DNA of 64,000 nucleotides, from contig OZ024876.1 of NCBI GenBank assembly GCA_964017185.1, forward strand, positions 36,508,406 through 36,572,405, read 5' to 3'. Made by a program: the position numbers and the translations under genes. This stretch comes from Rugalucina vietnamica (taxonomy: Eukaryota; Mollusca; Bivalvia; Lucinida; Lucinidae). Position 1 is the stretch's first letter. Every line of letters starts with the position of its first letter. Shown one piece after another: positions 1 through 64,000 of this stretch. The notes below the pieces were generated by a model. The model saw only the letters and a list, made by a program, of their open reading frames with translations. It was not told the DNA's origin and made no database searches.

Positions 1-2
1 TA

Positions 3-1181
3 GTCATTTTTGGGCTCTCTTTTCTCAGCGGAATAATTTCCTGTGTGGTGGTGCTATGTCTCAAGCGGAAGTATGGACTATCCGGGAACTTTCAGCGTAT
101 TATTAGTCTTCTGAACTGTTTCGCCGGTGGCGTATTCTTTGCTACATCTATCTTACACTTGCTACCGGAAGCCAGAGAGAAAATGGAGGAGGCTTTGGAA
201 TTGTGGGACCATAAAACGGAATATCCACTCACTGAAGTTTTAACTGGAATAGGATTTCTGCTTATTCTAGCTTTTGAAAATGTCTCACACTTGTTTTGCT
301 CAGGGACAAAACTACAGACATTCACAACTAAGAGTTATACTTACGGTGACAAAATGCCAAGATCCCATGCTAAGATCGTTTACACCAAGGTTCCTTGTGA
401 AGAATGTGATTCAAGCGAGGATGGAGAAGTTCATATTAATGATTCTGACAACGCAGACAATGCAAATGGTGACAACGATACTTATCAACAATACACAGAT
501 ATAAAGGAACACGCAGAAGAAAACTCGAAACCCAAATATTCCTCGGATAAGGAACATGGCACATTTAATACTGTAACAAAGTCAAGAACCGGTGAATTTC
601 GAGAAAACGATGTTTTATTTAAACCAAAACGGGATATATCGGGTGAATCGAAACATCTAGAAGCGGAAACACTACCTCATAACGCAGAAAGTGCTACGTC
701 ATCGGACAACCAGTCTAGATCAAAAGTGAGAGCAGTCATTCTTTTGATCGCGCTATCCTTTCACATGGTATTCGATGGTCTGGCTTTAGGATTGATGAGC
801 GAAGATCACAAAGTTTGGACGCTTTTACTCGCACTATGTGTTCACAAAGTTCTAGTGTTCTTAAGTATAGGTTTAGAAACAGTTGAATTGCTCAAATCTT
901 TACGTAAATCCGTCTTCCTGTTATTATGTTTTGCGTTTATTTCTCCTCTTGGCATAATCATAGGCGTGACGGTGACGTCTAGCGAGGACGAACTATCTCA
1001 GAGTGCTGCGGCAGCTATACTACAGAGTATTGCCACAGGGACGTTTATTTATGTAACTTTCTTTGAAATCTTGCATAGAGAGTATGAGGACGATAGACCA
1101 GACCTTCTGAAGGTACTGTGTACTGTGCTGGGGTTCGCCCTCGTCGCTGCTGTGAAAATGTTAGAAGGGGTGGACCTGTAG
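3..1181 (+). CDS. ZIP-family zinc transporter (SLC39A1/2/3-like), 5' end outside window
   Basis: Multi-pass membrane transporter that would move zinc or similar divalent metals into the cytosol. The frame is open from base 3, and its first residues are hydrophobic (IFGLSFLSGII, then VVVLCL), fitting membrane segment 1, so the gene starts upstream; the GTG at 45 is not a real start. Segments 2-3 follow, then a long hydrophilic loop (about 340-720) rich in Asp, Glu and Ser rather than the usual His run. Segment 4 carries HMVFDGLALG (His codon 762, Asp 774) and segment 5 HKVLVFLSIG (His codon 843), the metal-site helices. The end, SPLGIIIG through TGTFIYVTFFEIL, closely resembles vertebrate ZIP1. 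The Asp in HxxxDG replaces the Glu usual in this subfamily; LIV-1 ZIPs have Asp there. No intron is visible in this part. The call is firm; the exact subtype is not. Confidence 0.93.
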   Translation, partial: VIFGLSFLSGIISCVVVLCLKRKYGLSGNFQRIISLLNCFAGGVFFATSILHLLPEAREKMEEALELWDHKTEYPLTEVLTGIGFLLILAFENVSHLFCSGTKLQTFTTKSYTYGDKMPRSHAKIVYTKVPCEECDSSEDGEVHINDSDNADNANGDNDTYQQYTDIKEHAEENSKPKYSSDKEHGTFNTVTKSRTGEFRENDVLFKPKRDISGESKHLEAETLPHNAESATSSDNQSRSKVRAVILLIALSFHMVFDGLALGLMSEDHKVWTLLLALCVHKVLVFLSIGLETVELLKSLRKSVFLLLCFAFISPLGIIIGVTVTSSEDELSQSAAAAILQSIATGTFIYVTFFEILHREYEDDRPDLLKVLCTVLGFALVAAVKMLEGVDL

Positions 1182-1204
1182 CTGATTAATCCATCTATGA
1201 CGCA

Positions 1205-1300
1205 TGTACTTGTCCATGATTATCATTTGGATGAGTCTACTGTCATTTTAGGGGCAGCAGGAGTGATCTTGATATTTCCATTTTTCGATGAAAATCCTCA
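1205..1300 (-). mobile_element. Family F fragment
   Basis: The run GATGAGTCTACTGTCATTTT followed by GGGGCAGCAGGAGTGAT matches the arm of the family F element at 41440-41632, which has GTGAGTCCACTATCATTTTT. The GC-rich palindromic core is missing, so this is one arm only. It lies in the likely 3' UTR of the ZIP gene. Confidence 0.5.
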
Positions 1301-1367
1301 AAACAATCCGTTGTTTATTTGCATTACCAATACTGCGGGTTTATTAGGTAATACTGTAAACATGGTA

Positions 1368-1373
1368 AATAAA
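1368..1373 (+). promoter_or_regulatory. Possible polyadenylation signal of the ZIP gene
   Basis: AATAAA hexamer 187 bp after the ZIP stop codon. Position and sequence fit a 3' UTR end signal, but the hexamer is common in AT-rich DNA. Confidence 0.3.
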
Positions 1374-1510
1374 CAAAGATTTGTTTGTGACAGAATATCC
1401 CGAATGGCCTGTACTATATATAATTGAATGTGCCATTACAAACCACGTCCTACCAAGTCCGACACAAGTCGAACTATATGATGTTGACCGTTCAATACAA
1501 AGTCAATTGT

Positions 1511-1740
1511 GCCGAGACATGAGGAAACCAACGCTGTGGTTTCCGACCAGGTCCGACACAAACCGAGCTGTACAAGCACAGAAGTTGGCTAGAGGCTGGA
1601 AATTTTGGATTTATAAAGTAGAGGAATTGTACTTTCCGTGTAGCGAAAACAAAGGCGCTGATCAGCTTCGCAGTAACTGCGAAGCTGATCTGCGCCATTG
1701 TTTTCGCCCATGGAGATTGTTGGTTTTCCAATGCGGCGGC
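1511..1740 (-). mobile_element. Family A palindromic MITE-like element (copy A1)
   Basis: Has the family A layout in reverse: GAGACATGAGGAAACC end, GTCCGACACAAACC arm, GCGAAAACAAAGGCGC, the CTTCGCAGTAACTGCGAAG hairpin, and a GGTTTTCCAATGCGGCGGC end. The family is described fully at the copy starting 25414. A further fragment of the arm (GTCCGACACAAGTCGAACTA) sits just upstream at about 1455-1480. Confidence 0.8.
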
Positions 1741-2141
1741 AAATATAATTGTATCGATTCCTGCGATTCCTGGATATCTTAATTTTCATTTTGTTCAATG
1801 TAAATATGTTTTGGCCTTCAAGCGCCAAAACGTTTTCCATTGGTGTACAGCTACCAATTTGTGCAATAAACCAGTAAATTAAATCAAACAATAAACTTAG
1901 TTTATACGTTTAGCTTCAACAAAAGCAGGTTTACAGACAGACTGGCATACTCGGAGACCGTACTCTCACAGACAGAGTCAGATGTAAGTTTATACGTTTT
2001 CAATGCATTTGAGCATAATTTTATCACAATTGCGCCAAACTCCAAGCCGCGGTGTTCAACTTCCTGACGTAAGTCCTCTCAGAAAACACCGGGGAGCAAC
2101 GGAGGTGTTGGCACTGTTGGGGAGTTAGCAGTTGGACTGAC
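1741..2141. other. Intergenic, nothing recognised
   Basis: AT-rich sequence between two repeats. I see no coding frame with family resemblance, no RNA gene and no clear repeat. Confidence 0.5.
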
Positions 2142-2421
2142 CATCAGGAAAACATGTCCGTGAAAAGTATACCCCCTTGTACCCCACTTTTATGTAGAAA
2201 AAAATAGGGTTTGCAGGGGTATATCTATTTTTCTTATTTTTGCTCCAAAACATAGATTGTGGGTACTCGTTAGAACCGCCTCGGCGAGGCGGTTCTAATG
2301 TGTACCCACAATCTATGTTTAGAGCAAAAATAAGAAAAATATCAAAATTTTTCTGATGAAATTTTCAATTTTTACGGCTGAAAAAAATCTCTGTATATTG
2401 CATGGGCACGTTTTCGTAATG
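2142..2421 (+). mobile_element. Family B palindromic MITE-like element (copy B1, complete)
   Basis: Reference copy. It starts CATCAGGAAAACATGTCCGT and ends GCACGTTTTCGTAATG, whose reverse complement (CATTACGAAAAC...) is an imperfect copy of the start. Between them are a pyrimidine-rich ACCCCACTTTTA segment, GTATACC-type repeats, and a central hairpin in which GTGGGTACTCGTTAGAACCG pairs with its complement across GCCTCGGCGAGGC. There is no coding capacity. No target-site duplication was convincing for this family. About 20 copies or fragments occur in the window. Confidence 0.85.
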
Positions 2422-2648
2422 CGATGCTTTGATAGTTTATTGTAATAATAATAACGACAAATGACATTAGCATTCACAATATAAAGCATGATTGGCACAA
2501 GAAACGAGTAGCCATCCAATAATCACCGTCGGGAAACAAACTCTGTGTAAACTATCATTTGCGCACAAAACGGTGACATCACATGTATTTAACAGTTCGG
2601 ACTGAACCTAAGTTCGCAAAATTTGTGGTGCCGTTTGCGTAAGTTTTT

Positions 2649-2839
2649 GTGAACTATTTCACATATACTATCATATGCCGCACACTTTCTGGGTTGTATA
2701 AATGTCTTCATCTGGTCGCTGAGATCACTTCGGAAACTTTAAAGTTCCGAAGTGTTCTAAATGTTTCCTCAAAAGAAAATCATTGCTAACTAGTGATTGT
2801 AATATGCCGCATATGATAGGATATGTGTAAAACATTCAC
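2649..2839. mobile_element. Short inverted-repeat element (family K)
   Basis: The ends are imperfect inverted repeats of about 37 bp: GTGAACTATTTCACATATAC with ATCATATGCC at the left, mirrored by GCATATGATAGG and TGTAAAACATTCAC at the right. A smaller hairpin sits inside (ACTTCGGAAAC / GTTCCGAAGT at about 2730-2755). No ORF. Probably a non-autonomous DNA transposon; superfamily unknown. Confidence 0.6.
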
Positions 2840-2842
2840 GTT

Positions 2843-3567
2843 TCTTTAATATGAAAATAGCAACGCGTGATTTCCAAACTTATGTGCAGTACGCACACGC
2901 TCTCTGTCGTATGACGTATAGCTCTACACAAAATTATTTCCCGATACTGAATAACAAACCGCATCAAAAAGCAAAAAAAAATATTATATTTTGTGATGCC
3001 ATGAAAAATCACAGTTTCCGATAACGATAGATTTATTACACTAAATAAATTAAGTAAATCTTTGTAAGCTGAACTGGCTTCCAGCTGCAGGCAGATGTTA
3101 TGAACCGCTCGGTTATTGTGACCCTAATTAAACAGCCGTGATAGTTTCAATAATAATCTGACGTACGCGGATACAAGGGAAAGTACTCTGTATGATGTCC
3201 TTTTAGAAAAAAAAATGTTTTAAAATGACCAGACCGCCTTAATCTGTGACTATTATAAATAAAAAATGTGATGAATATTGGTTCTTACATGTATTTCTAT
3301 AGACTTGGATAAGACAGTATCTTGTTTAGATCTTTGTTGCACTACTTATACAATTAACACTTATCCCATTTGAATTTCGCTTTATATCAAAAAACGTTTC
3401 ATTTCATATTAAGCGATATCTCTGTCAGTCAGGGCTTTTGGCGGTATATGCTAAAGGCTTAATGCGCGACAATATGTCCAGCATAAAGCCAGTGCGACGG
3501 ATCCTTGATACCGATGTGGGGGGCACTTGTCACTGCGTTGGGTACGGGGGGAGGGTTCCTAGGGACC

Positions 3568-3570
<3 letters not shown>
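2843..3570. other. Intergenic, nothing recognised
   Basis: AT-rich DNA with no credible exon, RNA gene or repeat family member that I can see. Confidence 0.5.

Positions 3571-3626
<56 letters not shown>
3571..3626. repeat. Poly(T) tract
   Basis: An uninterrupted run of about 56 T followed by a GTTGTTGTTG stretch. It may be the antisense A-tail of a retrosequence, but no retroelement body is recognisable beside it. Confidence 0.9.
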
Positions 3627-3627
<1 letters not shown>

Positions 3628-4788
3628 TGGTTGTTGTTGTTGACCGGGTGGCGGGTCCTAAGTATTAGGGATGGCGTTCTGGGGATCGGATGGGTGCCGA
3701 TTCCCCCTGTTCTGATGGCTAGTCCTGTGGTGAGTACTTTTCTTGAGATGTTTCAGGAAAATATGATTTTATGAAAGATCTAGGACACAATGGTAATCTT
3801 GTTTTTCATGCGTGATGTCAATTTTTTCATGTTTTTGGTGATGTTGTGTGCCGAGATTCGCGCTTCAGTTACTTTTAAAGAGGCGTAACTTATGTGTTGC
3901 CTTACTATACATAAATTGAAGGGTTATCTACCTTATGCAAGATTAGATTAAAACACGCCATCATTATATTGCGAAACAACATATTAATCCAAGATATTAA
4001 AATACATTTTCATTCAAGATCAATGCATCATCGTCTCCTCATGTATTCATGGTATTGATTAAGTACATGTAAAAGTACAATATTAAATGCGCGAAAATAA
4101 AATGGCGTATTATAGTATAAAACCCCTTGATAACCTCTTAAAGCTACTATCCCGTACACTTAAGGTAATTTATTCTTTCACCTTAAGGTTACATAGTTAT
4201 TTATTCAAGTATGGATTTATATTTAATGTCAACGCCAACCAATGAATTGTTGTGTTACAAAAGACTGTCGGCTTAATGTGTAGGTTTTCTATGTGACTGT
4301 GTGTCAGCTATGATTCAGAGTTTATGTTTTCACTTTCAATTTCTTTTGTCCTCGAAAGCAATCGTTTTGAAATAATCTGTGTCCAGCATAGCCCTGGGTC
4401 GGCGTTCGATATATGGAAATAAATTATTCTTCGTTTTTCTTAAAGGTGAGTTTAGATGCATGTTTGGGATGCGAAGAAGTATTAACTACAGACGCTCGAA
4501 CCGGCAGAGTCTGGTGCCGACTGGTCTTCGCATACCCATACAGAATGCGTTTGCGCGCGCGTCTTAACATACATGTTCATGTATGATGTTCATGTATGAT
4601 GTACTAATGTTGCCTCTTTTTTTAAATTCAATAGACTATTAGGCATACATGTACATGTATATAAGACCAAATCAATCATTTTAGATTCGCCCGTTCTCAT
4701 CAGGCCCGAGGCATACCAACATACATACCGAAGCAGTAATTTTTGGTTTGATGGCTAAAACGTCCCAGTCTACAATTATTCTTCAGAC
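3627..4788. other. Intergenic, nothing recognised
   Basis: AT-rich DNA apart from a short GC-richer part near 3640-3720. No coding or repeat assignment. Confidence 0.45.
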
Positions 4789-4789
4789 A

Positions 4790-4870
4790 TATCTTGCGGT
4801 ACATGTCGGGGGTATCGAACCCAAGACTTCTCGTTCCGAAGCTCTGTACTTGAACACTGGATCATCTTGC
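4790..4870 (-). mobile_element. Possible tRNA-derived SINE fragment
   Basis: On the minus strand the sequence reads GGGTTCGATACCCCCGACAT, a good RNA polymerase III box B. The upstream box A is weak. Likely a SINE remnant rather than a tRNA gene, because no cloverleaf can be folded. Confidence 0.3.
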
Positions 4871-5528
4871 TGTGTAGTAGTGGGTTTGATGTTGTATAAA
4901 TTTCATACGAGCTGTGCATGACTTAAAGTAGCTGTGCATGACTTAAAGTATGTTGTGAGTACTCATAAAAACAACAAGACTCGTCTGAATTATTTATGAT
5001 GCACTCTGGAAGTCTGCAAAATTGTGAAGTTTTCTGTGGTTCCCAGCCAGGTTTGATGGATGTGCAGCCACAAAAGATGACTTTTGGATTTCGCGACGCG
5101 AGATAACCGGCGACCATATGTGACGCAAACCGGGCTGTGCAGCTACAGACTATGTAGCATGAAATGTCGGATTTAGGAAGAAGAAGAAGGAAATATTGCT
5201 GCAAACAGTTCATTTTATGACAAAAATGACATGAAGCCAACATGTATAGCATATGCAGCCCACCCCTAACACCTTGATGAATGTTAATTATACATTAAGG
5301 TCATAAACTTTCCTAGTGCATTTTATGAATGTTATTGTCACGTTACATTTTTTTTATAAACATGTCATGGAATACATTTCCAATCTTATAAAACATACAA
5401 AACCACCATTTTAACGTCATACAGAACAAGAAAATCAAATGAGTTGTCTTCAAATGATAAACATTTTATCTTCTTAACTTTAAATCTATCATATTATATC
5501 CACTGAAAGGATCTTGGTCATGTTTCAA
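4871..5528. other. Intergenic; small tandem duplication and a decayed A-like copy
   Basis: GCTGTGCATGACTTAAAGTA is repeated twice in tandem at about 4913-4950. From about 5030 to 5180, fragments such as GACGCAAACCGGGCTGTGCAGC resemble the long arm of family A on the minus strand, heavily decayed. Nothing coding is recognised. Confidence 0.4.
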
Positions 5529-5778
5529 CATTACGTCTATAAAACATGTCCGTGAAACGTATACCCCCCCCCCCCCACTTCCCACTTTTATGTAGTAAAA
5601 ATGTGATATACAGGGGTAAACATTTCTTATTTTTGATCCAAAACATAGATTGTAGGTACTATTATCGTGTACCTGCAATCAATGTTTTGAACACAAGTAT
5701 ATCAACATTTTTCAATGAAAATTTATCATTTTTCACAGATTAAACTATTGTGTACTGCATGGGTATGTTTCCGCAATT
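5529..5778 (+). mobile_element. Family B element (copy B2)
   Basis: Has AAAACATGTCCGTGAAACGT, a C-run in the ACCCCCACTT segment, AAAACATAGATTGTAGGTAC and its inverse GTACCTGCAATCAATGTTTT, and an ATGGGTATGTTTCCG end. The GTTAGAACCGCC hairpin is deleted, leaving only ACTATTATCGT as the loop. Confidence 0.75.
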
Positions 5779-5939
5779 GTTTCGCAGACAATAAGTTGAC
5801 AATGAATGCAGTTATTAAGATGTAAGATGTTGTCATTTTATCGAAGTGATCATTTGTTGTTTACATTATCTGTATATCAAGATTGACAAATTGTCAAACA
5901 ATATGAATATTCAACAGCGACGTAGATCTACACAATTCT

Positions 5940-6152
5940 GGACCCAGTTGTTCAAAACTAACGACGTCGTTAGTTAACGTTTCGTTAAAATTTCAAACAT
6001 TAATATTACAAATACACTGTTATTTTTTGTTGAAAAAATGTGAGAATCCTTTGCACTGCAAAAGTGTATTTGTTACTTTAGCTGATATTTGCTTAACAAA
6101 TTTATGTCTTAACGATATCGTTAAGCTAACGATGCTTTAAACAACTGGGTCC
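5940..6152. mobile_element. Short inverted-repeat element (family G)
   Basis: The ends are GGACCCAGTTGTTCAAAACT and TTTAAACAACTGGGTCC, an imperfect terminal inverted repeat. Nested palindromes (TAACGACGTCGTTA; CTTAACGATATCGTTAAG) lie just inside each end. No ORF. A 5' fragment of the same family occurs at 13259-13360. Confidence 0.65.
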
Positions 6153-6394
6153 TGTTTTTTATCTTAAGAAAAAGAAAGAATGCAACCTAGGCATTATCTG
6201 ATGGATGTATGAAATGCTCGATCACGCCTAGTAAAATGCAAATTGACCACCGTCGGTGGTCAACGTAAAAAAAGTTGAACTATATCCGGTGGATATTTTG
6301 AGCAATTCCTGTTATTAGTTTTCGCGACATTCACTGAGGTGAACATGGTGAAAGATACGACAATTTCCTATCAACAGCTTTTAATAAAATCAAA

Positions 6395-6573
6395 GAATGC
6401 TAGGCTATCAGTTTTTTGCCGCTGAAAGTCTACCCGAAGTGGTAGTTGAAAAAAAAAAATCGTTTCACTGCAATCGCTTAAGAAAAATAGGTATACCCCT
6501 GCATACCACATTTTTGCTATATAGAAGTGGGGTATGGGGTATTATATGCTTTTCATGGACATTGTTTCCTGAT
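6395..6573 (-). mobile_element. Family B fragment (B3)
   Basis: AGAAAAATAGGTATACCCCT, then TAGAAGTGGGGTATGGGGT and a GGACATTGTTTCCTGAT end identify one arm of a reversed B element. The left part (6395-6478) is diverged. Confidence 0.6.
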
Positions 6574-6689
6574 ACAAAATAAGTAGACATTTGTAAATGT
6601 ATTTTAGGAGACATGAATATCTCATTTTCGTCATTAATAAAATAGTAATTATTCTATGACCACTTATCATGCAAACATTTCGCCCTGCA

Positions 6690-6805
6690 ATGAATACTTC
6701 CTTAAACCCCAATTTTAAAAAATTAAACTGGGGTTTAAAGGCGATGTACTTTTTTTTCTAATTTTGCTTCAAAACATGGACTGTGGGTACTCGTTAGAGA
6801 AAGTA
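6690..6805 (+). mobile_element. Family B fragment (B4)
   Basis: Left arm of a B element: CTTAAACCCCAATTTT, AACTGGGGTTTAAAGG, then CAAAACATGGACTGTGGGTA and CTCGTTAGA, stopping at the hairpin. Confidence 0.6.
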
Positions 6806-7240
6806 TGAGTATTAAAATGCCCCAACCCTTTGTATTGGTATGTGAAATATTCACTGTTTATATTTTTGATCTTTAATCTGTCGTATTTATACGGCTCATG
6901 ATTGAATCATTTATCTTATAAGCTCTATTTAAGTTTGGGATCGGTGGATTTGAAAAAACTAACACGTCCTTGACGCGGTTGGGGGCCTTTGCAATAAACA
7001 AAATCACTTCGTTCCGTCGTTTATGCTAACGTAGTCTTTAGTTTGTTTGTTTTTTTTTTTTAAATTGAATACGTTTGTTTTAAAAGTTCATTTTCTTGCT
7101 TTTGGCGACATGTACACACACACCATTCGGCATTCAAATGATTTCACGGTCACCAGACTAAATTCAAATGTTGATATTGAAATGAAGAAGGCAGCCGAAG
7201 TAATAAGCTTAAAGACTTACGTTATTTACATTTTTCATTT

Positions 7241-7463
7241 GAGCCGCATCATGAGAAAACCATCATTCGTCATACATGAAACCAAAGGCGCAGATCAGCT
7301 GCGAAGCTGATCAGCGCCTTTGTTTTTGCTACACGGATAGTACAATTCCTCTTCTTTCTATATCCTAAGTTCAAGTCTCTATATAGCCATCTTCTGTGGC
7401 TGCACAAGCCGCTTTATATCACACCCGGTCGGAAACCCCTAGACCGGTTGTCTCGAGTCACGA
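7241..7463 (+). mobile_element. Family A element (copy A2)
   Basis: Starts GAGCCGCATCATGAGAAAAC and contains AAAGGCGCAGATCAGCTGCG with a shortened hairpin and the usual AGTACAATTCCTCTTCTTTC and GGTCGGAAAC arm. Its upstream flank (GACTTACGTTATTTACATTT) is repeated imperfectly before copy A3, so the two copies look like a local duplication. Confidence 0.75.
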
Positions 7464-7490
7464 CTTACGTCATTAACATTCTTTATTTGT

Positions 7491-7727
7491 GAGCCGCCTC
7501 ATGGGAAAACCAACAATCTGCATAGGCGAAAACAAAGACGCAGATCAGCTTCGCGGCTACTACCGCGAAGCTGATCGGCGCCTTTGTTTTCGCTACTCGG
7601 ATAGTACAATTCCTCTTCTATTTAAATCCGAAATTTCAAGCTTCTACCTCTTTTCTGTGCTTGTACAGGCCGGTTTGTGTCGGACCTGTTCGGAAACCAC
7701 ATTGTTGGTTTTCCAACGAGGCGGCTC
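7491..7727 (+). mobile_element. Family A element (copy A3) with 4-bp target duplication
   Basis: Starts GAGCCGCCTCATGGGAAAAC and ends CGAGGCGGCTC. It is flanked on both sides by TTGT (7487-7490 and 7728-7731), a clean 4-bp target-site duplication. The hairpin is the CGCGG/CCGCG variant with a larger loop. Confidence 0.85.
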
Positions 7728-8646
7728 TTGTAAATCATTTTAACGTGACCTGGCAGTCTGAGCAATGATCCAAGAAATGTGTGATCTTGTGCCAGGGAAT
7801 CCGTCCAAGAATGACTAAAACTTTTCTTGTATTCAAGGTTAAAAGTACTGGGCGCTATAGCTCGTTTGGTAGCGTGTCCGATTTTTAATAAAGCAGATCC
7901 GTGATCGATCCGCTCTCCGGTATATTTCTTTCATGCAGATTTCAAGAGCATTTATAAGTTAAAAACGGGTAAAAATGTGCACTTAGTACTGGTAACCTGC
8001 CATTTGGGGGCTTGCCTACTTTTTTATGTTCAGTATACATTGGCATTGCAAGAGGTTCAACGTGATGTTGAAAATGCGGACAAACATTTACTCTATACAC
8101 ACTCTTATTTTGAAATAAGGTCATTGTTCAGTCCAGCTTTGTTAATGCCTAGACAAGCACATATTACATGTAAGTAAATGCAGTATTGTTGACGTAACAT
8201 ACATATCTATCAAATGATTTATATTTTGCAAATATTGTCATATTATGAAATTATAGTCTTGTCAAATGTTGTATATCAAGTATATTTGCACACTGTCCGC
8301 CATGGCGCCTCTGTTTCGCATATTTTATATTTATAATTTGCTCATGGGTCAAAATTGGCCTACTGCAGATATTATTAAATAAGTTTGTAAGGTTAGTGGT
8401 AGGATGACCTCGACCTCCACTAACCTATGACGAGGTAAATAAAGTTCTTGTTCTTGTTCACTCTGCATGCCAATTATCGATATTTGACCAACGCCGGAGG
8501 GAAATAGCTAAATCCGAGGCATTAGCCAACGCCTGAGGAACATATCTACACATTTGGCGATGCATCAAACACCATCAGATACGATGACGTCGTGCAATGT
8601 ATCATAATGACATTTGTTGACCACACCACCTCACTATCATAATAAC
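7728..8646. other. Intergenic; weak tRNA-like and retroelement-tail traces
   Basis: At 7850-7915, CTATAGCTCGTTTGGTAGCG resembles a box A and GTGATCGATCCG a weak box B, perhaps a decayed SINE. At 8390-8460 a small hairpin is followed by AATAAAGTTCTTGTTCTTGT, the style of a short-repeat 3' tail of a truncated LINE. No gene recognised. Confidence 0.35.
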
Positions 8647-8869
8647 CACGACATTAGAAAACCGGTTTTGCCTATGCGAAAACAAAGACGCAGATTAGCT
8701 GTGCAGTAACTGCACAGCTGATCAGCGCCTTTATTTTCGCTATACAGATAATACAATCCCTCTTCTTCTCATTGCATCCGAAATTTCAAGATTGTAGCTT
8801 TCTTCTGTGGCTATACAGGAGCAGGTTGTACCCCTGCCCCCGAAGACCGGGTTTCTCCCGTCGCGGCTC
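8647..8869 (+). mobile_element. Family A element (copy A4)
   Basis: ACGACATTAGAAAACCGGTT, AAAACAAAGACGCAGATTAG, the hairpin variant CTGTGCAGTAACTGCACAG, TCAGCGCCTTTATTTTCGC, and the CCGTCGCGGCTC end. It is diverged at both ends. Confidence 0.75.
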
Positions 8870-9191
8870 AACAGTATACCTTTCACGCTACAATATTTTG
8901 CATGTAGACTGCTACTATAATAGGATGAGGGCTAAGTACGGCTATAAAGTGGCAATGTAATAAAATGGATAAACTTACAACTTCATGTAAAAGGATTGAA
9001 ATTCAGTAAAATGTGATTGAATACCATGGTAAAGTCTTTAGACCGTGAAACGTGGTTTGGCATACTTCTGCTTTTACAATTTAATCTATACCGATTTTTC
9101 AAATGCATCCTCGTATGAAAATTTATTAAAAGGTAAGCGAAAAATATTAACATTTTAGATCCATCATACTTTTTTTAAACAGTGAAGACAT
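8870..9191. other. Intergenic, nothing recognised
   Basis: AT-rich DNA upstream of the first RING gene. No promoter motif that I would defend. Confidence 0.4.
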
Positions 9192-9434
9192 GAGCCACGT
9201 TATGAGAACACAAACAATGAGGTTTCCGAACAGGTCTGACAAAAACTCGAGTTGTAAAAGCACAGAAGATGGCTAGATAGCTAGAGGCTCAAATTTTTTA
9301 TTTAGAATGTAGAGGAATTGTACTGTCCGTGCAGCGAAAACAAAGGCGCTGATCAGCTTCGCAGTTACTGCAAAGCTGATCTGCGCATTTGGTTTCGCAT
9401 ATTGCAGATTGTTGTTATTTTCATGAGACTGCTC
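9192..9434 (-). mobile_element. Family A element (copy A5), abutting a splice acceptor
   Basis: Reverse-oriented A copy: GAGCCACGTTATGAGAACAC, GTTTCCGAACAGGTCTGAC, GCAGCGAAAACAAAGGCGC, hairpin, then an ATGAGACTGCTC end. Its end lies 24 bp upstream of the AG at 9457-9458 that opens the first RING gene exon. The junction reads CTGCTCATATTTCCTG, giving a CTCAT branch-point-like motif and a long pyrimidine tract. Confidence 0.75.
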
Positions 9435-9477
9435 ATATTTCCTGTTTTCTTTTTCCAGGTGAGGTAACGTCAGAAAG

Positions 9478-10845
9478 ATGTCGTCAGCAGAGGAACGTCG
9501 GGTCGAGGAGAAACTTAGGCAATTCCACGATGACGGTAAGAGTTGTCTATGAATGTCTATGAAAAGTATACCCCCTTGATCCCCAATTTAGTATTGTTTG
9601 TTTGTTTGTGTTCAGGCGTAACGTCCCAGGCGTAACCGCCTTGGCGAGGCGGTTCTAACGTGTACCCACAATCTATGTTTTGAGCAAAAGTAAGAAATAT
9701 ATCAAAGATTTTCCACTGAAAGTTTCAATTTTTACAACTTATAAAAATCTGTTTATTACATGGGCATGTTTTCGTAATGTTTGGGTTAATCGTTACCCAT
9801 TAACTCCATTTCAGGCTCTTACACGGAGTCGTCCACAGTAAAAGTCAGTTTCGCCGAAACGAGGAAACGAAACATCGTTCTGGACGAGGAAAGATTCGAG
9901 GACACGTTCCTCAAGTGTCTCATCTGTCGAGAGAACTATGACGACGACGAGAAAATGCCAAAGATGCTCCCTTGCCACCATACCTTCTGCCTAGATTGTC
10001 TGCAGCAAATGTTTCGTGTAGAGGGAGAGTTTAGACAAACTCTAACCTCAGCGTTCCGGTCCATGCCGGTGGCAGTGAAGATCAGTTGCCCTTCCTGCCG
10101 GGAGGGGATAATCGCATCCGCCATGGAAATTAAGAAATTACCCAACGATCATACTGTACTGGAACTGGTTGCGTTCGTGAAGCAGATCGGTAAAGCGCAG
10201 GTGGCGTACTGTTCGCGGCACCAGTTGCAACCGCTGAACTTTTTCTGTGAACCGTGTATGCAGCCAGTGTGCTGTGACTGCACTGTTATTGATCATAAGG
10301 AGATGAACGGACACAAAGTTGAAAACGTAGACGAAGCGATGAAGAAATACACTCCTGCCTTGGATAAAACTTTAGGCCAAATAGACGACGAGCAGAAAGG
10401 CTTGGAAGAGAAAAGGCGCTCGCTAGAAAAAGCGTTTGAAAACGTTGAGCAAATCCAGAGAGAGCTAGCGGTTCAGATACGCCAGACTTTTGATAGGATA
10501 CGAGATTCAGTTGACGAGAGAGAGCGAGAACTGTTCGAGATTTCAGAGCGCGAGATAGACCGGAAGCGGACATTACTGCGGGACTGCATGAAAACATTGA
10601 CCAATCGCGAAGCAGAATTGAAACAACAGAGAGGAAAATTAGTGAACGCGAAAGAAAACAAGGATTTGGTGAACATGTTTGATCTAAATAAAGCCGCCAG
10701 GGACTGTGTCGACAAAAAAGTCGATATTCCAGTGTCGAAATCATCCGAAGATTTCGCTGTCAGTTTTCAGTTTAACAGTCGACAAGAAGCGGGCATTAGA
10801 ACCAATATATCGAACTTTGGAGATGTTACTTTCAAGTTTGACTGA
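9478..10845 (+). CDS. RING/B-box/coiled-coil (TRIM-like) protein 1
   Basis: Probable E3 ubiquitin ligase of the TRIM type. Spliced model 9478-9535 plus 9815-10845, 362 residues; the intron has GTAAGA and TTTCAG borders and the phase is kept (GAC G|GC). The exon holding the ATG opens at 9459 after TTTTTCCAG. RING: CLIC at residues 54-57, PCHHTFCLDC at 72-81, CPSC at 111-114, with a long insert before the last pair. B-box: Cys152, His155, Cys164, Cys167, Cys172/175, His180, His186. A charged helical region at about 195-310 should form a coiled coil. There is no NHL, SPRY or filamin domain; the protein ends soon after ISNFGDVTFKFD. The gene at 17038 has the same exon layout and similar termini, so the two are likely duplicates. 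Substrate unknown. Confidence 0.9.
9553..9779 (+). mobile_element. Family B element (copy B5) filling a TRIM-like intron
   Basis: ATGAAAAGTATACCCCCTTG, then the GGCGAGGCGGTTCTAACGTG hairpin half, ACCCACAATCTATGTTTTGA and the ATGTTTTCGTAATG end. The 5' end is diverged and includes a GTTTGTTTGTTTGTGTTCAG stretch not typical of the family. It occupies about 227 of the 279 bp of the intron 9536-9814. Confidence 0.75.
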
Positions 10846-11002
10846 ACTTGACTCAAAGGTTGTGCAATTGTTATTTATCATCATGGCTTCCCTTGTTATA
10901 AACTTGTACCAGCGGCATGGTATCTTGTTAAACTCATACAATCATTTTACAAATGTAAACCTCGTATTCTGTCACCTGGAGACATGGGGACCTTATAGTA
11001 TG

Positions 11003-12162
11003 GTACTCGAGCCGGCGTCCGTGTGTGCGTCCTCATTTTCAAAGCTCTTCTTCTCTGAAACTGCTTGCTGCCAATCAAAGCCAAATTTTATATGGAACAT
11101 CTATAGGAAAGGGTTACCTATGTGTATATCAATAATCCAAGTCACATGATCAAGATGGCCACCATGCCCATATATGATAAAACCCTTCAAAAATCTTCTC
11201 CAGAACCGGTGGACTGATTTCATCGAAACTTGGCATGACACATCGATGACTAAAGTACTACAATGTATTATATCATGACCCTTTGATGACCCTGACCTAT
11301 TTTAAGGCAAGGTCAATATAGATCGCCTTTGCATTTGAATGGGGAAAACTGTTAAAATGTAATTTAAAGGAAAAATCTTGCAGAAAATGTGTGTTAGGAC
11401 TGAATACCAATGATTCTGGGAAAGAAATGGACCCAAGGGGCTCCTCCAGCCCCGGGGAAATATTCATGGATATAACTATAATCCTCTGAAACCGCTCGGC
11501 TAGTCAAAGCGAAATTTTATATGAAGCGTCTTTAGAAAGGGGGAACCAATATGTAAATTAGATAATAAAAATCTAGGTCGCATAACCAAGATGGACGACA
11601 TGCCCATATATGGTAAAAACCCTTCAAATATTTTCTCCTCTGGAACCAGTGGACCGATTTCTACGAACCTTAGCATGTACGTAGCATTGATGACTAAAGT
11701 ACTACAATGTTTATATAAATCATGATCTTGTGATGACCTTGACCTATTTTACAGCAAGGTCAACAAAGGTTACCTATGCATTTGAGTGGAGGGAAAAACT
11801 GTTAAGATGTCTTTTAAAGGGGAAATCTTGCAAGAAATGGGCAGTATGACTGAATTTTGATAAAGGTGAAAAAAGGACCCTAGGTGCTCATCTACCCCCA
11901 ACCCAGGCAATATACGTGTATATTATCATTATGTTCAAATTTCGTTTGCATTGAAACCATTTGGCCAATTAAAACCAATTTTATATGAAGCATTTATAGG
12001 AAGCGGGGACCAGTATGTATATAAAAATCCTGGTCACCTTATCAAGATGGCCGCCATGCCCATATAATGAACACAAATCCCAACTACTTTTCTTTTGTCC
12101 AGTGACTCTCGTACTTTCCGACTCTCAGGTGAGCGATTGTTGCCCGTTGGGCTACTTCTCTA
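11003..12162. mobile_element. Family C long repeat (copy C1, degenerate)
   Basis: Family C is built of ~450-480-bp units, each holding CTTCTTCTCTGAAACYGC, CAATCAAAG, AAATTTTATATGGAAC, AAGATGGCCRCCATGCCCAT, CCAGAACCGGTGGACYGAT, and GACCTATTTTARGGCAAGGT. Here the units recur with starts near 11040, 11485 and 11950. The far end keeps ACTCTCAGGTGAGCGATTGT. There is no coding capacity. It follows the TRIM-like gene 1 stop by about 160 bp, so the gene's 3' UTR may run into it. Confidence 0.65.
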
Positions 12163-13258
12163 TAGATGCCAAGTTATTGCCCTTGTTGTTTTACCCACGA
12201 ACACCTTCAATTTTCGTTCATTTTTAGCACTGTTATTTTTAAGCTAATCACTTTAATTCTGTCATTTTTTAAATTTTCAAATTATCTCGCATTTTCATTC
12301 ACGAGCAATGGCCTATTTGCATTCTCAATCCCAGGCTACTAATATGCCTTTGGGATTATAACGTAGTGAAAATCACCTACTCAGTGGGAATTAATTATAC
12401 GAATGTCGGGATATTGTTGGCTTGAAAAAATGTAAGGGGGCATTTCGTGGAAAATGCTCAGCCGTAGAATCATTATTGCCTAACCTCCTTACATTATAAA
12501 ACCGGCCCACCATGAAGTTATTTCAAAGTGAAGGGACCATTTTCAAAATAAAGGGGCAATTTTGCCCATGGCTCCTTCCAAAATTATCCCTGGGAATATA
12601 AGATACTTGTTTTGACATATTATCATTATGCATGGTATGTCAATTTACTTTGGGTTTGTATCCTGCGTCTTATGTTGGAACAATTTAGTCCAAGAAATAA
12701 AGGCGACAGATGCTCAAGAAATGTGGATCAAAGAGAAATCAGTTTGATATTTGTTTACAATCTACAATTTAAAATATCATTTTCAAGAACAATAAACAAA
12801 AAATAAACATTAGCGCAAGATGCAGGAACAAATACAGTGGTCAGTATGCGGTCACATTGCCTTCTATGTCATCATAAACTTTTTAAGTCTAAGCTACTTG
12901 TCAATTCTGTGGTTGGGTCGGGGATGGTTATCATGACTGACCTCACAGATTGGTAGTTTATTTGAAATTTTCACTATTGAACTTATTCTATGTGCTGTTC
13001 TATATGTATTTATTCCAATTGTTAATCATTAAATCAAACTCAAACAACTAGTTTTCTTGTTTCAAGCATGTTACCATCTCAGACGATTCTATTACATAAA
13101 AACTGCGCTCATGTTTCATTTTATCATTTCGTGCTGAAAAGTATATCAGTTGTCTGCAAGTACACTTGCTTTTGCACCACTTCCTTTGGGTAATGAAGTA
13201 GAAATATACATTTTATCAAAACATTAGCTATATCGCGGGACAGACGCATAAACTCCAG
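12163..13258. other. Intergenic, nothing recognised
   Basis: AT-rich DNA with no convincing exon, RNA gene or family member. Confidence 0.5.
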
Positions 13259-13360
13259 GGCCCAGTTGTTCAAAATTAACGACATCATTAGCTAACGATT
13301 CGTTAAAATTTCAAACATGAATATTACAAAAACATAAAATGTGAGAATCGTTTGCAATCT
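13259..13360. mobile_element. Family G fragment
   Basis: GGGCCCAGTTGTTCAAAATT followed by AACGACATCATTAGCTAACG and CGTTAAAATTTCAAACATGA matches the left half of the element at 5940-6152. Confidence 0.5.
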
Positions 13361-13428
13361 CCAAATCAAAACAACACTGTAAGACATTCCATTAACTACG
13401 CGACTCTTCAACGCGCTATCCGATGATA

Positions 13429-13567
<139 letters not shown>

Positions 13568-13689
13568 CAGCCTTCAAAGCTAGACTCAATTGCAACATCT
13601 CCTGCGCATACTACACTGGCTCTAGATTAGGGCAAATATATCACGCGCGTTTACGGCTCAACTGCAGTTCTTTGCACCAACACCCTAAG

Positions 13690-13734
13690 GGTTTTTTTTT
13701 TTTTTTTCTTTCTTTTTTTTTTTTTTTAAATATC

Positions 13735-13780
<46 letters not shown>
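13690..13780. repeat. T-rich duplicated block
   Basis: Two poly(T) runs, each followed by AAATATCACT, at about 13691-13736 and 13737-13788. Looks like a small tandem duplication of a T-tract with its flank. Confidence 0.7.
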
Positions 13781-13782
<2 letters not shown>

Positions 13783-13984
13783 ATCACTGATCTAAAAATG
13801 GGCCTCTGCTCATGCATATAACTTTTGGCACATGATTCAACAGCGCATATGGCTCCAACTTCCTTCATATTACCGTGACTGAAGGTATGCAAGTGTTCTC
13901 AGGTCTAGGCCGGTTCAAAGGAAAGAAGATGCAGGAAATTACGCCCCACCTAAATGTACTGATTGGGCTGAAATGTATGTATGT

Positions 13985-14089
13985 TTAGAGAGAAAACATT
14001 GAAAAAAAAAAAATATTTTTTCAATGAAATTTTCAATTTTTGCTTCTGAAAATATCTGTTAATTGCATGGGCGTGATTTCGTAAATGCG
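13985..14089 (+). mobile_element. Family B fragment (B6)
   Basis: Only the right arm: TCAATGAAATTTTCAATTTT, TGCTTCTGAAAATATCTG, ATTGCATGGGCGTGATTTCG, TAAATG. Confidence 0.55.
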
Positions 14090-15250
14090 ATATGCACTCT
14101 TAACCGCTCGGCCACGGCTCAAACGCATATCACAATTGCTACAGACTAAGTGTTACAACCTAAAATTTTTATCTCATTTACCCGTACCCCTTCTAATAAG
14201 CGCACGTACTCCAATAATACGCGCACATACACCTATAACGAGCGCATTTTCTAGACTTGTAATGAATGAATCCTGGAAATCTGTAAAATATGTCACTGAT
14301 GCTAAATTATGAGCAAGGCCACTGTATACACATTTCCGCCATTTGTTTCCCTCGCAAAGGTTTGCATGTATGCTAAGAAGTATCCCATTACCCCACTATT
14401 CGCAGTGTGCGCATATAAGAACGGATACGGCGGTAGAGAATAAAGTATCCTATCGCGGGCCTCTTACTATATGCAAATATGCGAAGCGAATCGCTTCGAT
14501 TATTATGCCGCCCCAGGCCTACACTCAACGACATTGCAGACGACAATAAATGATCCGCATAATATCGGCTTTAGTCAGTGCGCATGTGCCTTACTCATTT
14601 CCTTTAATATGTCAGCAACAAAAAAATAAGTATTTTCTTCTTTTTTCGCTTTCGGGGACATAACCTACGATTAATGAAGGGCTGTTAATTACTGGGTCAT
14701 TTACGGAGAATTTTCAGGTCCTACGGTCAAGAAACGTCAAATCTGACGGTAAGATACATTTGTTATTTGTCGGACTTAAATGCTATTTACTGTACAAACA
14801 AGGTTATAAAAATAAGGTTTATGCACTATTCACAAATTTAAACATTCTACATAGGCCCTACGGGGCATCAAGAAGTCAGCCTAGGGTCGCGAGTTCGAGC
14901 ACGGGAACTTTTCTAGTCTTCCGGTTTGAGATTTTAAATCTTGGGCTCGTCTTCATATGATCATGCTTGTTGAGTAGAGCGTTAATTGAATGCGACCGCT
15001 ACCGTGACGTGATCCTGTTCATGATAAAACCTTGTTTTTCTAGTATATATTTACATAAAGATTTGCTCAACAAATTGAACAGGAATCGCTACCGTTAAAA
15101 CCCAGAAAGGACAGCACAGAACGAAACATGATGTTTTACAACACACATAAAGAGGAAGGTGACTGGCTCTTTCCAAAATTGGTAGTCATCCGAGTAGCAT
15201 CAACCAAAAGTAACGGTGACGAGTATAACAGAGAGGCATCCAGAATAAAC
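14090..15250. other. Intergenic, nothing recognised
   Basis: A run of diverged CGCAC repeats at about 14200-14250 and a box-B-like GGGTCGCGAGTTCGAGCACG at 14883 are the only marks. No gene. Confidence 0.4.
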
Positions 15251-15251
15251 G

Positions 15252-15426
15252 AGCCGCCTCATGAGAAAACCAACAATCTGCATATGCGAGGCGATTCTAA
15301 CGAGTACCCACAATCTATGTTTTGGAGCAAAAATAAGAAAAATAGGTATACCCCTGCAAACCCTGTGTTTAGCTGTAAAAAATGGGGTTCAAGGCGGTAT
15401 ACAAGTCACGGACATGTTATCCTGAT
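15252..15426. mobile_element. Chimera of a family A end and a family B arm
   Basis: 15252-15284 is the left end of an A element (GAGCCGCCTCATGAGAAAAC, CAACAATCTGCAT). It runs straight into the right half of a reversed B element (GAGGCGATTCTAACGAGTAC to GGACATGTTATCCTGATG). The join falls at the shared GCGAGGCG-type core sequence, which may have allowed recombination. Confidence 0.7.
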
Positions 15427-15508
15427 GCGGATTTGTCTTCTGTGATTATCTGTTCGGTTCCAATAGAAACTTGAAAGAATACAATCCATGGACTCACTGT
15501 GAGGACCA

Positions 15509-15705
15509 GGGAGCTCGGTGGCGTAGTGGTAGAGTGTCCGACTCCGAATCGAGAGGCCCTGTGTTCGATCCCTACTGACGTCATCGTGTTGTGTTCTTGA
15601 GCAAGACACATTAACTCCCTATAGTACTGTTTAAACCCAGGAAGCGTTGGCTCCGTCCCGACATGACTGAAAAATTGTTTACTGGGACATTAAGCCTCAA
15701 CACAA
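15509..15705 (+). mobile_element. tRNA-derived SINE, group S2 (complete copy)
   Basis: Box A-like GGTGGCGTAGTGGTAGAG and box B GTGTTCGATCCCTAC at tRNA-like spacing, then a body with GTGTTCTTGAGCAAGACACA and GTACTG..TTAAACCCAGGAAGCG, and a tail CCCGACATGACTGAAAAATT, ACTGGGACATTAAGCCTC. Other S2 copies are at 25070 and 55620, with a tail fragment at 23406. Confidence 0.75.
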
Positions 15706-15717
15706 CATCCCTGCCTG

Positions 15718-15785
15718 TCCAAGATGCGAACTTGGACACACAATGTCTGATGACTGTGTGTCCAAGTTCGCATCTCTTGTGAGAG
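15718..15785. repeat. Hairpin-forming inverted repeat
   Basis: CAAGATGCGAACTTGGACAC and its near-perfect complement GTGTCCAAGTTCGCATCT, with CACA/TGTG extension and a ~12-bp loop. Arms are about 23 bp. It directly follows the S2 SINE; element family unknown. Confidence 0.7.
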
Positions 15786-15905
15786 CCAGGGACTAATTTC
15801 CCTCCTGGCGCACCCCCCTAAATAATTCAGATTCAACAAAGCACTGTGAGGACCATCGGATATTAGTATAAGCACATTAAAATGTGCCTGGCACTCCTGC
15901 ATCAT

Positions 15906-16329
15906 TGAGACATTTTTTTTAGTTAAAATATCAAAACACGTGGGTTTGTTAAAGTATTTACTATAATTTTACATAAAACTCGTACAATAACACCATTGAT
16001 CAGAAAACATTAAAAAATATGCGAAGGTGTAGTAGTCAGTACAAACACCTTGAAATCAAAGGTTTAAGCTGGCCTCGCCTTTTGAATATTATATGTAACA
16101 AAGTCCCTGATTGGTGAATTCAAAAATTAAGTTGTAGGTATAAAATATATGCCATGATCTAGTTTAACGAGCGGGCAATCCTTCAAGCTGATTAATAAAC
16201 ATTTTCGCCTCAACGAACGTATTAGTTTTTGCAAATATATTATATATCTTATTAATATTTTTTCTGCTCCAATGCACTTTTCGGTTTTAATTTGTATTTG
16301 ATAAAACCTCGTCACCGGAAAAATAGTTA
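15906..16329. other. Intergenic, nothing recognised
   Basis: AT-rich, no assignment. Confidence 0.45.
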
Positions 16330-16640
16330 GAAGTATAAGACTAGCGCAAAGTATTTAGCAAAGCAAAGTAACTCAAAGCAGAATAGAGCTGAGCTGAGCT
16401 GAGCTGAGCAAAGCAAAGCTCCAGCAAAGCAAAGCAATGCTTTAGCATAGCAAAGCAGAACAGAGCTGAGCTGGGCTGAGCAATGCGAAGTTAAATCAAA
16501 AACTGAGGAAAACAAAGTAGCAGAGCAAAGCAAATCAGAGCTGAGCACAGCAGTGCGAAACAGAACAGAAAAAGCAAAGCCAAGAAAACAAAACAATTCA
16601 AGTAGAACATATTTCTATGTAAAGTAAAGCAATACAGAGC
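16330..16640. repeat. Pentamer low-complexity repeat (AGCAA / GAGCT)
   Basis: About 300 bp made largely of drifting pentamers: GAGCTGAGCTGAGCTGAGCA, AAAGCAAAGC and variants. The minus-strand frame across it is an artefact of the repeat. Confidence 0.85.
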
Positions 16641-16805
16641 ACAGAAATAATAACGCAGAAAAATGGAATCGAAAATTTCTTAAGAATCTTTTCGCTACGA
16701 GCCAAACACATGCACTGGAACGGACCCTGGGTATTCGTGACTTATTATGTGCCGTTGTTATTTTGCATTCATCACAGTCGCACCGATACACCCCGATTAC
16801 GATTA

Positions 16806-17010
16806 ACTCTTTTAAGCCTGGCGTCCCTTTTATGGGACATAGACTAACAAAATAGCCCAAGATGTGACGCCGATCTGTTTGCTTAGAGAATTGTCATCGA
16901 AAAATTGAATAAAATTTAAAAAATCTCTCCTGGCGCCCCTCAAAATGAAAGTGGACTCATCCTAATGATAATGATGGGAAAATCCATTCGTCAAATATGG
17001 GCTTTATACT
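16806..17010 (+). mobile_element. Family F element, partly deleted core
   Basis: AAGCCTGGCGTCCCTTTTAT, GGGACATAG, AATAGCCCAAGATGTGACGC, then AAAATGAAAGTGGACTCATC and GATAATGATGGG. Compared with the copy at 24112-24347 the central GCGGCGT palindrome is reduced to GACGCCGA. It ends just before the first exon of TRIM-like gene 2. Confidence 0.6.
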
Positions 17011-17037
17011 TTCAGCCAATCCACCTAACTTCCAGAA

Positions 17038-19003
17038 ATGGCGACAGCAGAAAAGAGGGTTGAATACAGGTCCTTTAAAGAAGGCGTAATGAGCCCTACA
17101 TCAAAACAAACATTTGCAGGTACACATATTCCAAAATACCGGCGTTCCGGAGTTAAGCACCTGATTCCGGCGTTTCGGTTGGACGCGGTGACATTGTGCC
17201 CTAAAGAAATAGATGGGCTGCTTATGCTTATACACTGACCATCTGATTACTGGTTGACCACTCAGGTCTGAGCCTGCCCAGGAAAGGTGGTTCAAGTCAA
17301 ACCATTCATACGTATAAGCTTTTTGTGGCTTAGATAGATTGTTATATATCAAGCCCTTTGTTGGATGTCATGGCATCTTCGTTATGAAATCGAGGCAACA
17401 TCCCGACATGACCTTAGCTGTTGACTGGGACGTCAAGCATCAATTCAAACAAACCAACAAACAAAAGTTTGAGGTTCTAGATTGAATAGAAAATTATAAA
17501 TCGTGTTACAAGTGTCACCTTACTGTATTCAAATATCAGTTCAACCCATGTATGCAAACAAAAACGGCCATTTTGTGTGGCAGAAATCTTGATATTTGCC
17601 ATGCAGGAACTATCTATTGAGACCCATATTGCTCTTTGTCGGAAGTTGCAATGCGCTTATATATAATATATTTTTTCGCGTTTTCTATCACAATACTTAC
17701 ATTCAAAACATCAATTATTTCTCTTTATTCAGACAGTTGAAACTTTGTGCATGTGGATAGCTAAAATTAATGTTCTATGTTCATTAAAGGAACAGCGATC
17801 GTGTTTTCATATTGCTTGAGACGACACTGAGAGTTACTATCTTTGCAATATTTCTTTTCAGAAATGAGAAATAATCCACCTATCATCACAGCCCACAAGC
17901 TTATTTTCGACGAAGAGTCATTTGAACAATCCTTTTTGAAATGTGCCCTTTGCCACGAACGATATAATCTCTTTGAGAAATCCCCTCGACTTCTGCCATG
18001 TCATCATTCGTTCTGTTTCGACTGCATCCAGAAGTGTTTCCAGAAGGAGGCTGCCCACCGTCAGAGTCTGGCTCCCGTCTCGGGGAGTGGTGTCCCCTAT
18101 GCCCTGTCAATCAGCTGCCCCACGTGCTCCACATCTTTAATCACCACCGAGGAGGGGCTTCAACAACTCACCACGGACCACCGAGTTGTCCAGCTGCTCG
18201 ACTTTATAGGAACCACTGACAAACAGACGGTTGATTACTGTTCCAGCCACGCTTCACAACCGCTTAACTTCTTCTGTGAGATTTGCGTGACACCAATCTG
18301 CAGAGACTGTACAGTTATTGACCATAAGTCATGTTCCGAAAAGCAGATGGTTTTTGACATAGACAGTGCGGTGCAAAAGTATCGACCCGTTTTAGATACT
18401 GGAATTAAGGATATGGAAGATGAAGCTAAATCACTCAAAGAGAAGAGAGAAACGTGTGAAACAGCGGTAGAGAAGATGAAAACTGGGAACACTGATATTT
18501 GCAAAGAAATTAAGGAAGTTTTTGAGAAATTGCGTAAGGCGTTAGATGATCGCGAGCAAGAGTTGATAGACATGGCTATAAGTCACTCTGGCAAAGGATC
18601 CGAAAATATAGAGGAAAAGATTAAGCTGATAAAAGAAAAAGAAGCTTTGGTTAATGAGACAATTGTTTCGTTACAGCAAGCTAAGGCGGCTGGAAAAGTG
18701 AAGGAAATGTTCTCGATTCACCAGAAGGTCAAGGACTACAAGAAAGAAGCGCCAGTTACTATTTCTGAAATTTATATGAGCGATCAGTCGAGCTGCACTT
18801 TCAGTGGAAAAGATGACAGTACTTTGGTTTCCAGAATCTCAAACTTTGGGGATATTTCAGTGTCGTCGACTCGGTCTGAGCGTTCTGGTTACAGCTCATC
18901 TCTGACCAATGGGTATGGGTCAAGTCGATATGGTGGGAGTTCAGATACTACATCAAGATATGCGTATTCAAGCAGATATATACCTAGAACATACAGATAT
19001 TAA
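17038..19003 (+). CDS. RING/B-box/coiled-coil (TRIM-like) protein 2
   Basis: Probable TRIM-type E3 ligase, 407 residues. Model: 17038-17119 plus 17862-19003, GT-AG intron, phase kept (G|AA ATG). The short first exon (MATAEKRVEYR) parallels MSSAEERRVEE of gene 1. RING: CALC at residues 55-58, PCHHSFCFDC at 73-82, CPTC at 113-116. B-box: Cys154, His157, Cys166, Cys169, Cys174, Cys177, His182; the final His seen in gene 1 is absent (HKSCSEKQ), with Cys185 nearby. A coiled coil spans about 195-320. RISNFGDISVSS matches the end of gene 1; a Ser/Gly/Tyr/Arg-rich tail of about 45 residues (SSRYGGSS, YSSRYIPRTYRY) is added. No NHL or SPRY domain. The model is firm; the ligase role is by family. Confidence 0.9.
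17206..17455 (+). mobile_element. SINE-like repeat, group S3, in the TRIM-like 2 intron
   Basis: GATGGGCTGCTTATGCTTAT, GACCATCTGATTACTGGTTG, CTGAGCCTGCCCAGGAAAGG, GGTTCAAGTCAAACCATTCA, TGGATGTCATGGCAT and a tail CCCGACATGACCTTAGCTGT, TGACTGGGACGTCAAGC. The same succession occurs at 21058-21336. No clear box A/B, so it may be a SINE body lacking its head. Confidence 0.6.
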
Positions 19004-19034
19004 TTTCTGGTGGTACCATTAAAAGACATAGGCA

Positions 19035-19040
19035 TAATAA
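19035..19040 (+). promoter_or_regulatory. Possible polyadenylation signal of TRIM-like 2
   Basis: AATAAA about 32 bp after the stop codon. Plausible but close; other AT-rich hexamers follow. Confidence 0.25.
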
Positions 19041-19421
19041 AATGCTCAACTGTGATTTTACATATTCAAAAAGGGTTCACTGTGATTTCAGAAAGTGGAT
19101 TTTCATTATTTGTATTTTATGTTGACCTCCATATTTCTCTTGCCAGAAAGCCAGTTTATTTTCAACAGCAGAACACCCAAGTTTTCGGACATTTTACTTT
19201 TGTGCTTCAGAATATTACTTTTTTACTCATTGCTTATTGAATTTAATTATGTCTCAAGAGTCGCGCTAACTTTTACTCTTTTTTTTTGTACATATTATGT
19301 TAGTGATATAACGTGTACATCTGATGCTTGTTATATAAAATATGCCCTGTATTTTCTGACTGGTTGCTTATCAGAAAACCTTTGTCCAAAGTCACACACA
19401 CTTGCACATACATATACAGTG

Positions 19422-20936
19422 ATTTTTAAAGTTGTAAAAAAATGAAAATTTTCTGTAGAAAATTGATATTTTTCTTATTTTTGCCCAAAACATAGATTTT
19501 GGGTACATGTTAGAACCGCCTCGGCGAGGCGGTTCTAACGAGTACCCACAATCTAAGTTTTGAAGCAAAAATAAGAAAAATAGGTATACGCCTGCAAATC
19601 CCAGTTTATTATATTAAAGTGGGGTTTAAACACGGCTAACAAACCTTTAAATGCGTAACCGCGGTTAAGAAAAGAAATCCGATTCACGCCTTTTCCGGTT
19701 AAGCATCAGATGACCAACAAAAGGTAAACAAACTTTTGCAACTCGTGTTTCAGAGTAAAATATTTTGATTCGAAGACAGATATGATAATTCTCTCAATGC
19801 TATTTTATCAGTTAGACATTGCAATATTTGGATCCCAAAGGATTTCCAGAAACTTTTCTTTATAATCGTGATTTTTATTCCCTCCTTCAAATACATGTTG
19901 GGATTGCCTTGTACATGAAGAAAATGTGGGTCAATTGCAGGGATATTTTTTAGATATCCGCCAATTACGTCCATATTAACGGCTAGCAATACAGCGTGCA
20001 GATGATTTTAACATTGTGCGAGGTCTGTTGACAGTTTTGTTGCCTCTGGCCACTGCATTCTATGCATATGTGATTAAAAGCTGTGTCAACAATTTGGTTA
20101 CGAATTTAATCATTAGAATGATAGCAATATAATCAACATAAAACACATGTATAAAAGTTTTTGTTATTGTTAATAGTTTTACGCTTAAGTTTTATTTGTC
20201 ACATTCTCTCGTCCTCTCTGAATGGGTTCTAACTCAAATTGGTGTGTTTGTGATATTTGCAGTGAAAATGTTTGATATGAAATAATACAAACAGTCTATG
20301 TAATACAATAATTCACATGCATGATAATCCTGTTCATGACGACGATTTTACAGCATTATGTATACTTTATTTGCTTTTTCCTGGTTTTATGTCATTCAAA
20401 AATTAAATAACATAATTTGAACCGGTGGAGGTTTCTAAAATATCTTGAAATATATCCTTCATATTTTAATGATTAAATGCGTAACCATCTTTTCCTTCCC
20501 TTCAAATCGGTAATACCGGGCACTAACACAACGAAATTTTGGCACAGACATCAGTTGCAATTTATTTAATATATACTGTAAATTTGTCGTGGAACAATCA
20601 CTAAAATTCGATATTTACCAGCAAATTGTCCAATTTTCAGTTGTATTTCGCCGACTTTGGCCTTGTTGTAACACCAGGTTCGAAGGAGGGAATAAAAAAC
20701 TCAAAGACCATCAAATTATTTTGCGACCTACTTTGGTGCTGACTAACAATAGTAAATAAGTGACAAAATAGCATTCATAGATAATCGATACATTTCTGTA
20801 CTAAAATATACTAGTAGTGTATGTTTTGTTTACCTTTTCTTGGTCCGCATATGCGTATCTTAACCGGCGGTTACGCATTTAAAGGTTTGTTAGCCGTGTT
20901 AAAGGGGGTATTCATTGCACGAACATGTTTTCCTGA
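19422..20936 (-). mobile_element. Family B element (B8) split by a nested transposon
   Basis: Left part: GAAAATTTTCTGTAGAAAAT, CAAAACATAGATTTTGGGTA, full GTTAGAACCGCCTCGGCGAG hairpin, AAGAAAAATAGGTATACGCC, up to GTGGGGTTTAAA at 19630. The right part resumes at 20899 with TTAAAGGGGGTATTCATT, GAACATGTTTTCCTGAT. Removing 19631-20898 and one TTAAA rebuilds a normal B element. Confidence 0.8.
19631..20898. mobile_element. Nested inverted-repeat transposon (family N), non-autonomous
   Basis: 1268 bp with near-identical terminal inverted repeats of about 41 bp. The left end starts CACGGCTAACAAACCTTTAA and continues through ATGCGTAACCGCGGTTAAGA; the right end is its complement. A TTAAA duplication of 5 bp flanks it (19626-19630, 20899-20903) inside family B copy B8. 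The interior is AT-rich with only a 79-codon minus-strand frame (19750-19989) that I do not recognise, so it lacks a transposase. CAC ends with a 5-bp duplication recall Transib-type elements, but the rest of the terminal heptamer does not match, so superfamily is open. Confidence 0.8.
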
Positions 20937-21057
20937 TTACCCCACTTAAGTATATGCCTCAACAATCTTTTTCTACAACAAAAAATCCGGGTCCTGGAGT
21001 TCGACATTGTAAAGAAGCGAGCGTTTAAGAAAAGGACCCCCGCCGATTTGGGCCTAT

Positions 21058-21336
21058 AGAATTAGGTGGGCTGCTTGTACCTCCAGATAAAGCTTCTACG
21101 CTTTTGACTGACCATCTATCTAATTGGTTAACAGCTCAGGTCTGCGCCTGCCCAAGAAAAGTGGTTCAAGTCATACCACCCATACCCACCTTTTGGGCTT
21201 AGTTGATGGCTATATTTGAAGCACTTTTTGGATGTCACGACATACTAATTTTGGGTACAAGTCCCATACGTAAAATGCAGGCGACGTCTCGACATTACCA
21301 TAGCTGTTGAGTGGGACGTTAAGTATGAATTCAAAG
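21058..21336 (+). mobile_element. SINE-like repeat, group S3
   Basis: AGGTGGGCTGCTTGTACCTC, GACCATCTATCTAATTGGTT, CTGCGCCTGCCCAAGAAAAG, GGTTCAAGTCATACCACCCA, TTGGATGTCACGACAT and a tail GTCTCGACATTACCATAGCT, GAGTGGGACGTTAAGTATG. It parallels 17206-17455 throughout. Confidence 0.6.
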
Positions 21337-21391
21337 ACAGTGTATGAAGATAACATCGCCGTCCAACAGCACGGTATTATGACCAAGAACT

Positions 21392-21624
21392 GAGTCGCTG
21401 CATGAGAAAACCAACAAATTGGGTTTCCGACCAGGCCTGACACAAACCAGCCTGTACAGTCACAGAAGAAAGCTTAAAAGCTTGAAACTGTCAATAAAAG
21501 TAAAAGAGGAATTGCAGTATCCGTGTGGCGAAAATAAAGGCGCTGTTCAGCTGTACAGTTACTGCCCAGTTGATCTGCGCCTTTGGTTTTGCATATGCAT
21601 GTTTGTTTTCTCAGGCTGCGGCTC
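21392..21624 (-). mobile_element. Family A element (copy A7)
   Basis: GAGTCGCTGCATGAGAAAAC, GGGTTTCCGACCAGGCCTGA, GGCGAAAATAAAGGCGCTGT, hairpin variant CTGTACAGTTACTGCCCAG (less well paired), CTCAGGCTGCGGCTC end. Confidence 0.75.
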
Positions 21625-21648
21625 AACTGCTTACGCTGAAATTGTTTT

Positions 21649-22057
21649 CATAATGCACTAGTCATTTAACCTCTGATGTGTCCCGGCAGTGCCGGGGATT
21701 TGCCGGGGTTATGATTTCCTGCCAATACACTGTCACATTAATTCAAATTAGATTTTAATGATATTTTTAACATTTTATTATCTTTATGGTACTTATTTAA
21801 TTTCCAAATGCACCTAAACATTTACATGCATAAAATGAGGCCCTTCTCCCATGTTTCAGTTTCATCAGAACAACTCCCAGCTGTTGTTCCACGTTATTGT
21901 CAGCCCCTGGGGAGCCGGGGCTTTTAGCAGGGGTTTTACCAAAACTCTTGCCCGGCAGTGCCGGGCTTTTAGCCGGGCTTTAAAAATTGAAAAGTTAAAA
22001 GCCCCGCTATTCCCCGGCCCCGGGGGAGCTGGGGATGCAAATGACTGGTGCATAATG
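21649..22057. mobile_element. GC-rich inverted-repeat element (family H)
   Basis: Starts CATAATGCACTAGTCATTT and ends with the complement (AAATGACTGGTGCATAATG). The interior has several GC palindromes (CCCGGCAGTGCCGGG, twice) and complementary blocks GGGGCTTTTAGC / AAAAGCCCCG. No ORF of interest. Likely a MITE; no clear target duplication. Confidence 0.65.
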
Positions 22058-22257
22058 CTACATGTATGTTGCAGCTGAATTATGAACGACTTTAAAAAAT
22101 CGGTCCATATTTCTTCTTGGTCCTGTGCTGTGAGAATGATTGTATCTTGTGACCAGTACTAACGTCGTTAATGGAAAATTTTTCTGTCAAGGGTTTCATT
22201 CATGTAAGCCATATTATGGTCTCTCTTTCAGGCCTACCTCGTCTTGTTTTCCCCGTA

Positions 22258-22496
22258 CATTATTAAAACTTGCCCATGCAATATACAGGAAATTTTCAGC
22301 TGTAAAAATTGAAAATTTAATTGGAAAAATTTCAATATTCTCACTCAAAACAAGGCGGTTCTAACGAGTACTCACAATGCATGTTTTGGATCAAAGATAA
22401 GAAAATTATGTATACTGTATCCCTGTAAACCCCAGTATTACTATATAAAAGTGGTGTATAAGGGGGTATACATTTCGCGGACATGTTTCCTTGATG
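22258..22496 (-). mobile_element. Family B element (copy B9)
   Basis: CATTATTAAAACTTGCCCAT, AATATACAGGAAATTTTCAG, then AAGGCGGTTCTAACGAGTAC, AAAAGTGGTGTATAAGGGGG, CGGACATGTTTCCTTGATG. One arm of the central hairpin is deleted. Confidence 0.75.
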
Positions 22497-23076
22497 GTTG
22501 CATTGGTGCTGTAAACAGTGACACTGTACTGCCTTACTGTCGATGGAGGCATGCCTTTAGCAGCTTTCTCACATGTTCTTATTAAACTGGCAAAGCCAAT
22601 TCTTGCTTGCGTCCGTTCCATAAAGGTCAATATGCGGTCTTACCGTCGGTAATGAATGTGAGACAACGACATTTTTTTATCATGCTAAGGTAGGGGAGGT
22701 AACCTATCTATCAAACTGAACATGTTGGTGACCGAAGTTACAGATACTGAGCGTTTTTATTTGTGGGAATACGAGAGCGTACCTACATATCCTATTCAAA
22801 AAATAGCAAGGCGATCAATTATGATAAGTAGTGAATTTCAATTGATTAAGGATGCCTTTAAGTCAGGGTGTTGACCTGAGAGGATATATTATAGACCTCT
22901 TTGATATCTTCATTCAAAATGAAAACTAACACAAGTTGATGTGATGAATTAAACCTTTACTTGACATGTCTGAGCATACGCTTATAGTCAGTCTTGTAAA
23001 CCTTGTTCGCTGTTAGCACACCCACGAACGTTTGTCCTAAGCTGCTCACGAAGCATGTCGAGTGTTTTACATGTAA
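22497..23076. other. Intergenic; one doubtful minus-strand coding fragment
   Basis: On the minus strand, about 22490-22630 reads ERTQARIGFASLIRT and CEKAAKGMPPSTVRQY without stops. The composition is protein-like, but no family is recognised and splice sites are not decisive. The rest is unremarkable. Confidence 0.25.
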
Positions 23077-23298
23077 CACCAGGAAAAACTGTCCGTGTAA
23101 TGTACATGTATACCCCATTATACCCACTTTTATATATATTAAAACTGGGGTACGCAGGGGTATAGGCGAGGCGGTTCTAACGTGTACCCACAATCTATGT
23201 TTTGAGGAAAAATAAGAAAAATATAACAAAAATTCTAGAGAAAATTTTAATTTTTTGCAACTAAGGAAAGTATATTACATGAACATGTTTTTGTAATG
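23077..23298 (+). mobile_element. Family B element (copy B10)
   Basis: CACCAGGAAAAACTGTCCGT, ATACCCCATTATACCCACTT, GGCGAGGCGGTTCTAACGTG, ACCCACAATCTATGTTTTGA, GAACATGTTTTTGTAATG. The left arm of the hairpin is missing. Confidence 0.75.
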
Positions 23299-23405
23299 GA
23301 TACAGCATGTAGATGCGCTCGTTCAGAAGTGATCAGAGACCTTGCTGGTCATGTCGTGTCGTTTTTGTTCATCTTACCATTTGGTGATTTTTAAACTATG
23401 AAGAT

Positions 23406-23449
23406 CCGTCCCGACATGACTGAAAAATTGTTGACTGTGACAAACAAAC
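23406..23449 (+). mobile_element. SINE S2 tail fragment
   Basis: CCGTCCCGACATGACTGAAA and AATTGTTGACTGTGAC: only the 3' tail of the S2 SINE. Confidence 0.5.
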
Positions 23450-23493
23450 TACGAAGATAACCCGTTAGAACCGTAATAGGTTTCATTGTATAT

Positions 23494-23694
23494 GAGCACC
23501 GTCTGCATGTGCGAAAACAAAGACGCAGATCAGCTTCGCAGTAACTGCGAAGCTGATCAGCGCCTTTGCTTTCGCTACACGGATCGTCAAATTCCTCTAC
23601 TTTCTAAATTCAAAATTTCCAACCTCTAGCCATCTTCTGTGCTTGTACAGCTCGGTTTGTGTCGGACCTGGTCGAAAACCACATGACGCCACTC
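23494..23694 (+). mobile_element. Family A element (copy A8)
   Basis: GAGCACCGTCTGCATGTGCG, AAAACAAAGACGCAGATCAG, CTTCGCAGTAACTGCGAAG, GCGCCTTTGCTTTCGCTACA, GTGTCGGACCTGGTCGAAAA, with shortened ends. Confidence 0.75.
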
Positions 23695-24111
23695 AGATTG
23701 TTATATTTCCTTTCTTCCTCTCTATTTTTCGCAATAGTTGTAGGTGACATAAGCCTATTTGCCTATTTCACGCTTTTTTAAGACAGAGCAATATCCTCAG
23801 TAACACCGTTTGTGATCAGTCATACGATGCTTTACAGTCTGGTTTGTTTCCGATCTGTTTAGTGATCAAAAAGACAGTTTTGTAAGGCATGATATCCTCT
23901 CAGTTCGGGTTGCCATGGGCCATATAGCCCAAAAGGCTGATTGTCATAAACCAGCAGGTTTTATGTACATGCATATTGAATTATGTAAATCCGTTTTTCG
24001 ACAGTTCAAAAGAACTTGAAGGTTAGCCAAATGCATTTGCTTTAGTTCGAATCACATTTTTCGTAGATGAAATACCAATTCTTTGGTTCAAGGCTTTGAA
24101 AGAACCTTAAT
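23695..24111. other. Intergenic, nothing recognised
   Basis: No gene, RNA or repeat assignment. Confidence 0.45.
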
Positions 24112-24347
24112 TCATATAAGCCCAGCGTCCTTTCTGTGGGACATAGGCAAAAAAGCCTAGGCAAACAGCATAGCCACAGATGTGACGCCGCAGAACGCGG
24201 CGTCCCATCTGGGGCTATTCTGTTTGCACAGGGAAATTTCATTAAAAAAAATGAGATGAAAATTATAAATCACTTCTAACACCCCTAAAAATGAAAGTGG
24301 ACTCACCCAATTGATAATGATGGGAGAATCCATTCGTCAAATATGGG
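24112..24347 (+). mobile_element. Family F palindromic element
   Basis: Reference copy: CCCAGCGTCCTTTCTGTGGG, then CAGCATAGCCACAGATGTGA pairing with TCCCATCTGGGGCTATTCTG across GACGCCGCAGAACGCGGCGTC, followed by a single arm with AAAATGAAAGTGGACTCACC and GATAATGATGGGAGAAT. Other copies or fragments are at 1205, 16806, 41440 and 53202. No ORF. Confidence 0.7.
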
Positions 24348-24603
24348 TTAATGATGTGAAATGAAGGCGCATAATATGTTTCAAGCTCAAATGGAATAGG
24401 GTGTTGACTGTGACATTAAATAGACCCTGGAACGGGGCTATATACATGTAGACTTCGGTGTTGTTTTTATTTTGATATAATGATCAGTGATACCAGGTAT
24501 CAAGATGACGGACGATATTTTCTTAGATCGGATCATGGTAAATATAAGACGTTAATCCGACCGTTAGTGTCCTCCTCCTCTCTAACAGTCATAATATTAA
24601 AAT

Positions 24604-24837
24604 GAGCCGCGTCGCGAGAAAACCGGTCCTCGGGGTTTCCGACCATGTCCGACACAAACCGGTCTGTACAGCCACAGAGAAGAGCTAGAATCTTAAAATT
24701 TCGGGTATAAGTAGAGGAGGGGGTGTACAATCTGTGTAGCGAAAACAAAGGCGCTGACCAGTTGTGCAGTTACTGCACAGCTGATCTGCGCCTTTGTTTT
24801 CGCATGGGCAAAACCCAGTTTTCTCTTGATGCGGCTT
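24604..24837 (-). mobile_element. Family A element (copy A9)
   Basis: GAGCCGCGTCGCGAGAAAAC, GGTTTCCGACCATGTCCGAC, GTGTAGCGAAAACAAAGGCG, the hairpin variant TTGTGCAGTTACTGCACAG, GGGCAAAACCCAGTTTTCTC, TTGATGCGGCTT. Confidence 0.8.
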
Positions 24838-25069
24838 ATTAAATATAAACACATCCCCCGGAGAGGCTTGATAAAAAAAACTGGTAAAGCGCAGTTGGTA
24901 ACTCGAACTGGTATTTCGAGTCCTTGACGTTTTGTAAGAAACACTGCACTGGTAATGCACTCACAAGAACGAACAAGATCATTACATATACGTGTATATA
25001 CTGGTAAATGAAAACGATCAAACAACATCGAGACTAAAAGAAGCAAGTGGAAGCGTTCCAGACAGATGG

Positions 25070-25223
25070 AGGAGCATCGGACTCCAAATCGGGAGGTCCT
25101 GTCAGGTTCGTTGTCCTTGAGCAAGACGCATTAACTCCCCAAAGTACTGGTTAATCCCCAGAAAGCGATGGATTCGTCCCGACATGACTGAAAAATTGTT
25201 GACTGGGACGTTAAACCTCAATA
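25070..25223 (+). mobile_element. SINE S2, head truncated
   Basis: GAGCATCGGACTCCAAATCG, GTCCTTGAGCAAGACGCATT, GTACTGGTTAATCCCCAGAA, CCCGACATGACTGAAAAATT, GACTGGGACGTTAAACCTCA. The box B region is deleted. Confidence 0.65.
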
Positions 25224-25413
25224 GTAACGAACAGACTTAAGAAACAACCCCAGTAGATTACCTGTTGGAACTCAATGTTATTCTACACATGTATTGTATA
25301 GAATCTTGTAGAATGTAAATGTACTGTAATTGTCATTTTTCATCTTACATGTATGTTCTTGCATGTATCTATCATAATCCTGTTTGTTTTGGATTGAATG
25401 CAGATTAATAAAT

Positions 25414-25647
25414 GAGCCGCCTCGTGGGAAAACCAACAATCTGCCTAGGCGAAAACAAAGGCGCAGATCAGCTTCGCGGTAACCGCGAAGCTGATCAGCG
25501 CCTTTGTTTTCGTTACTCGGATAGTACAATTACTCCTCTACTTAAATCCGAAATTTCAAGCTTCTAGCTCTTTCCCGTGCTTGTACAGGCTGGTTTGTGC
25601 CAAACCTGGTCGGAAACCACATTGTTGGTTTTCCCACGAGGTGGCTC
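25414..25647 (+). mobile_element. Family A element (copy A10, reference, with target duplication)
   Basis: Family A is about 235 bp: GAGCCGCCTC..GAAAACCAACAAT left end, mirrored by ATTGTTGGTTTTC..GAGGYGGCTC; GCGAAAACAAAGGCGCAGAT pairing with TCAGCGCCTTTGTTTTCG around a hairpin, here CTTCGCGGTAACCGCGAAG; and a longer right arm with GTACAATT, CTTCTAGCTC, TTGTACAGGC and GTCGGAAACC. This copy is flanked by AAAT on both sides (25410-25413, 25648-25651). No transposase is encoded. Four-base duplications and inverted ends indicate a cut-and-paste MITE of unresolved superfamily. It ends 43 bp before the acceptor of the Gln-rich gene exon. Confidence 0.9.
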
Positions 25648-25690
25648 AAATTTTGAATTTTGAATCTTTGAATCTTGAATCTTGTATCCT

Positions 25691-26838
25691 AGGCTCTAAA
25701 CCTCGATCTTCACGAACTAGAAGACACGTGGTAAAACACTATGTAATGCCAAAGACACCAACCCAACAGCAAAACCAACCACCCATCAACCACCCCCCAG
25801 CCGGTATGAACTATCAACAACAATATGTACAACAACAGCAGCAGCAGCAACAACAACCAATGATGATGGCTCCATTTCAACAAAATACATTGACACAACC
25901 TACAGCGACAATAGTTCAGTCAGCCAGTACGCCACAGATTATAGCACAGACTCCTAACACCAGGATTGTATGCCTTGGTAGTCCACCTCCACAGAAAAAA
26001 GAAAAGATGTATGATAAAGAAGGTATGGTGTAAAACCTTATCTCTGATAGTGAATTTCTGCCATTATTTCAAGTAGGGTGGTAGGAGTATGTACATCAAA
26101 TATTTTTACAGCTACAAAAATGGAAAAAAAGAAATTCTGTTGATTTTTTTCTTATTTTTACTCAAAACAATGAGTGTGGGTACACGTTAGAACCGTCTCG
26201 GCTTTAACGAGTACCCACAACCTATGTTAAAAAGAAAAAGAAAATAAAAATAGGTATACCCCTGCAAACCCCAGTTTTTCTATATAAAAGTGGGGTTCAA
26301 GGGGGTATGCATCTCGTGGACATGTTTTCCCGATGAATAAATTGGCTAAATGAACAGCGAAAATCGCTTTCATTGCTTCCCATTGTGTAAAATACTGTCA
26401 AACTTAGTTGAGCCACCACATGAGAAAACCAACAATCTGCATAGGCGAAAACAAAGGCGCAAATCAGCTTCGCAGTAACTTCGAAGCTGATCAGCGCCTT
26501 TGTTTTCGCTAAACAGATAGTACAATTCCTCTTCTTTCTAAATCCAAAATATCCAGCCTCTAACCATCCTCTGTGACTGTGCAGCCTGGTTTGTGTCAGA
26601 CCTGGTCGGAACCCCAAATTGTTGGTTTTCTCATGCACATGCCCATTTTCCATTTATAGAGTTTGGCGAGATGCTGATGATGCAGTTTACCCAAATGAAT
26701 CATATGGTGATGCAAAGACACATGATGAACCAGCTGAGCTGGGGAGACAACTCAGTCAGTGGAGGATATTGTGGTTGCGGCCCTTATGGAGGATGTTGTT
26801 CGTCTCACGGCAGTTGTCATGGCGGCTGTCATCATTAG
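25691..26838 (+). CDS. Gln-rich protein with Cys/Gly/His-rich C-terminus, last two exons
   Basis: Not recognised as a known family. Model: exon 25691-26021 (acceptor CCTAG, donor AAGAAG|GTATGG) joined to 26661-26838 (acceptor TTTATAG), phase kept (GAA G|AG). A possible start is the ATG at 25746 (MPKTPTQQQNQP), but the frame is open upstream to the acceptor, so an earlier coding exon is likely. Visible parts: a Pro/Gln-rich segment with an uninterrupted run of nine Gln, MMMAPFQQ, a lysine-rich patch (QKKEKMYDKE), a Met-rich amphipathic stretch (EMLMMQFTQMNHMVMQRHMM), and a tail dense in Cys, Gly and His (GYCGCGPYGGCC, SCHGGCHH) that could bind metal or form disulfides. There is no signal peptide or membrane segment in this part. 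The stop codon runs into a family A end. Confidence 0.6.
26101..26335 (-). mobile_element. Family B element (copy B11), intronic
   Basis: TTTTTACAGCTACAAAAATG, TGAGTGTGGGTACACGTTAG, AACGAGTACCCACAACCTAT, AAATAGGTATACCCCTGCAA, GTGGGGTTCAAGGGGGTATG, GGACATGTTTTCCCGATG. It lies in the intron of the Gln-rich gene. Confidence 0.75.
26410..26640 (+). mobile_element. Family A element (copy A11), abutting a splice acceptor
   Basis: GAGCCACCACATGAGAAAAC, CATAGGCGAAAACAAAGGCG, the hairpin variant CTTCGCAGTAACTTCGAAG, GTGACTGTGCAGCCTGGTTT, GGTTTTCTCATG. The last ~10 bp of the family end are replaced by CACATGCCC. Its end is about 20 bp upstream of the AG at 26659-26660. Confidence 0.75.
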
Positions 26839-26851
26839 AGCCGCCTCATAA

Positions 26852-27129
26852 CATTATGAAAACTTGCCCGTGCAATATACAGAGATTTTTATCAGTGGTA
26901 AAAATTGAAAATTTCATTGGAAAAAATCGATATTTTTAATATTTTTCCTCAAAACATACATTGTGGGTACACGTTAGAACCGCCTCGACGAGGCGGTTCT
27001 AACGAGTACCCACAATGTATGTTTTGGATCAAAAATAAGAAAAATAGGTATACCACTGCAAACCCCAGTTTTACCATATAAAAGTGGGGTTTAAGGGGGT
27101 ATACCTTTCACGGACATGTTTTCCTGATG
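26852..27129 (-). mobile_element. Family B element (copy B12, complete)
   Basis: CATTATGAAAACTTGCCCGT, TATACAGAGATTTTTATCAG, the hairpin GTTAGAACCGCCTCGACGAG, AATAGGTATACCACTGCAAA, AAGTGGGGTTTAAGGGGGTA, CGGACATGTTTTCCTGATG. It begins 14 bp after the Gln-rich stop codon and is preceded by a 12-bp A end (GAGCCGCCTCAT). Confidence 0.85.
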
Positions 27130-27158
27130 AAACTGTTGTGGGAGTTTGCGTCCAGGCT

Positions 27159-27573
27159 CCGAGGTTTTAAAACTTTTTTCTATCTCAACTCAGCTGAGCA
27201 TGAAATTTCAACTGCTCATAAATGTTTAAATAGTAAAGATTCGAGGAAAATTCATGTCGAAACCTCAAAAACAAGTAATTTATCGAGTGATTTTAGTCTC
27301 AGATGAGCTGAGCATGAAAAATGTTTTATAACCTCGGGGCCAGGTTTCGAGGATATAAAAATATTTCCATGCTCAACGTACATGTAGCTGAACATAAACT
27401 GCTCATAAATACTGAAATAGCCCAGATAAATTGAAATTTTAGGTTTAGATCACCATAGCCTGTAATTTATCCTGTTCATGAAATGTTAAAATGCCAACCA
27501 TTGTGTAACATTCAACGGGCGGAATAAAGTTCAGTCTCAGCTGAGCTGAGCATGAAAAAAGTTTATAACCTCC
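27159..27573. mobile_element. Two adjacent family D inverted-repeat elements
   Basis: D1 (27159-27339) starts CCGAGGTTTTAAAACTTTTT and ends ATGTTTTATAACCTCGG; D2 (27348-27573) starts TCGAGGATATAAAAATATTT and ends AAAGTTTATAACCTCCGA. Both contain TCAGCTGAGCATGAAA and CTGCTCATAAAT. A third copy interrupts a LINE at 57670-57878. No ORF. Confidence 0.65.
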
Positions 27574-27595
27574 GAACAGGTGAACAGGTCTAAAT

Positions 27596-27795
27596 TATGT
27601 GTGTACAAACCGTGTTGTAGATCTGTGCTGGTGAAGTATTGTCAATTTGGCGTATTACCAGTAAACCATTCAGTTTTCAAACCACAGAAAAAGGGATAGA
27701 AACTTGAAATTTCGGGTTTACAAAGGACTTTTGTACTATCTATGTTAACTTTTAGCGAAAACAAAGATTCTGGTCAGGTGTGCAGTTACTTACTT
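27596..27795 (-). mobile_element. Decayed family A copy
   Basis: GAAACTTGAAATTTCGGGTT, AGCGAAAACAAAGATTCTGG and AGGTGTGCAGTTACTTACTT follow the order of the A long arm and half of its hairpin on the minus strand. Confidence 0.4.
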
Positions 27796-28052
27796 TTTGT
27801 AAATGTATATCAATATAAAGGTTTTTCTTCAGAAACGTGTTTTACCCACTGTATGTCTCTGTGTCATGTAGAAGCATTTATATTGACTGATGAGCGCTTC
27901 GCTTCGTTTTACAGAATGGCTACAGAATTCAGATCAGCACGTGCGCGTGGAGCTTTTAAATTGTAATTAGAATAAATAACGTAATTTTTGTAATTATGTG
28001 TATCATTTTACTGGTCATTTGGACGTGACAAAGGTTGCATGTGTACTAATCC

Positions 28053-28370
28053 CATTACGAAAACGTGCCAGTGCAGTATACAGAGATTTTTTTTAATTTT
28101 TTTATTATTTTTTTTTTCAGAAGAATAATTTTTAAACTTCATTGGATTTTTTTTTTATTTTTTAATATTCTCGCACAAAACATACATTGTGGGTACACGT
28201 TAGAACCGCCTCGCCGAGGCGGTTCTAATGAGTACCCAAAATGTGTTTTGGAGCAAAAATAAGAAAAATTGGTTAACCCCTGTACCCCAGTTTTACTATT
28301 ATAAAAGTGTGTGTGTGGGGGGGGGGGGGGGTTAAGGGGGTTTACATTTCACAGACCTGTTTTCCTGATG
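28053..28370 (-). mobile_element. Family B element (copy B13)
   Basis: CATTACGAAAACGTGCCAGT, the hairpin GTTAGAACCGCCTCGCCGAG, AGAAAAATTGGTTAACCCCT, a G-run of about 16, AGACCTGTTTTCCTGATG. T-rich expansions lengthen the left arm. Confidence 0.75.
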
Positions 28371-28416
28371 CTGTTTCTTTATTAGTCACGTACTCTGGTA
28401 CTCTATATTTTTCTTT

Positions 28417-28555
28417 ATTCGGTTTTACGTCCCTTTCAAGATTATTTCAGCTCATATGAGACGGACCAATCAGTAGGTGGGCGAAAACGGGAGAACCCCG
28501 AGAAAAACACCTGGCAAGCCCGCAAGCAGAACTTGGATTGTCTCACATGTGGCCC
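28417..28555 (-). mobile_element. SINE S1, 5'-truncated, minus strand
   Basis: Reverse complement of the S1 body: ACGTCCCTTTCAAGATTATT, CAGCTCATATGAGACGGACC, GTGGGCGAAAACGGGAGAAC, CACATGTGGCC. The tRNA-like head is absent. See 58958. Confidence 0.65.
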
Positions 28556-28979
28556 AGTACTCTATAGAATGTATTGGTCGCAGAAACGTGTTTTCTTTTC
28601 AACCCCGTTTTTGATACCTTTTCATGTGGAGGCGCCCGGATACAAAAGATCTTTTCATATTCGATGCAAAAATGAAACAATAACTAATTGTATACTGTTA
28701 CAATTAAAATGGTAGATGGAAAGATAACTAAGTTGTTAGCATGTACAATATAATAATTATACTCAAACGTATCTTTGATAGAATTTTGGGCATATTAAAA
28801 GTTAACCGAAGCGGTATTTTAACGTCTAGCGAATATGTGACGTTCAACTGTACGAGGTGGCTTTAGAATAGCATCTCACGAAGACAATGTGTATGCGACA
28901 TGTAAAAAATGGAAACTTGAACAGTCGGTGCTGGATTATTGTGACAGCTTTTGTATGCCAAAACATATCGGGTGAGTTT

Positions 28980-28981
<2 letters not shown>
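28556..28981. other. Intergenic, nothing recognised
   Basis: No assignment. Confidence 0.45.

Positions 28982-29012
<31 letters not shown>
28982..29012. repeat. Poly(T) tract at the end of family C copy C2
   Basis: About 30 T leading directly into TTAGCTCACCTGAGCC, the family C end. Confidence 0.85.
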
Positions 29013-29014
<2 letters not shown>

Positions 29015-29753
29015 CTCACCTGAGCCGAAGGCTCACAAGGTGAGCCTATAGTATACCAATCAGTCCGGCGTCCGTCCGTCGTCCGTCGTTCACAATTTCA
29101 AAGATCTTCTTCTCTGAAACCGCTTGGCCAATCAAACTGAAATTTTATGTGGAACATCCATGGGTAGGGGGTCGCGGGATCTTGATCACATTACCAAGAT
29201 GGCCGCCACGCCCATATATAGTAAAAACCACTCAAAAATCTTCTTCTCCAGAACCGGCGTGCCGATTTCCACGAAACTTGGTATGTAGCATCGGGGACTC
29301 CAGCCCATTATAGTTTGCGCAAATGATGACCCTGGGATAACCTCGACATATTTTACGGCAAGGCTAATTTTGGAAACATACATGTAAGCTTTTACATAGG
29401 AAAAAGTGAAAACTATAGATTTTTTGAAAACTATTGCAGCCTGAGACCTAAAAAGTGGTAGGTGCAGAGAACTTATGCAGTATATGAAGGTATGTAATTA
29501 ATTTAGGTCAACTTGAAGGTCATCTCTTGACCTTGGCCTGTCTGTCATTCATACACACTTTTCAAAGATCTTCTTCTCTGAAACCGGTTGGCCAATCAAA
29601 GTGAAATTTTATGTGGAGCATTCATGAGTAGGGGTAACGAAAGTGTGATCAGGTCACATGACCAAGATGGCCGCCACGCCCATATATGGTAAAAACCACT
29701 CAAAATCTTCTTCTCCTGAACCGGCAAGCCGATTTTCACGAAACTTGGAATGT

Positions 29754-32700
29754 GATAGTTCGTCTCTCACTAATGAGAAAGACCATCATTATTTCTTGAA
29801 TAGTGCTGATGTATGTTGGTGAGTTCTTTGATGGCTGACTAGGCCAATTCTGGCTCTAAACTGTCGGTTGCAAGTAGAGCAAGTCAATGTCATAGAGTCT
29901 GCTGGTGGCACATTTGTTTTGGCTTTGCGCTCTCTTCGCTTCTTTCAGCTTCACAGATTCTCTTCTTTTCATAGAGAGCTGTTCCTTTGTTGATGAGACC
30001 TCGCCACTTTGATCGCTCCTGTGCAGTCTGTTCCCAGGACCCCATTGGTATTTCGAAATCCTTCAGAGAGGCTTTGAGGGTGTCTTTGTAGCGTTTCTTC
30101 TGGCCACCTTGAGAGCGCTTTCCCTCCTGTAGTTCTCCATAGAAAACTTTCTTTGGAAGTCGCGCATCAGGCATTCTTATAACATGACCAGTCCATCTTA
30201 GCTGTGCTAGCTTTAAGACTGTATGCATGCTTTGCATCCCTGCTTTCCTCAGGACCTCTGTGTCTGGAATCTTGTCCTGCCACTTGATTTTTAACAACTT
30301 TCTCAAACAGCTTAAGTGGAAATGGTTACGTCTCTTTGCATGGCGTTGGTATACTGTCCAGGTCTCACATGCATACAAGAGGGTTGGCAGTACCACAGCC
30401 TTGTAGTCTTTCAGCTTGGTGTCAAGCTTGATTCCATTTCGCTCCCAGACATTTGCACGGAGTCTTCCGAATGCCACACTAGCTTTTGCAATTCTGGCAG
30501 TGATCTCATCATCAATATGCACTGCTCTGGAGAGAGTGCTTCCCAGGTAGGTGAACTTGTCAACAACTTTCAGTTTTTGCCCATTCACAGTGATGGTTGG
30601 TTCATTATATGGTTTTCCGGGGGCTGGTTGGTGTACAACCTCTGTCTTTTTTGTGCTGATTGTGAGATCATAGTTATCACATGACTGTGAGACTTGATCC
30701 ATGGCTCTTTGCATTTTTGCCTCTGTGTTGGCATTCTTATCCATATCATCTGCATAGAGGAGCTCATGTAGCACATCAGTCTGGACCTTAGTTTTGGCTT
30801 GCAACCTTCTGAGGTTGAATATGTTGCCATCAAAACGGTACCTGATTGGAAAACCAGTGTCCTGAAAAGCATCCATAAGCATGGCAGAAAACATCATGCT
30901 GAACAGTGTTGGTGCCAGAACACAGCCTTGTTTGACCCCATTTGTTACTTCAAATGGTTCAGAGAACTCTCCATCATTCTGCACACGTGCCTGCATGCCA
31001 TCATGAAACTGCCGCACCATAGCTATGAATCTGGGTGGACAGCCAAACTTGGCCATGATTTTCCAGAGTCCATCACGACTAACAGTGTCAAAAGCTTTGG
31101 TGAGGTCAACAAACGTCATGTATAGATCTACATTCTGTTCTAGGCATTTCTCCTGAAGCTGTCTTGCTGTGAAGATCATGTCTATTGTCCCTCTGTTTTT
31201 TCTGAATCCACATTGACTTTCTGGGATAAGTCCCGTCTGATCAAGATGAGCATTCAGACGATTCAACAGAATTTTTGCAAGTATCTTCCCAGCAATTGAT
31301 AGGAGGGAGATTCCTCTGTGATTGTCACAGACTTGAGGATTTCCTTTCCGCTTGTATAGGTGGATTATGCATGCATCCTTAAATTCTTGTGGGATAGCCT
31401 CCTTCCTCCACATACAGTGAAACAACTCTGTCAGTTTCACTGCCATGGGTAGCCCCCCAGCCTTGTAAACTTCGGCAGGAATTGCATCTGCACCTGGGGC
31501 TTTGCCAGATGATAGTTGTTGAACTGCTTTTCTTGTTTCCGTAACGGTAGGAAATTCATCTAACAGAACATTGCACTCTATCTGTGGAAGTCTGTCGATT
31601 GCATCCTGATTGATGCTTGATGGTCGATTAAGCACACTATTGAAGTGTTCTGCCCACCTTTCCAAGATAGCTTCTTTATCTGTGAGAAGAGTGTTTCCAT
31701 CTGCACTGAGCAATGTGGTGGCTCCAGAACTCTTTGGACCATAAATGGTTTTCAGTGCATCATGAAATTTCTTCATGTCCTTTCTATCCGCAAAAGACTG
31801 AATTTCTTCTGTTTTCTTCCTCAGCCAGGAATCTTGCATGTCCCTAAGCTTGGTCTGGACTGTCTTACAAATGTTGCTGTAGGCTGCTTTCTTTGATACT
31901 GAGCTAGTATCATCTTGATGTGCCTTGAGCAAACGGTGCTTTTCTTCAAGAAGCCTCTGAATTTCATCATCATTCTCATCAAACCAGTCTTGGTGTTTGC
32001 GAGATGGATGGCCTAAGGTGCTTGCAGCTGAAGAAAGAACTGTTTTATGGAAAACTGTCCAGTTTTCTTCGGGGTCCTCTGAACTGAGATTCATTGCATC
32101 AAGTTGGTTGCAAATGTCTGTTAAGAAATCTTGTCTCATGCTGTCTTCATTCAGCTTTGAGACATCCAGTCTCTTAGGAGCTTTCTTGCCTTGAGGTCGC
32201 CTCGCAGGCTGTATTCTTAGGTTGAGTTTGCTGACAACCAGTCTATGATCTGTCCAGCAGTCTGCACCACACATAGTCTTTGTCACTTTAACATCCTGCC
32301 TGTCTGTTCTCCGCACTATGACATAGTCTATGAGATGCCAGTGTTTGGAACGGGGATGCATCCAGGATGTTTTGTTCCTATTAGGTAGACGGAAGACTGT
32401 GTTGGTGATTAGAAGATCATGTTCAGCACACTTCCTGAGAAGCAAGAGACCATTGCTGTTGCACTTTCCAACCCCTTCTGGACCTATAACTCCTTCCCAG
32501 GTCTGGTGGTCTGTACCCACTCTGGCATTAAAGTCGCCAAGAAGGATAAGCTTGTCTGTGCGGGTTGTTGCAGAAATAACATTGTCTAGGTCATCATAGA
32601 ACTTGTCCTTGACCTCATCTAGATTGGTCATTGTGGGTGCATAAGCACTGACAATAGTTGCATGTTTATTGCCTGACAGAGGAAGTCTCAATGTCATTAG

Positions 32701-33887
32701 ACGGTCATCAATTCCTTTTGGCAATCCTGACAGCTTACCAACAAGTTCTGTTTTGATGGCAAAGCCAACTCCTGCTTCACGCCTCTCTTCACTTTTGCGT
32801 CCACTCCAGAAGAAGGTGTATCCAGCACCAACTTCTTTGATCTCCCCAACATCTGCGAACCGAGTCTCACTCAATGCAGCTATCTGTATATCATACCTCC
32901 CAAGTTCTCTGCCCACAAGGGCCGTTCTACGCTGTGGTCTATCTGACCCAGCACTATCCATTAAAGTGCGCACATTCCATGCGCCAATCCGTAAGGGGAT
33001 TACTCTAGCTTTTTTCTTTGTATTTCGACCGCTTAAGGGGATCCCCGCTGATCGCGGTTAACCAGCCAGGGGGTTTTAAGCAGGCAATTGTTTAGGGCAC
33101 CTTTTCTAGCCCCTTCCCCATGCTACGGGGGTGAGCAGTGCGGTCCTAAATAGGTCTGCTCAGTCACTCAGCCGACTGCCGAATTCTGCTTACTGCTTCT
33201 CCTCACAGAAAACGACCATTAGAACTGAGCCGCCTGTGTGCAGGTCTGCAACTACAGCTCCAAGTGTGTCCTACACCTGCTGCTTCGCCACTCGCCCATC
33301 GCCACAGGACTTTGTAGGTATGTGGGTGCAAGTGTGATGAAATTGTTGTGTATGCAAGTGCTTGTGTGTTGAGAAATAAGATGACATGCGCTATGAAATT
33401 GGATTATAGTGAAGAAGAGGTGCGCAACGTCAACCTCACTCTCTAGTCCTCGCCCAGCTGCGCCCAGAGGCAAGACACAGGTCAAGACGTCTGGAGTTGG
33501 GTTTGGATGCAGTGGATGACCGTAACATCTTTAGTGCCTTGTCACGCTCTGCATGTTCCACAACATGTTGCTGTATCGCTTTCTGAACCGTTGAATCAGA
33601 TGATTTCTTCCGCTCCATCTACCGAAACAGTCTTTGCATATCTGGACTAGGCATATCCAGACACACAGGTTTGATTTTGGAGTTTCCTTCTCCTAGATGA
33701 ATTGCTGGCCACAGCTGAAGAGCTCCATCTACCCTTTCTTAGGTTTTGTTTAGAGACCTGTAAACTCCTAGGAGGGCTGTCAACCAAGACTAATGAGTTC
33801 CCCCTGCCCAGCTAGATTTTGTGTAGAGAACTAGCTTAACTCCTAGATGAGTTGCCTTCCAAGGCTAACGAGCCCCATCTGCACCGC
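29754..33887 (-). mobile_element. Full-length non-LTR retrotransposon (LINE) with 11-bp target duplication
   Basis: 4134-bp element on the minus strand, flanked by ACTTGGAATGT on both sides (29743-29753, 33888-33898), an exact 11-bp duplication. The 5' region of about 830-900 bp has no long frame before the endonuclease-RT ORF; short minus-strand frames at 33436-33618 and 33252-33485 could be a minimal ORF1 but show no known domain. The 3' UTR is about 135 bp, ends without a poly(A) tail, and keeps GGTCTTTCTCATTAGTGAGA. Two related copies are at 49673-51206 and 56748-58392. Confidence 0.92.
29890..32973 (-). CDS. LINE endonuclease-reverse transcriptase (ORF2), intact
   Basis: About 1027 residues counted from the GTG at 32973. 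N-terminal APE-type endonuclease: LSETR (Glu about 36), GDFNARVG (about 146), IDYVIV, and WTDHRLV with the catalytic Asp-His. Reverse transcriptase in the middle: GKAPGADAIPAEVYK, GFRKNRGTIDMIF, FVDLTKAFDTV, GVKQGCVLAPTLFS, LYADDMD (about 740), FTYLGSTLS. C-terminal region ends in LRKLLKIKWQDKI and RWTGHVIRMPDARLPKK. No stops or frameshifts interrupt it. The frame is open further 5' to about 33056 and encodes IGAWNVRTL, the usual first endonuclease motif, just before any ATG; the true start is therefore upstream or non-ATG. Such ORFs are often labelled craniofacial development protein 2-like by mistake. Clade (RTE-like or other) not resolved. Confidence 0.93.
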   Translation of the reverse strand: MRTLMDSAGSDRPQRRTALVGRELGRYDIQIAALSETRFADVGEIKEVGAGYTFFWSGRKSEERREAGVGFAIKTELVGKLSGLPKGIDDRLMTLRLPLSGNKHATIVSAYAPTMTNLDEVKDKFYDDLDNVISATTRTDKLILLGDFNARVGTDHQTWEGVIGPEGVGKCNSNGLLLLRKCAEHDLLITNTVFRLPNRNKTSWMHPRSKHWHLIDYVIVRRTDRQDVKVTKTMCGADCWTDHRLVVSKLNLRIQPARRPQGKKAPKRLDVSKLNEDSMRQDFLTDICNQLDAMNLSSEDPEENWTVFHKTVLSSAASTLGHPSRKHQDWFDENDDEIQRLLEEKHRLLKAHQDDTSSVSKKAAYSNICKTVQTKLRDMQDSWLRKKTEEIQSFADRKDMKKFHDALKTIYGPKSSGATTLLSADGNTLLTDKEAILERWAEHFNSVLNRPSSINQDAIDRLPQIECNVLLDEFPTVTETRKAVQQLSSGKAPGADAIPAEVYKAGGLPMAVKLTELFHCMWRKEAIPQEFKDACIIHLYKRKGNPQVCDNHRGISLLSIAGKILAKILLNRLNAHLDQTGLIPESQCGFRKNRGTIDMIFTARQLQEKCLEQNVDLYMTFVDLTKAFDTVSRDGLWKIMAKFGCPPRFIAMVRQFHDGMQARVQNDGEFSEPFEVTNGVKQGCVLAPTLFSMMFSAMLMDAFQDTGFPIRYRFDGNIFNLRRLQAKTKVQTDVLHELLYADDMDKNANTEAKMQRAMDQVSQSCDNYDLTISTKKTEVVHQPAPGKPYNEPTITVNGQKLKVVDKFTYLGSTLSRAVHIDDEITARIAKASVAFGRLRANVWERNGIKLDTKLKDYKAVVLPTLLYACETWTVYQRHAKRRNHFHLSCLRKLLKIKWQDKIPDTEVLRKAGMQSMHTVLKLAQLRWTGHVIRMPDARLPKKVFYGELQEGKRSQGGQKKRYKDTLKASLKDFEIPMGSWEQTAQERSKWRGLINKGTALYEKKRICEAERSEESAKPKQMCHQQTL

Positions 33888-34495
33888 ACTTGGAATGTAG
33901 CATATGGGACTCCAGCCCATCATTGTTTGATCAAATGATGATGATTTAGAATAACCTTGACCTGTTTTTATGGCAAGATCAATTTTGGAAACATAGGCTT
34001 TTACATGGGAAAAAGTGAAAATTATGGATTTTTGAAAACTATTTCAGCCTGAGACCTGAAAAGTGGTAGATGCAAAACAACTAGAAATGGAGTCAATGAA
34101 CGTATGTGATTAATTTAGGTCAAGGTCATCTCTTGACCTTGGCCTGTCCGTCATCCATACACACGTTTCAAAGATCATCTTCTCCGAAACCGCATGGCCA
34201 ATCAAGGTGAAATTTTATGTGCAGCATCCATGGGTAGGGGGAACGGAAGTTTCATCGCAGTTTGTTTTTAATAGGTTTTGTTGTCCTGGGAGCACCCGAA
34301 GGCTCAAATGATCCTATGGTAACTATTGCAGCCATAGACCTGAAACATGACCAAGATGGCCGTCATACCCATTTATGGTAAAAAAAAAAGTGACTGTACT
34401 TGTTGACTCTCAGGTGAGCGATCGTTGCCCTTGTGCTACTTTTTTTTTTCATGAAATTGAAATTCTGCAATACGAATACACTATAAAAAACTTGT

Positions 34496-35732
34496 CCTTG
34501 TTGTACGAGGTGTGATCAGAAAGTTCTAAGCCTGGTACACTTCAAAGCATTCCATAAGACAAAATCCTTGTTCATTCTGTCATTATATTTAATTGAAAGT
34601 CATCTGGGGAGCAAAAAGCACTTGGTCACGCTTGATTGCTTTTGTACGACAGTATTGGGAGAGGACAGTGCGTCAAACTTGAAAAATGTAGTAAGTTGGA
34701 GTGAGAGCGGTGATAAAATATCTTTGTAAGAAGGGAATGACTCCCAAAGAAATTTACGAAGACTTCATGCAAACACTTTGGAATTAGTCTCCCTCTTATA
34801 GCACGGTGAAAAAATGGGCTGCAGAATTTAAGCGGGGGAGAGATGATGAAAGGACAGGCCGTCCTAAAGATGCCACCACTAATGTAGAGATCGTGCACAA
34901 CCTGGTTATGTGTGACAGGAGGCGAGACCTGCGAAGTGGGCATAAGTTTTGGGGCAGTGCAAACAATTCTAATGGATATCTTGTGTATGTCCAAGGTCTC
35001 GGCAAGATGGGTACCGAGAATGAAAAACGATATCGGCTCGATATTTCTAAGTATCTCCTCTCTCTATCAACTGAGTTTTAACCCAAAATGAGACATGGGT
35101 TCATCACTTTGACCGAGAGTCGAAAATGCAAAGCATGCGATGGAAGCACCCTGGCTCACCCCTCCAAAGACGTTTAAGAGAGCTTCTTCGGCAGGGAAGG
35201 TGATGGCCTCAGACTTTTGGGATAGTCAGGGAGTAATCATGATTGATTATCTTCAACAAGGTCGCACGATAAATGGTGCATATTATGCAGCAGAATTGAG
35301 GCGTTTGCGCCAGGAAATTGCAAGAAAGATGAGAAGAAAATTGACTCGAAGTGTTCTGCTCTTGCAGGACAATGCGCCTGCTCACATGTCGCAAGTTGCC
35401 GTGACTGCTGCGACTGAATGCGGATTCGTAGTCCTTCCTCTACCCCCATATTCTCCTGATATGGTCTGACTTCTGACTTCTATCTGTTTCCAACATTGAA
35501 ATCCAACCTTCATGGAACACAGTTTGGAAGCAAAGAAGGCGTCATAGCAGCAGTGAACGAGTATTTGGAGGACCAGGAAAAGAACTTCTATTTGGAAGGG
35601 ATAAGCATGCTCGAACAGAGATGGACTAAGTGCATTGCCTTGAAGGGGGGTTATATTGAAAAGTAATCACCAGATTTTCATTCCCTGATAATCACAAGCA
35701 CTTGAGGCTTTGAACTTTCTGATCACACCTCG
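34496..35732 (+). pseudogene. Mariner-type transposon with broken transposase
   Basis: Terminal inverted repeats CGAGGTGTGATCAGAAAGTT (left) and its complement ending at 35732, each next to a TA. Inside, mariner transposase pieces read in shifting frames: VKYLCKKG-like start near 34710, KKWAAEFKRGRDD (34806), NVEIVHNLVMCDRRRDLRS, a gap, WKHPGSP, KVMASDFWDSQGVIMIDYL, LLQDNAPAHMSQ with the second catalytic Asp, PPYSPDM, then a frame change into SDFYLFPTLK and YLEDQEKNFYLEGI. The reconstructed spacing between the Asp residues fits the D34D class. At least one in-frame stop (about 34783) and several frameshifts make it inactive. It sits between family C copy C2 and the cadherin exons. Confidence 0.88.
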
Positions 35733-35983
35733 TATGCATGTACTTGAAGTTAAGGAACTTAAAGGTTGTATGTTAGAGTTAAAGTACCGAGTAAAATAAG
35801 GAAAAGTTAAAGCGAGTCGAACACGAGCTGTTTTTACTCATTTTACTACAGCACATTATGTAAGAATAAGTGAGAAATTTCACCTTCACCTTACAAAGAC
35901 GACTATCATAGTATTTTCTACTGCATTCCCGTATCACTTTGACATCTGTATGAAAATAAGCTTAAGAAATAATAGTTTTTCAG
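35733..35983. other. Upstream flank of cadherin exon, nothing recognised
   Basis: AT-rich intronic DNA leading to the acceptor TTTTTCAG at 35976-35983. Confidence 0.4.
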
Positions 35984-36123
35984 CTCAAATAACATTCAAT
36001 CCCCCGGCTAATGGAAACGATGTGGCCTTTAACAAGATACCCGAGGATACTACTAACGCTGCTGTTACTGCTGAAGAAAATGTGAGTGTACTACTAGTAC
36101 TACTACTACTACTACTCCTACTA

Positions 36124-36217
<94 letters not shown>

Positions 36218-39200
36218 TTAGTTTCAGTTCTTTTTATCTATTAGAAACCAGCCAGGGTAATTTTTGAAGGAGGTGACATCTCCTGCTATAGTTAGTTTGA
36301 ATGCATTTTTGAATAGTTTTAACCTTCCCAAAAATGTTTTAGGTGGGCTGCTCTGGAAATTGTTTTGGCAGATAGGTTTACTCACACCATGTTCTGAGGT
36401 ACCATGGGAAAATACACATTCCATACAAAGCAGACTTTGGCATCATTTATGGGGTCATTGTCCTTTTTTTTTTATTAATAATACAATGTATATTTATACA
36501 AATAATTTGAATGTGAATAACTTCACACATTTCAAAATGCATTTAAAGGTCATAAAGTGCTATAAATCATTTATAATGTAGGTATTTGTCATGCCAAGTT
36601 ACCCCACCCACTTTCAAGCAATGTGCGTTTTCGAAATTGATATATACCTTTGCTTTTTAGATACTGTTATTTGAAACATTATCATTGATCAAGATTACAC
36701 TCTGTCTATGTGCCTATCTTGGTATTTGTATGTACAGCTGACCATTTTGGTCTGCTCATCTGTATGTCTGTAGCACGTAATTTGCAGAAACCAGTTCTTT
36801 TATGTACAAAACAATTTATATTTTCATCAAGTTAACAGTTATGATGAAACATTTGGAAGGCAAAATCAGAAGTTCTAAATGGGCCAGATTTGTGTACTAA
36901 AAAGGCATTAATCCATGGTCAATACTTTATAGATATGCCCTTATCGATGTTCTTTAGTGTAGTCTATAAAACTAAAGGACCATATCTACCAAAGTTATTG
37001 TAATTCAGCTTCTCACCGTCCTGAAAGGCTGGGAATGGTATCGAAAATTGTTGAAACAGTGAAGATGGTCACTGATCAGATATGTAATCATGTGTCTTCA
37101 AGTGTCAAGAAAAAACAACAACAAACATTTACTCAAAATAAAGAGGTATACCAACAAAAGTGTTTGTATATCTGCCTTTGACAGCCCTAAATATCTGAAA
37201 ATTATGTTATATGATTACTTAGACTTATAGGCTGTTATTCAGATTAATAAATCCATGGCCTAAAGTATTAATATTTTTTATGAATGCATTGAAAACAGAG
37301 GAAAAATGCGGAAAAATAAAAGGTATGTACACAAGAAAGTTCTTGTTTCTTGGTCTTCAATGCTCAAATAGAGCTGAAAATGGTGTTACAAATTTCTGAG
37401 ATAATAATCTTTTGGTATGAAATCGGATTAATTAATCATATGATTTAAAGTTTTAAAACAAATATTGAAATCATAGATAATTTAAAGAAAAAAAAATAGA
37501 AAAATAAAAGGGGTATACTTACAAATAATCTTGTATCTTGGCAGCTGACGTTTAGGAATAGCTGAAAATGGTGTCAAATGATTGCTTTGATTTTGATTTA
37601 TAATCTTGTATTCATATCCATAAATCATGTGACTCAAAGAGGAAATAATTTTAATTTTATGAAGGCATAGAAGGTATGAAAAAATGTGGAAAAAGTAAAA
37701 AAAAATCTTGTATCTTGGTCTTTTACGGGTCTGAATAGCTGGAAATGGTGTCAGATGATTGCTTTGACGTTGTTCAATAAGCTTGTATTCATATATGTAA
37801 ATTATATGACTCAAAGTGGTGATAATTTTATGAAGGCATAGAAGATGGAGGAAAAAATGAGGAAAAATAAAGTGATATACTTACAAAAGTTCTTGTTTCT
37901 AGTCAAACGAGTATTAGAAAGACCTGAAAACGGCATCAAATAGACAATTATCTATTGGTTTGTTATCAGATAAGTTGATCATATGATTTCAAGTTTCAAA
38001 AATATTATTGAAATTCTTAAAGAAAAAATTGAGGAAAAATAAAGGGGTGTACTTACTAAAGTTCTTGTATCTCGGCCTCTGGCAGCCCAAAATGGCTGAA
38101 AATTGTGTTACATGATTGCTTTTACCAAGACACATTGGTTAGTATTCAAATGTATAAACCATATGATTAAATGCATTAATGATTATATGGATACGTAAAA
38201 AATATAGTAACGATGACGTAGTATACATACAAAAGTCCTTGTATCATGGCCTCAGATGGCCATAAAGAGCTAAAATGGTGTTGAATATTTGCTATGACAA
38301 TTATCTTTTGGTATGAAATCAGATGAATTAATAAAATGATTTCAAGTTTTAAAAATATTATTGAAAACATAGATAAATAAAGAAAAAAAGGAAAAATAAA
38401 AGGGGTATACTTACATAAAATCTTATATCTTGGCCTCTGATGGGCCTGAATAGCTGAAAATGATGTAAAAAGATTGCTTTGACTTTGTTCGATAAGTCTG
38501 TATTCATATATAAATCAAAGTGACTCAAAGTGGTGATATTTTTATGATGACATAGAAGATGGAAGGAAATTGCAGAAAAAATAAAGGGATATACTTACAG
38601 AAAATCTTGTTTCTAGTCAACCAATGATTATAAAGAGCTGAAAATGGCATCAAATAATTGTTTAGACAATTATATATTCGTGTGTGATCAGATAAGTTAA
38701 TCATATGATTTCAAATTTCAAAAATATTATTGAAAACATAAATACTTAAAGAAAAATTAAGGAAAAAAATGAAGGGATATACTAACAAACATTAAAGCCT
38801 CAGCTGAAACTGGTGTTAAATGATTGCTTAGACGAAGGCGCATTGGCTGGTATTCTGATATATTAACCATATGATTGAATGTTTTTATAATTTTTATGGA
38901 TGCATAAAAATTATAGGGATAAAACGCAGCAACGATAACGGGGTGTGCATACAAAAATCTTTCTATCATGGCCTCAGATGGCCATAAAAATTGTTCAAAA
39001 TGATATCCAAGACAATTGTCTATCGGTATATGTTCAAATAAATTAATCATGTGATTTCAATTTTCAAAAAGTATTTATGAAACCTTACATAATTAAAGAA
39101 AATATTGAGGAAAATTTATAGGGGTATACTTACAAAAGTTACTGCATCTTGGCTTTTTATGGCCCTATAGATATGTAGATGGCATCAAAAGATTGCTAAG

Positions 39201-42200
39201 ACAATGCTCTATTGGCCCATATTCAGATTAATAAATCATGCAACTGTTAAGAAATAAGGAATCGACTCACAAAATTACCTGTAATTCGTCTGCTAATTGG
39301 CGTATAAGGCTTCAAATGGCATCCAGTTATACATGTATGTATTGATATGGCACTGCATTTTGCCTGTGATATATAATAACATGATATAATTTATAGTTTC
39401 ATTTAAATGGGAGTAATACTTCGGAAAGTTTTAGACAGAGTATCTTCGAAAATGCTTACCTCCAACTTAAGCAAGTTCTGTTAACATTAATGTTATCTAG
39501 ATGTATTTTGTAATGAGGTTGCAGATGTTCTATCAATATATTTAAAATACATTTCAAAGAAAATAACATAATATTCTGATAAATGCTAACTGTCATGGTA
39601 CAATCAACTATATGCAGAGTTTCAAAGTGGGTGGGGTAATTATGTGTGAAATAATGCCATACGTTTAAAAGCTTGAAGTTGTTAGTGTAAAATGTGACTG
39701 CACTTTATACTTTTGCCTTACAAACAATGTACAATGACTAATAAATAAGAAAAAAAGAGCCAATTTATATACTACATTGCAGCAGACTTTTCATAGGATA
39801 TATAGCTTTTTGTCATAGCACTACCTCCATACATCAATGAATTTGACCATCGTGCCAAAAAATGTCCAGAGCAGCCCTTTTGATCCTTCATCGGGAAGGT
39901 GAGGACTACTTAAAAAAAACCAACATTCAAACCAACTATAGCAGGAGATGTCACCTCAAACTCAAATATGAGAGATACAGGTTTTTGGGTTCTAGGGTAT
40001 ATTATATGACCATGCAAACGGTCCAATGTGGAAATTCTGTTGTAATTTCATTTGTTTCAAGCTTCGGTGTCGATGTTTTGTGCTTTTTGTGCCTTTCATG
40101 TGCGTATTCGTTTATTTTGTAAAGTTTATTAACCAGGGTAGCTACCTTTAGGGAAATAGCTGCTCTCTCGACTTATCGTATGCTCTCTTTATATCAGTAC
40201 CTAAATGTCATTCTGTTAAATATCACCAGGCGTTTTAGGGTGAGACCATCAGGAAAACATGTCCGTGCAATATATACCCCCTTATACCACACTTTTATGT
40301 AGCAAAACTGGGGTATGCAGGGGTATACCTATTTTTCTTATTTTACCTCCAAAACATAGATTATGGGTACTCGTTAGGCAAGGCGGTTCTAACGTGTACC
40401 CACAATCTATGTTTTGAGCAAAAATAAGAAAAATATTAAAATTTTTCATCTGAAAATTTTCATTTTTTAAAACTTAAAAAATCTCTGTATATTGCATGGG
40501 TAAGTTTTCGTAATGCTTTATTTTCATTGCAACTGCCTGATCCTGATTATTGCTTTCCACTATTACGAAATCAAGCCCATGCAATATACAGAAATTTTTT
40601 TTTTCAACTGTAAAAATGGAAAAATTTCATTGGAAAAAGTTCGATATTTTCAACATTTTTGCTCAAAACATTTATTGTGGGAACACGTTAGAATCGCCAC
40701 GTTGAGTCGGTTCTAACGAGTACCCACAATCTATGTTTTGGATCAAAAATAAGAAAAATAGGTATAGCCATGTACATCCCATAACTATATAAAAGTGGGT
40801 TATAAGGGGGTATATATGTGTCATGGGTATGTTTTCCTGATGCCATTTACATTTCAGATAATCGCTGATGGAGGGACTTACCCCTACACCTACACTATAG
40901 TGAGTCAGGACGGTGACACTACGGAGGGGAACATTCTGTTTGAAATAATAACAACAGGCCCAACTAATTCTGTGAAGACCAAGACAACCGCCACCTTTGA
41001 CTACGAGACCAAAAGTTCATATAAATTGATAATTCAGTAAGTTTTTGATACTTTACTTGATAAATTGTTTGTGCTCATGTTTTAAAAATTAGAATTTTTT
41101 GGCAAAATTTAAAGAACTAGTCATCTTGTTCTTCAAGTGTGTAGTCGGAAAATGTTTATGATGTATTTTTCTTTCCTTCCGGGAGTCTATGTTGGGATTT
41201 AAAATTATTTTATTGCATCGATTCCTGATCCCTCTATTTTTACTTTCTATAAGTACTATATAACTTATTCTATCCCTAGGGCTGTGGACAGTGCCCCTAC
41301 CAAGGCCACCTCCTCGGCGACCCTCACGGTTCTCATCTCTGACGTCAATGACGCCCCGATTTGGCCTGCCTACAGGCTCATTGGCTGTATAGCAGAACAA
41401 TCTGGCGAAGGTATGCAACTTAATTTCCCCATCAGTATCATTTGGGTGAGTCCACTATCATTTTTAGGGGCATCAGGAGTGATTTTTATTTTTTTTATCT
41501 CATTTTGTCGATGAAATGCCTCCAAGCAAACAGAATAGCCACAGATGGGACGCCGCGTTCTGCGGCGTCATATCTGTGGCTATTCTGTTTGCCTATGTCC
41601 CATAAAAGGGACGCCAGGCTTAACTCCGTACCGACAATACTACTGTGTACGCGTTTTCTGAGGATTCTTTTTATAACCTTTCTTTTTAGAATCAAACTTT
41701 TAGATATATGTACACGTATGGAAATGATCATTTATTCAAGTATGAAAATTGAAGTAAAAACTGTTTGATAATCCTGTAATTACATGTTATCCTATCAGTC
41801 ATATTTTTGTCCCCTACATAGATAAATAGAATCCATCATGGGTGGTCAGTGGAGATAGGAAAATCCCAACCCGAGGGTCCACCCGTTCCAGTGGGAAACG
41901 AGGCTCGCCGAGTTTCCCACCGGAACGGTGGACCCGAGGGTTGGGATTTTCCTTTCTCCACTGACCACCCATGATCGATTCTTTTTCTTACATACCCCGA
42001 TTAAGCCTAAATTCATTTTACCGGTAACGTCACCTGGTACCGTGCTTTAATTAACTCAGTCTGATGACGTTGTGTTTATTGCGGATATGACGTCAAATGT
42101 AAATAAATCGTTGTCAAATTGGAAAGAGATGCAGTTTTGATTTGTTTTTCGTTGAAAACGGGTGTGAATCAAGAATATACCCTATGAATTCACACCAATG

Positions 42201-44033
42201 TAGTCTAGTTTTGTTGAACAATATTGCTTGAAGCAGCTGCTTTGGGCTAGAAACGATCGAATTTAGTCGCGTGCTTTTCTTATCTTGTATGAGCAACCAA
42301 GCGAGCAGTGTACATGTAAGATAAATAGAATCCATCATGGGTGGTCAGTGGAGATAGGAAAATCCCAACCCGAGGGTCCACCCGTTCCAGTGGGAAACGA
42401 GGCTCGCCGAGTTTCCCACCGGAACGGTGGACCCGAGGGTTGGGATTTTCCTTTCTCCACTGACCACCCATGATCGATTCTTTTTCTTACATACCCCGAT
42501 TAAGCCTAAATTCATTTTACCGGTAACGTCACCTGGTACCGTGCTTTAATTAACTCAGTCTGATGACGTTGTGTTTATTGCGAATATGACGTCAAATGTA
42601 AATAAATCGTTGTCAAATTGAAAAGAGATGCAGTTTTGATTTGTTTTTCGTTGAAAACGAGTGTGAATCAAGAATATACCCTATGAATTCACACCAATGT
42701 AGTCTAGTTTTGTTGAACAATAGCTGCTTTGGGCTAGAAACGATCGAATTTAGTCGCGTGCTTTTCTTATCTTGTATGAGCAACCAAGCGAGCAGTGTAA
42801 GATAGATTTGTCTACCACCGCTAAAATACCGGAATTTTTCTATCTTTATGAAAGAGGTATGTAAGAAAGATTTTTCTTACATACCTCTATCATAAAGACA
42901 GAAAAATTCCGGTATTTTAGTTGTGGTAGATAAATCGATCTTACACTGCTGGTTTGGTTGCTCATGCAAGATAAGAAAAGCACGCGATATAATTCGATCG
43001 TTTCTACTGCTTGCAGCAATGGCGTTCACCAAAACTAGACAAAAGTGATGTTTTTCACAGCGAGTATTCTTGAATCACGCTCGTTTTAAAATAAAAACAA
43101 ATAAAAACTACATCTCTATTGACTTTGACAGCGATTTATTTACATTTGACGTCACATCCGTCATATGCACAACGTCACAAGGATTAAAGCACGGTACCAG
43201 GTTACGTTACCGGTAAAAGGCTAAAATCGGAGTATGTAAGAAAATCGGAGTATGTAAGAAAAAGAATCGATCATGGGTGTTCAGTGGAGAAAGGAAAATC
43301 CCAACCCTCGGGTCCACCGTTCCAGTGGGAAACTCGGCGAGCCTCGTTTCCCTCTGGAACGGGTGGACCCTCGGGTTGGGATTTTCCTATCTCCACTGGA
43401 CACCCATGATGGATTCTATTTGTCTACCACCGCTAAATTACCGGAATTTTTCTATCTTTATGAAAGAGGTATGTAAGAAAATAAGAGAAAAAAGAGGAAA
43501 ACATGACAAACTGGGGTGGCTGTATAACATGGAATACATCAAGTTTTAAATTGAAAACAGTGACCAGAAATCGATGCAAAATGCCTATTCAATAAACTGA
43601 ATAAACCTTTTGTAAACATGTCTGACCGAGGCACTGAACGGAGAGCACGTATATGATATAACTACTGAAGATACATAATATACTGCATGATATGTAATAT
43701 AGAGCAAAAACTGCATTAATTTTGTAACTACTTTTCAATTGTTGACAGTGCGTGCAGGCAGATAAAACTCGTTGAAAATTGTCATTTTGTGACAATTTAA
43801 AAGGTATTTGTTAGCATAAAACCGAAAACTGTTTGCGTACCTCTGATTTTTACTGCGTACATGGTAGGCACAGTTCTTATTTTTTATGCGTACAGAGCGA
43901 AAAATCGTGCGTACATACGCAGTACGCATCGATATCTACATCGCCAGTAGATAATGATCAAGAAATGACGTATATTAGTAGTTTACATGGTGTAGTGATC
44001 AAGCCACACACCGGATAAACAAGGGGTGGTAAT

Positions 44034-44087
<54 letters not shown>

Positions 44088-45106
44088 TGGCTAATTGACT
44101 GTATAGCAGAACACTCTGTCGAGGGCTCGATCCAAAGCTTCCCCGGTATTTAGAATGGTACTTAAAACGGGGACCGTCTCTATATGACCTTAGCTGTTGA
44201 ATGGAACGTAAAATACAAAGGAAGCAAGCAACCAACTCATTACTGCATAGCTGATCTGCGGCTTTGTTTTCGAATATGCGGCTCATTTGATTACAGGTGA
44301 CGTGGTGACAGGAACGTTCCTTGCCACAGACCCCGACACGACGTCGCCTAACAATCAGATAGAGTTTTACCATATCACAGGTAACTATGGACTGAACTCT
44401 TTCTTTCTTTCTGTATGTTTGTTTGTTTCTTTCTTTATCATCCACCCATCTGTACCTGCCTGCCTGCCTCCCTACCTGTCTCATACTGGCGTCAATGACG
44501 CCCCAGTCTGCCCCCCCCCCTTTTTAAAATAGTCAGCACCCCATACCCCATTCTATCCCGCTTTTATATAGTAAAACCAGGGTGTACAGAGCGGCTATAC
44601 CTATTTTTCTTATTTTGTCCCTAAAACATAGATTGTGGGTACTCGTTAGAACCACCGTTCTAACGTGTACTCACAATCAACATTTTGAGCAAACTAATTA
44701 AAAGTATCGAATTGTTTCTGATGATTTTTTTTCTCCATTTTCAAAGCTGAAAACAAATCTCTATACATGTATATTGCATGGGCAAGTTTCCGTAATGTGC
44801 GTATTTAGTTAGCACAACGTACTATTTTTCTTTCAAGGAGGCAATTCTGCTGGTCAGTTCGATGTCGACATTTCGACAGGGGTGATAACTCGTACAGCCG
44901 TACCTCTCGACATCAGTAGCCAGAATTGGTACGAGATCCAGTATGAAGCGGTCGACAGCGGGAATCCAGTCATGACGTCTACAACCACTGTGTATATAGC
45001 CGTGGGTTCCCCAATCTGCGGCGGAACGGACTCACTCAGAGGACACTTGTATACTCGGACTTTCATTATTCTTGGTTTTGTGGTCGCATGGTTTAATATG
45101 TTTTAA
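35984..45106 (+). CDS. Cadherin-repeat protein, last five exons, possible GPI-type end
   Basis: Exons 35984-36081, 40858-41036, 41280-41410, 44297-44380 and 44838-45106 join with consistent phases and GT-AG borders, giving 252 residues open at the N-terminus. Cadherin signatures: FDYETKSSYKLIIQAVDS, TLTVLISDVNDAPIW, VVTGTFLATDPDTTSPNNQI, FDVDISTGVITRTAVPLD, YEIQYEAVDSGNP, TTVYIAVG. These form most of two extracellular calcium-binding repeats. The protein then ends SPICGGTDSLRGHLYTRT followed by a hydrophobic FIILGFVVAWFNMF and stop, with no cytoplasmic tail or catenin-binding region; this resembles a GPI-attachment signal. Role would be cell-surface adhesion or recognition. Introns 1 and 3 (4.8 and 2.9 kb) are packed with repeats. 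Upstream exons are not found in the window. Exon model firm; GPI anchoring is inference. Confidence 0.88.
36126..36213. repeat. (CT)n microsatellite in cadherin intron 1
   Basis: About 44 CT units with one CC interruption, preceded by an ACT trinucleotide run (36090-36122). Confidence 0.95.
36270..39957. mobile_element. Inverted-repeat element carrying a satellite array (family O)
   Basis: Left end GAGGTGACATCTCCTGCTAT, then GTTTGAATG, GGGCTGCTCTGG and, about 330 bp in, TACCCCACCCACTTTC. The right end mirrors all of these (GAAAGTGGGTGGGGTA-like at 39627, CCAGAGCAGCCC, CATTCAAACCAAC, ending GATGTCACCTC). The outer ~90 bp of each arm are well conserved; deeper parts have drifted. Between the arms lies the tandem array at 37140-39300. 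No transposase or other ORF. It sits wholly in cadherin intron 1. No target duplication is evident. Confidence 0.75.
37140..39300. repeat. Diverged ~180-bp tandem repeat array
   Basis: The motif GGGGTATACTTACAAAAGTT, then TTGTATCTTGGCCTCTGATG, GCTGAAAATGGTGTCAAATG, ATTGCTTTGAC and TAATCATATGATTTCAAG recurs in order. Counting from the TATAC landmark, units begin near 37145, 37321, 37511, (37690), 37871, 38044, 38220, 38402, 38586, 38772, 38941 and 39121: about 12 units of 169-190 bp. Units are well diverged, so the array is not recent. Confidence 0.85.
40247..40515 (+). mobile_element. Family B element (copy B14), cadherin intron 1
   Basis: CATCAGGAAAACATGTCCGT, ATACCCCCTTATACCACACT, AACTGGGGTATGCAGGGGTA, GGCGGTTCTAACGTGTACCC, TAAGTTTTCGTAATG. 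Hairpin left arm shortened. Confidence 0.8.
40560..40842 (-). mobile_element. Family B element (copy B15), abutting a cadherin acceptor
   Basis: TATTACGAAATCAAGCCCAT, AATATACAGAAATTTTTTTT, TTAGAATCGCCACGTTGAGT, AAATAGGTATAGCCATGTAC, GGTATGTTTTCCTGATG. The end is 15 bp before the AG at 40856-40857; the end supplies a CCTGAT branch-point-like motif. Confidence 0.8.
41440..41632 (-). mobile_element. Family F element in cadherin intron 3
   Basis: GTGAGTCCACTATCATTTTT, then AACAGAATAGCCACAGATGG pairing with ATATCTGTGGCTATTCTG around GACGCCGCGTTCTGCGGCGTC, then CATAAAAGGGACGCCAGGCT. Complete relative to 24112-24347 but reversed. Confidence 0.7.
41821..43425. mobile_element. Foldback structure: tandem pair plus inverted copy (family E)
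   Basis: A 499-bp unit (41821-42319) is repeated directly at 42320. The second unit, extended to about 42868, is followed by its own reverse complement (about 42872-43422), giving inverted arms of about 550 bp with a centre near 42870. Each unit begins with a 150-bp palindrome: GGTGGTCAGTGGAGATAGGA, GGTCCACCCGTTCCAGTGGG, CGAGGCTCGCCGAG and their complements. Arms differ at scattered positions and small indels. A third partial direct repeat (CTACCACCGCTAAATTACCG) follows at 43426-43490. No ORF. Located in cadherin intron 3. Confidence 0.85.
43491..44036. other. Intron 3 of the cadherin gene, nothing further recognised
   Basis: AT-rich with scattered GCGTAC motifs near 43835-43930; no exon or element assignment. 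Confidence 0.4.
44037..44084. repeat. (CA)n microsatellite
   Basis: About 23 CA units in cadherin intron 3. Confidence 0.95.
44088..44128 (+). pseudogene. Relic of the 3' end of cadherin exon 3
   Basis: About 37 bp match the end of exon 3 (41373-41410) at roughly 32 of 37 positions. The relic would encode LIDCIAEHSVEG beside LIGCIAEQSGEG of the functional exon. It has no downstream GT at the matching point (GAGGGC), so it cannot splice the same way. It lies 170 bp upstream of exon 4. Confidence 0.65.
44158..44222 (+). mobile_element. SINE S3 tail fragment
   Basis: ACCGTCTCTATATGACCTTA, GCTGTTGAATGGAACGTAAA match the tail of the S3 repeats. Confidence 0.4.
44241..44284 (-). mobile_element. 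Family A fragment abutting a cadherin acceptor
   Basis: TACTGCATAGCTGATCTGCG, GCTTTGTTTTCGAATATGCG, GCTC: half hairpin and short arm of family A. It ends 12 bp before the AG of exon 4 (44295-44296). Confidence 0.6.
44472..44520 (+). pseudogene. Second cadherin exon relic (VNDAPV)
   Basis: CGTCAATGACGCCCC is identical to part of exon 3 (41343-41357) and would read GVNDAPVCPP. It lies in the intron between exons 4 and 5 and runs into a C-tract. No splice sites surround it. Confidence 0.45.
44534..44797 (+). mobile_element. Family B element (copy B16), near a cadherin acceptor
   Basis: CATACCCCATTCTATCCCGC, AACCAGGGTGTACAGAGCGG, AAAACATAGATTGTGGGTAC, TTCTAACGTGTACTCACAAT, CATGGGCAAGTTTCCGTAATG shortened hairpin. 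It ends 40 bp before the AG of exon 5. Confidence 0.7.
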
Positions 45107-45589
45107 CGCGACGTGGTAACTTTTTCTTATATTGCACATCTGATTTGAATCCGTAAATCAGTCAATGAGACGCTGTTTTTGATCCAATTCGCATGCACAA
45201 AATGTACACGTGTGTAAATGCTCCGTAGTGTAATACTCCGGTGTGCAAATCAACCTGTGAGTAAATTACAATTCCGTTCGCCATGGGTTTTTATCATCAC
45301 CAGTGTAATTGTGTTGAAAGTCATTTCTGGATTAAAACCTGTTCAGTTTGCTAAACAAGAAGAGTCTGCTTCAATGTGCCCTTGTAGAACTTGGTCAACA
45401 TTGGCAGCGGAGGAGAATCATGTAATAATGGCCAGGCTTAACTAACAGCCTTGGTCTTTTATCACACTGATGTTTTGCAACAATCACCTAGACAAATTGA
45501 AGTATTGGTCTTTTATCAACAATTTTGATTTCTGACCAGGTCCGACTTAAACTTTCGCATTATAAGAAGAAGAGAGATTGAACTAGCTG
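45107..45589. other. 3' flank of cadherin gene
   Basis: Probable 3' UTR; ATTAAA at about 45331 could serve as a polyadenylation signal. A short A-like fragment (GACCAGGTCCGACTTAAACT) occurs at about 45535. Confidence 0.35.
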
Positions 45590-45905
45590 TGAACCCCTAA
45601 ACAGGGGTGGACCCGCGTAAAAATAGGGGTTAACCCCTATTGCGAAATTGCATTTAGGGGTTGACCTGCAAATATGCGGGTGCACCCCTAAATAGAGGTT
45701 AACCCCTAAATAGCCGTGCATGTTTATTTTAGGGGTGCACCCGTATTGTTAGATGTGCACCCGTAAAATAGAGGTTAACTGCTAAAATAAGCATGCACCC
45801 CTAAAATAGGCATGCACCTGCATTTTAGGGGTCCACCTCTATCTTAAAATAGGGGTGAACCTCTTAATATGCGGGTGCACCCCTATATTTGCGGGTGCAT
45901 GTATA
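45590..45905. repeat. Array of short GGGTNNACCC palindromes
   Basis: About 315 bp made of irregularly spaced palindromes: AGGGGTTAACCCCTA, GGGTGCACCCCTA, GGGTGCACCCG, AGGGGTCCACCTC and degenerate forms, linked by AAAATAG or AATATGC. Orientation cannot be assigned because each unit is self-complementary. No repeat period is constant. Not part of any family seen elsewhere in the window. Confidence 0.8.
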
Positions 45906-45967
45906 TTTCAAAATAAGCAGGGACCGATCGGTTAACAACCTCGGTCATTTTGACCTTTCCAGTACAC

Positions 45968-47657
45968 AATAGACCAGAAGACCAATGGTCCTGAGAACGC
46001 TCACCTGAAGCCTGATCTTTGAGTATTAAGTCATCATGAAATGACCTTGAATACTCACACACCTTTATTGACTTCATAAGTTGTCTGCATCTGCCAAGTT
46101 TTAGGTCTCAGGTTGCAATAGTTTCCAAACCCAGTGATTTCTAAGAAAAACATTATCTTAAGTTTGATATTTAAATGACCTTGGGTCACAGTCAAGAAAT
46201 GACATTGGCCTTAATTTATTACTTACCTTCATTGACTCCATTAGTTGTCTGCATCTAGCAACTTTCAGTTCTCAGGCTGCAACAGTTTCCAAAATATCCA
46301 TTGTTTTCGCCTTTTCCCATGTAAAAGCCTATGTTTCCAAAATTGACCTTGCTGTAAAATAGGTCAAGGTCATCGTAGCATCATCATTTGATCAAATTAT
46401 GATGGTCTGAAGTCCCAAATGCTACATACCAAGTTTCATGAAAATCGGCCTGCCGGTTCTGTAGAAGAAGATTTTTGAGTGTTTTTACCATATATGGGCG
46501 TGGCGGCCATCTTGGTCATGTGACCCGGATTTTGCGATCAAACTTTCATTCCCCCTACCCATGGATGCTCCACCTAAAATTTCACTTTGATTGGCCTAGC
46601 AGTTTCAGAGAAGAAGATTTTTCAAAAATGTGTATGGACGACAGACTGGCCAAAGTCAAGAGATGACCTTGACCTAAATTAATCACATACCTTCATCTAC
46701 TCCATTAGTTGTTTGCATCTACCACTTTTCAGGTCTCAGGCTGCAATAGTTTCCAAAAATTCTATAGTTTTCACTTTTTTTCCTTGTAAAAGCCTGTGTT
46801 TCCAAAATTGACCTTGTCGTAAAATAGGTCAAGGTCATCCTAATGTCATCATTTTATCAAACTATGATGGGCTGAAGTCCCAAATGCTACATACCAAGTT
46901 TCATGAAAATCGGCCTGCCGGTTCTGGAGAAGAACATTTTTGAGTGTTTTTTACCATATATGGGCGTGGCGGCCATCTTGGTCATGTGACCCGGATTTCA
47001 CGATCAAACTTTCATTCCCCTTACCCATGGATGCTCTACATAAAATTTCACTTTGATTGTCCTAGCAGTTTCAGAGAAGAAGATTTTTCAAAAATGTTTA
47101 TGGACGACAGACTGGCCAAGGTCAAGAGATGACCTTGACCTAAATTAATTACATACCTTCATCTACGCCATTAGTTGTTTGCATCTACCACTTTTCAGGT
47201 CTCAGGCTGCAATAGTTTCCGAAAATTCTATAGTTTTCACTTTTTTTCCTTGTAAAAGCCTGTGTTTCCAAAATTGACCTTGTCGTAAAATAGGTCAAGG
47301 TCATCCTAGTGTCATCATTTTATCAAACTATGATGGGCTGAAGTCCCAAATGCTACATACCAAGTTTCATGAAAATCGGCCCGCCGGTTCTGGAGAAGAA
47401 GATTTTTGAGTGTTTTTTACCATATATGGGCGTGGCGGCCATCTTGGTCATGTGACCCAGATTTCGCGATCAAACTTTCAATGCCACTACCCAAGGAGGC
47501 TCCACATAAAATTTCAACAAGATCGGCCAAGTGGTTTTAGAGAAGAAGATCGTTGAAATTGTGGACGACGGACGACGGACGGACGACGGACGGACGGACG
47601 CCGGATCATGGCCACCCTATAAGCTCACCTTGTCAGCCTTTGGCTCAGGTGAGCTAA
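45968..47657. mobile_element. Family C long repeat (copy C3, fullest uninterrupted copy)
   Basis: Starts GACCAGAAGACCAATGGTCC, GAACGCTCACCTGAAGCC; three ~470-bp units follow (landmark AGAAGATTTTTGAGTGTTTT at about 46461, 46933 as GAACATTTTTGAGTG, and 47397), then GGACGACGGACGACGGACGG and the end GGCTCAGGTGAGCTAAAA. Each unit carries CCATATATGGGCGTGGCGGC and GACCTTGACCTAAATTAAT. No ORF longer than about 60 codons. Confidence 0.8.
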
Positions 47658-48155
47658 AAACGAAGGCGCTAATAACTGCACTTCTGAGAAATGACAGTTT
47701 CTCTTTGATAATTCATATTAGCATGTTTTGTCCCAAAACATGCCTTATAGATCTAAAAACATGAATTTCGTTCACTTACTTGAATTGCGTCAAGCGACAT
47801 GATTCTGGACTCAATATTTAGTTTCTTGTTTGATGCTAGCATCCCTTGCGCCGTTATTTAGATTGTTCTGTATCGACTCTTACATGTATGTGTACATGTT
47901 TATGTTTTGTTATATGAAAATATGTATGAATATAGGTAAAATGCTTTGACTCTGCCGCTTACTTCTGACATAGATACATGTACAGTATGCATTTGCCAGC
48001 AATTTCTGCTACTTCGGCTGGTCAGGCTACTCCGGCCAGCCGAAGTAGCCTACCTCGGCTGGTCAGGCTACTTCGGCTAACTTCACCCATCTGATCGGAC
48101 TGCTTAAATAACTGTGTTCTGAATAGTGCGGCTCTATGAAGGTAAATAATTATAT
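47658..48155. other. Intergenic; small palindromic cluster
   Basis: At 48003-48085 the string CTACTTCGGCTGGTCAGGCT occurs in direct and inverted forms (CCGGCCAGCCGAAGTAGCC), forming a compact hairpin. The rest is unremarkable. Confidence 0.5.
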
Positions 48156-48391
48156 GAGCCACCACACTGGGAAAACAAACAATCTGCAAAAGGCGAAAAC
48201 AAAGGCGCAGATCAGCTTCGCAGTAACTGCGAAGCTGATCAGCGCCTTTGTTTTCGCTTCTCGGATAGTACAATTCCTCTTCTACTTAACTCCAAACTTT
48301 CAAGCTTCTAGCCTGCTTCTGTAGCTGTACAGCCCGGTTTGTGTCAGACCTGATCGGAAACCACATTGTTGGTTTTTCCACGAGGTGGCTC
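48156..48391 (+). mobile_element. Family A element (copy A12) with target duplication
   Basis: GAGCCACCACACTGGGAAAA start, CTTCGCAGTAACTGCGAAG hairpin, CGAGGTGGCTC end, flanked by ATAT on both sides (48152-48155, 48392-48395). Full length. Confidence 0.88.
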
Positions 48392-48572
48392 ATATGACAA
48401 CGTGCTTCACATGGCACGGGAACAATATGTAAAACAAATAGGTGCCCCTTTTACCGTGTTTACAAAACTTCATCACGTAAGTTCAAACGGCACGGTCAAA
48501 GTATTTTACCTATATAATAGTATTTTCATATACGAGTAAGTCCAAGTTCATTTTACTAAGGTCAAAAGCAAC

Positions 48573-48761
48573 CCGCTGTGTCTGGTGTGCGTTCGAGCCC
48601 CGCTTTGGCCACGTGAGACAAGCCAAGTTCTGCTTTGCGGGTGTGCCAGGTGGTTTTTCTCGGGGTTCTCCCGTTTTCGCCCCACCTACCCACCTACTGA
48701 TTGGCCTGTCTCATATGAGCTGAAATAATCTTGAAAGGGACGCAAATCTGAATTAAAAAAA
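48573..48761 (+). mobile_element. SINE S1, 5'-truncated
   Basis: Box B GCGTTCGAGCCCCGC, ACGTGAGACAAGCCAAGTTC, GGTTTTTCTCGGGGTTCTCC, CATATGAGCTGAAATAATCT, TGAAAGGGACG and an A-rich end. Box A is absent. Confidence 0.7.
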
Positions 48762-48865
48762 GCAACCCTGAACTGGAATACTCACATCGTCAACTTTGAT
48801 GAAGTATTTTAGGCCACATGCTGCAAAATTTTCTGAAAATTCCAATGTTTACAAATTGAAAAACA

Positions 48866-49008
48866 TGCGCGGATCCAGAAAATTTTCTCGGGGGGGGGGG
48901 GGGGGGTTCCCAATTCCCAGACGGATCTGACGGAAAATTTCAACATGTCAAAAATTAACAATCTGGCAATTCCAGGGGGGGTTCCGGCTCCCTCTGGATC
49001 CGTCCATG
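48866..49008. mobile_element. Short inverted-repeat element (family L, second copy)
   Basis: CATGCGCGGATCCAGAAAAT at the left and CCCTCTGGATCCGTCCATG at the right, with a G-run of about 18 and GGGGGGGTTCC inside. Related ends (GGATCCGCC) occur at 55249-55415. It appears inserted in the start of family C copy C4. Confidence 0.55.
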
Positions 49009-49672
49009 AAAAAGCCTATTTGACCAAAAATTTGACCTGGCCGTAAAAAAGTCAAGGTCAATCCAGGGTCATTATGCATACAGATTATGATTGTCTTGAG
49101 TCCCTAATGCTTCATACCAAGTAACATTGAGACACATTCTTTGCTTCAAGAGAAGGATGTTGTTGAAGTGTTTTACCATATATTCACATGACGGCCATCT
49201 TGGTCATGTGACCTGCATCATTTATATAAACTTAAATTCCGTCTTCCCACAGGCTCCACATTAAATTTGGTATTGACTCACCAAGTGGTTTCTGGGAAAA
49301 TTGTTTAACATTTAAATGGTCTTGCGTAAGGGTCAAAAAATGATCTTCACCTTGAACACTTTAAAATAAAACTTCATCAATTTGATAAGTTGTCTGTATC
49401 TACCAATTTGCACGTCACAAGCTACAAAACTTCGCATTGAAAACCTATATGTGATCACTTTTTATCTTGCTGTAAAATAGGTCAGTGTCAATCCAAAGTC
49501 ATGAGTTATGCATGTATAAACTAAGATGGACTGGAGTCCCCGATAATACGTACAAGTTTCGTTGAAATCCGTAGACCGGTTGTAATCCGTAGACTTGAAA
49601 TCCATAGACCAAGTTTCGTTGAAATCCGTAGACCGGTTCTAGAGAAGAAGATTTTAAAGGTTTCTATTATTT

Positions 49673-51206
49673 GGTCGTTCGTCTCTTACTAATGAGAAAG
49701 ACCATCATTATTTCTTGAATAGGTTCGTGTGTGTTGGTGAGTTCTTTGATGGCTGACTAGGCCAATTCTAGCTCTAAACTGTCGGTTGCAAGTAGAGCAA
49801 GTCAATGCTATAGCATCTGCTGGTGGCCCATTGGTATTGGCTTTACGTTCTCTGCAATTTCTCTCAGCTTCACAGATTCTCTTTTTTTTTCATAGAGAGC
49901 TGCTCATTTGTAAATGAGACCTCAACACTTTGATCGCTCATGTGCAGTCTGTTCCCAAGACCCCATTGGTATGTCGAAATCCTTCAGAGAGGCTTTGAGG
50001 GTGTTTTTGTAGCGTTTCTTCTGGCCACCTTGAGAGCGCTTTCCCTCTTGTAGTTTTCCATAGAAGTTTTTTTTTTTTTTTTTTTTTTTTTGAAAGTCGC
50101 TCATCGGGCATTCTTATAACATGGCCAGTCTAGCTTTAAGACAGTATGCATGCTTTACATCCCTGCTTTCTTCAGGACCTCCATGTCTGGAATCTTGTCT
50201 TGCCACTTGATTTTTAACAACTTTCTCAAACAGCTTGAGTGTAAATGATTCAGTCTGGTACATTGTCCAGGTCTCACATGCATACATGTACAAGAGGGTT
50301 GGCAGTACCACAGCCTTGTTGACTTTCAGCTTGGTGTCAAGCTTGATTCCATTTCGTTCCCATTTAGTGCACCTTTTCTAGCCCCTTCCCCATGCTACGG
50401 GGCTGAACAGTGCGGTCCTATATAGGTCTGCTCAGTCGCTTAGCCGACTGCCGAATCCCGCTTACTGCTTCTCCTCACGGAAAACGACCATATAGAACTG
50501 AGCCGCCTGCGTGCATGTCTGCAACTACAGCTCCCAGTGTGTCCTACACCTGCTGCTTCGCCACTCGCCCATCGTCACAGGACTTTTGTAGGCTTGTGGG
50601 TGCATGTGTTATGAAATTGTTGTGTATGCAAGTGCTTGTGTGTTGAGAAATAAGATGACGTGCGCTATGAAATTGAATTATAGCGAGGAAGAGGCCTCAC
50701 TCACTCGTCCTCACCCACGTGTGCCCAGAGGCAAGACACAGGTCAAGACGTCTGGGGTTGGGTTTGGATGCAGTGGTTGACCGTAACATTTTAGTGCCTT
50801 TTCACACTCTGCGTGTTCCACAACATGTTGCTGATCGCTTTCTGAACGTTAAATCAGATGATTTCTTCAGTCCACTCCGTCTACCGAAACAGTCTTTGCA
50901 TATCTGGACTAGGCATATCCAGACACACAGGTTTTATTTTGGAATAACCTTTTCCTTGATGAATTGCTGGCCACAGCTGAAGAGCTCCATCTGCCCTTTC
51001 TTAGGTTTTGTTTAGAGACCAGTGTAAACTCCTAGGAGGACTGTCGACCAAAACTAATGACTTCCCCCTGCCCGGCTAGGTTTTTGTGTAGAGAACTAGC
51101 AAACTCCTAGATGGGTTGCCGTCCAAGGATAACGAGCCCCATCCGCACCGCATGACAACAGGTAGTACTGATTACATGTTACAGTATCAGTTAAGCTGAC
51201 CTGACG
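49673..51206 (-). mobile_element. LINE copy 2: internally deleted, 8-bp target duplication
   Basis: Same element as 29754-33887 but 1534 bp long, flanked by TATTATTT (49665-49672, 51207-51214). The 3' third of the ORF is kept (GELQEGKRSQGGQKKR, KASLKDFDIPMGSW) up to about 50358, then the sequence jumps to the 5' UTR region (GTGCACCTTTTCTAGCCC), removing roughly 2.6 kb. A T-run (50068-50091) interrupts the ORF remnant, so it is dead. The 5' end extends about 55 bp beyond that of the first copy. Confidence 0.88.
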
Positions 51207-51402
51207 TATTATTTATAGCCATGGCGGCCATCTTGGTCATGTGACCTAGACCAGTTATATAGACTTTCGTTCCTGAGGATTCTTCACGTGAAGTTTGGCT
51301 CCATTATGTAAGCGGTTTTGGAGGAGATGTTTGAACATTGTGGACGACGACGCCAGAGCATGCATATCCTATATGAGCTGAAGGCTCAAGTGAGCTAAAA
51401 CA

Positions 51403-52374
51403 AAAAGCTGAACAGTAATTGTTTACAAGGTCTTGATCACGTGGCCTTTTGCGTCGTCCATCTTCTGCTCAAAAGTTGACAGGTACGATTAATAACTATC
51501 TCTGTTCTATTAAACGGAAGCAGAAGAACATATTATAATGTTTATGCCCTTTTCAGATGTCTTCCCCACCGTCTTCTGACTCTTCTTCTAGAAGGAGATT
51601 GTACTTTGCTACAGTTCAAGATTCGACAAACTGTTTAGTACGCTAATATTGCAATAAATGTCAAAGGCCAGTGTAAGTTTAGACGCCAAGTGCGCAGAAT
51701 GGTTGCTTCCAAGAATTTAGATAAGGTTTTATCACGCTAACTTTTCCGTGTCATTTAGATCCACTGGAATATTTATTATAGATCATTATAATGTCTCCTG
51801 TATTTGGTTTAACAAAAAATGTGGGTATGCGTCGTTGTCACGTATGCTGTTAAGCCTATGTTTGAATAAAAATATGAAAACATCTAAAAATCCAATTAAA
51901 CTGAAAAAAAAAAAAAAAAAAAAAAAAATGTAATTTACATGGGAATGTTTTCGTATTATTAATGTACTCCCACGCGATATAAATCTGTCACATCTTGATA
52001 CGTCTGTTTCCTATTCCTATTAGAGTAATTGACAGCGCTAACGGTTGCGACCAAAACGTGGTGTGTGCAGCTAGCAAAGACATAGTTCAGTCAATGTATG
52101 CGTCAAAAGTCCTCGCAGTGGGCTAAAGGGTCAGTCCAACTGATCGCTTTACGACCAATTTAGGATCACAAGTTTATTGTGATAATCACATGTAAACTCA
52201 ATAGATCGCACGACCGATCTTAGGTGATCTTAAGGAGTCCCCTGAAATAATCAGTTCTAGAGATACATGTAAATTCCAAAATATCTAATGCTGTGATTTT
52301 AAGATGTACGTATATATGTCGCTTAACTTATTTTATTAGAAAATAAGAATTATAAAGTATCTGAGAAATATAGG
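51403..52374. other. Intergenic; poly(A) and B end fragment
   Basis: Poly(A) of about 24 at 51904-51928 runs into TTACATGGGAATGTTTTCGT, the right end of a B element. No gene recognised in the rest. Confidence 0.4.
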
Positions 52375-52425
52375 TGATAGGTACTCGTTGAGGCAGTTCT
52401 AACGTATATCCGCGATTAATGTTTC
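52375..52425 (+). mobile_element. Family B core remnant
   Basis: GATAGGTACTCGTTGAGGCA, GTTCTAACGTATATCCGCGA, TTAATGTTTC: only the hairpin zone of a B element, decayed. Confidence 0.4.
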
Positions 52426-52509
52426 TTAATAAAACATTTCTTTCGAAAAGATGTATGGCCAATTAAAGGTCGCCATTAAAACAATCATACAAATAGCATA
52501 CTGTCGATA

Positions 52510-53077
52510 CACCATCTTTCAGAAACTGCCTTTTTCAAAATCTCACATTTATGAAACACCTCAAACAAAATATGATCAGATTGTGCCACCATTTTGAATT
52601 CCAAAAGTCCTACAGCATGCCGCAAAAAGTTTGAAAATCGGTTGAAAAATAAAAAAAAAAATCTGTGGCGGAAAATATTTTTGAATAGGGCTATTTCCAT
52701 TGTGATAATGTAAGTAAGGGAAGTAACTACTTTCCGGAAAAAAATTCTAAATTGATAATTTTTCATTTCAAATGCATAAAAGCAAACAAAACTATATATT
52801 TGTATACATGTACATAGCTGAGCGTCATACTCTTTAAATTAATCCACAGATTCGCTAGAATTTCAATTTTAAGGTCTTTGGATTACCTCCCTTGCATATG
52901 AAAAATGCATAGTCTAAATGAAGTTTGCGCATAATGTTTTTATAAGCGAGCCGATTTTCCAAATTTTTGCAGCAATTTTTACGACTTTCGGGATACAAAG
53001 GGATTGCAAGGTCATAACTTTCTGCAGGTGTTTCATGAAAGGGTGATTTTGAAAACGGCAGTTTCCGAAAGATGGTG
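52510..53077. mobile_element. Inverted-repeat element with TA duplication (family I)
   Basis: 568 bp. Left CACCATCTTTCAGAAACTGC, TTTTTCAAAATCTCAC, ATGAAACACCT; right end mirrors it over about 50 bp (AGGTGTTTCATGAAAGGGTG, GGCAGTTTCCGAAAGATGGT, G). TA on each side (52508-52509, 53078-53079). No ORF. The TA duplication fits a Tc1/mariner-type non-autonomous element. Confidence 0.75.
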
Positions 53078-53201
53078 TAAGGTCAGTAGTACATACTTAC
53101 TATGCACAGGCGATGAGCCTACTAGTCGCTGATAACAAACGCTGGTCAGACTCCATGGTAAGCTTTCATTGCAGTACTTGGTCCATTTTAGTCGATTTGG
53201 T

Positions 53202-53366
53202 TGAGTCCATTTTCGTTTAAGGGAGGAGTGATTTTAAATTTTCATATACGTTTTTGTTGAAAATCCTCTTAGCAAACAGAATAGTCCCAGATGGGACGCC
53301 GCGTTCTGCGGCGTCACATTTTGGGCTGTTTTATTTGCCCATGTCCCACAAAAGGGACAGCAGCCT
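53202..53366 (-). mobile_element. Family F element
   Basis: GTTGAGTCCATTTTCGTTTA, AACAGAATAGTCCCAGATGG, GACGCCGCGTTCTGCGGCGTC with its flanks, CATGTCCCACAAAAGGGACA. Adjacent to family J. Confidence 0.65.
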
Positions 53367-53368
53367 TA

Positions 53369-53676
53369 GGCCACACCAAATAAATAAATAGATTCTCATC
53401 CAAATATTTCCGGAAAATTCTGGGGTGGGAGAGTGGATTCTATTTTTTATTTCGGGGCACACACTTTGACTGCCTTGAAGGCCTAGTGCCTTTAAAATTT
53501 ATTTGATTTTTGCATTTAAAGGCACACAGGCAATTAAATAAATGAAATTTATACATTATCTTGACTTTTTAGTGAAAAAAAAATATGTTCTTTTCCAACC
53601 AAATTAAAAATGATTTTGGAGAGTTTTGAACAGGGGCGGGTGGGAATGAGAATCTGGAAATTTACTTGGTGTGGCC
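53369..53676. mobile_element. PIF/Harbinger-like MITE (family J)
   Basis: 308 bp with ends GGCCACACCAAATAAAT and ATTTACTTGGTGTGGCC, inner inverted AGATTCTCAT / ATGAGAATCT, flanked by TTA on both sides (53366-53368, 53677-53679). A 3-bp TTA duplication and GG..CC ends fit the PIF/Harbinger superfamily. No ORF. Confidence 0.75.
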
Positions 53677-53954
53677 TTATATGAGTTAATTTTATCGACA
53701 TTTGCTTTATTCATTGTGTGCCTAACACCAAATTAACCCGTTGACATTCACCAGACTGCGTCTCAGCTAAAAATCTGATAAAATTGAATTTTTTGTTGGA
53801 ATATCAAGCGACAGATTTTTTATTCCCAGGCTCCTGGTGAAATCCAATTCTATTCCATTTGAGATGATACGATAGATTTATTTTATAGTTGGATAGAAGA
53901 TCATAAATGCCACTAGGTTAATGTTGATAAATGCGACATTTCTGGAGTACTTTT
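53677..53954. other. Intergenic, nothing recognised
   Basis: No assignment. Confidence 0.4.
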
Positions 53955-54640
53955 CATTACGAAAACTTGCCCATGCAATATAGATCTACAGAATTTTTTT
54001 GTTAAATTTTTCTGTAGAAAATGTTTGGTATTTTTCTTATGTTTCCTCGTAACATAGGTCGTGGGTACACGTTAGAACCGCCTCGCCGAGGCGGTTCTAA
54101 CGAGTACCCACAATCTATGATTTAGAGCAAAATAAGAACCAGAGGACCAACGGTCCTGTAAACGATCACCTGAGATCTGCTATATTAACCAAATATTTAT
54201 TCTAAAAATTTGCCCTTTATGGGGCCCCACCAACCAATCACAATAAAGGATTAGGACAAAAGTCAACCAAACTGTAGAGGACTACTCTATAAACATTTCT
54301 GCAAAAATAGAATTCAAATATCTGTGATTGGACCAGAAAAAATAGCCAATTTCCACTTTTCCCGTTTTAAGTCAATCGAAACTTTAAGTTGCCATAGCAA
54401 CCAGATTTCTTCCGACTGAAATAAAATAAAACACAAATTATGTAGAGACTACTGTCAGGATCATGTATACAAAGTGCAGGCTTCATGCCGTAGACAATTT
54501 CTGAGGAGAAGATTTTAAAATGTTTTTCGAAATTTTAGGTGAGCTAAAAATAGGTATACCCATGCATTCCCCAATCTTACTACATGTATATGAAATTGGA
54601 GTATAAGGGGGTAATCATTACACGGACATGGTTCCTGATG
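53955..54640 (-). mobile_element. Family B element (B17) split by a family C fragment
   Basis: CATTACGAAAACTTGCCCAT to the hairpin GTTAGAACCGCCTCGCCGAG and GAGCAAAATAAG (54135), then 54136-54549 is foreign, then ATAGGTATACCCATGCATTC to ACATGGTTCCTGATG. Confidence 0.8.
54136..54549. mobile_element. Short family C copy (C5) nested in B17
   Basis: Begins ACCAGAGGACCAACGGTCCT, GATCACCTGAG, and ends AGGTGAGCTAAAA, the two C termini, with only one diverged unit between. An A-rich junction hides the exact target duplication. Confidence 0.7.
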
Positions 54641-54749
54641 AGTCTTGGTAAATCCTACTACCAACATTACGTGGACATGTCCATACCAGTTTGACCCTAG
54701 CACATAAGCAGGACCATTAAGAAAACATGCTCATGCAATAGAAAGAAAT

Positions 54750-54985
54750 GAGCCGCATCGTGAGAAAACCGGATTTTTTGCCAAGGCGAAAACAAAGGCG
54801 CAGATCAGCTTCGCGGTAACCGCGAAGCTGATCAGCGCCTTTGTTTTCGCTACACGGATAGTACAATATCTCTTCTTCTTAAATTCGAAATTTCAAGATT
54901 CTAGCCTGCTCCTGTGACTGTACAGCTCGGTTTATGTCGGACCTGGTCGGAAACCCCGAAGACCGGTTTTCTCGCGCCGAGGCTC
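54750..54985 (+). mobile_element. Family A element (copy A13) with target duplication
   Basis: GAGCCGCATCGTGAGAAAAC, hairpin CTTCGCGGTAACCGCGAAG, end CGCGCCGAGGCTC, flanked by AAAT (54746-54749, 54986-54989). Confidence 0.88.
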
Positions 54986-54994
54986 AAATTTTGT

Positions 54995-55049
54995 CAGCTG
55001 TAAAAGTAGATTCTTTTATTCGAAAAAAAAAAAAAAATCTTAAAAAAAA

Positions 55050-55083
<34 letters not shown>

Positions 55084-55430
55084 CATATTTGATGGTGGGT
55101 ACACCTTAGAATTGCCTATACTAGGCGAGGCGGTTCTAACGAGTGAATATGTACCCACGATCAATGTTTTAGATCAAAAATTAAGATAAGTTGTACACCC
55201 TGCATGAATACCCTAGTTTTACTATATAAAAGTGGGGTGGGGATATACCAGTGGCGAATTTAGAGGGGGTTCGGATGGTTCGCTTGAACCCCCCTCTGGG
55301 ACCAAATTATTTCAATTTCATGGGGAAATTTATTCAAAATAAGGTAAAATATTGAAAACGAACCCCTCTTGAGGGATTTGAACCCCCCCTTCCAGAAATC
55401 CTGGATCCGCCCCTGTATACATTTCGCAGT
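54995..55430 (-). mobile_element. Family B element (B18), expanded and interrupted
   Basis: GTCAGCTGTAAAAGTAGATT, long A and T runs (55022-55083), GATGGTGGGTACACCTTAGA, GGCGAGGCGGTTCTAACGAG, ACTATATAAAAGTGGGGTGG, then a family L insert (55249-55415), then TATACATTTCGCAG. The right end is lost where a truncated A copy begins. Confidence 0.65.
55249..55415. mobile_element. Family L inverted-repeat element nested in B18
   Basis: 167 bp from CAGTGGCGAATTTAGAGGGG to CCTGGATCCGCCCCTG, with GAACCCCCCTCT / GAACCCCTCTTGAG-type complementary blocks inside. Flanked by TATAC (55244-55248, 55416-55420), which restores the B sequence. Ends of the CAGTGGCGGATCCAGG type are common in animal hAT-like MITEs, but a 5-bp duplication is shorter than the usual 8. 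Confidence 0.75.
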
Positions 55431-55602
55431 ACTGAAGCTGATCAGTGCCTTTGTTTTCGCTACACGGATAGTACAAAATATTAATTCCTCTACTTTCTAA
55501 ATCCAAAATTTCCAGCCTCTAACTATCTTCTGTGACTGTACAGCCCGGTTTGTGTCGGATCTGGTCGGAACCCAAATGGTTGGTTTTCTCACGCACAGGC
55601 TC
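55424..55602 (+). mobile_element. Family A element, 5'-truncated (A14)
   Basis: Begins within the hairpin (GAAGCTGATCAGTGCCTTTG), then GCTACACGGATAGTACAAAA, GTACAGCCCGGTTTGTGTCG, TTTTCTCACGCACAGGCTC. The left half is absent. Confidence 0.75.
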
Positions 55603-55619
55603 ATATAATATTGGTGATA

Positions 55620-55799
55620 GGGAGCGCGGCGGCATAGTGTTAGAGTATCGGACTCCAAATCTAAAGGTCCTGGGTTCGATCCCCACGGATGGCACCGTGT
55701 TGTGTCCTTGAGCAAGACACATTAACTAACTCCCTACAGTACTGGTTAAACCCAGGAAGCGTTCGCTCCGTCCCTACATGACTGAAAAAAATGTTAGAA

Positions 55800-55853
<54 letters not shown>
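55620..55853 (+). mobile_element. SINE S2 with long poly(A) tail
   Basis: GGGAGCGCGGCGGCATAGTG, box B GGGTTCGATCCCCAC, TGTGTCCTTGAGCAAGACAC, CTCCCTACAGTACTGGTTAA, CCCTACATGACTGAAAAAAA and about 47 A at 55806-55852. Confidence 0.75.
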
Positions 55854-55855
<2 letters not shown>

Positions 55856-56137
55856 AATGATGATAAATGCAGTTGTAGCTATAACAAATAGTGCAGTTGT
55901 GGTTATAACTAAAGTATCGATTTTAAAGAGTTATAAAAACAGAAAGCTGTGAGTTATTCACTTCCGTGTGTCAACGAAAGCTTGTCAACATCTGTTTGGT
56001 ATAAATTTAGGCATTGTCCTGTTATCATCAGTCTACATTTTTGTCTTCTTGGGCGGCCCAAGGAGTTTTCACACTTTCCGTATAAAGTCCTTGGATAGCC
56101 AGACTAGATCTGTCTGTTAATAGCTGGACTTGTTGTA

Positions 56138-56310
56138 TAATTCGGGGATATGGAGTATGGACTGGAGTTCAACCCCTCAAAATGTCAGATGGTGCAGTAG
56201 ACAGGCTCCAGGCCAATTAAAACACACTTCTTCCGTGGACATGTCTTGGAGTCTGTCATCTGTGCCAAGTATCGATATTTCTTGTGATCTCTCTTGGAAC
56301 TCCTTAAGTT
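56138..56310 (+). pseudogene. Fragment of a second type of LINE reverse transcriptase
   Basis: Reading across frames gives GLEFNPSKCQMVQ, then FFRGHVLESVICAKY and SIDISCDLSWNS, the succession found after the catalytic box in CR1/Jockey-type reverse transcriptases (FNPSKCQ, LHGQ..LE, YLGVDIS..L.W). It is broken by stops and frame changes and unrelated to the LINE at 29754. Confidence 0.55.
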
Positions 56311-56319
56311 AGGGCCTAA

Positions 56320-56598
56320 CACCGGTAGTTCATAATCATGTCCTGGAGAGATAGAATAAATAAGGAAACCCATGTCAATTAAAGAGGAATTCTGTACAAA
56401 TTGTTGGGCCAAACTAGGAACTCCAATGTCGACCGCAAAACAGGAAACCCAAACCGGACCCTCGACTATTCGTCGCAATGTTAAAAAGATGTCAAGGGTT
56501 CTATTTGTAAAACTGCACCGATTTTGTTGATTATCATTATTCATTGTAACTATAACCGCTGTCTTTATTCTTTTCAGCATATTCTTCTTCCATGACAT
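56320..56598 (-). CDS. Doubtful minus-strand coding fragment
   Basis: An open frame reads TNRTLDIFLTLRRIVEGPVW, VSCFAVDIGVPSLAQQFV and QNSSLIDMGFLIYSIS. The composition is protein-like, and an AG acceptor-like site (TCGGTGCAG) and a GT (CCGGTGTTA) border about 190 bp of it. I do not recognise a family. It may be an exon, a transposon remnant or chance. Confidence 0.2.
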
Positions 56599-56747
56599 AA
56601 GACTACGCCATGAGCTATTATAGTATTACTCTGCTTGTGACGTTTGAGCAAGAGGATGCAATTATAGAACTGTACCACAGTAAGAGCTGGGCATACCTTA
56701 AAACAGGTAATGTGTGTGCGTTCATGCGTGTGGGTGCGTGCCTCTGG

Positions 56748-58392
56748 ATGGCATGCAGGCTCGTGTTCAGACTAATGGAGAGTTCTCTGAACCGTTTTAA
56801 GTGACCAATGGGGTCATACAGGGCTGTGTGATGGCACCAACACTGTTATGGTGTTTTCTGCCATGCTCATGGATGGTTTTTCAGGATTGTGATACTGGTT
56901 TCCCAATAAGGAACCGCGTTGATGGCCAGTTATCTAACCTAGTAAAAAGGCTGCAAGCCAACACTAAGATGCAGACAGTTGTGCTAGATGAGCACCTCTA
57001 TGCTTATGACATGGATAAGAATGCCAGTTCAGAAGCGAAAATGCGAGGGGCAATGGATCAAGTTTCAAAATCATGTGATAATTATGACCTTACAATCAGC
57101 AATAGAATAAAAAAGGTACAACAACATGCATCTGGAAAGCCATATCATGAACCAACTGTCACTGTGAATGAACAAAAAATGAAAGTTGTTGATAAATTCG
57201 CCTACATGGGAAGCGCTCTCTCCAGAGCAAAAGTAGTTCACATTAATGATGACATGGATGAGGTAAAAGTAATCAGGAAATGGCGCAATCAGAAATAAAT
57301 TCCCACTCCAAAACCGAGGTGGGGAACAACTAAATTGACAATTAAGTACATAGAAAAAAAAAAACATTTCTTAAGCCCAGTGAGCAGCTATTTCCCAATA
57401 GGTGGTCACTCAGATATCCGATCTTAACTAAAAAATGAAGACGTACATAAGCTGCAAACAGCACAAAAATACAACTCTAAAACATAAAACAATTAGAACC
57501 ACAACAGAAGTATCGCCTTGGAAGGATCAGTAGTATAAAACTACTGGAGGGTCACTGCCAGAAGTGTAAAAGCAAATGTCTGGGAGCGAAATGGAATCAT
57601 GTTTGACACCAGGATGAAAGTCTACAAGGCTGTTGTACTGCCAACACTTGTATGGTTGTGAGACCTGGCCCTGAGGTTATAAAACTTTTTTATGCTCATC
57701 TCAGATGAGAATAAAATTATCCTGCTAATAAATGTTGAAATGTCAACAAATTACTGTTTAATGGGATTTATGCCAGAACTTCAACTGATTTTGGCTTTTC
57801 TACTAGGTATCATGTTTATAAGCAGTTAAAATTTATACTAAGGTGAGTTGATCATGAAAAAAGTTTTATAACCTCGGGACCAGCGCCATGCAAAGAGACA
57901 CGCTGTTTGAGAAAGCTTTTAAAATCAAGTGGCAAGTCAAGATTCCAGACACAGAGGTCCTGAAGAAGGCCGGGATGGAAAGCATGCATACGGTCTTAAA
58001 GCTACATGTATAGCACAGCTCCGATGGACTGGTCATGTGTGAAGAATGCCTGATGAGCGACTTCCAAAGAAATTTTTGTATGGAGATTTATAGGAGGGAA
58101 GTGGCGCTCCCATGGCGACCAGAAACACGCTACAAAGACACAAAGCCTCTCTGAAGGATTTCGACGTACTGGTCAATAGAGTCTTGGGAACAGACTTCAC
58201 AGGATCGATCCAAGTAACGCTTTATAATCTACAAAGGCGCAGCTCAATTAAAGAAAAGAGAATCTGTGAAGCTGAAAGCGCAGAGACTGTTTAGAGCTAA
58301 AGTTGACCTATTAAGCCAAAGAAATCACCGACACACGTGAAGAATTTAATAATCGAAGAATTATAGATGGTCTTTTTCATAAGTGAGAGAAG
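56748..58392 (+). pseudogene. LINE copy 3: 5'-truncated, with two insertions
   Basis: Same LINE family as 29754-33887. Starts within the RT domain (MQARVQTNGEFSE-like), continues GVIQGCVMAPTLL, EHLYAYDMDKNAS (the YADD box reads YAYD), KMKVVDKFAYMGSALSRA, then a ~270-bp unrelated insert (about 57256-57535), then AFGRLRANVWERNG-like sequence, a family D insert (57670-57878), and the C-terminal part to GGTCTTTTTCATAAGTGAGA. Many frameshifts. A GC/GT dinucleotide run follows. Confidence 0.85.
57670..57878. mobile_element. Family D element nested in LINE copy 3
   Basis: CTGAGGTTATAAAACTTTTT at the left, AAAAGTTTTATAACCTCGGG at the right; CATGCTCATCTCAGATGAGA inside. Removing it joins GAGACCTGGCC to ACCAGCGCCATGC, restoring the LINE order. 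Confidence 0.75.
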
Positions 58393-58412
58393 AACGCGCG
58401 CGCGCGTGGTGC

Positions 58413-58466
<54 letters not shown>
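58393..58466. repeat. (GC)n-(GT)n microsatellite
   Basis: CGCGCGCGCG, a short GGTGCGTGCG, then about 25 GT units, immediately after the LINE 3' end. Confidence 0.95.
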
Positions 58467-58555
58467 ATTAAACATTAAGTATACAAACAGAATACAACAG
58501 TTATCATAAGCATTATTAAAGCTTTCATATGCCTTGTAAACATCTTAAACTATTT

Positions 58556-58761
58556 GAGCCGCGTCTTGAGAAAACCAACATTTTGCATATATGAAAACAA
58601 AGGCGCAGATCAGCTTCCCCGTAACTGCACAGCTGACCAGCGCCTATGTTTTCGCTACTCGGATAGCACAATTTTCTAAATCCAAAATTTCCAGCCTCTA
58701 GCCATCCTCTGTGCATGTACATCGCGGTTTGTGTCGAACCTGTTCGCAATCCACATTGTTC

Positions 58762-58805
<44 letters not shown>

Positions 58806-58827
58806 TTTTTTTTTCATGACGCAGCTT
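58556..58827 (+). mobile_element. Family A element (copy A15) with T-tract expansion
   Basis: GAGCCGCGTCTTGAGAAAAC, GGCGCAGATCAGCTTCCCCG, AACTGCACAGCTGACCAGCG (a poorly matched hairpin), TGTTCGCAATCCACATTGTT, about 40 T, CATGACGCAGCTT. Confidence 0.7.
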
Positions 58828-58957
58828 ATCTAAGGTTCTGAAGCTATTAAACCACTGATCTAGCTGACTGTGTCTAAAATGAATGTCAAATAACGTACAT
58901 GTAACTTTTGAAGAAAAAAAAATATTGTAAACATTGTATGGAAGCATACATTTGTAT

Positions 58958-59210
58958 GGCGGCCCCCGTGGCCGAGTGGTTAAGAGCGCTGATATTTCAT
59001 TATCGCACTTAACCATTCGATCATCTCACCGCTGTGTTTGGTGTGGGTTCGAGCCCCGCTCTGGCCACATGTGAGACAAGCCAAGTTCTGCTTGCGGGTG
59101 TGTCAGATGGTTTTTCTCGGGGTTCTCCCGTTTTCGCCCCACCTACTGATTGGCCCGTCTCATATGAGCTGAAATAATCTTGAAAAGGGACGTTAAACTG
59201 AATCAAAAAA
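58958..59210 (+). mobile_element. tRNA-derived SINE S1 (complete copy)
   Basis: Head like a class II tRNA: GGCGGCCCCCGTGGCCGAGT, GGTTAAGAGCGCTGAT (box A) and GGTTCGAGCCCCGCTCTGGC (box B), then TGAGACAAGCCAAGTTCTGC, TTTTTCTCGGGGTTCTCCCG, TGATTGGCCCGTCTCATATG, and the tail CTTGAAAAGGGACGTTAAAC with A-run. Other S1 copies: 28417 (minus) and 48573. The body after the head rules out a plain tRNA gene. Confidence 0.85.
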
Positions 59211-59320
59211 AGATACATTTGCAAACATAATGTCATTCTGAAGGTCAGTAGCCCCAGGATAGGCCCTACATCGCAAAAGCCATGGATGATACGCTATCTG
59301 AACAATATTAATTTGTTTAC

Positions 59321-59509
59321 AGGGTTTCCGACTGAGTCTGACACAAACCAGACTGTACAGCTACATAACTGAGTCAGAAGTTTGGAGTTTCGGATTTAGG
59401 AGAAGAGGAGTTGAAGCGAAACACTGGTGCTGATCAGCTGTGCAGATCACAGCGAATCTGCCCCTTTGTTTTGGTATAGTCAAAATCTTTTATTTTTATT
59501 ACGCTGCTC
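59321..59509 (-). mobile_element. Family A element, decayed, abutting a zinc-finger gene acceptor
   Basis: GGGTTTCCGACTGAGTCTGA, CACAAACCAGACTGTACAGC, GAAGCGAAACACTGGTGCTG, ATCAGCTGTGCAGATCACAG, ACGCTGCTC end. The end is 17 bp before the AG at 59525-59526. Confidence 0.6.
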
Positions 59510-59526
59510 TTATGTTTTGCTACAGG

Positions 59527-62500
59527 TCAAGATGGGGCATCCAACAATTTGCCAGAATTATCAGGAAACGCAAGTGTCTCAGTTGAATGTTTGGATGTGG
59601 AAGTCAATTCACCGATTAAATCTGAAATATCCACTAACAGTGAATTAGATCATTGCACAGAAAATGCATTTAAAGTTTTCAAAACAGAAGAGACATGTTT
59701 TGATGATGCGCTGAACAATGCTGAAACGCATTCTTCTACGGAACTGATACATCAAAGATTTTCATGCAGTTCCCCAATGTGGATAGAAGCAAGAGACCGT
59801 GAATTAGATCACTCCTTACTGGCTTTAGAAGCGAATGGATTGATCAAACCAGTTAACGAAAATGGTTTAGAAAAAACTCTGAGAAAATCAAAGCGAACAA
59901 AAGTCCGAAATCGTTGGATTGAATTTGATGAAAATATGGAGCACTCAGGAATGCAGAATGCGAATAAACTAACGCAAAGAAGAGCAGTTATTAGTAAACA
60001 TCAAAAGGGCAAGCCGATAGGACGGGACCAGATAACCAGGATAAAACCAATTAGAGATATGTCGGGAGTAGCAAAAGAGGGCAATGCCGTTGGAGGATCG
60101 ACTGGCAAGACTCCAATTAAGGAAGAAAGTGCTAAAACTTTTGTACTGAAATCATATAAAAGGAAGAAAAGGACAGATTGCTCTACAAAAGAATCTTTTA
60201 CATGTGTAGTGTGTAACACATCATTCCGGAATCTTGCCAAGCTCGCTATACACGAATCTACACACACAGGTAAGCTGTTTACACTACACCAAAATGCCCA
60301 TAGTTCTCTGCCATTTAGATGCAGATGCAAATTTCATGTCAAAATCATCATGATTATTATATTTGTTGGCATGCCTGCGCTGTACAAATCAAAACAATAA
60401 GACCTTAAAGAGTATTCTAAATTTGTTTTTCACAAGAATATCAGTGTTTGTAACATAGGATGCATGGGCACATGTACCAAATCACATCAGGAAAACATGT
60501 TCTTGCAATGAATACCCCCCTAAACCCCACTTTTATATAGTAAAAGTTTTAAATTGGGGTATACAGGAGTATACCTATTTTCCTTATTTTTGATCCAAAA
60601 CATAGATTGTGAGTACTCGAGGCGTTTCTAACGTGTACCCACAATCAATGTTTTGAGCAAAAATATTAAATACATATATATAAAAAAAAATGATAAAATT
60701 TTCAATTTTTACAGATAAAAAGAAAGTCTCTGTATATTGCATGGGCAAGTTTTCGTAATGCTGCAGTTGAATACTAAAGCATGCTAAGGTCATATTCTTG
60801 TACTGGTACTCAATATAACTAGGAATTGTATTAAATTTTACAAAATCTGAAACGATATCATTATGAAAACATGTTTATAAAATAAATACCCTTTATACCA
60901 CACCTTTCTAGAATAAAACTGGGATGTTCTGAAGTAGATCTTTGCATTTTTTCTTATTTTTGATCCAAAACTTAGAGTATGGGTACTCGTTTGAGCCGCC
61001 TCACAACAATGTTTTGAGCAAAAAAATCAGAAGCAGTTACAATTTCGAAATGAAAATATTTTTATAGGCGAAAAAATTGCTGTTCATTGCCCAAGCAATT
61101 TTTCTCAGCATTAAAAATTGAATATGTCATAGTAAAGTTTTTGATATTTTCAATAATTTTGCTCGTCGAGGCGGTTCTAACGAGTACCCACAATCTATGT
61201 TTTGGAGCAAAAATAAGAAAAATAGGTATACCCCTGTATACCCCAGTTTTGCTAATAAATATGGGGGTATGGGGGTATACTTTGCACGGACATGTTTTCA
61301 TGATGTTGCGTTTGTTCCACTATTTTACAGGAGATGAGCCCTATAAATATGAGACCTTGGAGAAACCATACGTACGTAAAGAACATTACACGAGGCACCA
61401 AGCGACTCACAAGTGTGCTACATGTGACAAAGTATTTACTCGGTCTAATCAACTGAGGAGGCACGAAGCTTTATACGCCGGACAGAAATTCCCGTGCGAC
61501 TTTTGTGATAAATCTTTCTCATATAAAGCTTTGTTAGAGCATGGCGGGGAGGCCAAGCATTCATTAGAGCAGCACGTGATAGAGCATGGCGGGGAGGCCA
61601 AGCAATCGTCAGAGCAGCACATTTTAGAGCATGGTGGGGAGGCCAAGCATTCGTCAGAGCAGCACATTGTAGAACATGGTGGGGAGGCCAAGCTTTCGTC
61701 AGAGCAGCACATTGTAGAGCATGGTGGGGAGGCCAAGCATTGGTCAGAGCAGCAGATGACAGAGCATGGTGGGGAGGCCAAGCATTCATTAGAGCAGCAC
61801 GTGATAGAGCATGGTGGGGAGGCCAAGCTTTCGTCAGAGCAGCACATTGTAGAGCATGGTGGGGAGGCCAAGCATTCGTCAGAGCAGCATGTGATAGAGC
61901 ATGGTGGGGAGGCCAAGCTTTCGTCAGAGCAGCACATTTTAGAGCAAGATGGGGAGCCCAAGCATTCGTCAGAGCAGCAGATGATAGAGCAAGATGGGGA
62001 GGCAAAATCGGCAAAATCCTGCTGTGATATATGTGGTAAAATGTACACTCAGGCTTACCGACTGAAGATACATAGAGCCTGGCATAACGTTCAAAGACCA
62101 TATCAGTGTGACAAGTGCAACAAATCGTTCTTTCGCGAGGATCGTCTGATGAGGCATTCGTTAACCCATACACTGTCAGTTGATAACTCGTATGTTTGCG
62201 AGACGTGTGGAATTGTATAAGGATTCGGCCTCACTGAGATGGCACATGCGTGATCATTCAGACGGAGCTTTGACATGCAAAATATGTAGCAAAGTATTCA
62301 AAAAGATATCATACCTACGATATCATATGAAATTTGTACACGATGGAGTGAAGCGTGTATGCTGTCATGTATGCGGGATGCAGTTTGCAAGAAATAATGC
62401 TCTTAATTCTCACTTGGCATCTCATACCTCAGAGAGACGCTTTAACTGCTCCACGTGTGGAAAATCATTCAAAACCAACTCTTCTCTCAGTAAGCATGAA

Positions 62501-62701
62501 ATAGTCCATAGAACTGAAAAACATTACAAGTGTAATGTATGTCAAAGGCAGTTTGGGAGAGCTGATAATCTAAAGACGCATATGATAACGCATTCTTCGG
62601 TTAAACCTCACATTTGTAAGATTTGTAGGGCATCTTTTAATCATGCGGTTAGCATGCGGCAGCACATGCGCAGACATCATGGTTCAAGTTTAAATGATTA
62701 A
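59527..62701 (+). CDS. C2H2 zinc-finger protein with 15-residue repeats; one apparent frameshift
   Basis: Likely nuclear DNA-binding protein. Exons 59527-60269 and 61331-62701, GT-AG, phase kept (G|GA). The frame is open at the first acceptor, so an upstream exon is expected. Exon 1 encodes a ~235-residue acidic and basic linker, then finger CVVCNTSFRNLAKLAIHESTH. Exon 2 has a finger lacking its cysteines (YKYETLEKPY), CATCDKVFTRSNQLRRH with a last His changed, CDFCDKSFSYKALLEH running into ten 15-residue repeats, then CDICGKMYTQ, CDKCNKSFFRED, CETCG. There the frame shifts by one base near 62210: frame one stops at 62218-62220, while frame two continues LYKDSASLRWHMRDH and five further intact fingers to 62701. 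Conservation on both sides suggests a single indel, either an assembly error or a fresh mutation. Family certain; target unknown. Confidence 0.88.
60485..60760 (+). mobile_element. Family B element (copy B19), zinc-finger intron
   Basis: CATCAGGAAAACATGTTCTT, ATACCCCCCTAAACCCCACT, CGAGGCGTTTCTAACGTGTA, TATTGCATGGGCAAGTTTTC, GTAATG. Confidence 0.8.
60858..61305. mobile_element. Two overlapping B elements (B20, B21), zinc-finger intron
   Basis: B20 (about 60858-61090, plus): CATTATGAAAACATGTTTAT, AAACTGGGATGTTCTGAAGT, TGAGCCGCCTCACAACAATG. B21 (about 61072-61305, minus): GGCGGTTCTAACGAGTACCC, AAATAGGTATACCCCTGTAT, CGGACATGTTTTCATGATG. B21 ends 25 bp before the AG at 61329-61330. Confidence 0.7.
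61537..62004 (+). repeat. Coding 45-bp tandem repeat (10.4 units)
   Basis: Unit encodes EHGGEAKHSSEQHIV with variants (HSLEQHVI, LSSEQHIV, HWSEQQMT, EQDGEPK). Ten full 45-bp units and one partial. Higher-order pattern: units with HSLEQHVI recur five apart. The last two units carry EQDGE in place of EHGGE. All units stay in frame. Confidence 0.95.
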
Positions 62702-62945
62702 AACTCTATTTATTCTACTTCAATAACAGAAAGCCCATGGAACTTACATGTATATACGCGTTCTTGAAGGCGCGGATGCTGGCGTTATATACCCAAACGT
62801 GGTGGAGTAAACTAGAGCAACCAGGGAAATGACCGGCCTTTGACGGGCGAACGTTACCTTGCCATACGCCTTGACTCGGATTCGAACCGGACCGCAGACT
62901 GAGTGATAAGCTAGTACGTTATTATCCACTGCGCTATCCTGACCT
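62702..62945 (-). mobile_element. tRNA-derived SINE S4 (minus strand)
   Basis: On the minus strand, from about 62942: AGGATAGCGCAGTGGATAAT (box A-like), then GGTCCGGTTCGAATCCGAGT (box B), then AAGGCGTATGGCAAGGTAAC, GGTTGCTCTAGTTTACTCCA, to about 62760. Single copy in the window. Confidence 0.6.
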
Positions 62946-62994
62946 CTATTTTAAAAGATTATTTTGTTTGTTTTATAGTCTAACGTTCTAGTCA

Positions 62995-63118
62995 ATTTTT
63001 CAGCCCTGCCGAGACGGAACCATAGCTTCTTAGTAAACTTGTTTTGCCCAAGGGCACAGCCTTGTATTAGTGGGGATTCGAACCGCTCCACGCACTAACC
63101 ACAATGCATCCGTCTCTT
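62995..63118 (-). mobile_element. tRNA-derived SINE S5 (minus strand)
   Basis: On the minus strand: GCATTGTGGTTAGTGCGTGG (box A-like), GAGCGGTTCGAATCCCCACT (box B), then CAAGGCTGTGCCCTTGGGCA, AAACAAGTTTACTAAGAAGC. Single copy. Confidence 0.6.
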
Positions 63119-63224
63119 CTAAAGAAGATTGATTAACATCTATTGTTGTTCATCAATTTTGAGCAATTTGAAATTATATCTTTGTCAGGCATTTTGTAGT
63201 CATATTTTCTGTTTGCATCTCTAA

Positions 63225-63335
63225 CTACACAGCTGATCAGCGCCTTTGTTTTCGCTTCATGTTATGGTACAAACTCTTCTCAAGCTTTATGCCTGCCTCT
63301 GTGACTGTATATGCCGGTTTGTCGCCTAGTCAAAA
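63225..63335 (+). mobile_element. Family A element, 5'-truncated
   Basis: ACACAGCTGATCAGCGCCTT, TGTTTTCGCTTCATGTTATG, CTCTGTGACTGTATATGCCG, GTTTGTCGCCTAGTC. Confidence 0.6.
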
Positions 63336-63370
63336 AACGAAATAGGTTTACAGAACGAAAACAGCAAAAG

Positions 63371-63607
63371 GAGCCGCCGCATTGGAAAACCAACAATCTG
63401 CATAGGCGAAAACAAAGGCGCAGATCAGCTTCGCAGTAACTGCGAAGCTGATCAGCGCCTTTGTTTTCGCTACACGGATAGAACAATTCCTTTTCTTCTT
63501 CTTAAATCAAACATTCCAAGCTTTTAACCTTCTTTTGTGATTGTACAGCCCGGTTTGTGTCAGACCTGGTCGGAACCCAAATTGTTGGTTTTCTCACGCA
63601 CAGGCTC
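63371..63607 (+). mobile_element. Family A element (copy A18)
   Basis: GAGCCGCCGCATTGGAAAAC, CATAGGCGAAAACAAAGGCG, hairpin CTTCGCAGTAACTGCGAAG, TCGCTACACGGATAGAACAA, CACGCACAGGCTC. Flanks AAAG and AAAT differ at one base, so the target duplication is mutated or absent. Confidence 0.85.
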
Positions 63608-63792
63608 AAATGATACTTGAATCAGCATTTCTGTTGTTTCTACTAATAAGTCGAAATCAAATTATCGTCTGATGTGTAGGCAGCAATGTCATCTGATATT
63701 TTCTCATGAGAAAACCTTAATAAAAGTTACTTTCTATTCTCCAGACGGAAACATGATCCAAGGGTTACTGACTTCTCTACTGCTGTATTATT
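63608..63792. other. Intergenic, nothing recognised
   Basis: No assignment. Confidence 0.4.
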
Positions 63793-63846
63793 TAAAAAAA
63801 AAAAAAAAACAACAAAAAAATAATAATAATAATAATAATGATAATA
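63793..63846. repeat. A-rich tract and (AAT)n
   Basis: About 16 A, CAAC-interrupted A runs, then about eight AAT units, ending at a family A start. Confidence 0.9.
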
Positions 63847-63848
63847 AT

Positions 63849-63920
63849 GAGCCGCGTCATGAGAAAACCAACATTTTGCATATATGAACATAAAGACGCA
63901 GATCAGCTTCGCAGAACATT
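63849..63920 (+). mobile_element. Family A element, 3'-truncated
   Basis: GAGCCGCGTCATGAGAAAAC, CATATATGAACATAAAGACG, CAGATCAGCTTCGCAG, then unrelated sequence. Confidence 0.65.
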
Positions 63921-64000
63921 TTGGCTCTGTGGGTATAGCATTTGATATCTGTTTTGTAAGATGGGGACTCTTCGGAATTAAACTAAACAGTCACGTAGTT

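Follow-up and report, generated by a model that had tools for sequence, protein, structure and literature searches.

MITEs prefer the neighbourhood of genes. Introners, which are introns derived from transposable elements and in some cases MITE-like, are biased to nucleosome linkers in the account given by PMC9860276; according to PMC3088655, the human and mouse genomes have fewer DNA elements than expected within 50-100 bp of exons, and fewer retroelements beside acceptors than beside donors. In the portions of the literature searched, no report was found of elements peaking less than 60 bp from splice sites. Here we describe two unrelated hairpin families, A and B, in a 64,000-nt stretch of Rugalucina vietnamica DNA (GCA_964017185.1, OZ024876.1, 36,508,406-36,572,405, forward strand; hereafter the window, meaning the whole stretch that was analysed), in which an earlier note had reported that the ends of such elements abut nine of 12 splice acceptors.

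Element families and the acceptors of the window

Both families are short, with a consensus of 236 bp for A and 276 bp for B, and present in high copy number, and no coding capacity was seen in either. Edges were called by nhmmer with models built from the copies within the window. Family A, with terminal inverted repeats, is MITE-like and makes 4-bp ANNT target duplications: an exact 4-bp duplication, of consensus ANNT, flanked 33 of 55 copies, compared with 6.7 in shuffled pairs. In family B a 2-bp flanking match was present for 7 of 21 copies (1.6 when shuffled), and a match of at least 3 bp for none of the 21. The predicted fold of one A copy had an energy of -134 kcal/mol (z -16), with the ends pairing over 28 bases, and that of one B copy -128 kcal/mol (z -15); on these predictions both A and B can fold end to end as a single hairpin. 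Read outward, an intact A end gives CTCA, because the ANNT duplication puts an A after GGCTC, and a B end gives CTGATG or GTAATG; in the predicted fold the A ends with CTCA are paired. This anatomy of hairpins and ends is established, and from it we infer a possible role in splicing. The exact core of family A had zero matches among viral and prokaryote contigs, and that of family B zero matches among viral contigs.

The 12 acceptors used as denominator are those chosen by the earlier note rather than a full annotation of the window. Nine of their positions were exact and three had to be shifted (25692 rather than 25690, 26659 rather than 26660 and 59525 rather than 59526). That all 12 had been placed from coding evidence was too strong a wording, because at 9458, 17861 and 25692 the likely start codon comes only after the acceptor. 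The nine element ends were located as claimed: eight right edges called by nhmmer (A 9435, 25648, 26642 and 59508; B 9779, 40842, 44797 and 61305) fell within 2 bp of the earlier values, and the ninth, at 44284, is real as the end of a family A fragment, its exact position being read by eye.

The family A copy at 9191..9435 (minus strand; nhmmer 215 bits) has its right edge 23 bp before the AG at 9458, which lies upstream of an ATG at 9479 and is without coding support. A plus-strand family B remnant, found by nhmmer in two pieces (9541-9594 and 9634-9779; overall 9541..9779), takes up most of intron 9537-9814, starting 4-16 bp after the donor and ending 35 bp before the AG at 9814; this acceptor is backed by TRIM59-like relatives, the nearest of which (91%) has three extra residues at the junction. 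Two A copies on the plus strand lie at 25413..25648 (252 bits), with the target duplication AAAT at both flanks and the right edge 44 bp before the AG at 25692, again without coding support, and at 26409..26645 (242 bits), with the right edge 14-17 bp before the AG at 26659, for which the sole support is a phase consistent, by eye, with the donor at 26021. On the minus strand, a B copy at 40561..40842 (253 bits) places its end CCTGATG 15 bp before the AG at 40857, and the 45-bp A fragment at 44240..44284 (31 bits, E 3e-9) has its end GCGGCTCA, placed by eye, 12 bp before the AG at 44296, the nhmmer alignment extending past 44284, to 44303. The plus-strand B copy at 44536..44797 (206 bits) carries its end CGTAATG 40 bp before the AG at 44837. 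Two further minus-strand elements are a decayed A copy at 59322..59510 (97 bits), whose right edge lies 15-17 bp before the moderately supported acceptor AG at 59525, and a B copy at 61090..61305 (160 bits), whose end CATGATG lies 25 bp before the AG at 61330; the latter joins a zinc-finger linker in phase (by eye), which is its sole support. No A or B copy lies near acceptors 35983 and 41279, which precede plus-strand cadherin exons (35984..36082 and 41280..41411), or near 17861, which precedes a plus-strand RING/B-box exon (17862..19003). Two cadherin relatives align across acceptors 40857, 41279, 44296 and 44837; the gaps are small, and one or two of these adjoin junctions. The similarity to both relatives starts at the exon following acceptor 35983.

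The abutment of acceptors was borne out, with six of eight abutted in the better supported subset. When the element map was shifted against the 12 acceptors (9,000 shifts, counting an edge 10-45 bp upstream), the mean was 0.29 acceptors and the maximum 4, compared with 8 observed. Acceptor 44296 fails the 10-45 bp rule because the nhmmer alignment overruns the end placed by eye. A stricter null, shuffling within the seven window introns with both ends known, gave 2.3 abutted acceptors against 5 observed (6 with 44296; p = 0.003), and 2.3 donors against 0 observed.

Element edges in an independent sample of introns

The independent sample consisted of 93 introns solved in dynein, myosin and kinesin genes of the same genome, which were picked by Pfam, blind to A and B elements. 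No junction could be solved for 8 of 107 exon pairs, and of the 99 solved introns 6 were dropped for a score under 2; tandemly repeated dynein exon matches and ABC_membrane and DHC_N2 matches were omitted, and the sample leans to short introns (median 515 bp) because exon pairs close together were fetched. In two of the six dropped introns, too, an A end preceded the acceptor, by 12 and 28 bp.

The 93 introns include 29 that bear, together, 37 A or B copies. Copy ends were found 5-60 bp before the acceptor in 15 introns, compared with 4.7 in within-intron shuffles (p<1e-4), an excess of about threefold; this independent sample thus backs the earlier suggestion that the elements are placed preferentially just before 3' splice sites. 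The excess was 12 against 3.9 for copies of at least 30 bits and 11 against 2.6 for those of at least 120 bits, three of the 15 abutting copies scoring under 30 bits. By gene family, the abutted acceptors numbered 7 against 2.9 in dynein (52 introns, p 0.013), 7 against 1.7 in kinesin (28 introns, p 0.0004) and 1 against 0.1 in myosin (13 introns, p 0.09). The acceptor-side copies were A plus in 10 cases, A minus in 2 and B minus in 3; in the window, two of the A copies were plus and three minus. The pattern had been picked post hoc by the earlier note, and four of the 12 window acceptors are without firm support, as would suit chance and a selective reading of one window; however, its replication in the 93 element-blind introns refutes this unless the sample is itself a fluke, and the genome-wide word counts point in the same direction, so that we regard this explanation as scarcely credible.

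Donors were hugged as well (9 against 4.7, p = 0.03), a weaker excess than that at acceptors, and placement at acceptors only was rejected on this ground. The pattern is therefore one of splice-site hugging, strongest at acceptors, although, at 15 versus 9, the sample does not firmly distinguish acceptors from donors. With both intron sides pooled, 24 edges lay at 5-60 bp and 5 at 61-116 bp; at 61-120 bp, 2 were observed at acceptors and 3 at donors, against 4.9 for each. This profile bears on the idea that the elements entered introns that were then still short, so that each copy was close to an end, and that later insertions lengthened these introns and gave the placement its special appearance. 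The introns of the sample are indeed small, and some window introns barely exceed an element in length, but introns of at least 600 bp show the strongest excess (10 against 2.2), and an ancestral intron of ~250 bp predicts an even density to about 120 bp, unlike the observed fall from 24 edges to 5 past 60 bp; we consider this account improbable.

Several controls were applied to the sample. Close to acceptors, the words targeted by family A become denser (0.088 per base, compared with about 0.05), and weighting by these words, alone or together with AT content, gave an expectation of 4.7 and 5.1, respectively, against the 15 observed; both were rejected as the cause, and the sequence proxies tested (local AT content and A target words) fail to predict the excess. 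Other repeats (33 intervals in 24 solved introns of the sample) showed no significant excess in the same introns, with 6 against 3.1 at acceptors (p 0.08) and 2 against 3.1 at donors, but confinement of the effect to A and B is not firm, because the edges of the control repeats are less well defined and because A or B copies are present as well in 8 of the 24 introns. Genome-wide, a donor word was found beside A ends 280 times, compared with 120 for its mirror image, and an acceptor word 186 times, compared with 105 mirrored. The near-versus-far comparison for the acceptor word was weak when raw (186 against 175, p 0.6), and after removal of one other repeat gave about 138 (p 0.009), a figure extrapolated from the matches listed. 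The count for the B acceptor word (170) was unused, another repeat being present, by eye, in about 30 of the 100 matches listed.

Insertion, retention and the branch point

The earlier note had also raised the possibility that the elements helped create the introns. If A and B were introners, their introns would have been made by insertion into exons; intron 9537-9814 is mostly family B remnant, 17 of 26 element-bearing introns are without a paralogous intron at the same place (in a partial sample), and only 3 of the 26 share their place with an element-free paralogue intron. However, 23 of 29 element-bearing introns are longer than 480 bp, their donors and acceptors fall outside the element, and position and phase are common to a paralogue to a similar degree in element-bearing (9 of 26) and element-free introns (29 of 67). 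Among the introns examined, only 9537-9814 comes close to having boundaries at or beside the element on both sides, as introners do. Intron creation is therefore not supported, and we hold it to be very unlikely.

The explanation we prefer, to which we give about an even chance, is an insertion bias beside exons that is tolerated thanks to splice-compatible hairpins. Copies of A and B that land in introns would settle preferentially within ~60 bp of either intron end, and most of all in the branch-point and polypyrimidine region before the acceptor, probably through a bias to accessible DNA, which may be the nucleosome linker adjoining a nucleosome-sized, GC-richer exon. A hairpin of 240-280 bases could then loop out of the intron; the ANNT duplication would recreate CTC-A at an intact A junction, the B end offering CCTGATG, and a usable branch point could remain beside the old polypyrimidine tract and AG. 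Insertions beside splice sites would, as proposed, survive because the resulting intron still splices. The share of copies abutting acceptors was 9 of 18 for the less diverged and 6 of 19 for the more diverged; the less diverged copies thus show the pattern as much as the others, a result that favours insertion over slow retention.

Alternatively, insertion may be even, with the acceptor-side copies kept for their branch point or for hairpin-aided exon definition. The outward ends are branch-point-like, and gaps of 10-15 bp leave no room for an ordinary branch point between element and AG; such gaps occur at window acceptors 40857, 44296 and 59525 and in kinesin cases of 10 and 13 bp, with a further 12-bp kinesin gap at a junction dropped for low score. 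Gaps this short suggest a branch point supplied by the element. Against retention, the copies lack an age trend, and donors, where a branch point is unneeded, are hugged as well. CTCA-Y junctions were not enriched near acceptors, with 65 of 96 distinct matches compared with 61 of 96 mirrored, drawn from 100 of 186 and 100 of 105 matches, respectively. The best branch-point candidate fell inside the element in 13 of 23 cases, no more than the proportion predicted by the gap alone (0.59), so that scoring adds nothing beyond geometry. Of the earlier proposal that element ends serve as branch points, the short gaps thus speak for supply, but there is no sign of selection, and we consider retention by function rather unlikely. 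It is tentatively conceivable, though we lean against it, that the ANNT insertion chemistry of A rebuilds a branch site (CUC-A), that A would thereby land splice-neutrally in the branch-point region, and that perhaps a thousand acceptors of this genome, to an order of magnitude, now splice through branch points made by a transposon.

Comparison with introners, MITEs and mammalian elements

Like A and B, introners as described in PMC9860276 are short, non-autonomous and associated with splice sites, and some have terminal inverted repeats and short target duplications; in two examples in Fig. 2 of that paper the duplication is 4 bp, as in A. The linker insertion bias known for introners from the same source was counted in favour of the linker model for A and B. 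In contrast to introners, which in that account form whole introns, A and B are enclosed in longer introns whose two splice sites both lie outside the element. With MITEs both families share terminal inverted repeats and high copy number, and A has in addition a 4-bp target duplication. The zones of underrepresentation in mammals, as presented in PMC3088655, use the same measure, the density of transposable elements against splice-site distance, and are opposite in sign to the excess of A and B. Two hairpin families that peak at splice sites imply either an insertion bias to exon-flanking DNA or splice-neutral persistence, and either alternative bears on how transposable elements shape introns and on the origin of introners from ordinary MITEs.

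Families A and B beside acceptors in the window

Models of families A and B, two short palindromic, hairpin-forming families of which A is MITE-like, were rebuilt from copies within the window, and copies were located by nhmmer. The A consensus is 236 bp (TGAGCC...GGCTCA), and its target duplication is 4 bp, exact in 33 of 55 copies against 6.7 for shuffled pairs (commonest ATTT, AAAT, ATAT, AATT and AGTT). The B consensus is about 276 bp (CATCAGG...CGTAATG), with outward ends CCTGATG and CGTAATG. One copy folded per family gave predicted end-to-end pairing at -134 kcal/mol for A and -128 kcal/mol for B.

The window lies on contig C8 of a 1.09 Gb genome, and relatives of the window's genes are found in molluscs; the RING/B-box gene matches a Dreissena TRIM59-like protein at 81% and a Potamilus protein at 70%. 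The 12 acceptors placed by the earlier note were read directly in the sequence. Two relatives span all four cadherin acceptors at 40857, 41279, 44296 and 44837 with small gaps, and similarity to these two relatives starts at the exon right after 35983. The acceptor at 9814 is backed by TRIM59-like relatives, the nearest having three extra residues at the junction; 26659 and 61330 are phase-consistent, 59525 is plausible, and 9458, 17861 and 25692 lie upstream of likely start codons. Of the eight acceptors with better support, six are abutted by A or B. The element edges of the earlier note were reproduced within 2 bp, save for the fragment at 44240-44284, whose end was set by eye, and its claim that they meet acceptors beyond chance held when one rule was applied to a rotated element map (eight abutted acceptors against a mean of 0.29 and a maximum of 4). 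Shuffling within seven window introns gave a weaker excess (five acceptors vs 2.3, p=0.003), and none of the donors of these introns was abutted.

Other repeats are present in the window. An open LINE-type frame of 1055 aa (29890-33057, minus strand) carries endonuclease and reverse transcriptase domains, and a mariner-like transposase remnant (35113-35469; Transposase_1, E 9e-17) lies shortly before the exon at 35984. The cadherin intron 36083-40857 holds a minisatellite-like array of ~177 bp units (37398-39081), several similar inverted copies of a third palindromic foldback family (41819-43426) lie in a cadherin intron, away from the intron ends, and a 45-bp tandem repeat occupies about 630 bp of the coding part of a zinc-finger exon (61446-62075).

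Independent introns and genome-wide word counts

An independent sample was drawn from exon matches of dynein AAA_6, myosin head and kinesin in the same genome (three gene families). Junctions were solved without reference to the elements, from how the profile match continued, from reading phase and splice-site scores, and from a frame free of stops; 99 of 107 were solved and 93 kept. Because the fetched exon pairs lie close together, the sample is biased towards short introns (median 515 bp). A or B occurred as 37 copies in 29 of the 93 introns, and the excess upstream of acceptors recurred, with 15 introns having a copy ending 5-60 bp before the AG vs 4.7 expected (dynein 7 vs 2.9, kinesin 7 vs 1.7, myosin 1 vs 0.1). 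Three of the 15 abutting copies scored under 30 bits; the excess was 12 vs 3.9 with copies of at least 30 bits, 11 vs 2.6 with at least 120 bits, 10 vs 2.2 in introns of at least 600 bp and 10 vs 3.1 at the best-scored junctions. Nine donors were abutted vs 4.7 expected (p=0.03), or 5 vs 2.6 with copies of at least 120 bits (p=0.09). With both sides pooled, 24 edges fell in the 5-60 bp range and five in the 61-116 bp range. Repeats of other kinds from the same introns, a small control with rough edges, lay near acceptors in 6 introns vs 3.1 expected (p 0.08) and near donors in 2 vs 3.1.

The dynein heavy-chain genes also contain tandem arrays of exon-matching stretches (C17:29963764-29965381, C17:29979684-29982048 and C4:45152804-45153706; periods about 110, 158 and 156 bp), which are either multiplied exons or exon-bearing satellites.

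Across the whole genome, the acceptor word TTTTNCAGG occurred 186 times 6-30 bases beyond the A end GCGGCTCA, against 105 for its mirror image, and 175 times in a far zone 106-130 bases on. By eye, about 21 of 100 far matches listed belonged to one other repeat, so that perhaps 138 of the 175 are relevant; the near-to-far contrast is weak (p 0.6 raw, 0.009 after extrapolation). GGTAAGT, the donor word, was found beside A ends 280 times in donor orientation vs 120 mirrored. These word counts show that A ends have real splice sites next to them, acceptors as well as donors. The acceptor word is present at 7 of 93 solved acceptors; scaled by that fraction, the excess of 81 suggests, roughly, a thousand acceptors abutted by this exact A end; the donor word (5 of 93, excess 160) likewise gives a rough three thousand donors. 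Donor-side abutment may be as common genome-wide as acceptor-side abutment, or commoner.

Branch points and the cause of the placement

The branch-site motif is yUnAy. With GAGCC...GGCTC as the inverted repeat proper of A, the sequence at an intact outward junction is GGCTC-A, which resembles a branch-site CUCA. Gaps between element and acceptor ran from 10 to 60 bp in the sample, and at 10-15 bp an ordinary branch point does not fit between them, so that, judging from this spacing, the branch point would be expected inside the element or on the far side of a hairpin that loops out. The proposal that element ends supply branch points thus fits the shortest gaps, but neither the junction base nor branch-point candidate scores showed a trace of selection for such supply.

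The further idea that the elements created the introns found no support, as 9 of 26 element-bearing introns, vs 29 of 67 element-free ones, matched a paralogue's intron in position and phase; in only 3 of the 26 was the sharing paralogue element-free. At kinesin 176, kinesin 289 and dynein 79 (profile numbering) both paralogues hold an A or B copy, which at kinesin 289 hugs the acceptor in both; three such positions are too few to judge.

Neither the target words nor the AT content found around splice sites explained the excess. Copies at splice sites are neither more nor less diverged than others, which favours insertion bias over retention. Introners, TE-derived elements that form whole introns, are described in one account as inserting in nucleosome linkers (PMC9860276). 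Insertion into linker DNA would yield a two-sided, exon-hugging pattern, and we prefer it as the probable cause of the exon hugging.

A search of literature listings found no account of a comparable element peak at splice sites. For human and mouse, passages of PMC3088655 describe TEs as underrepresented near exons and retroelements as scarcer near acceptors than near donors; the placement of A and B is the reverse of the pattern described there.
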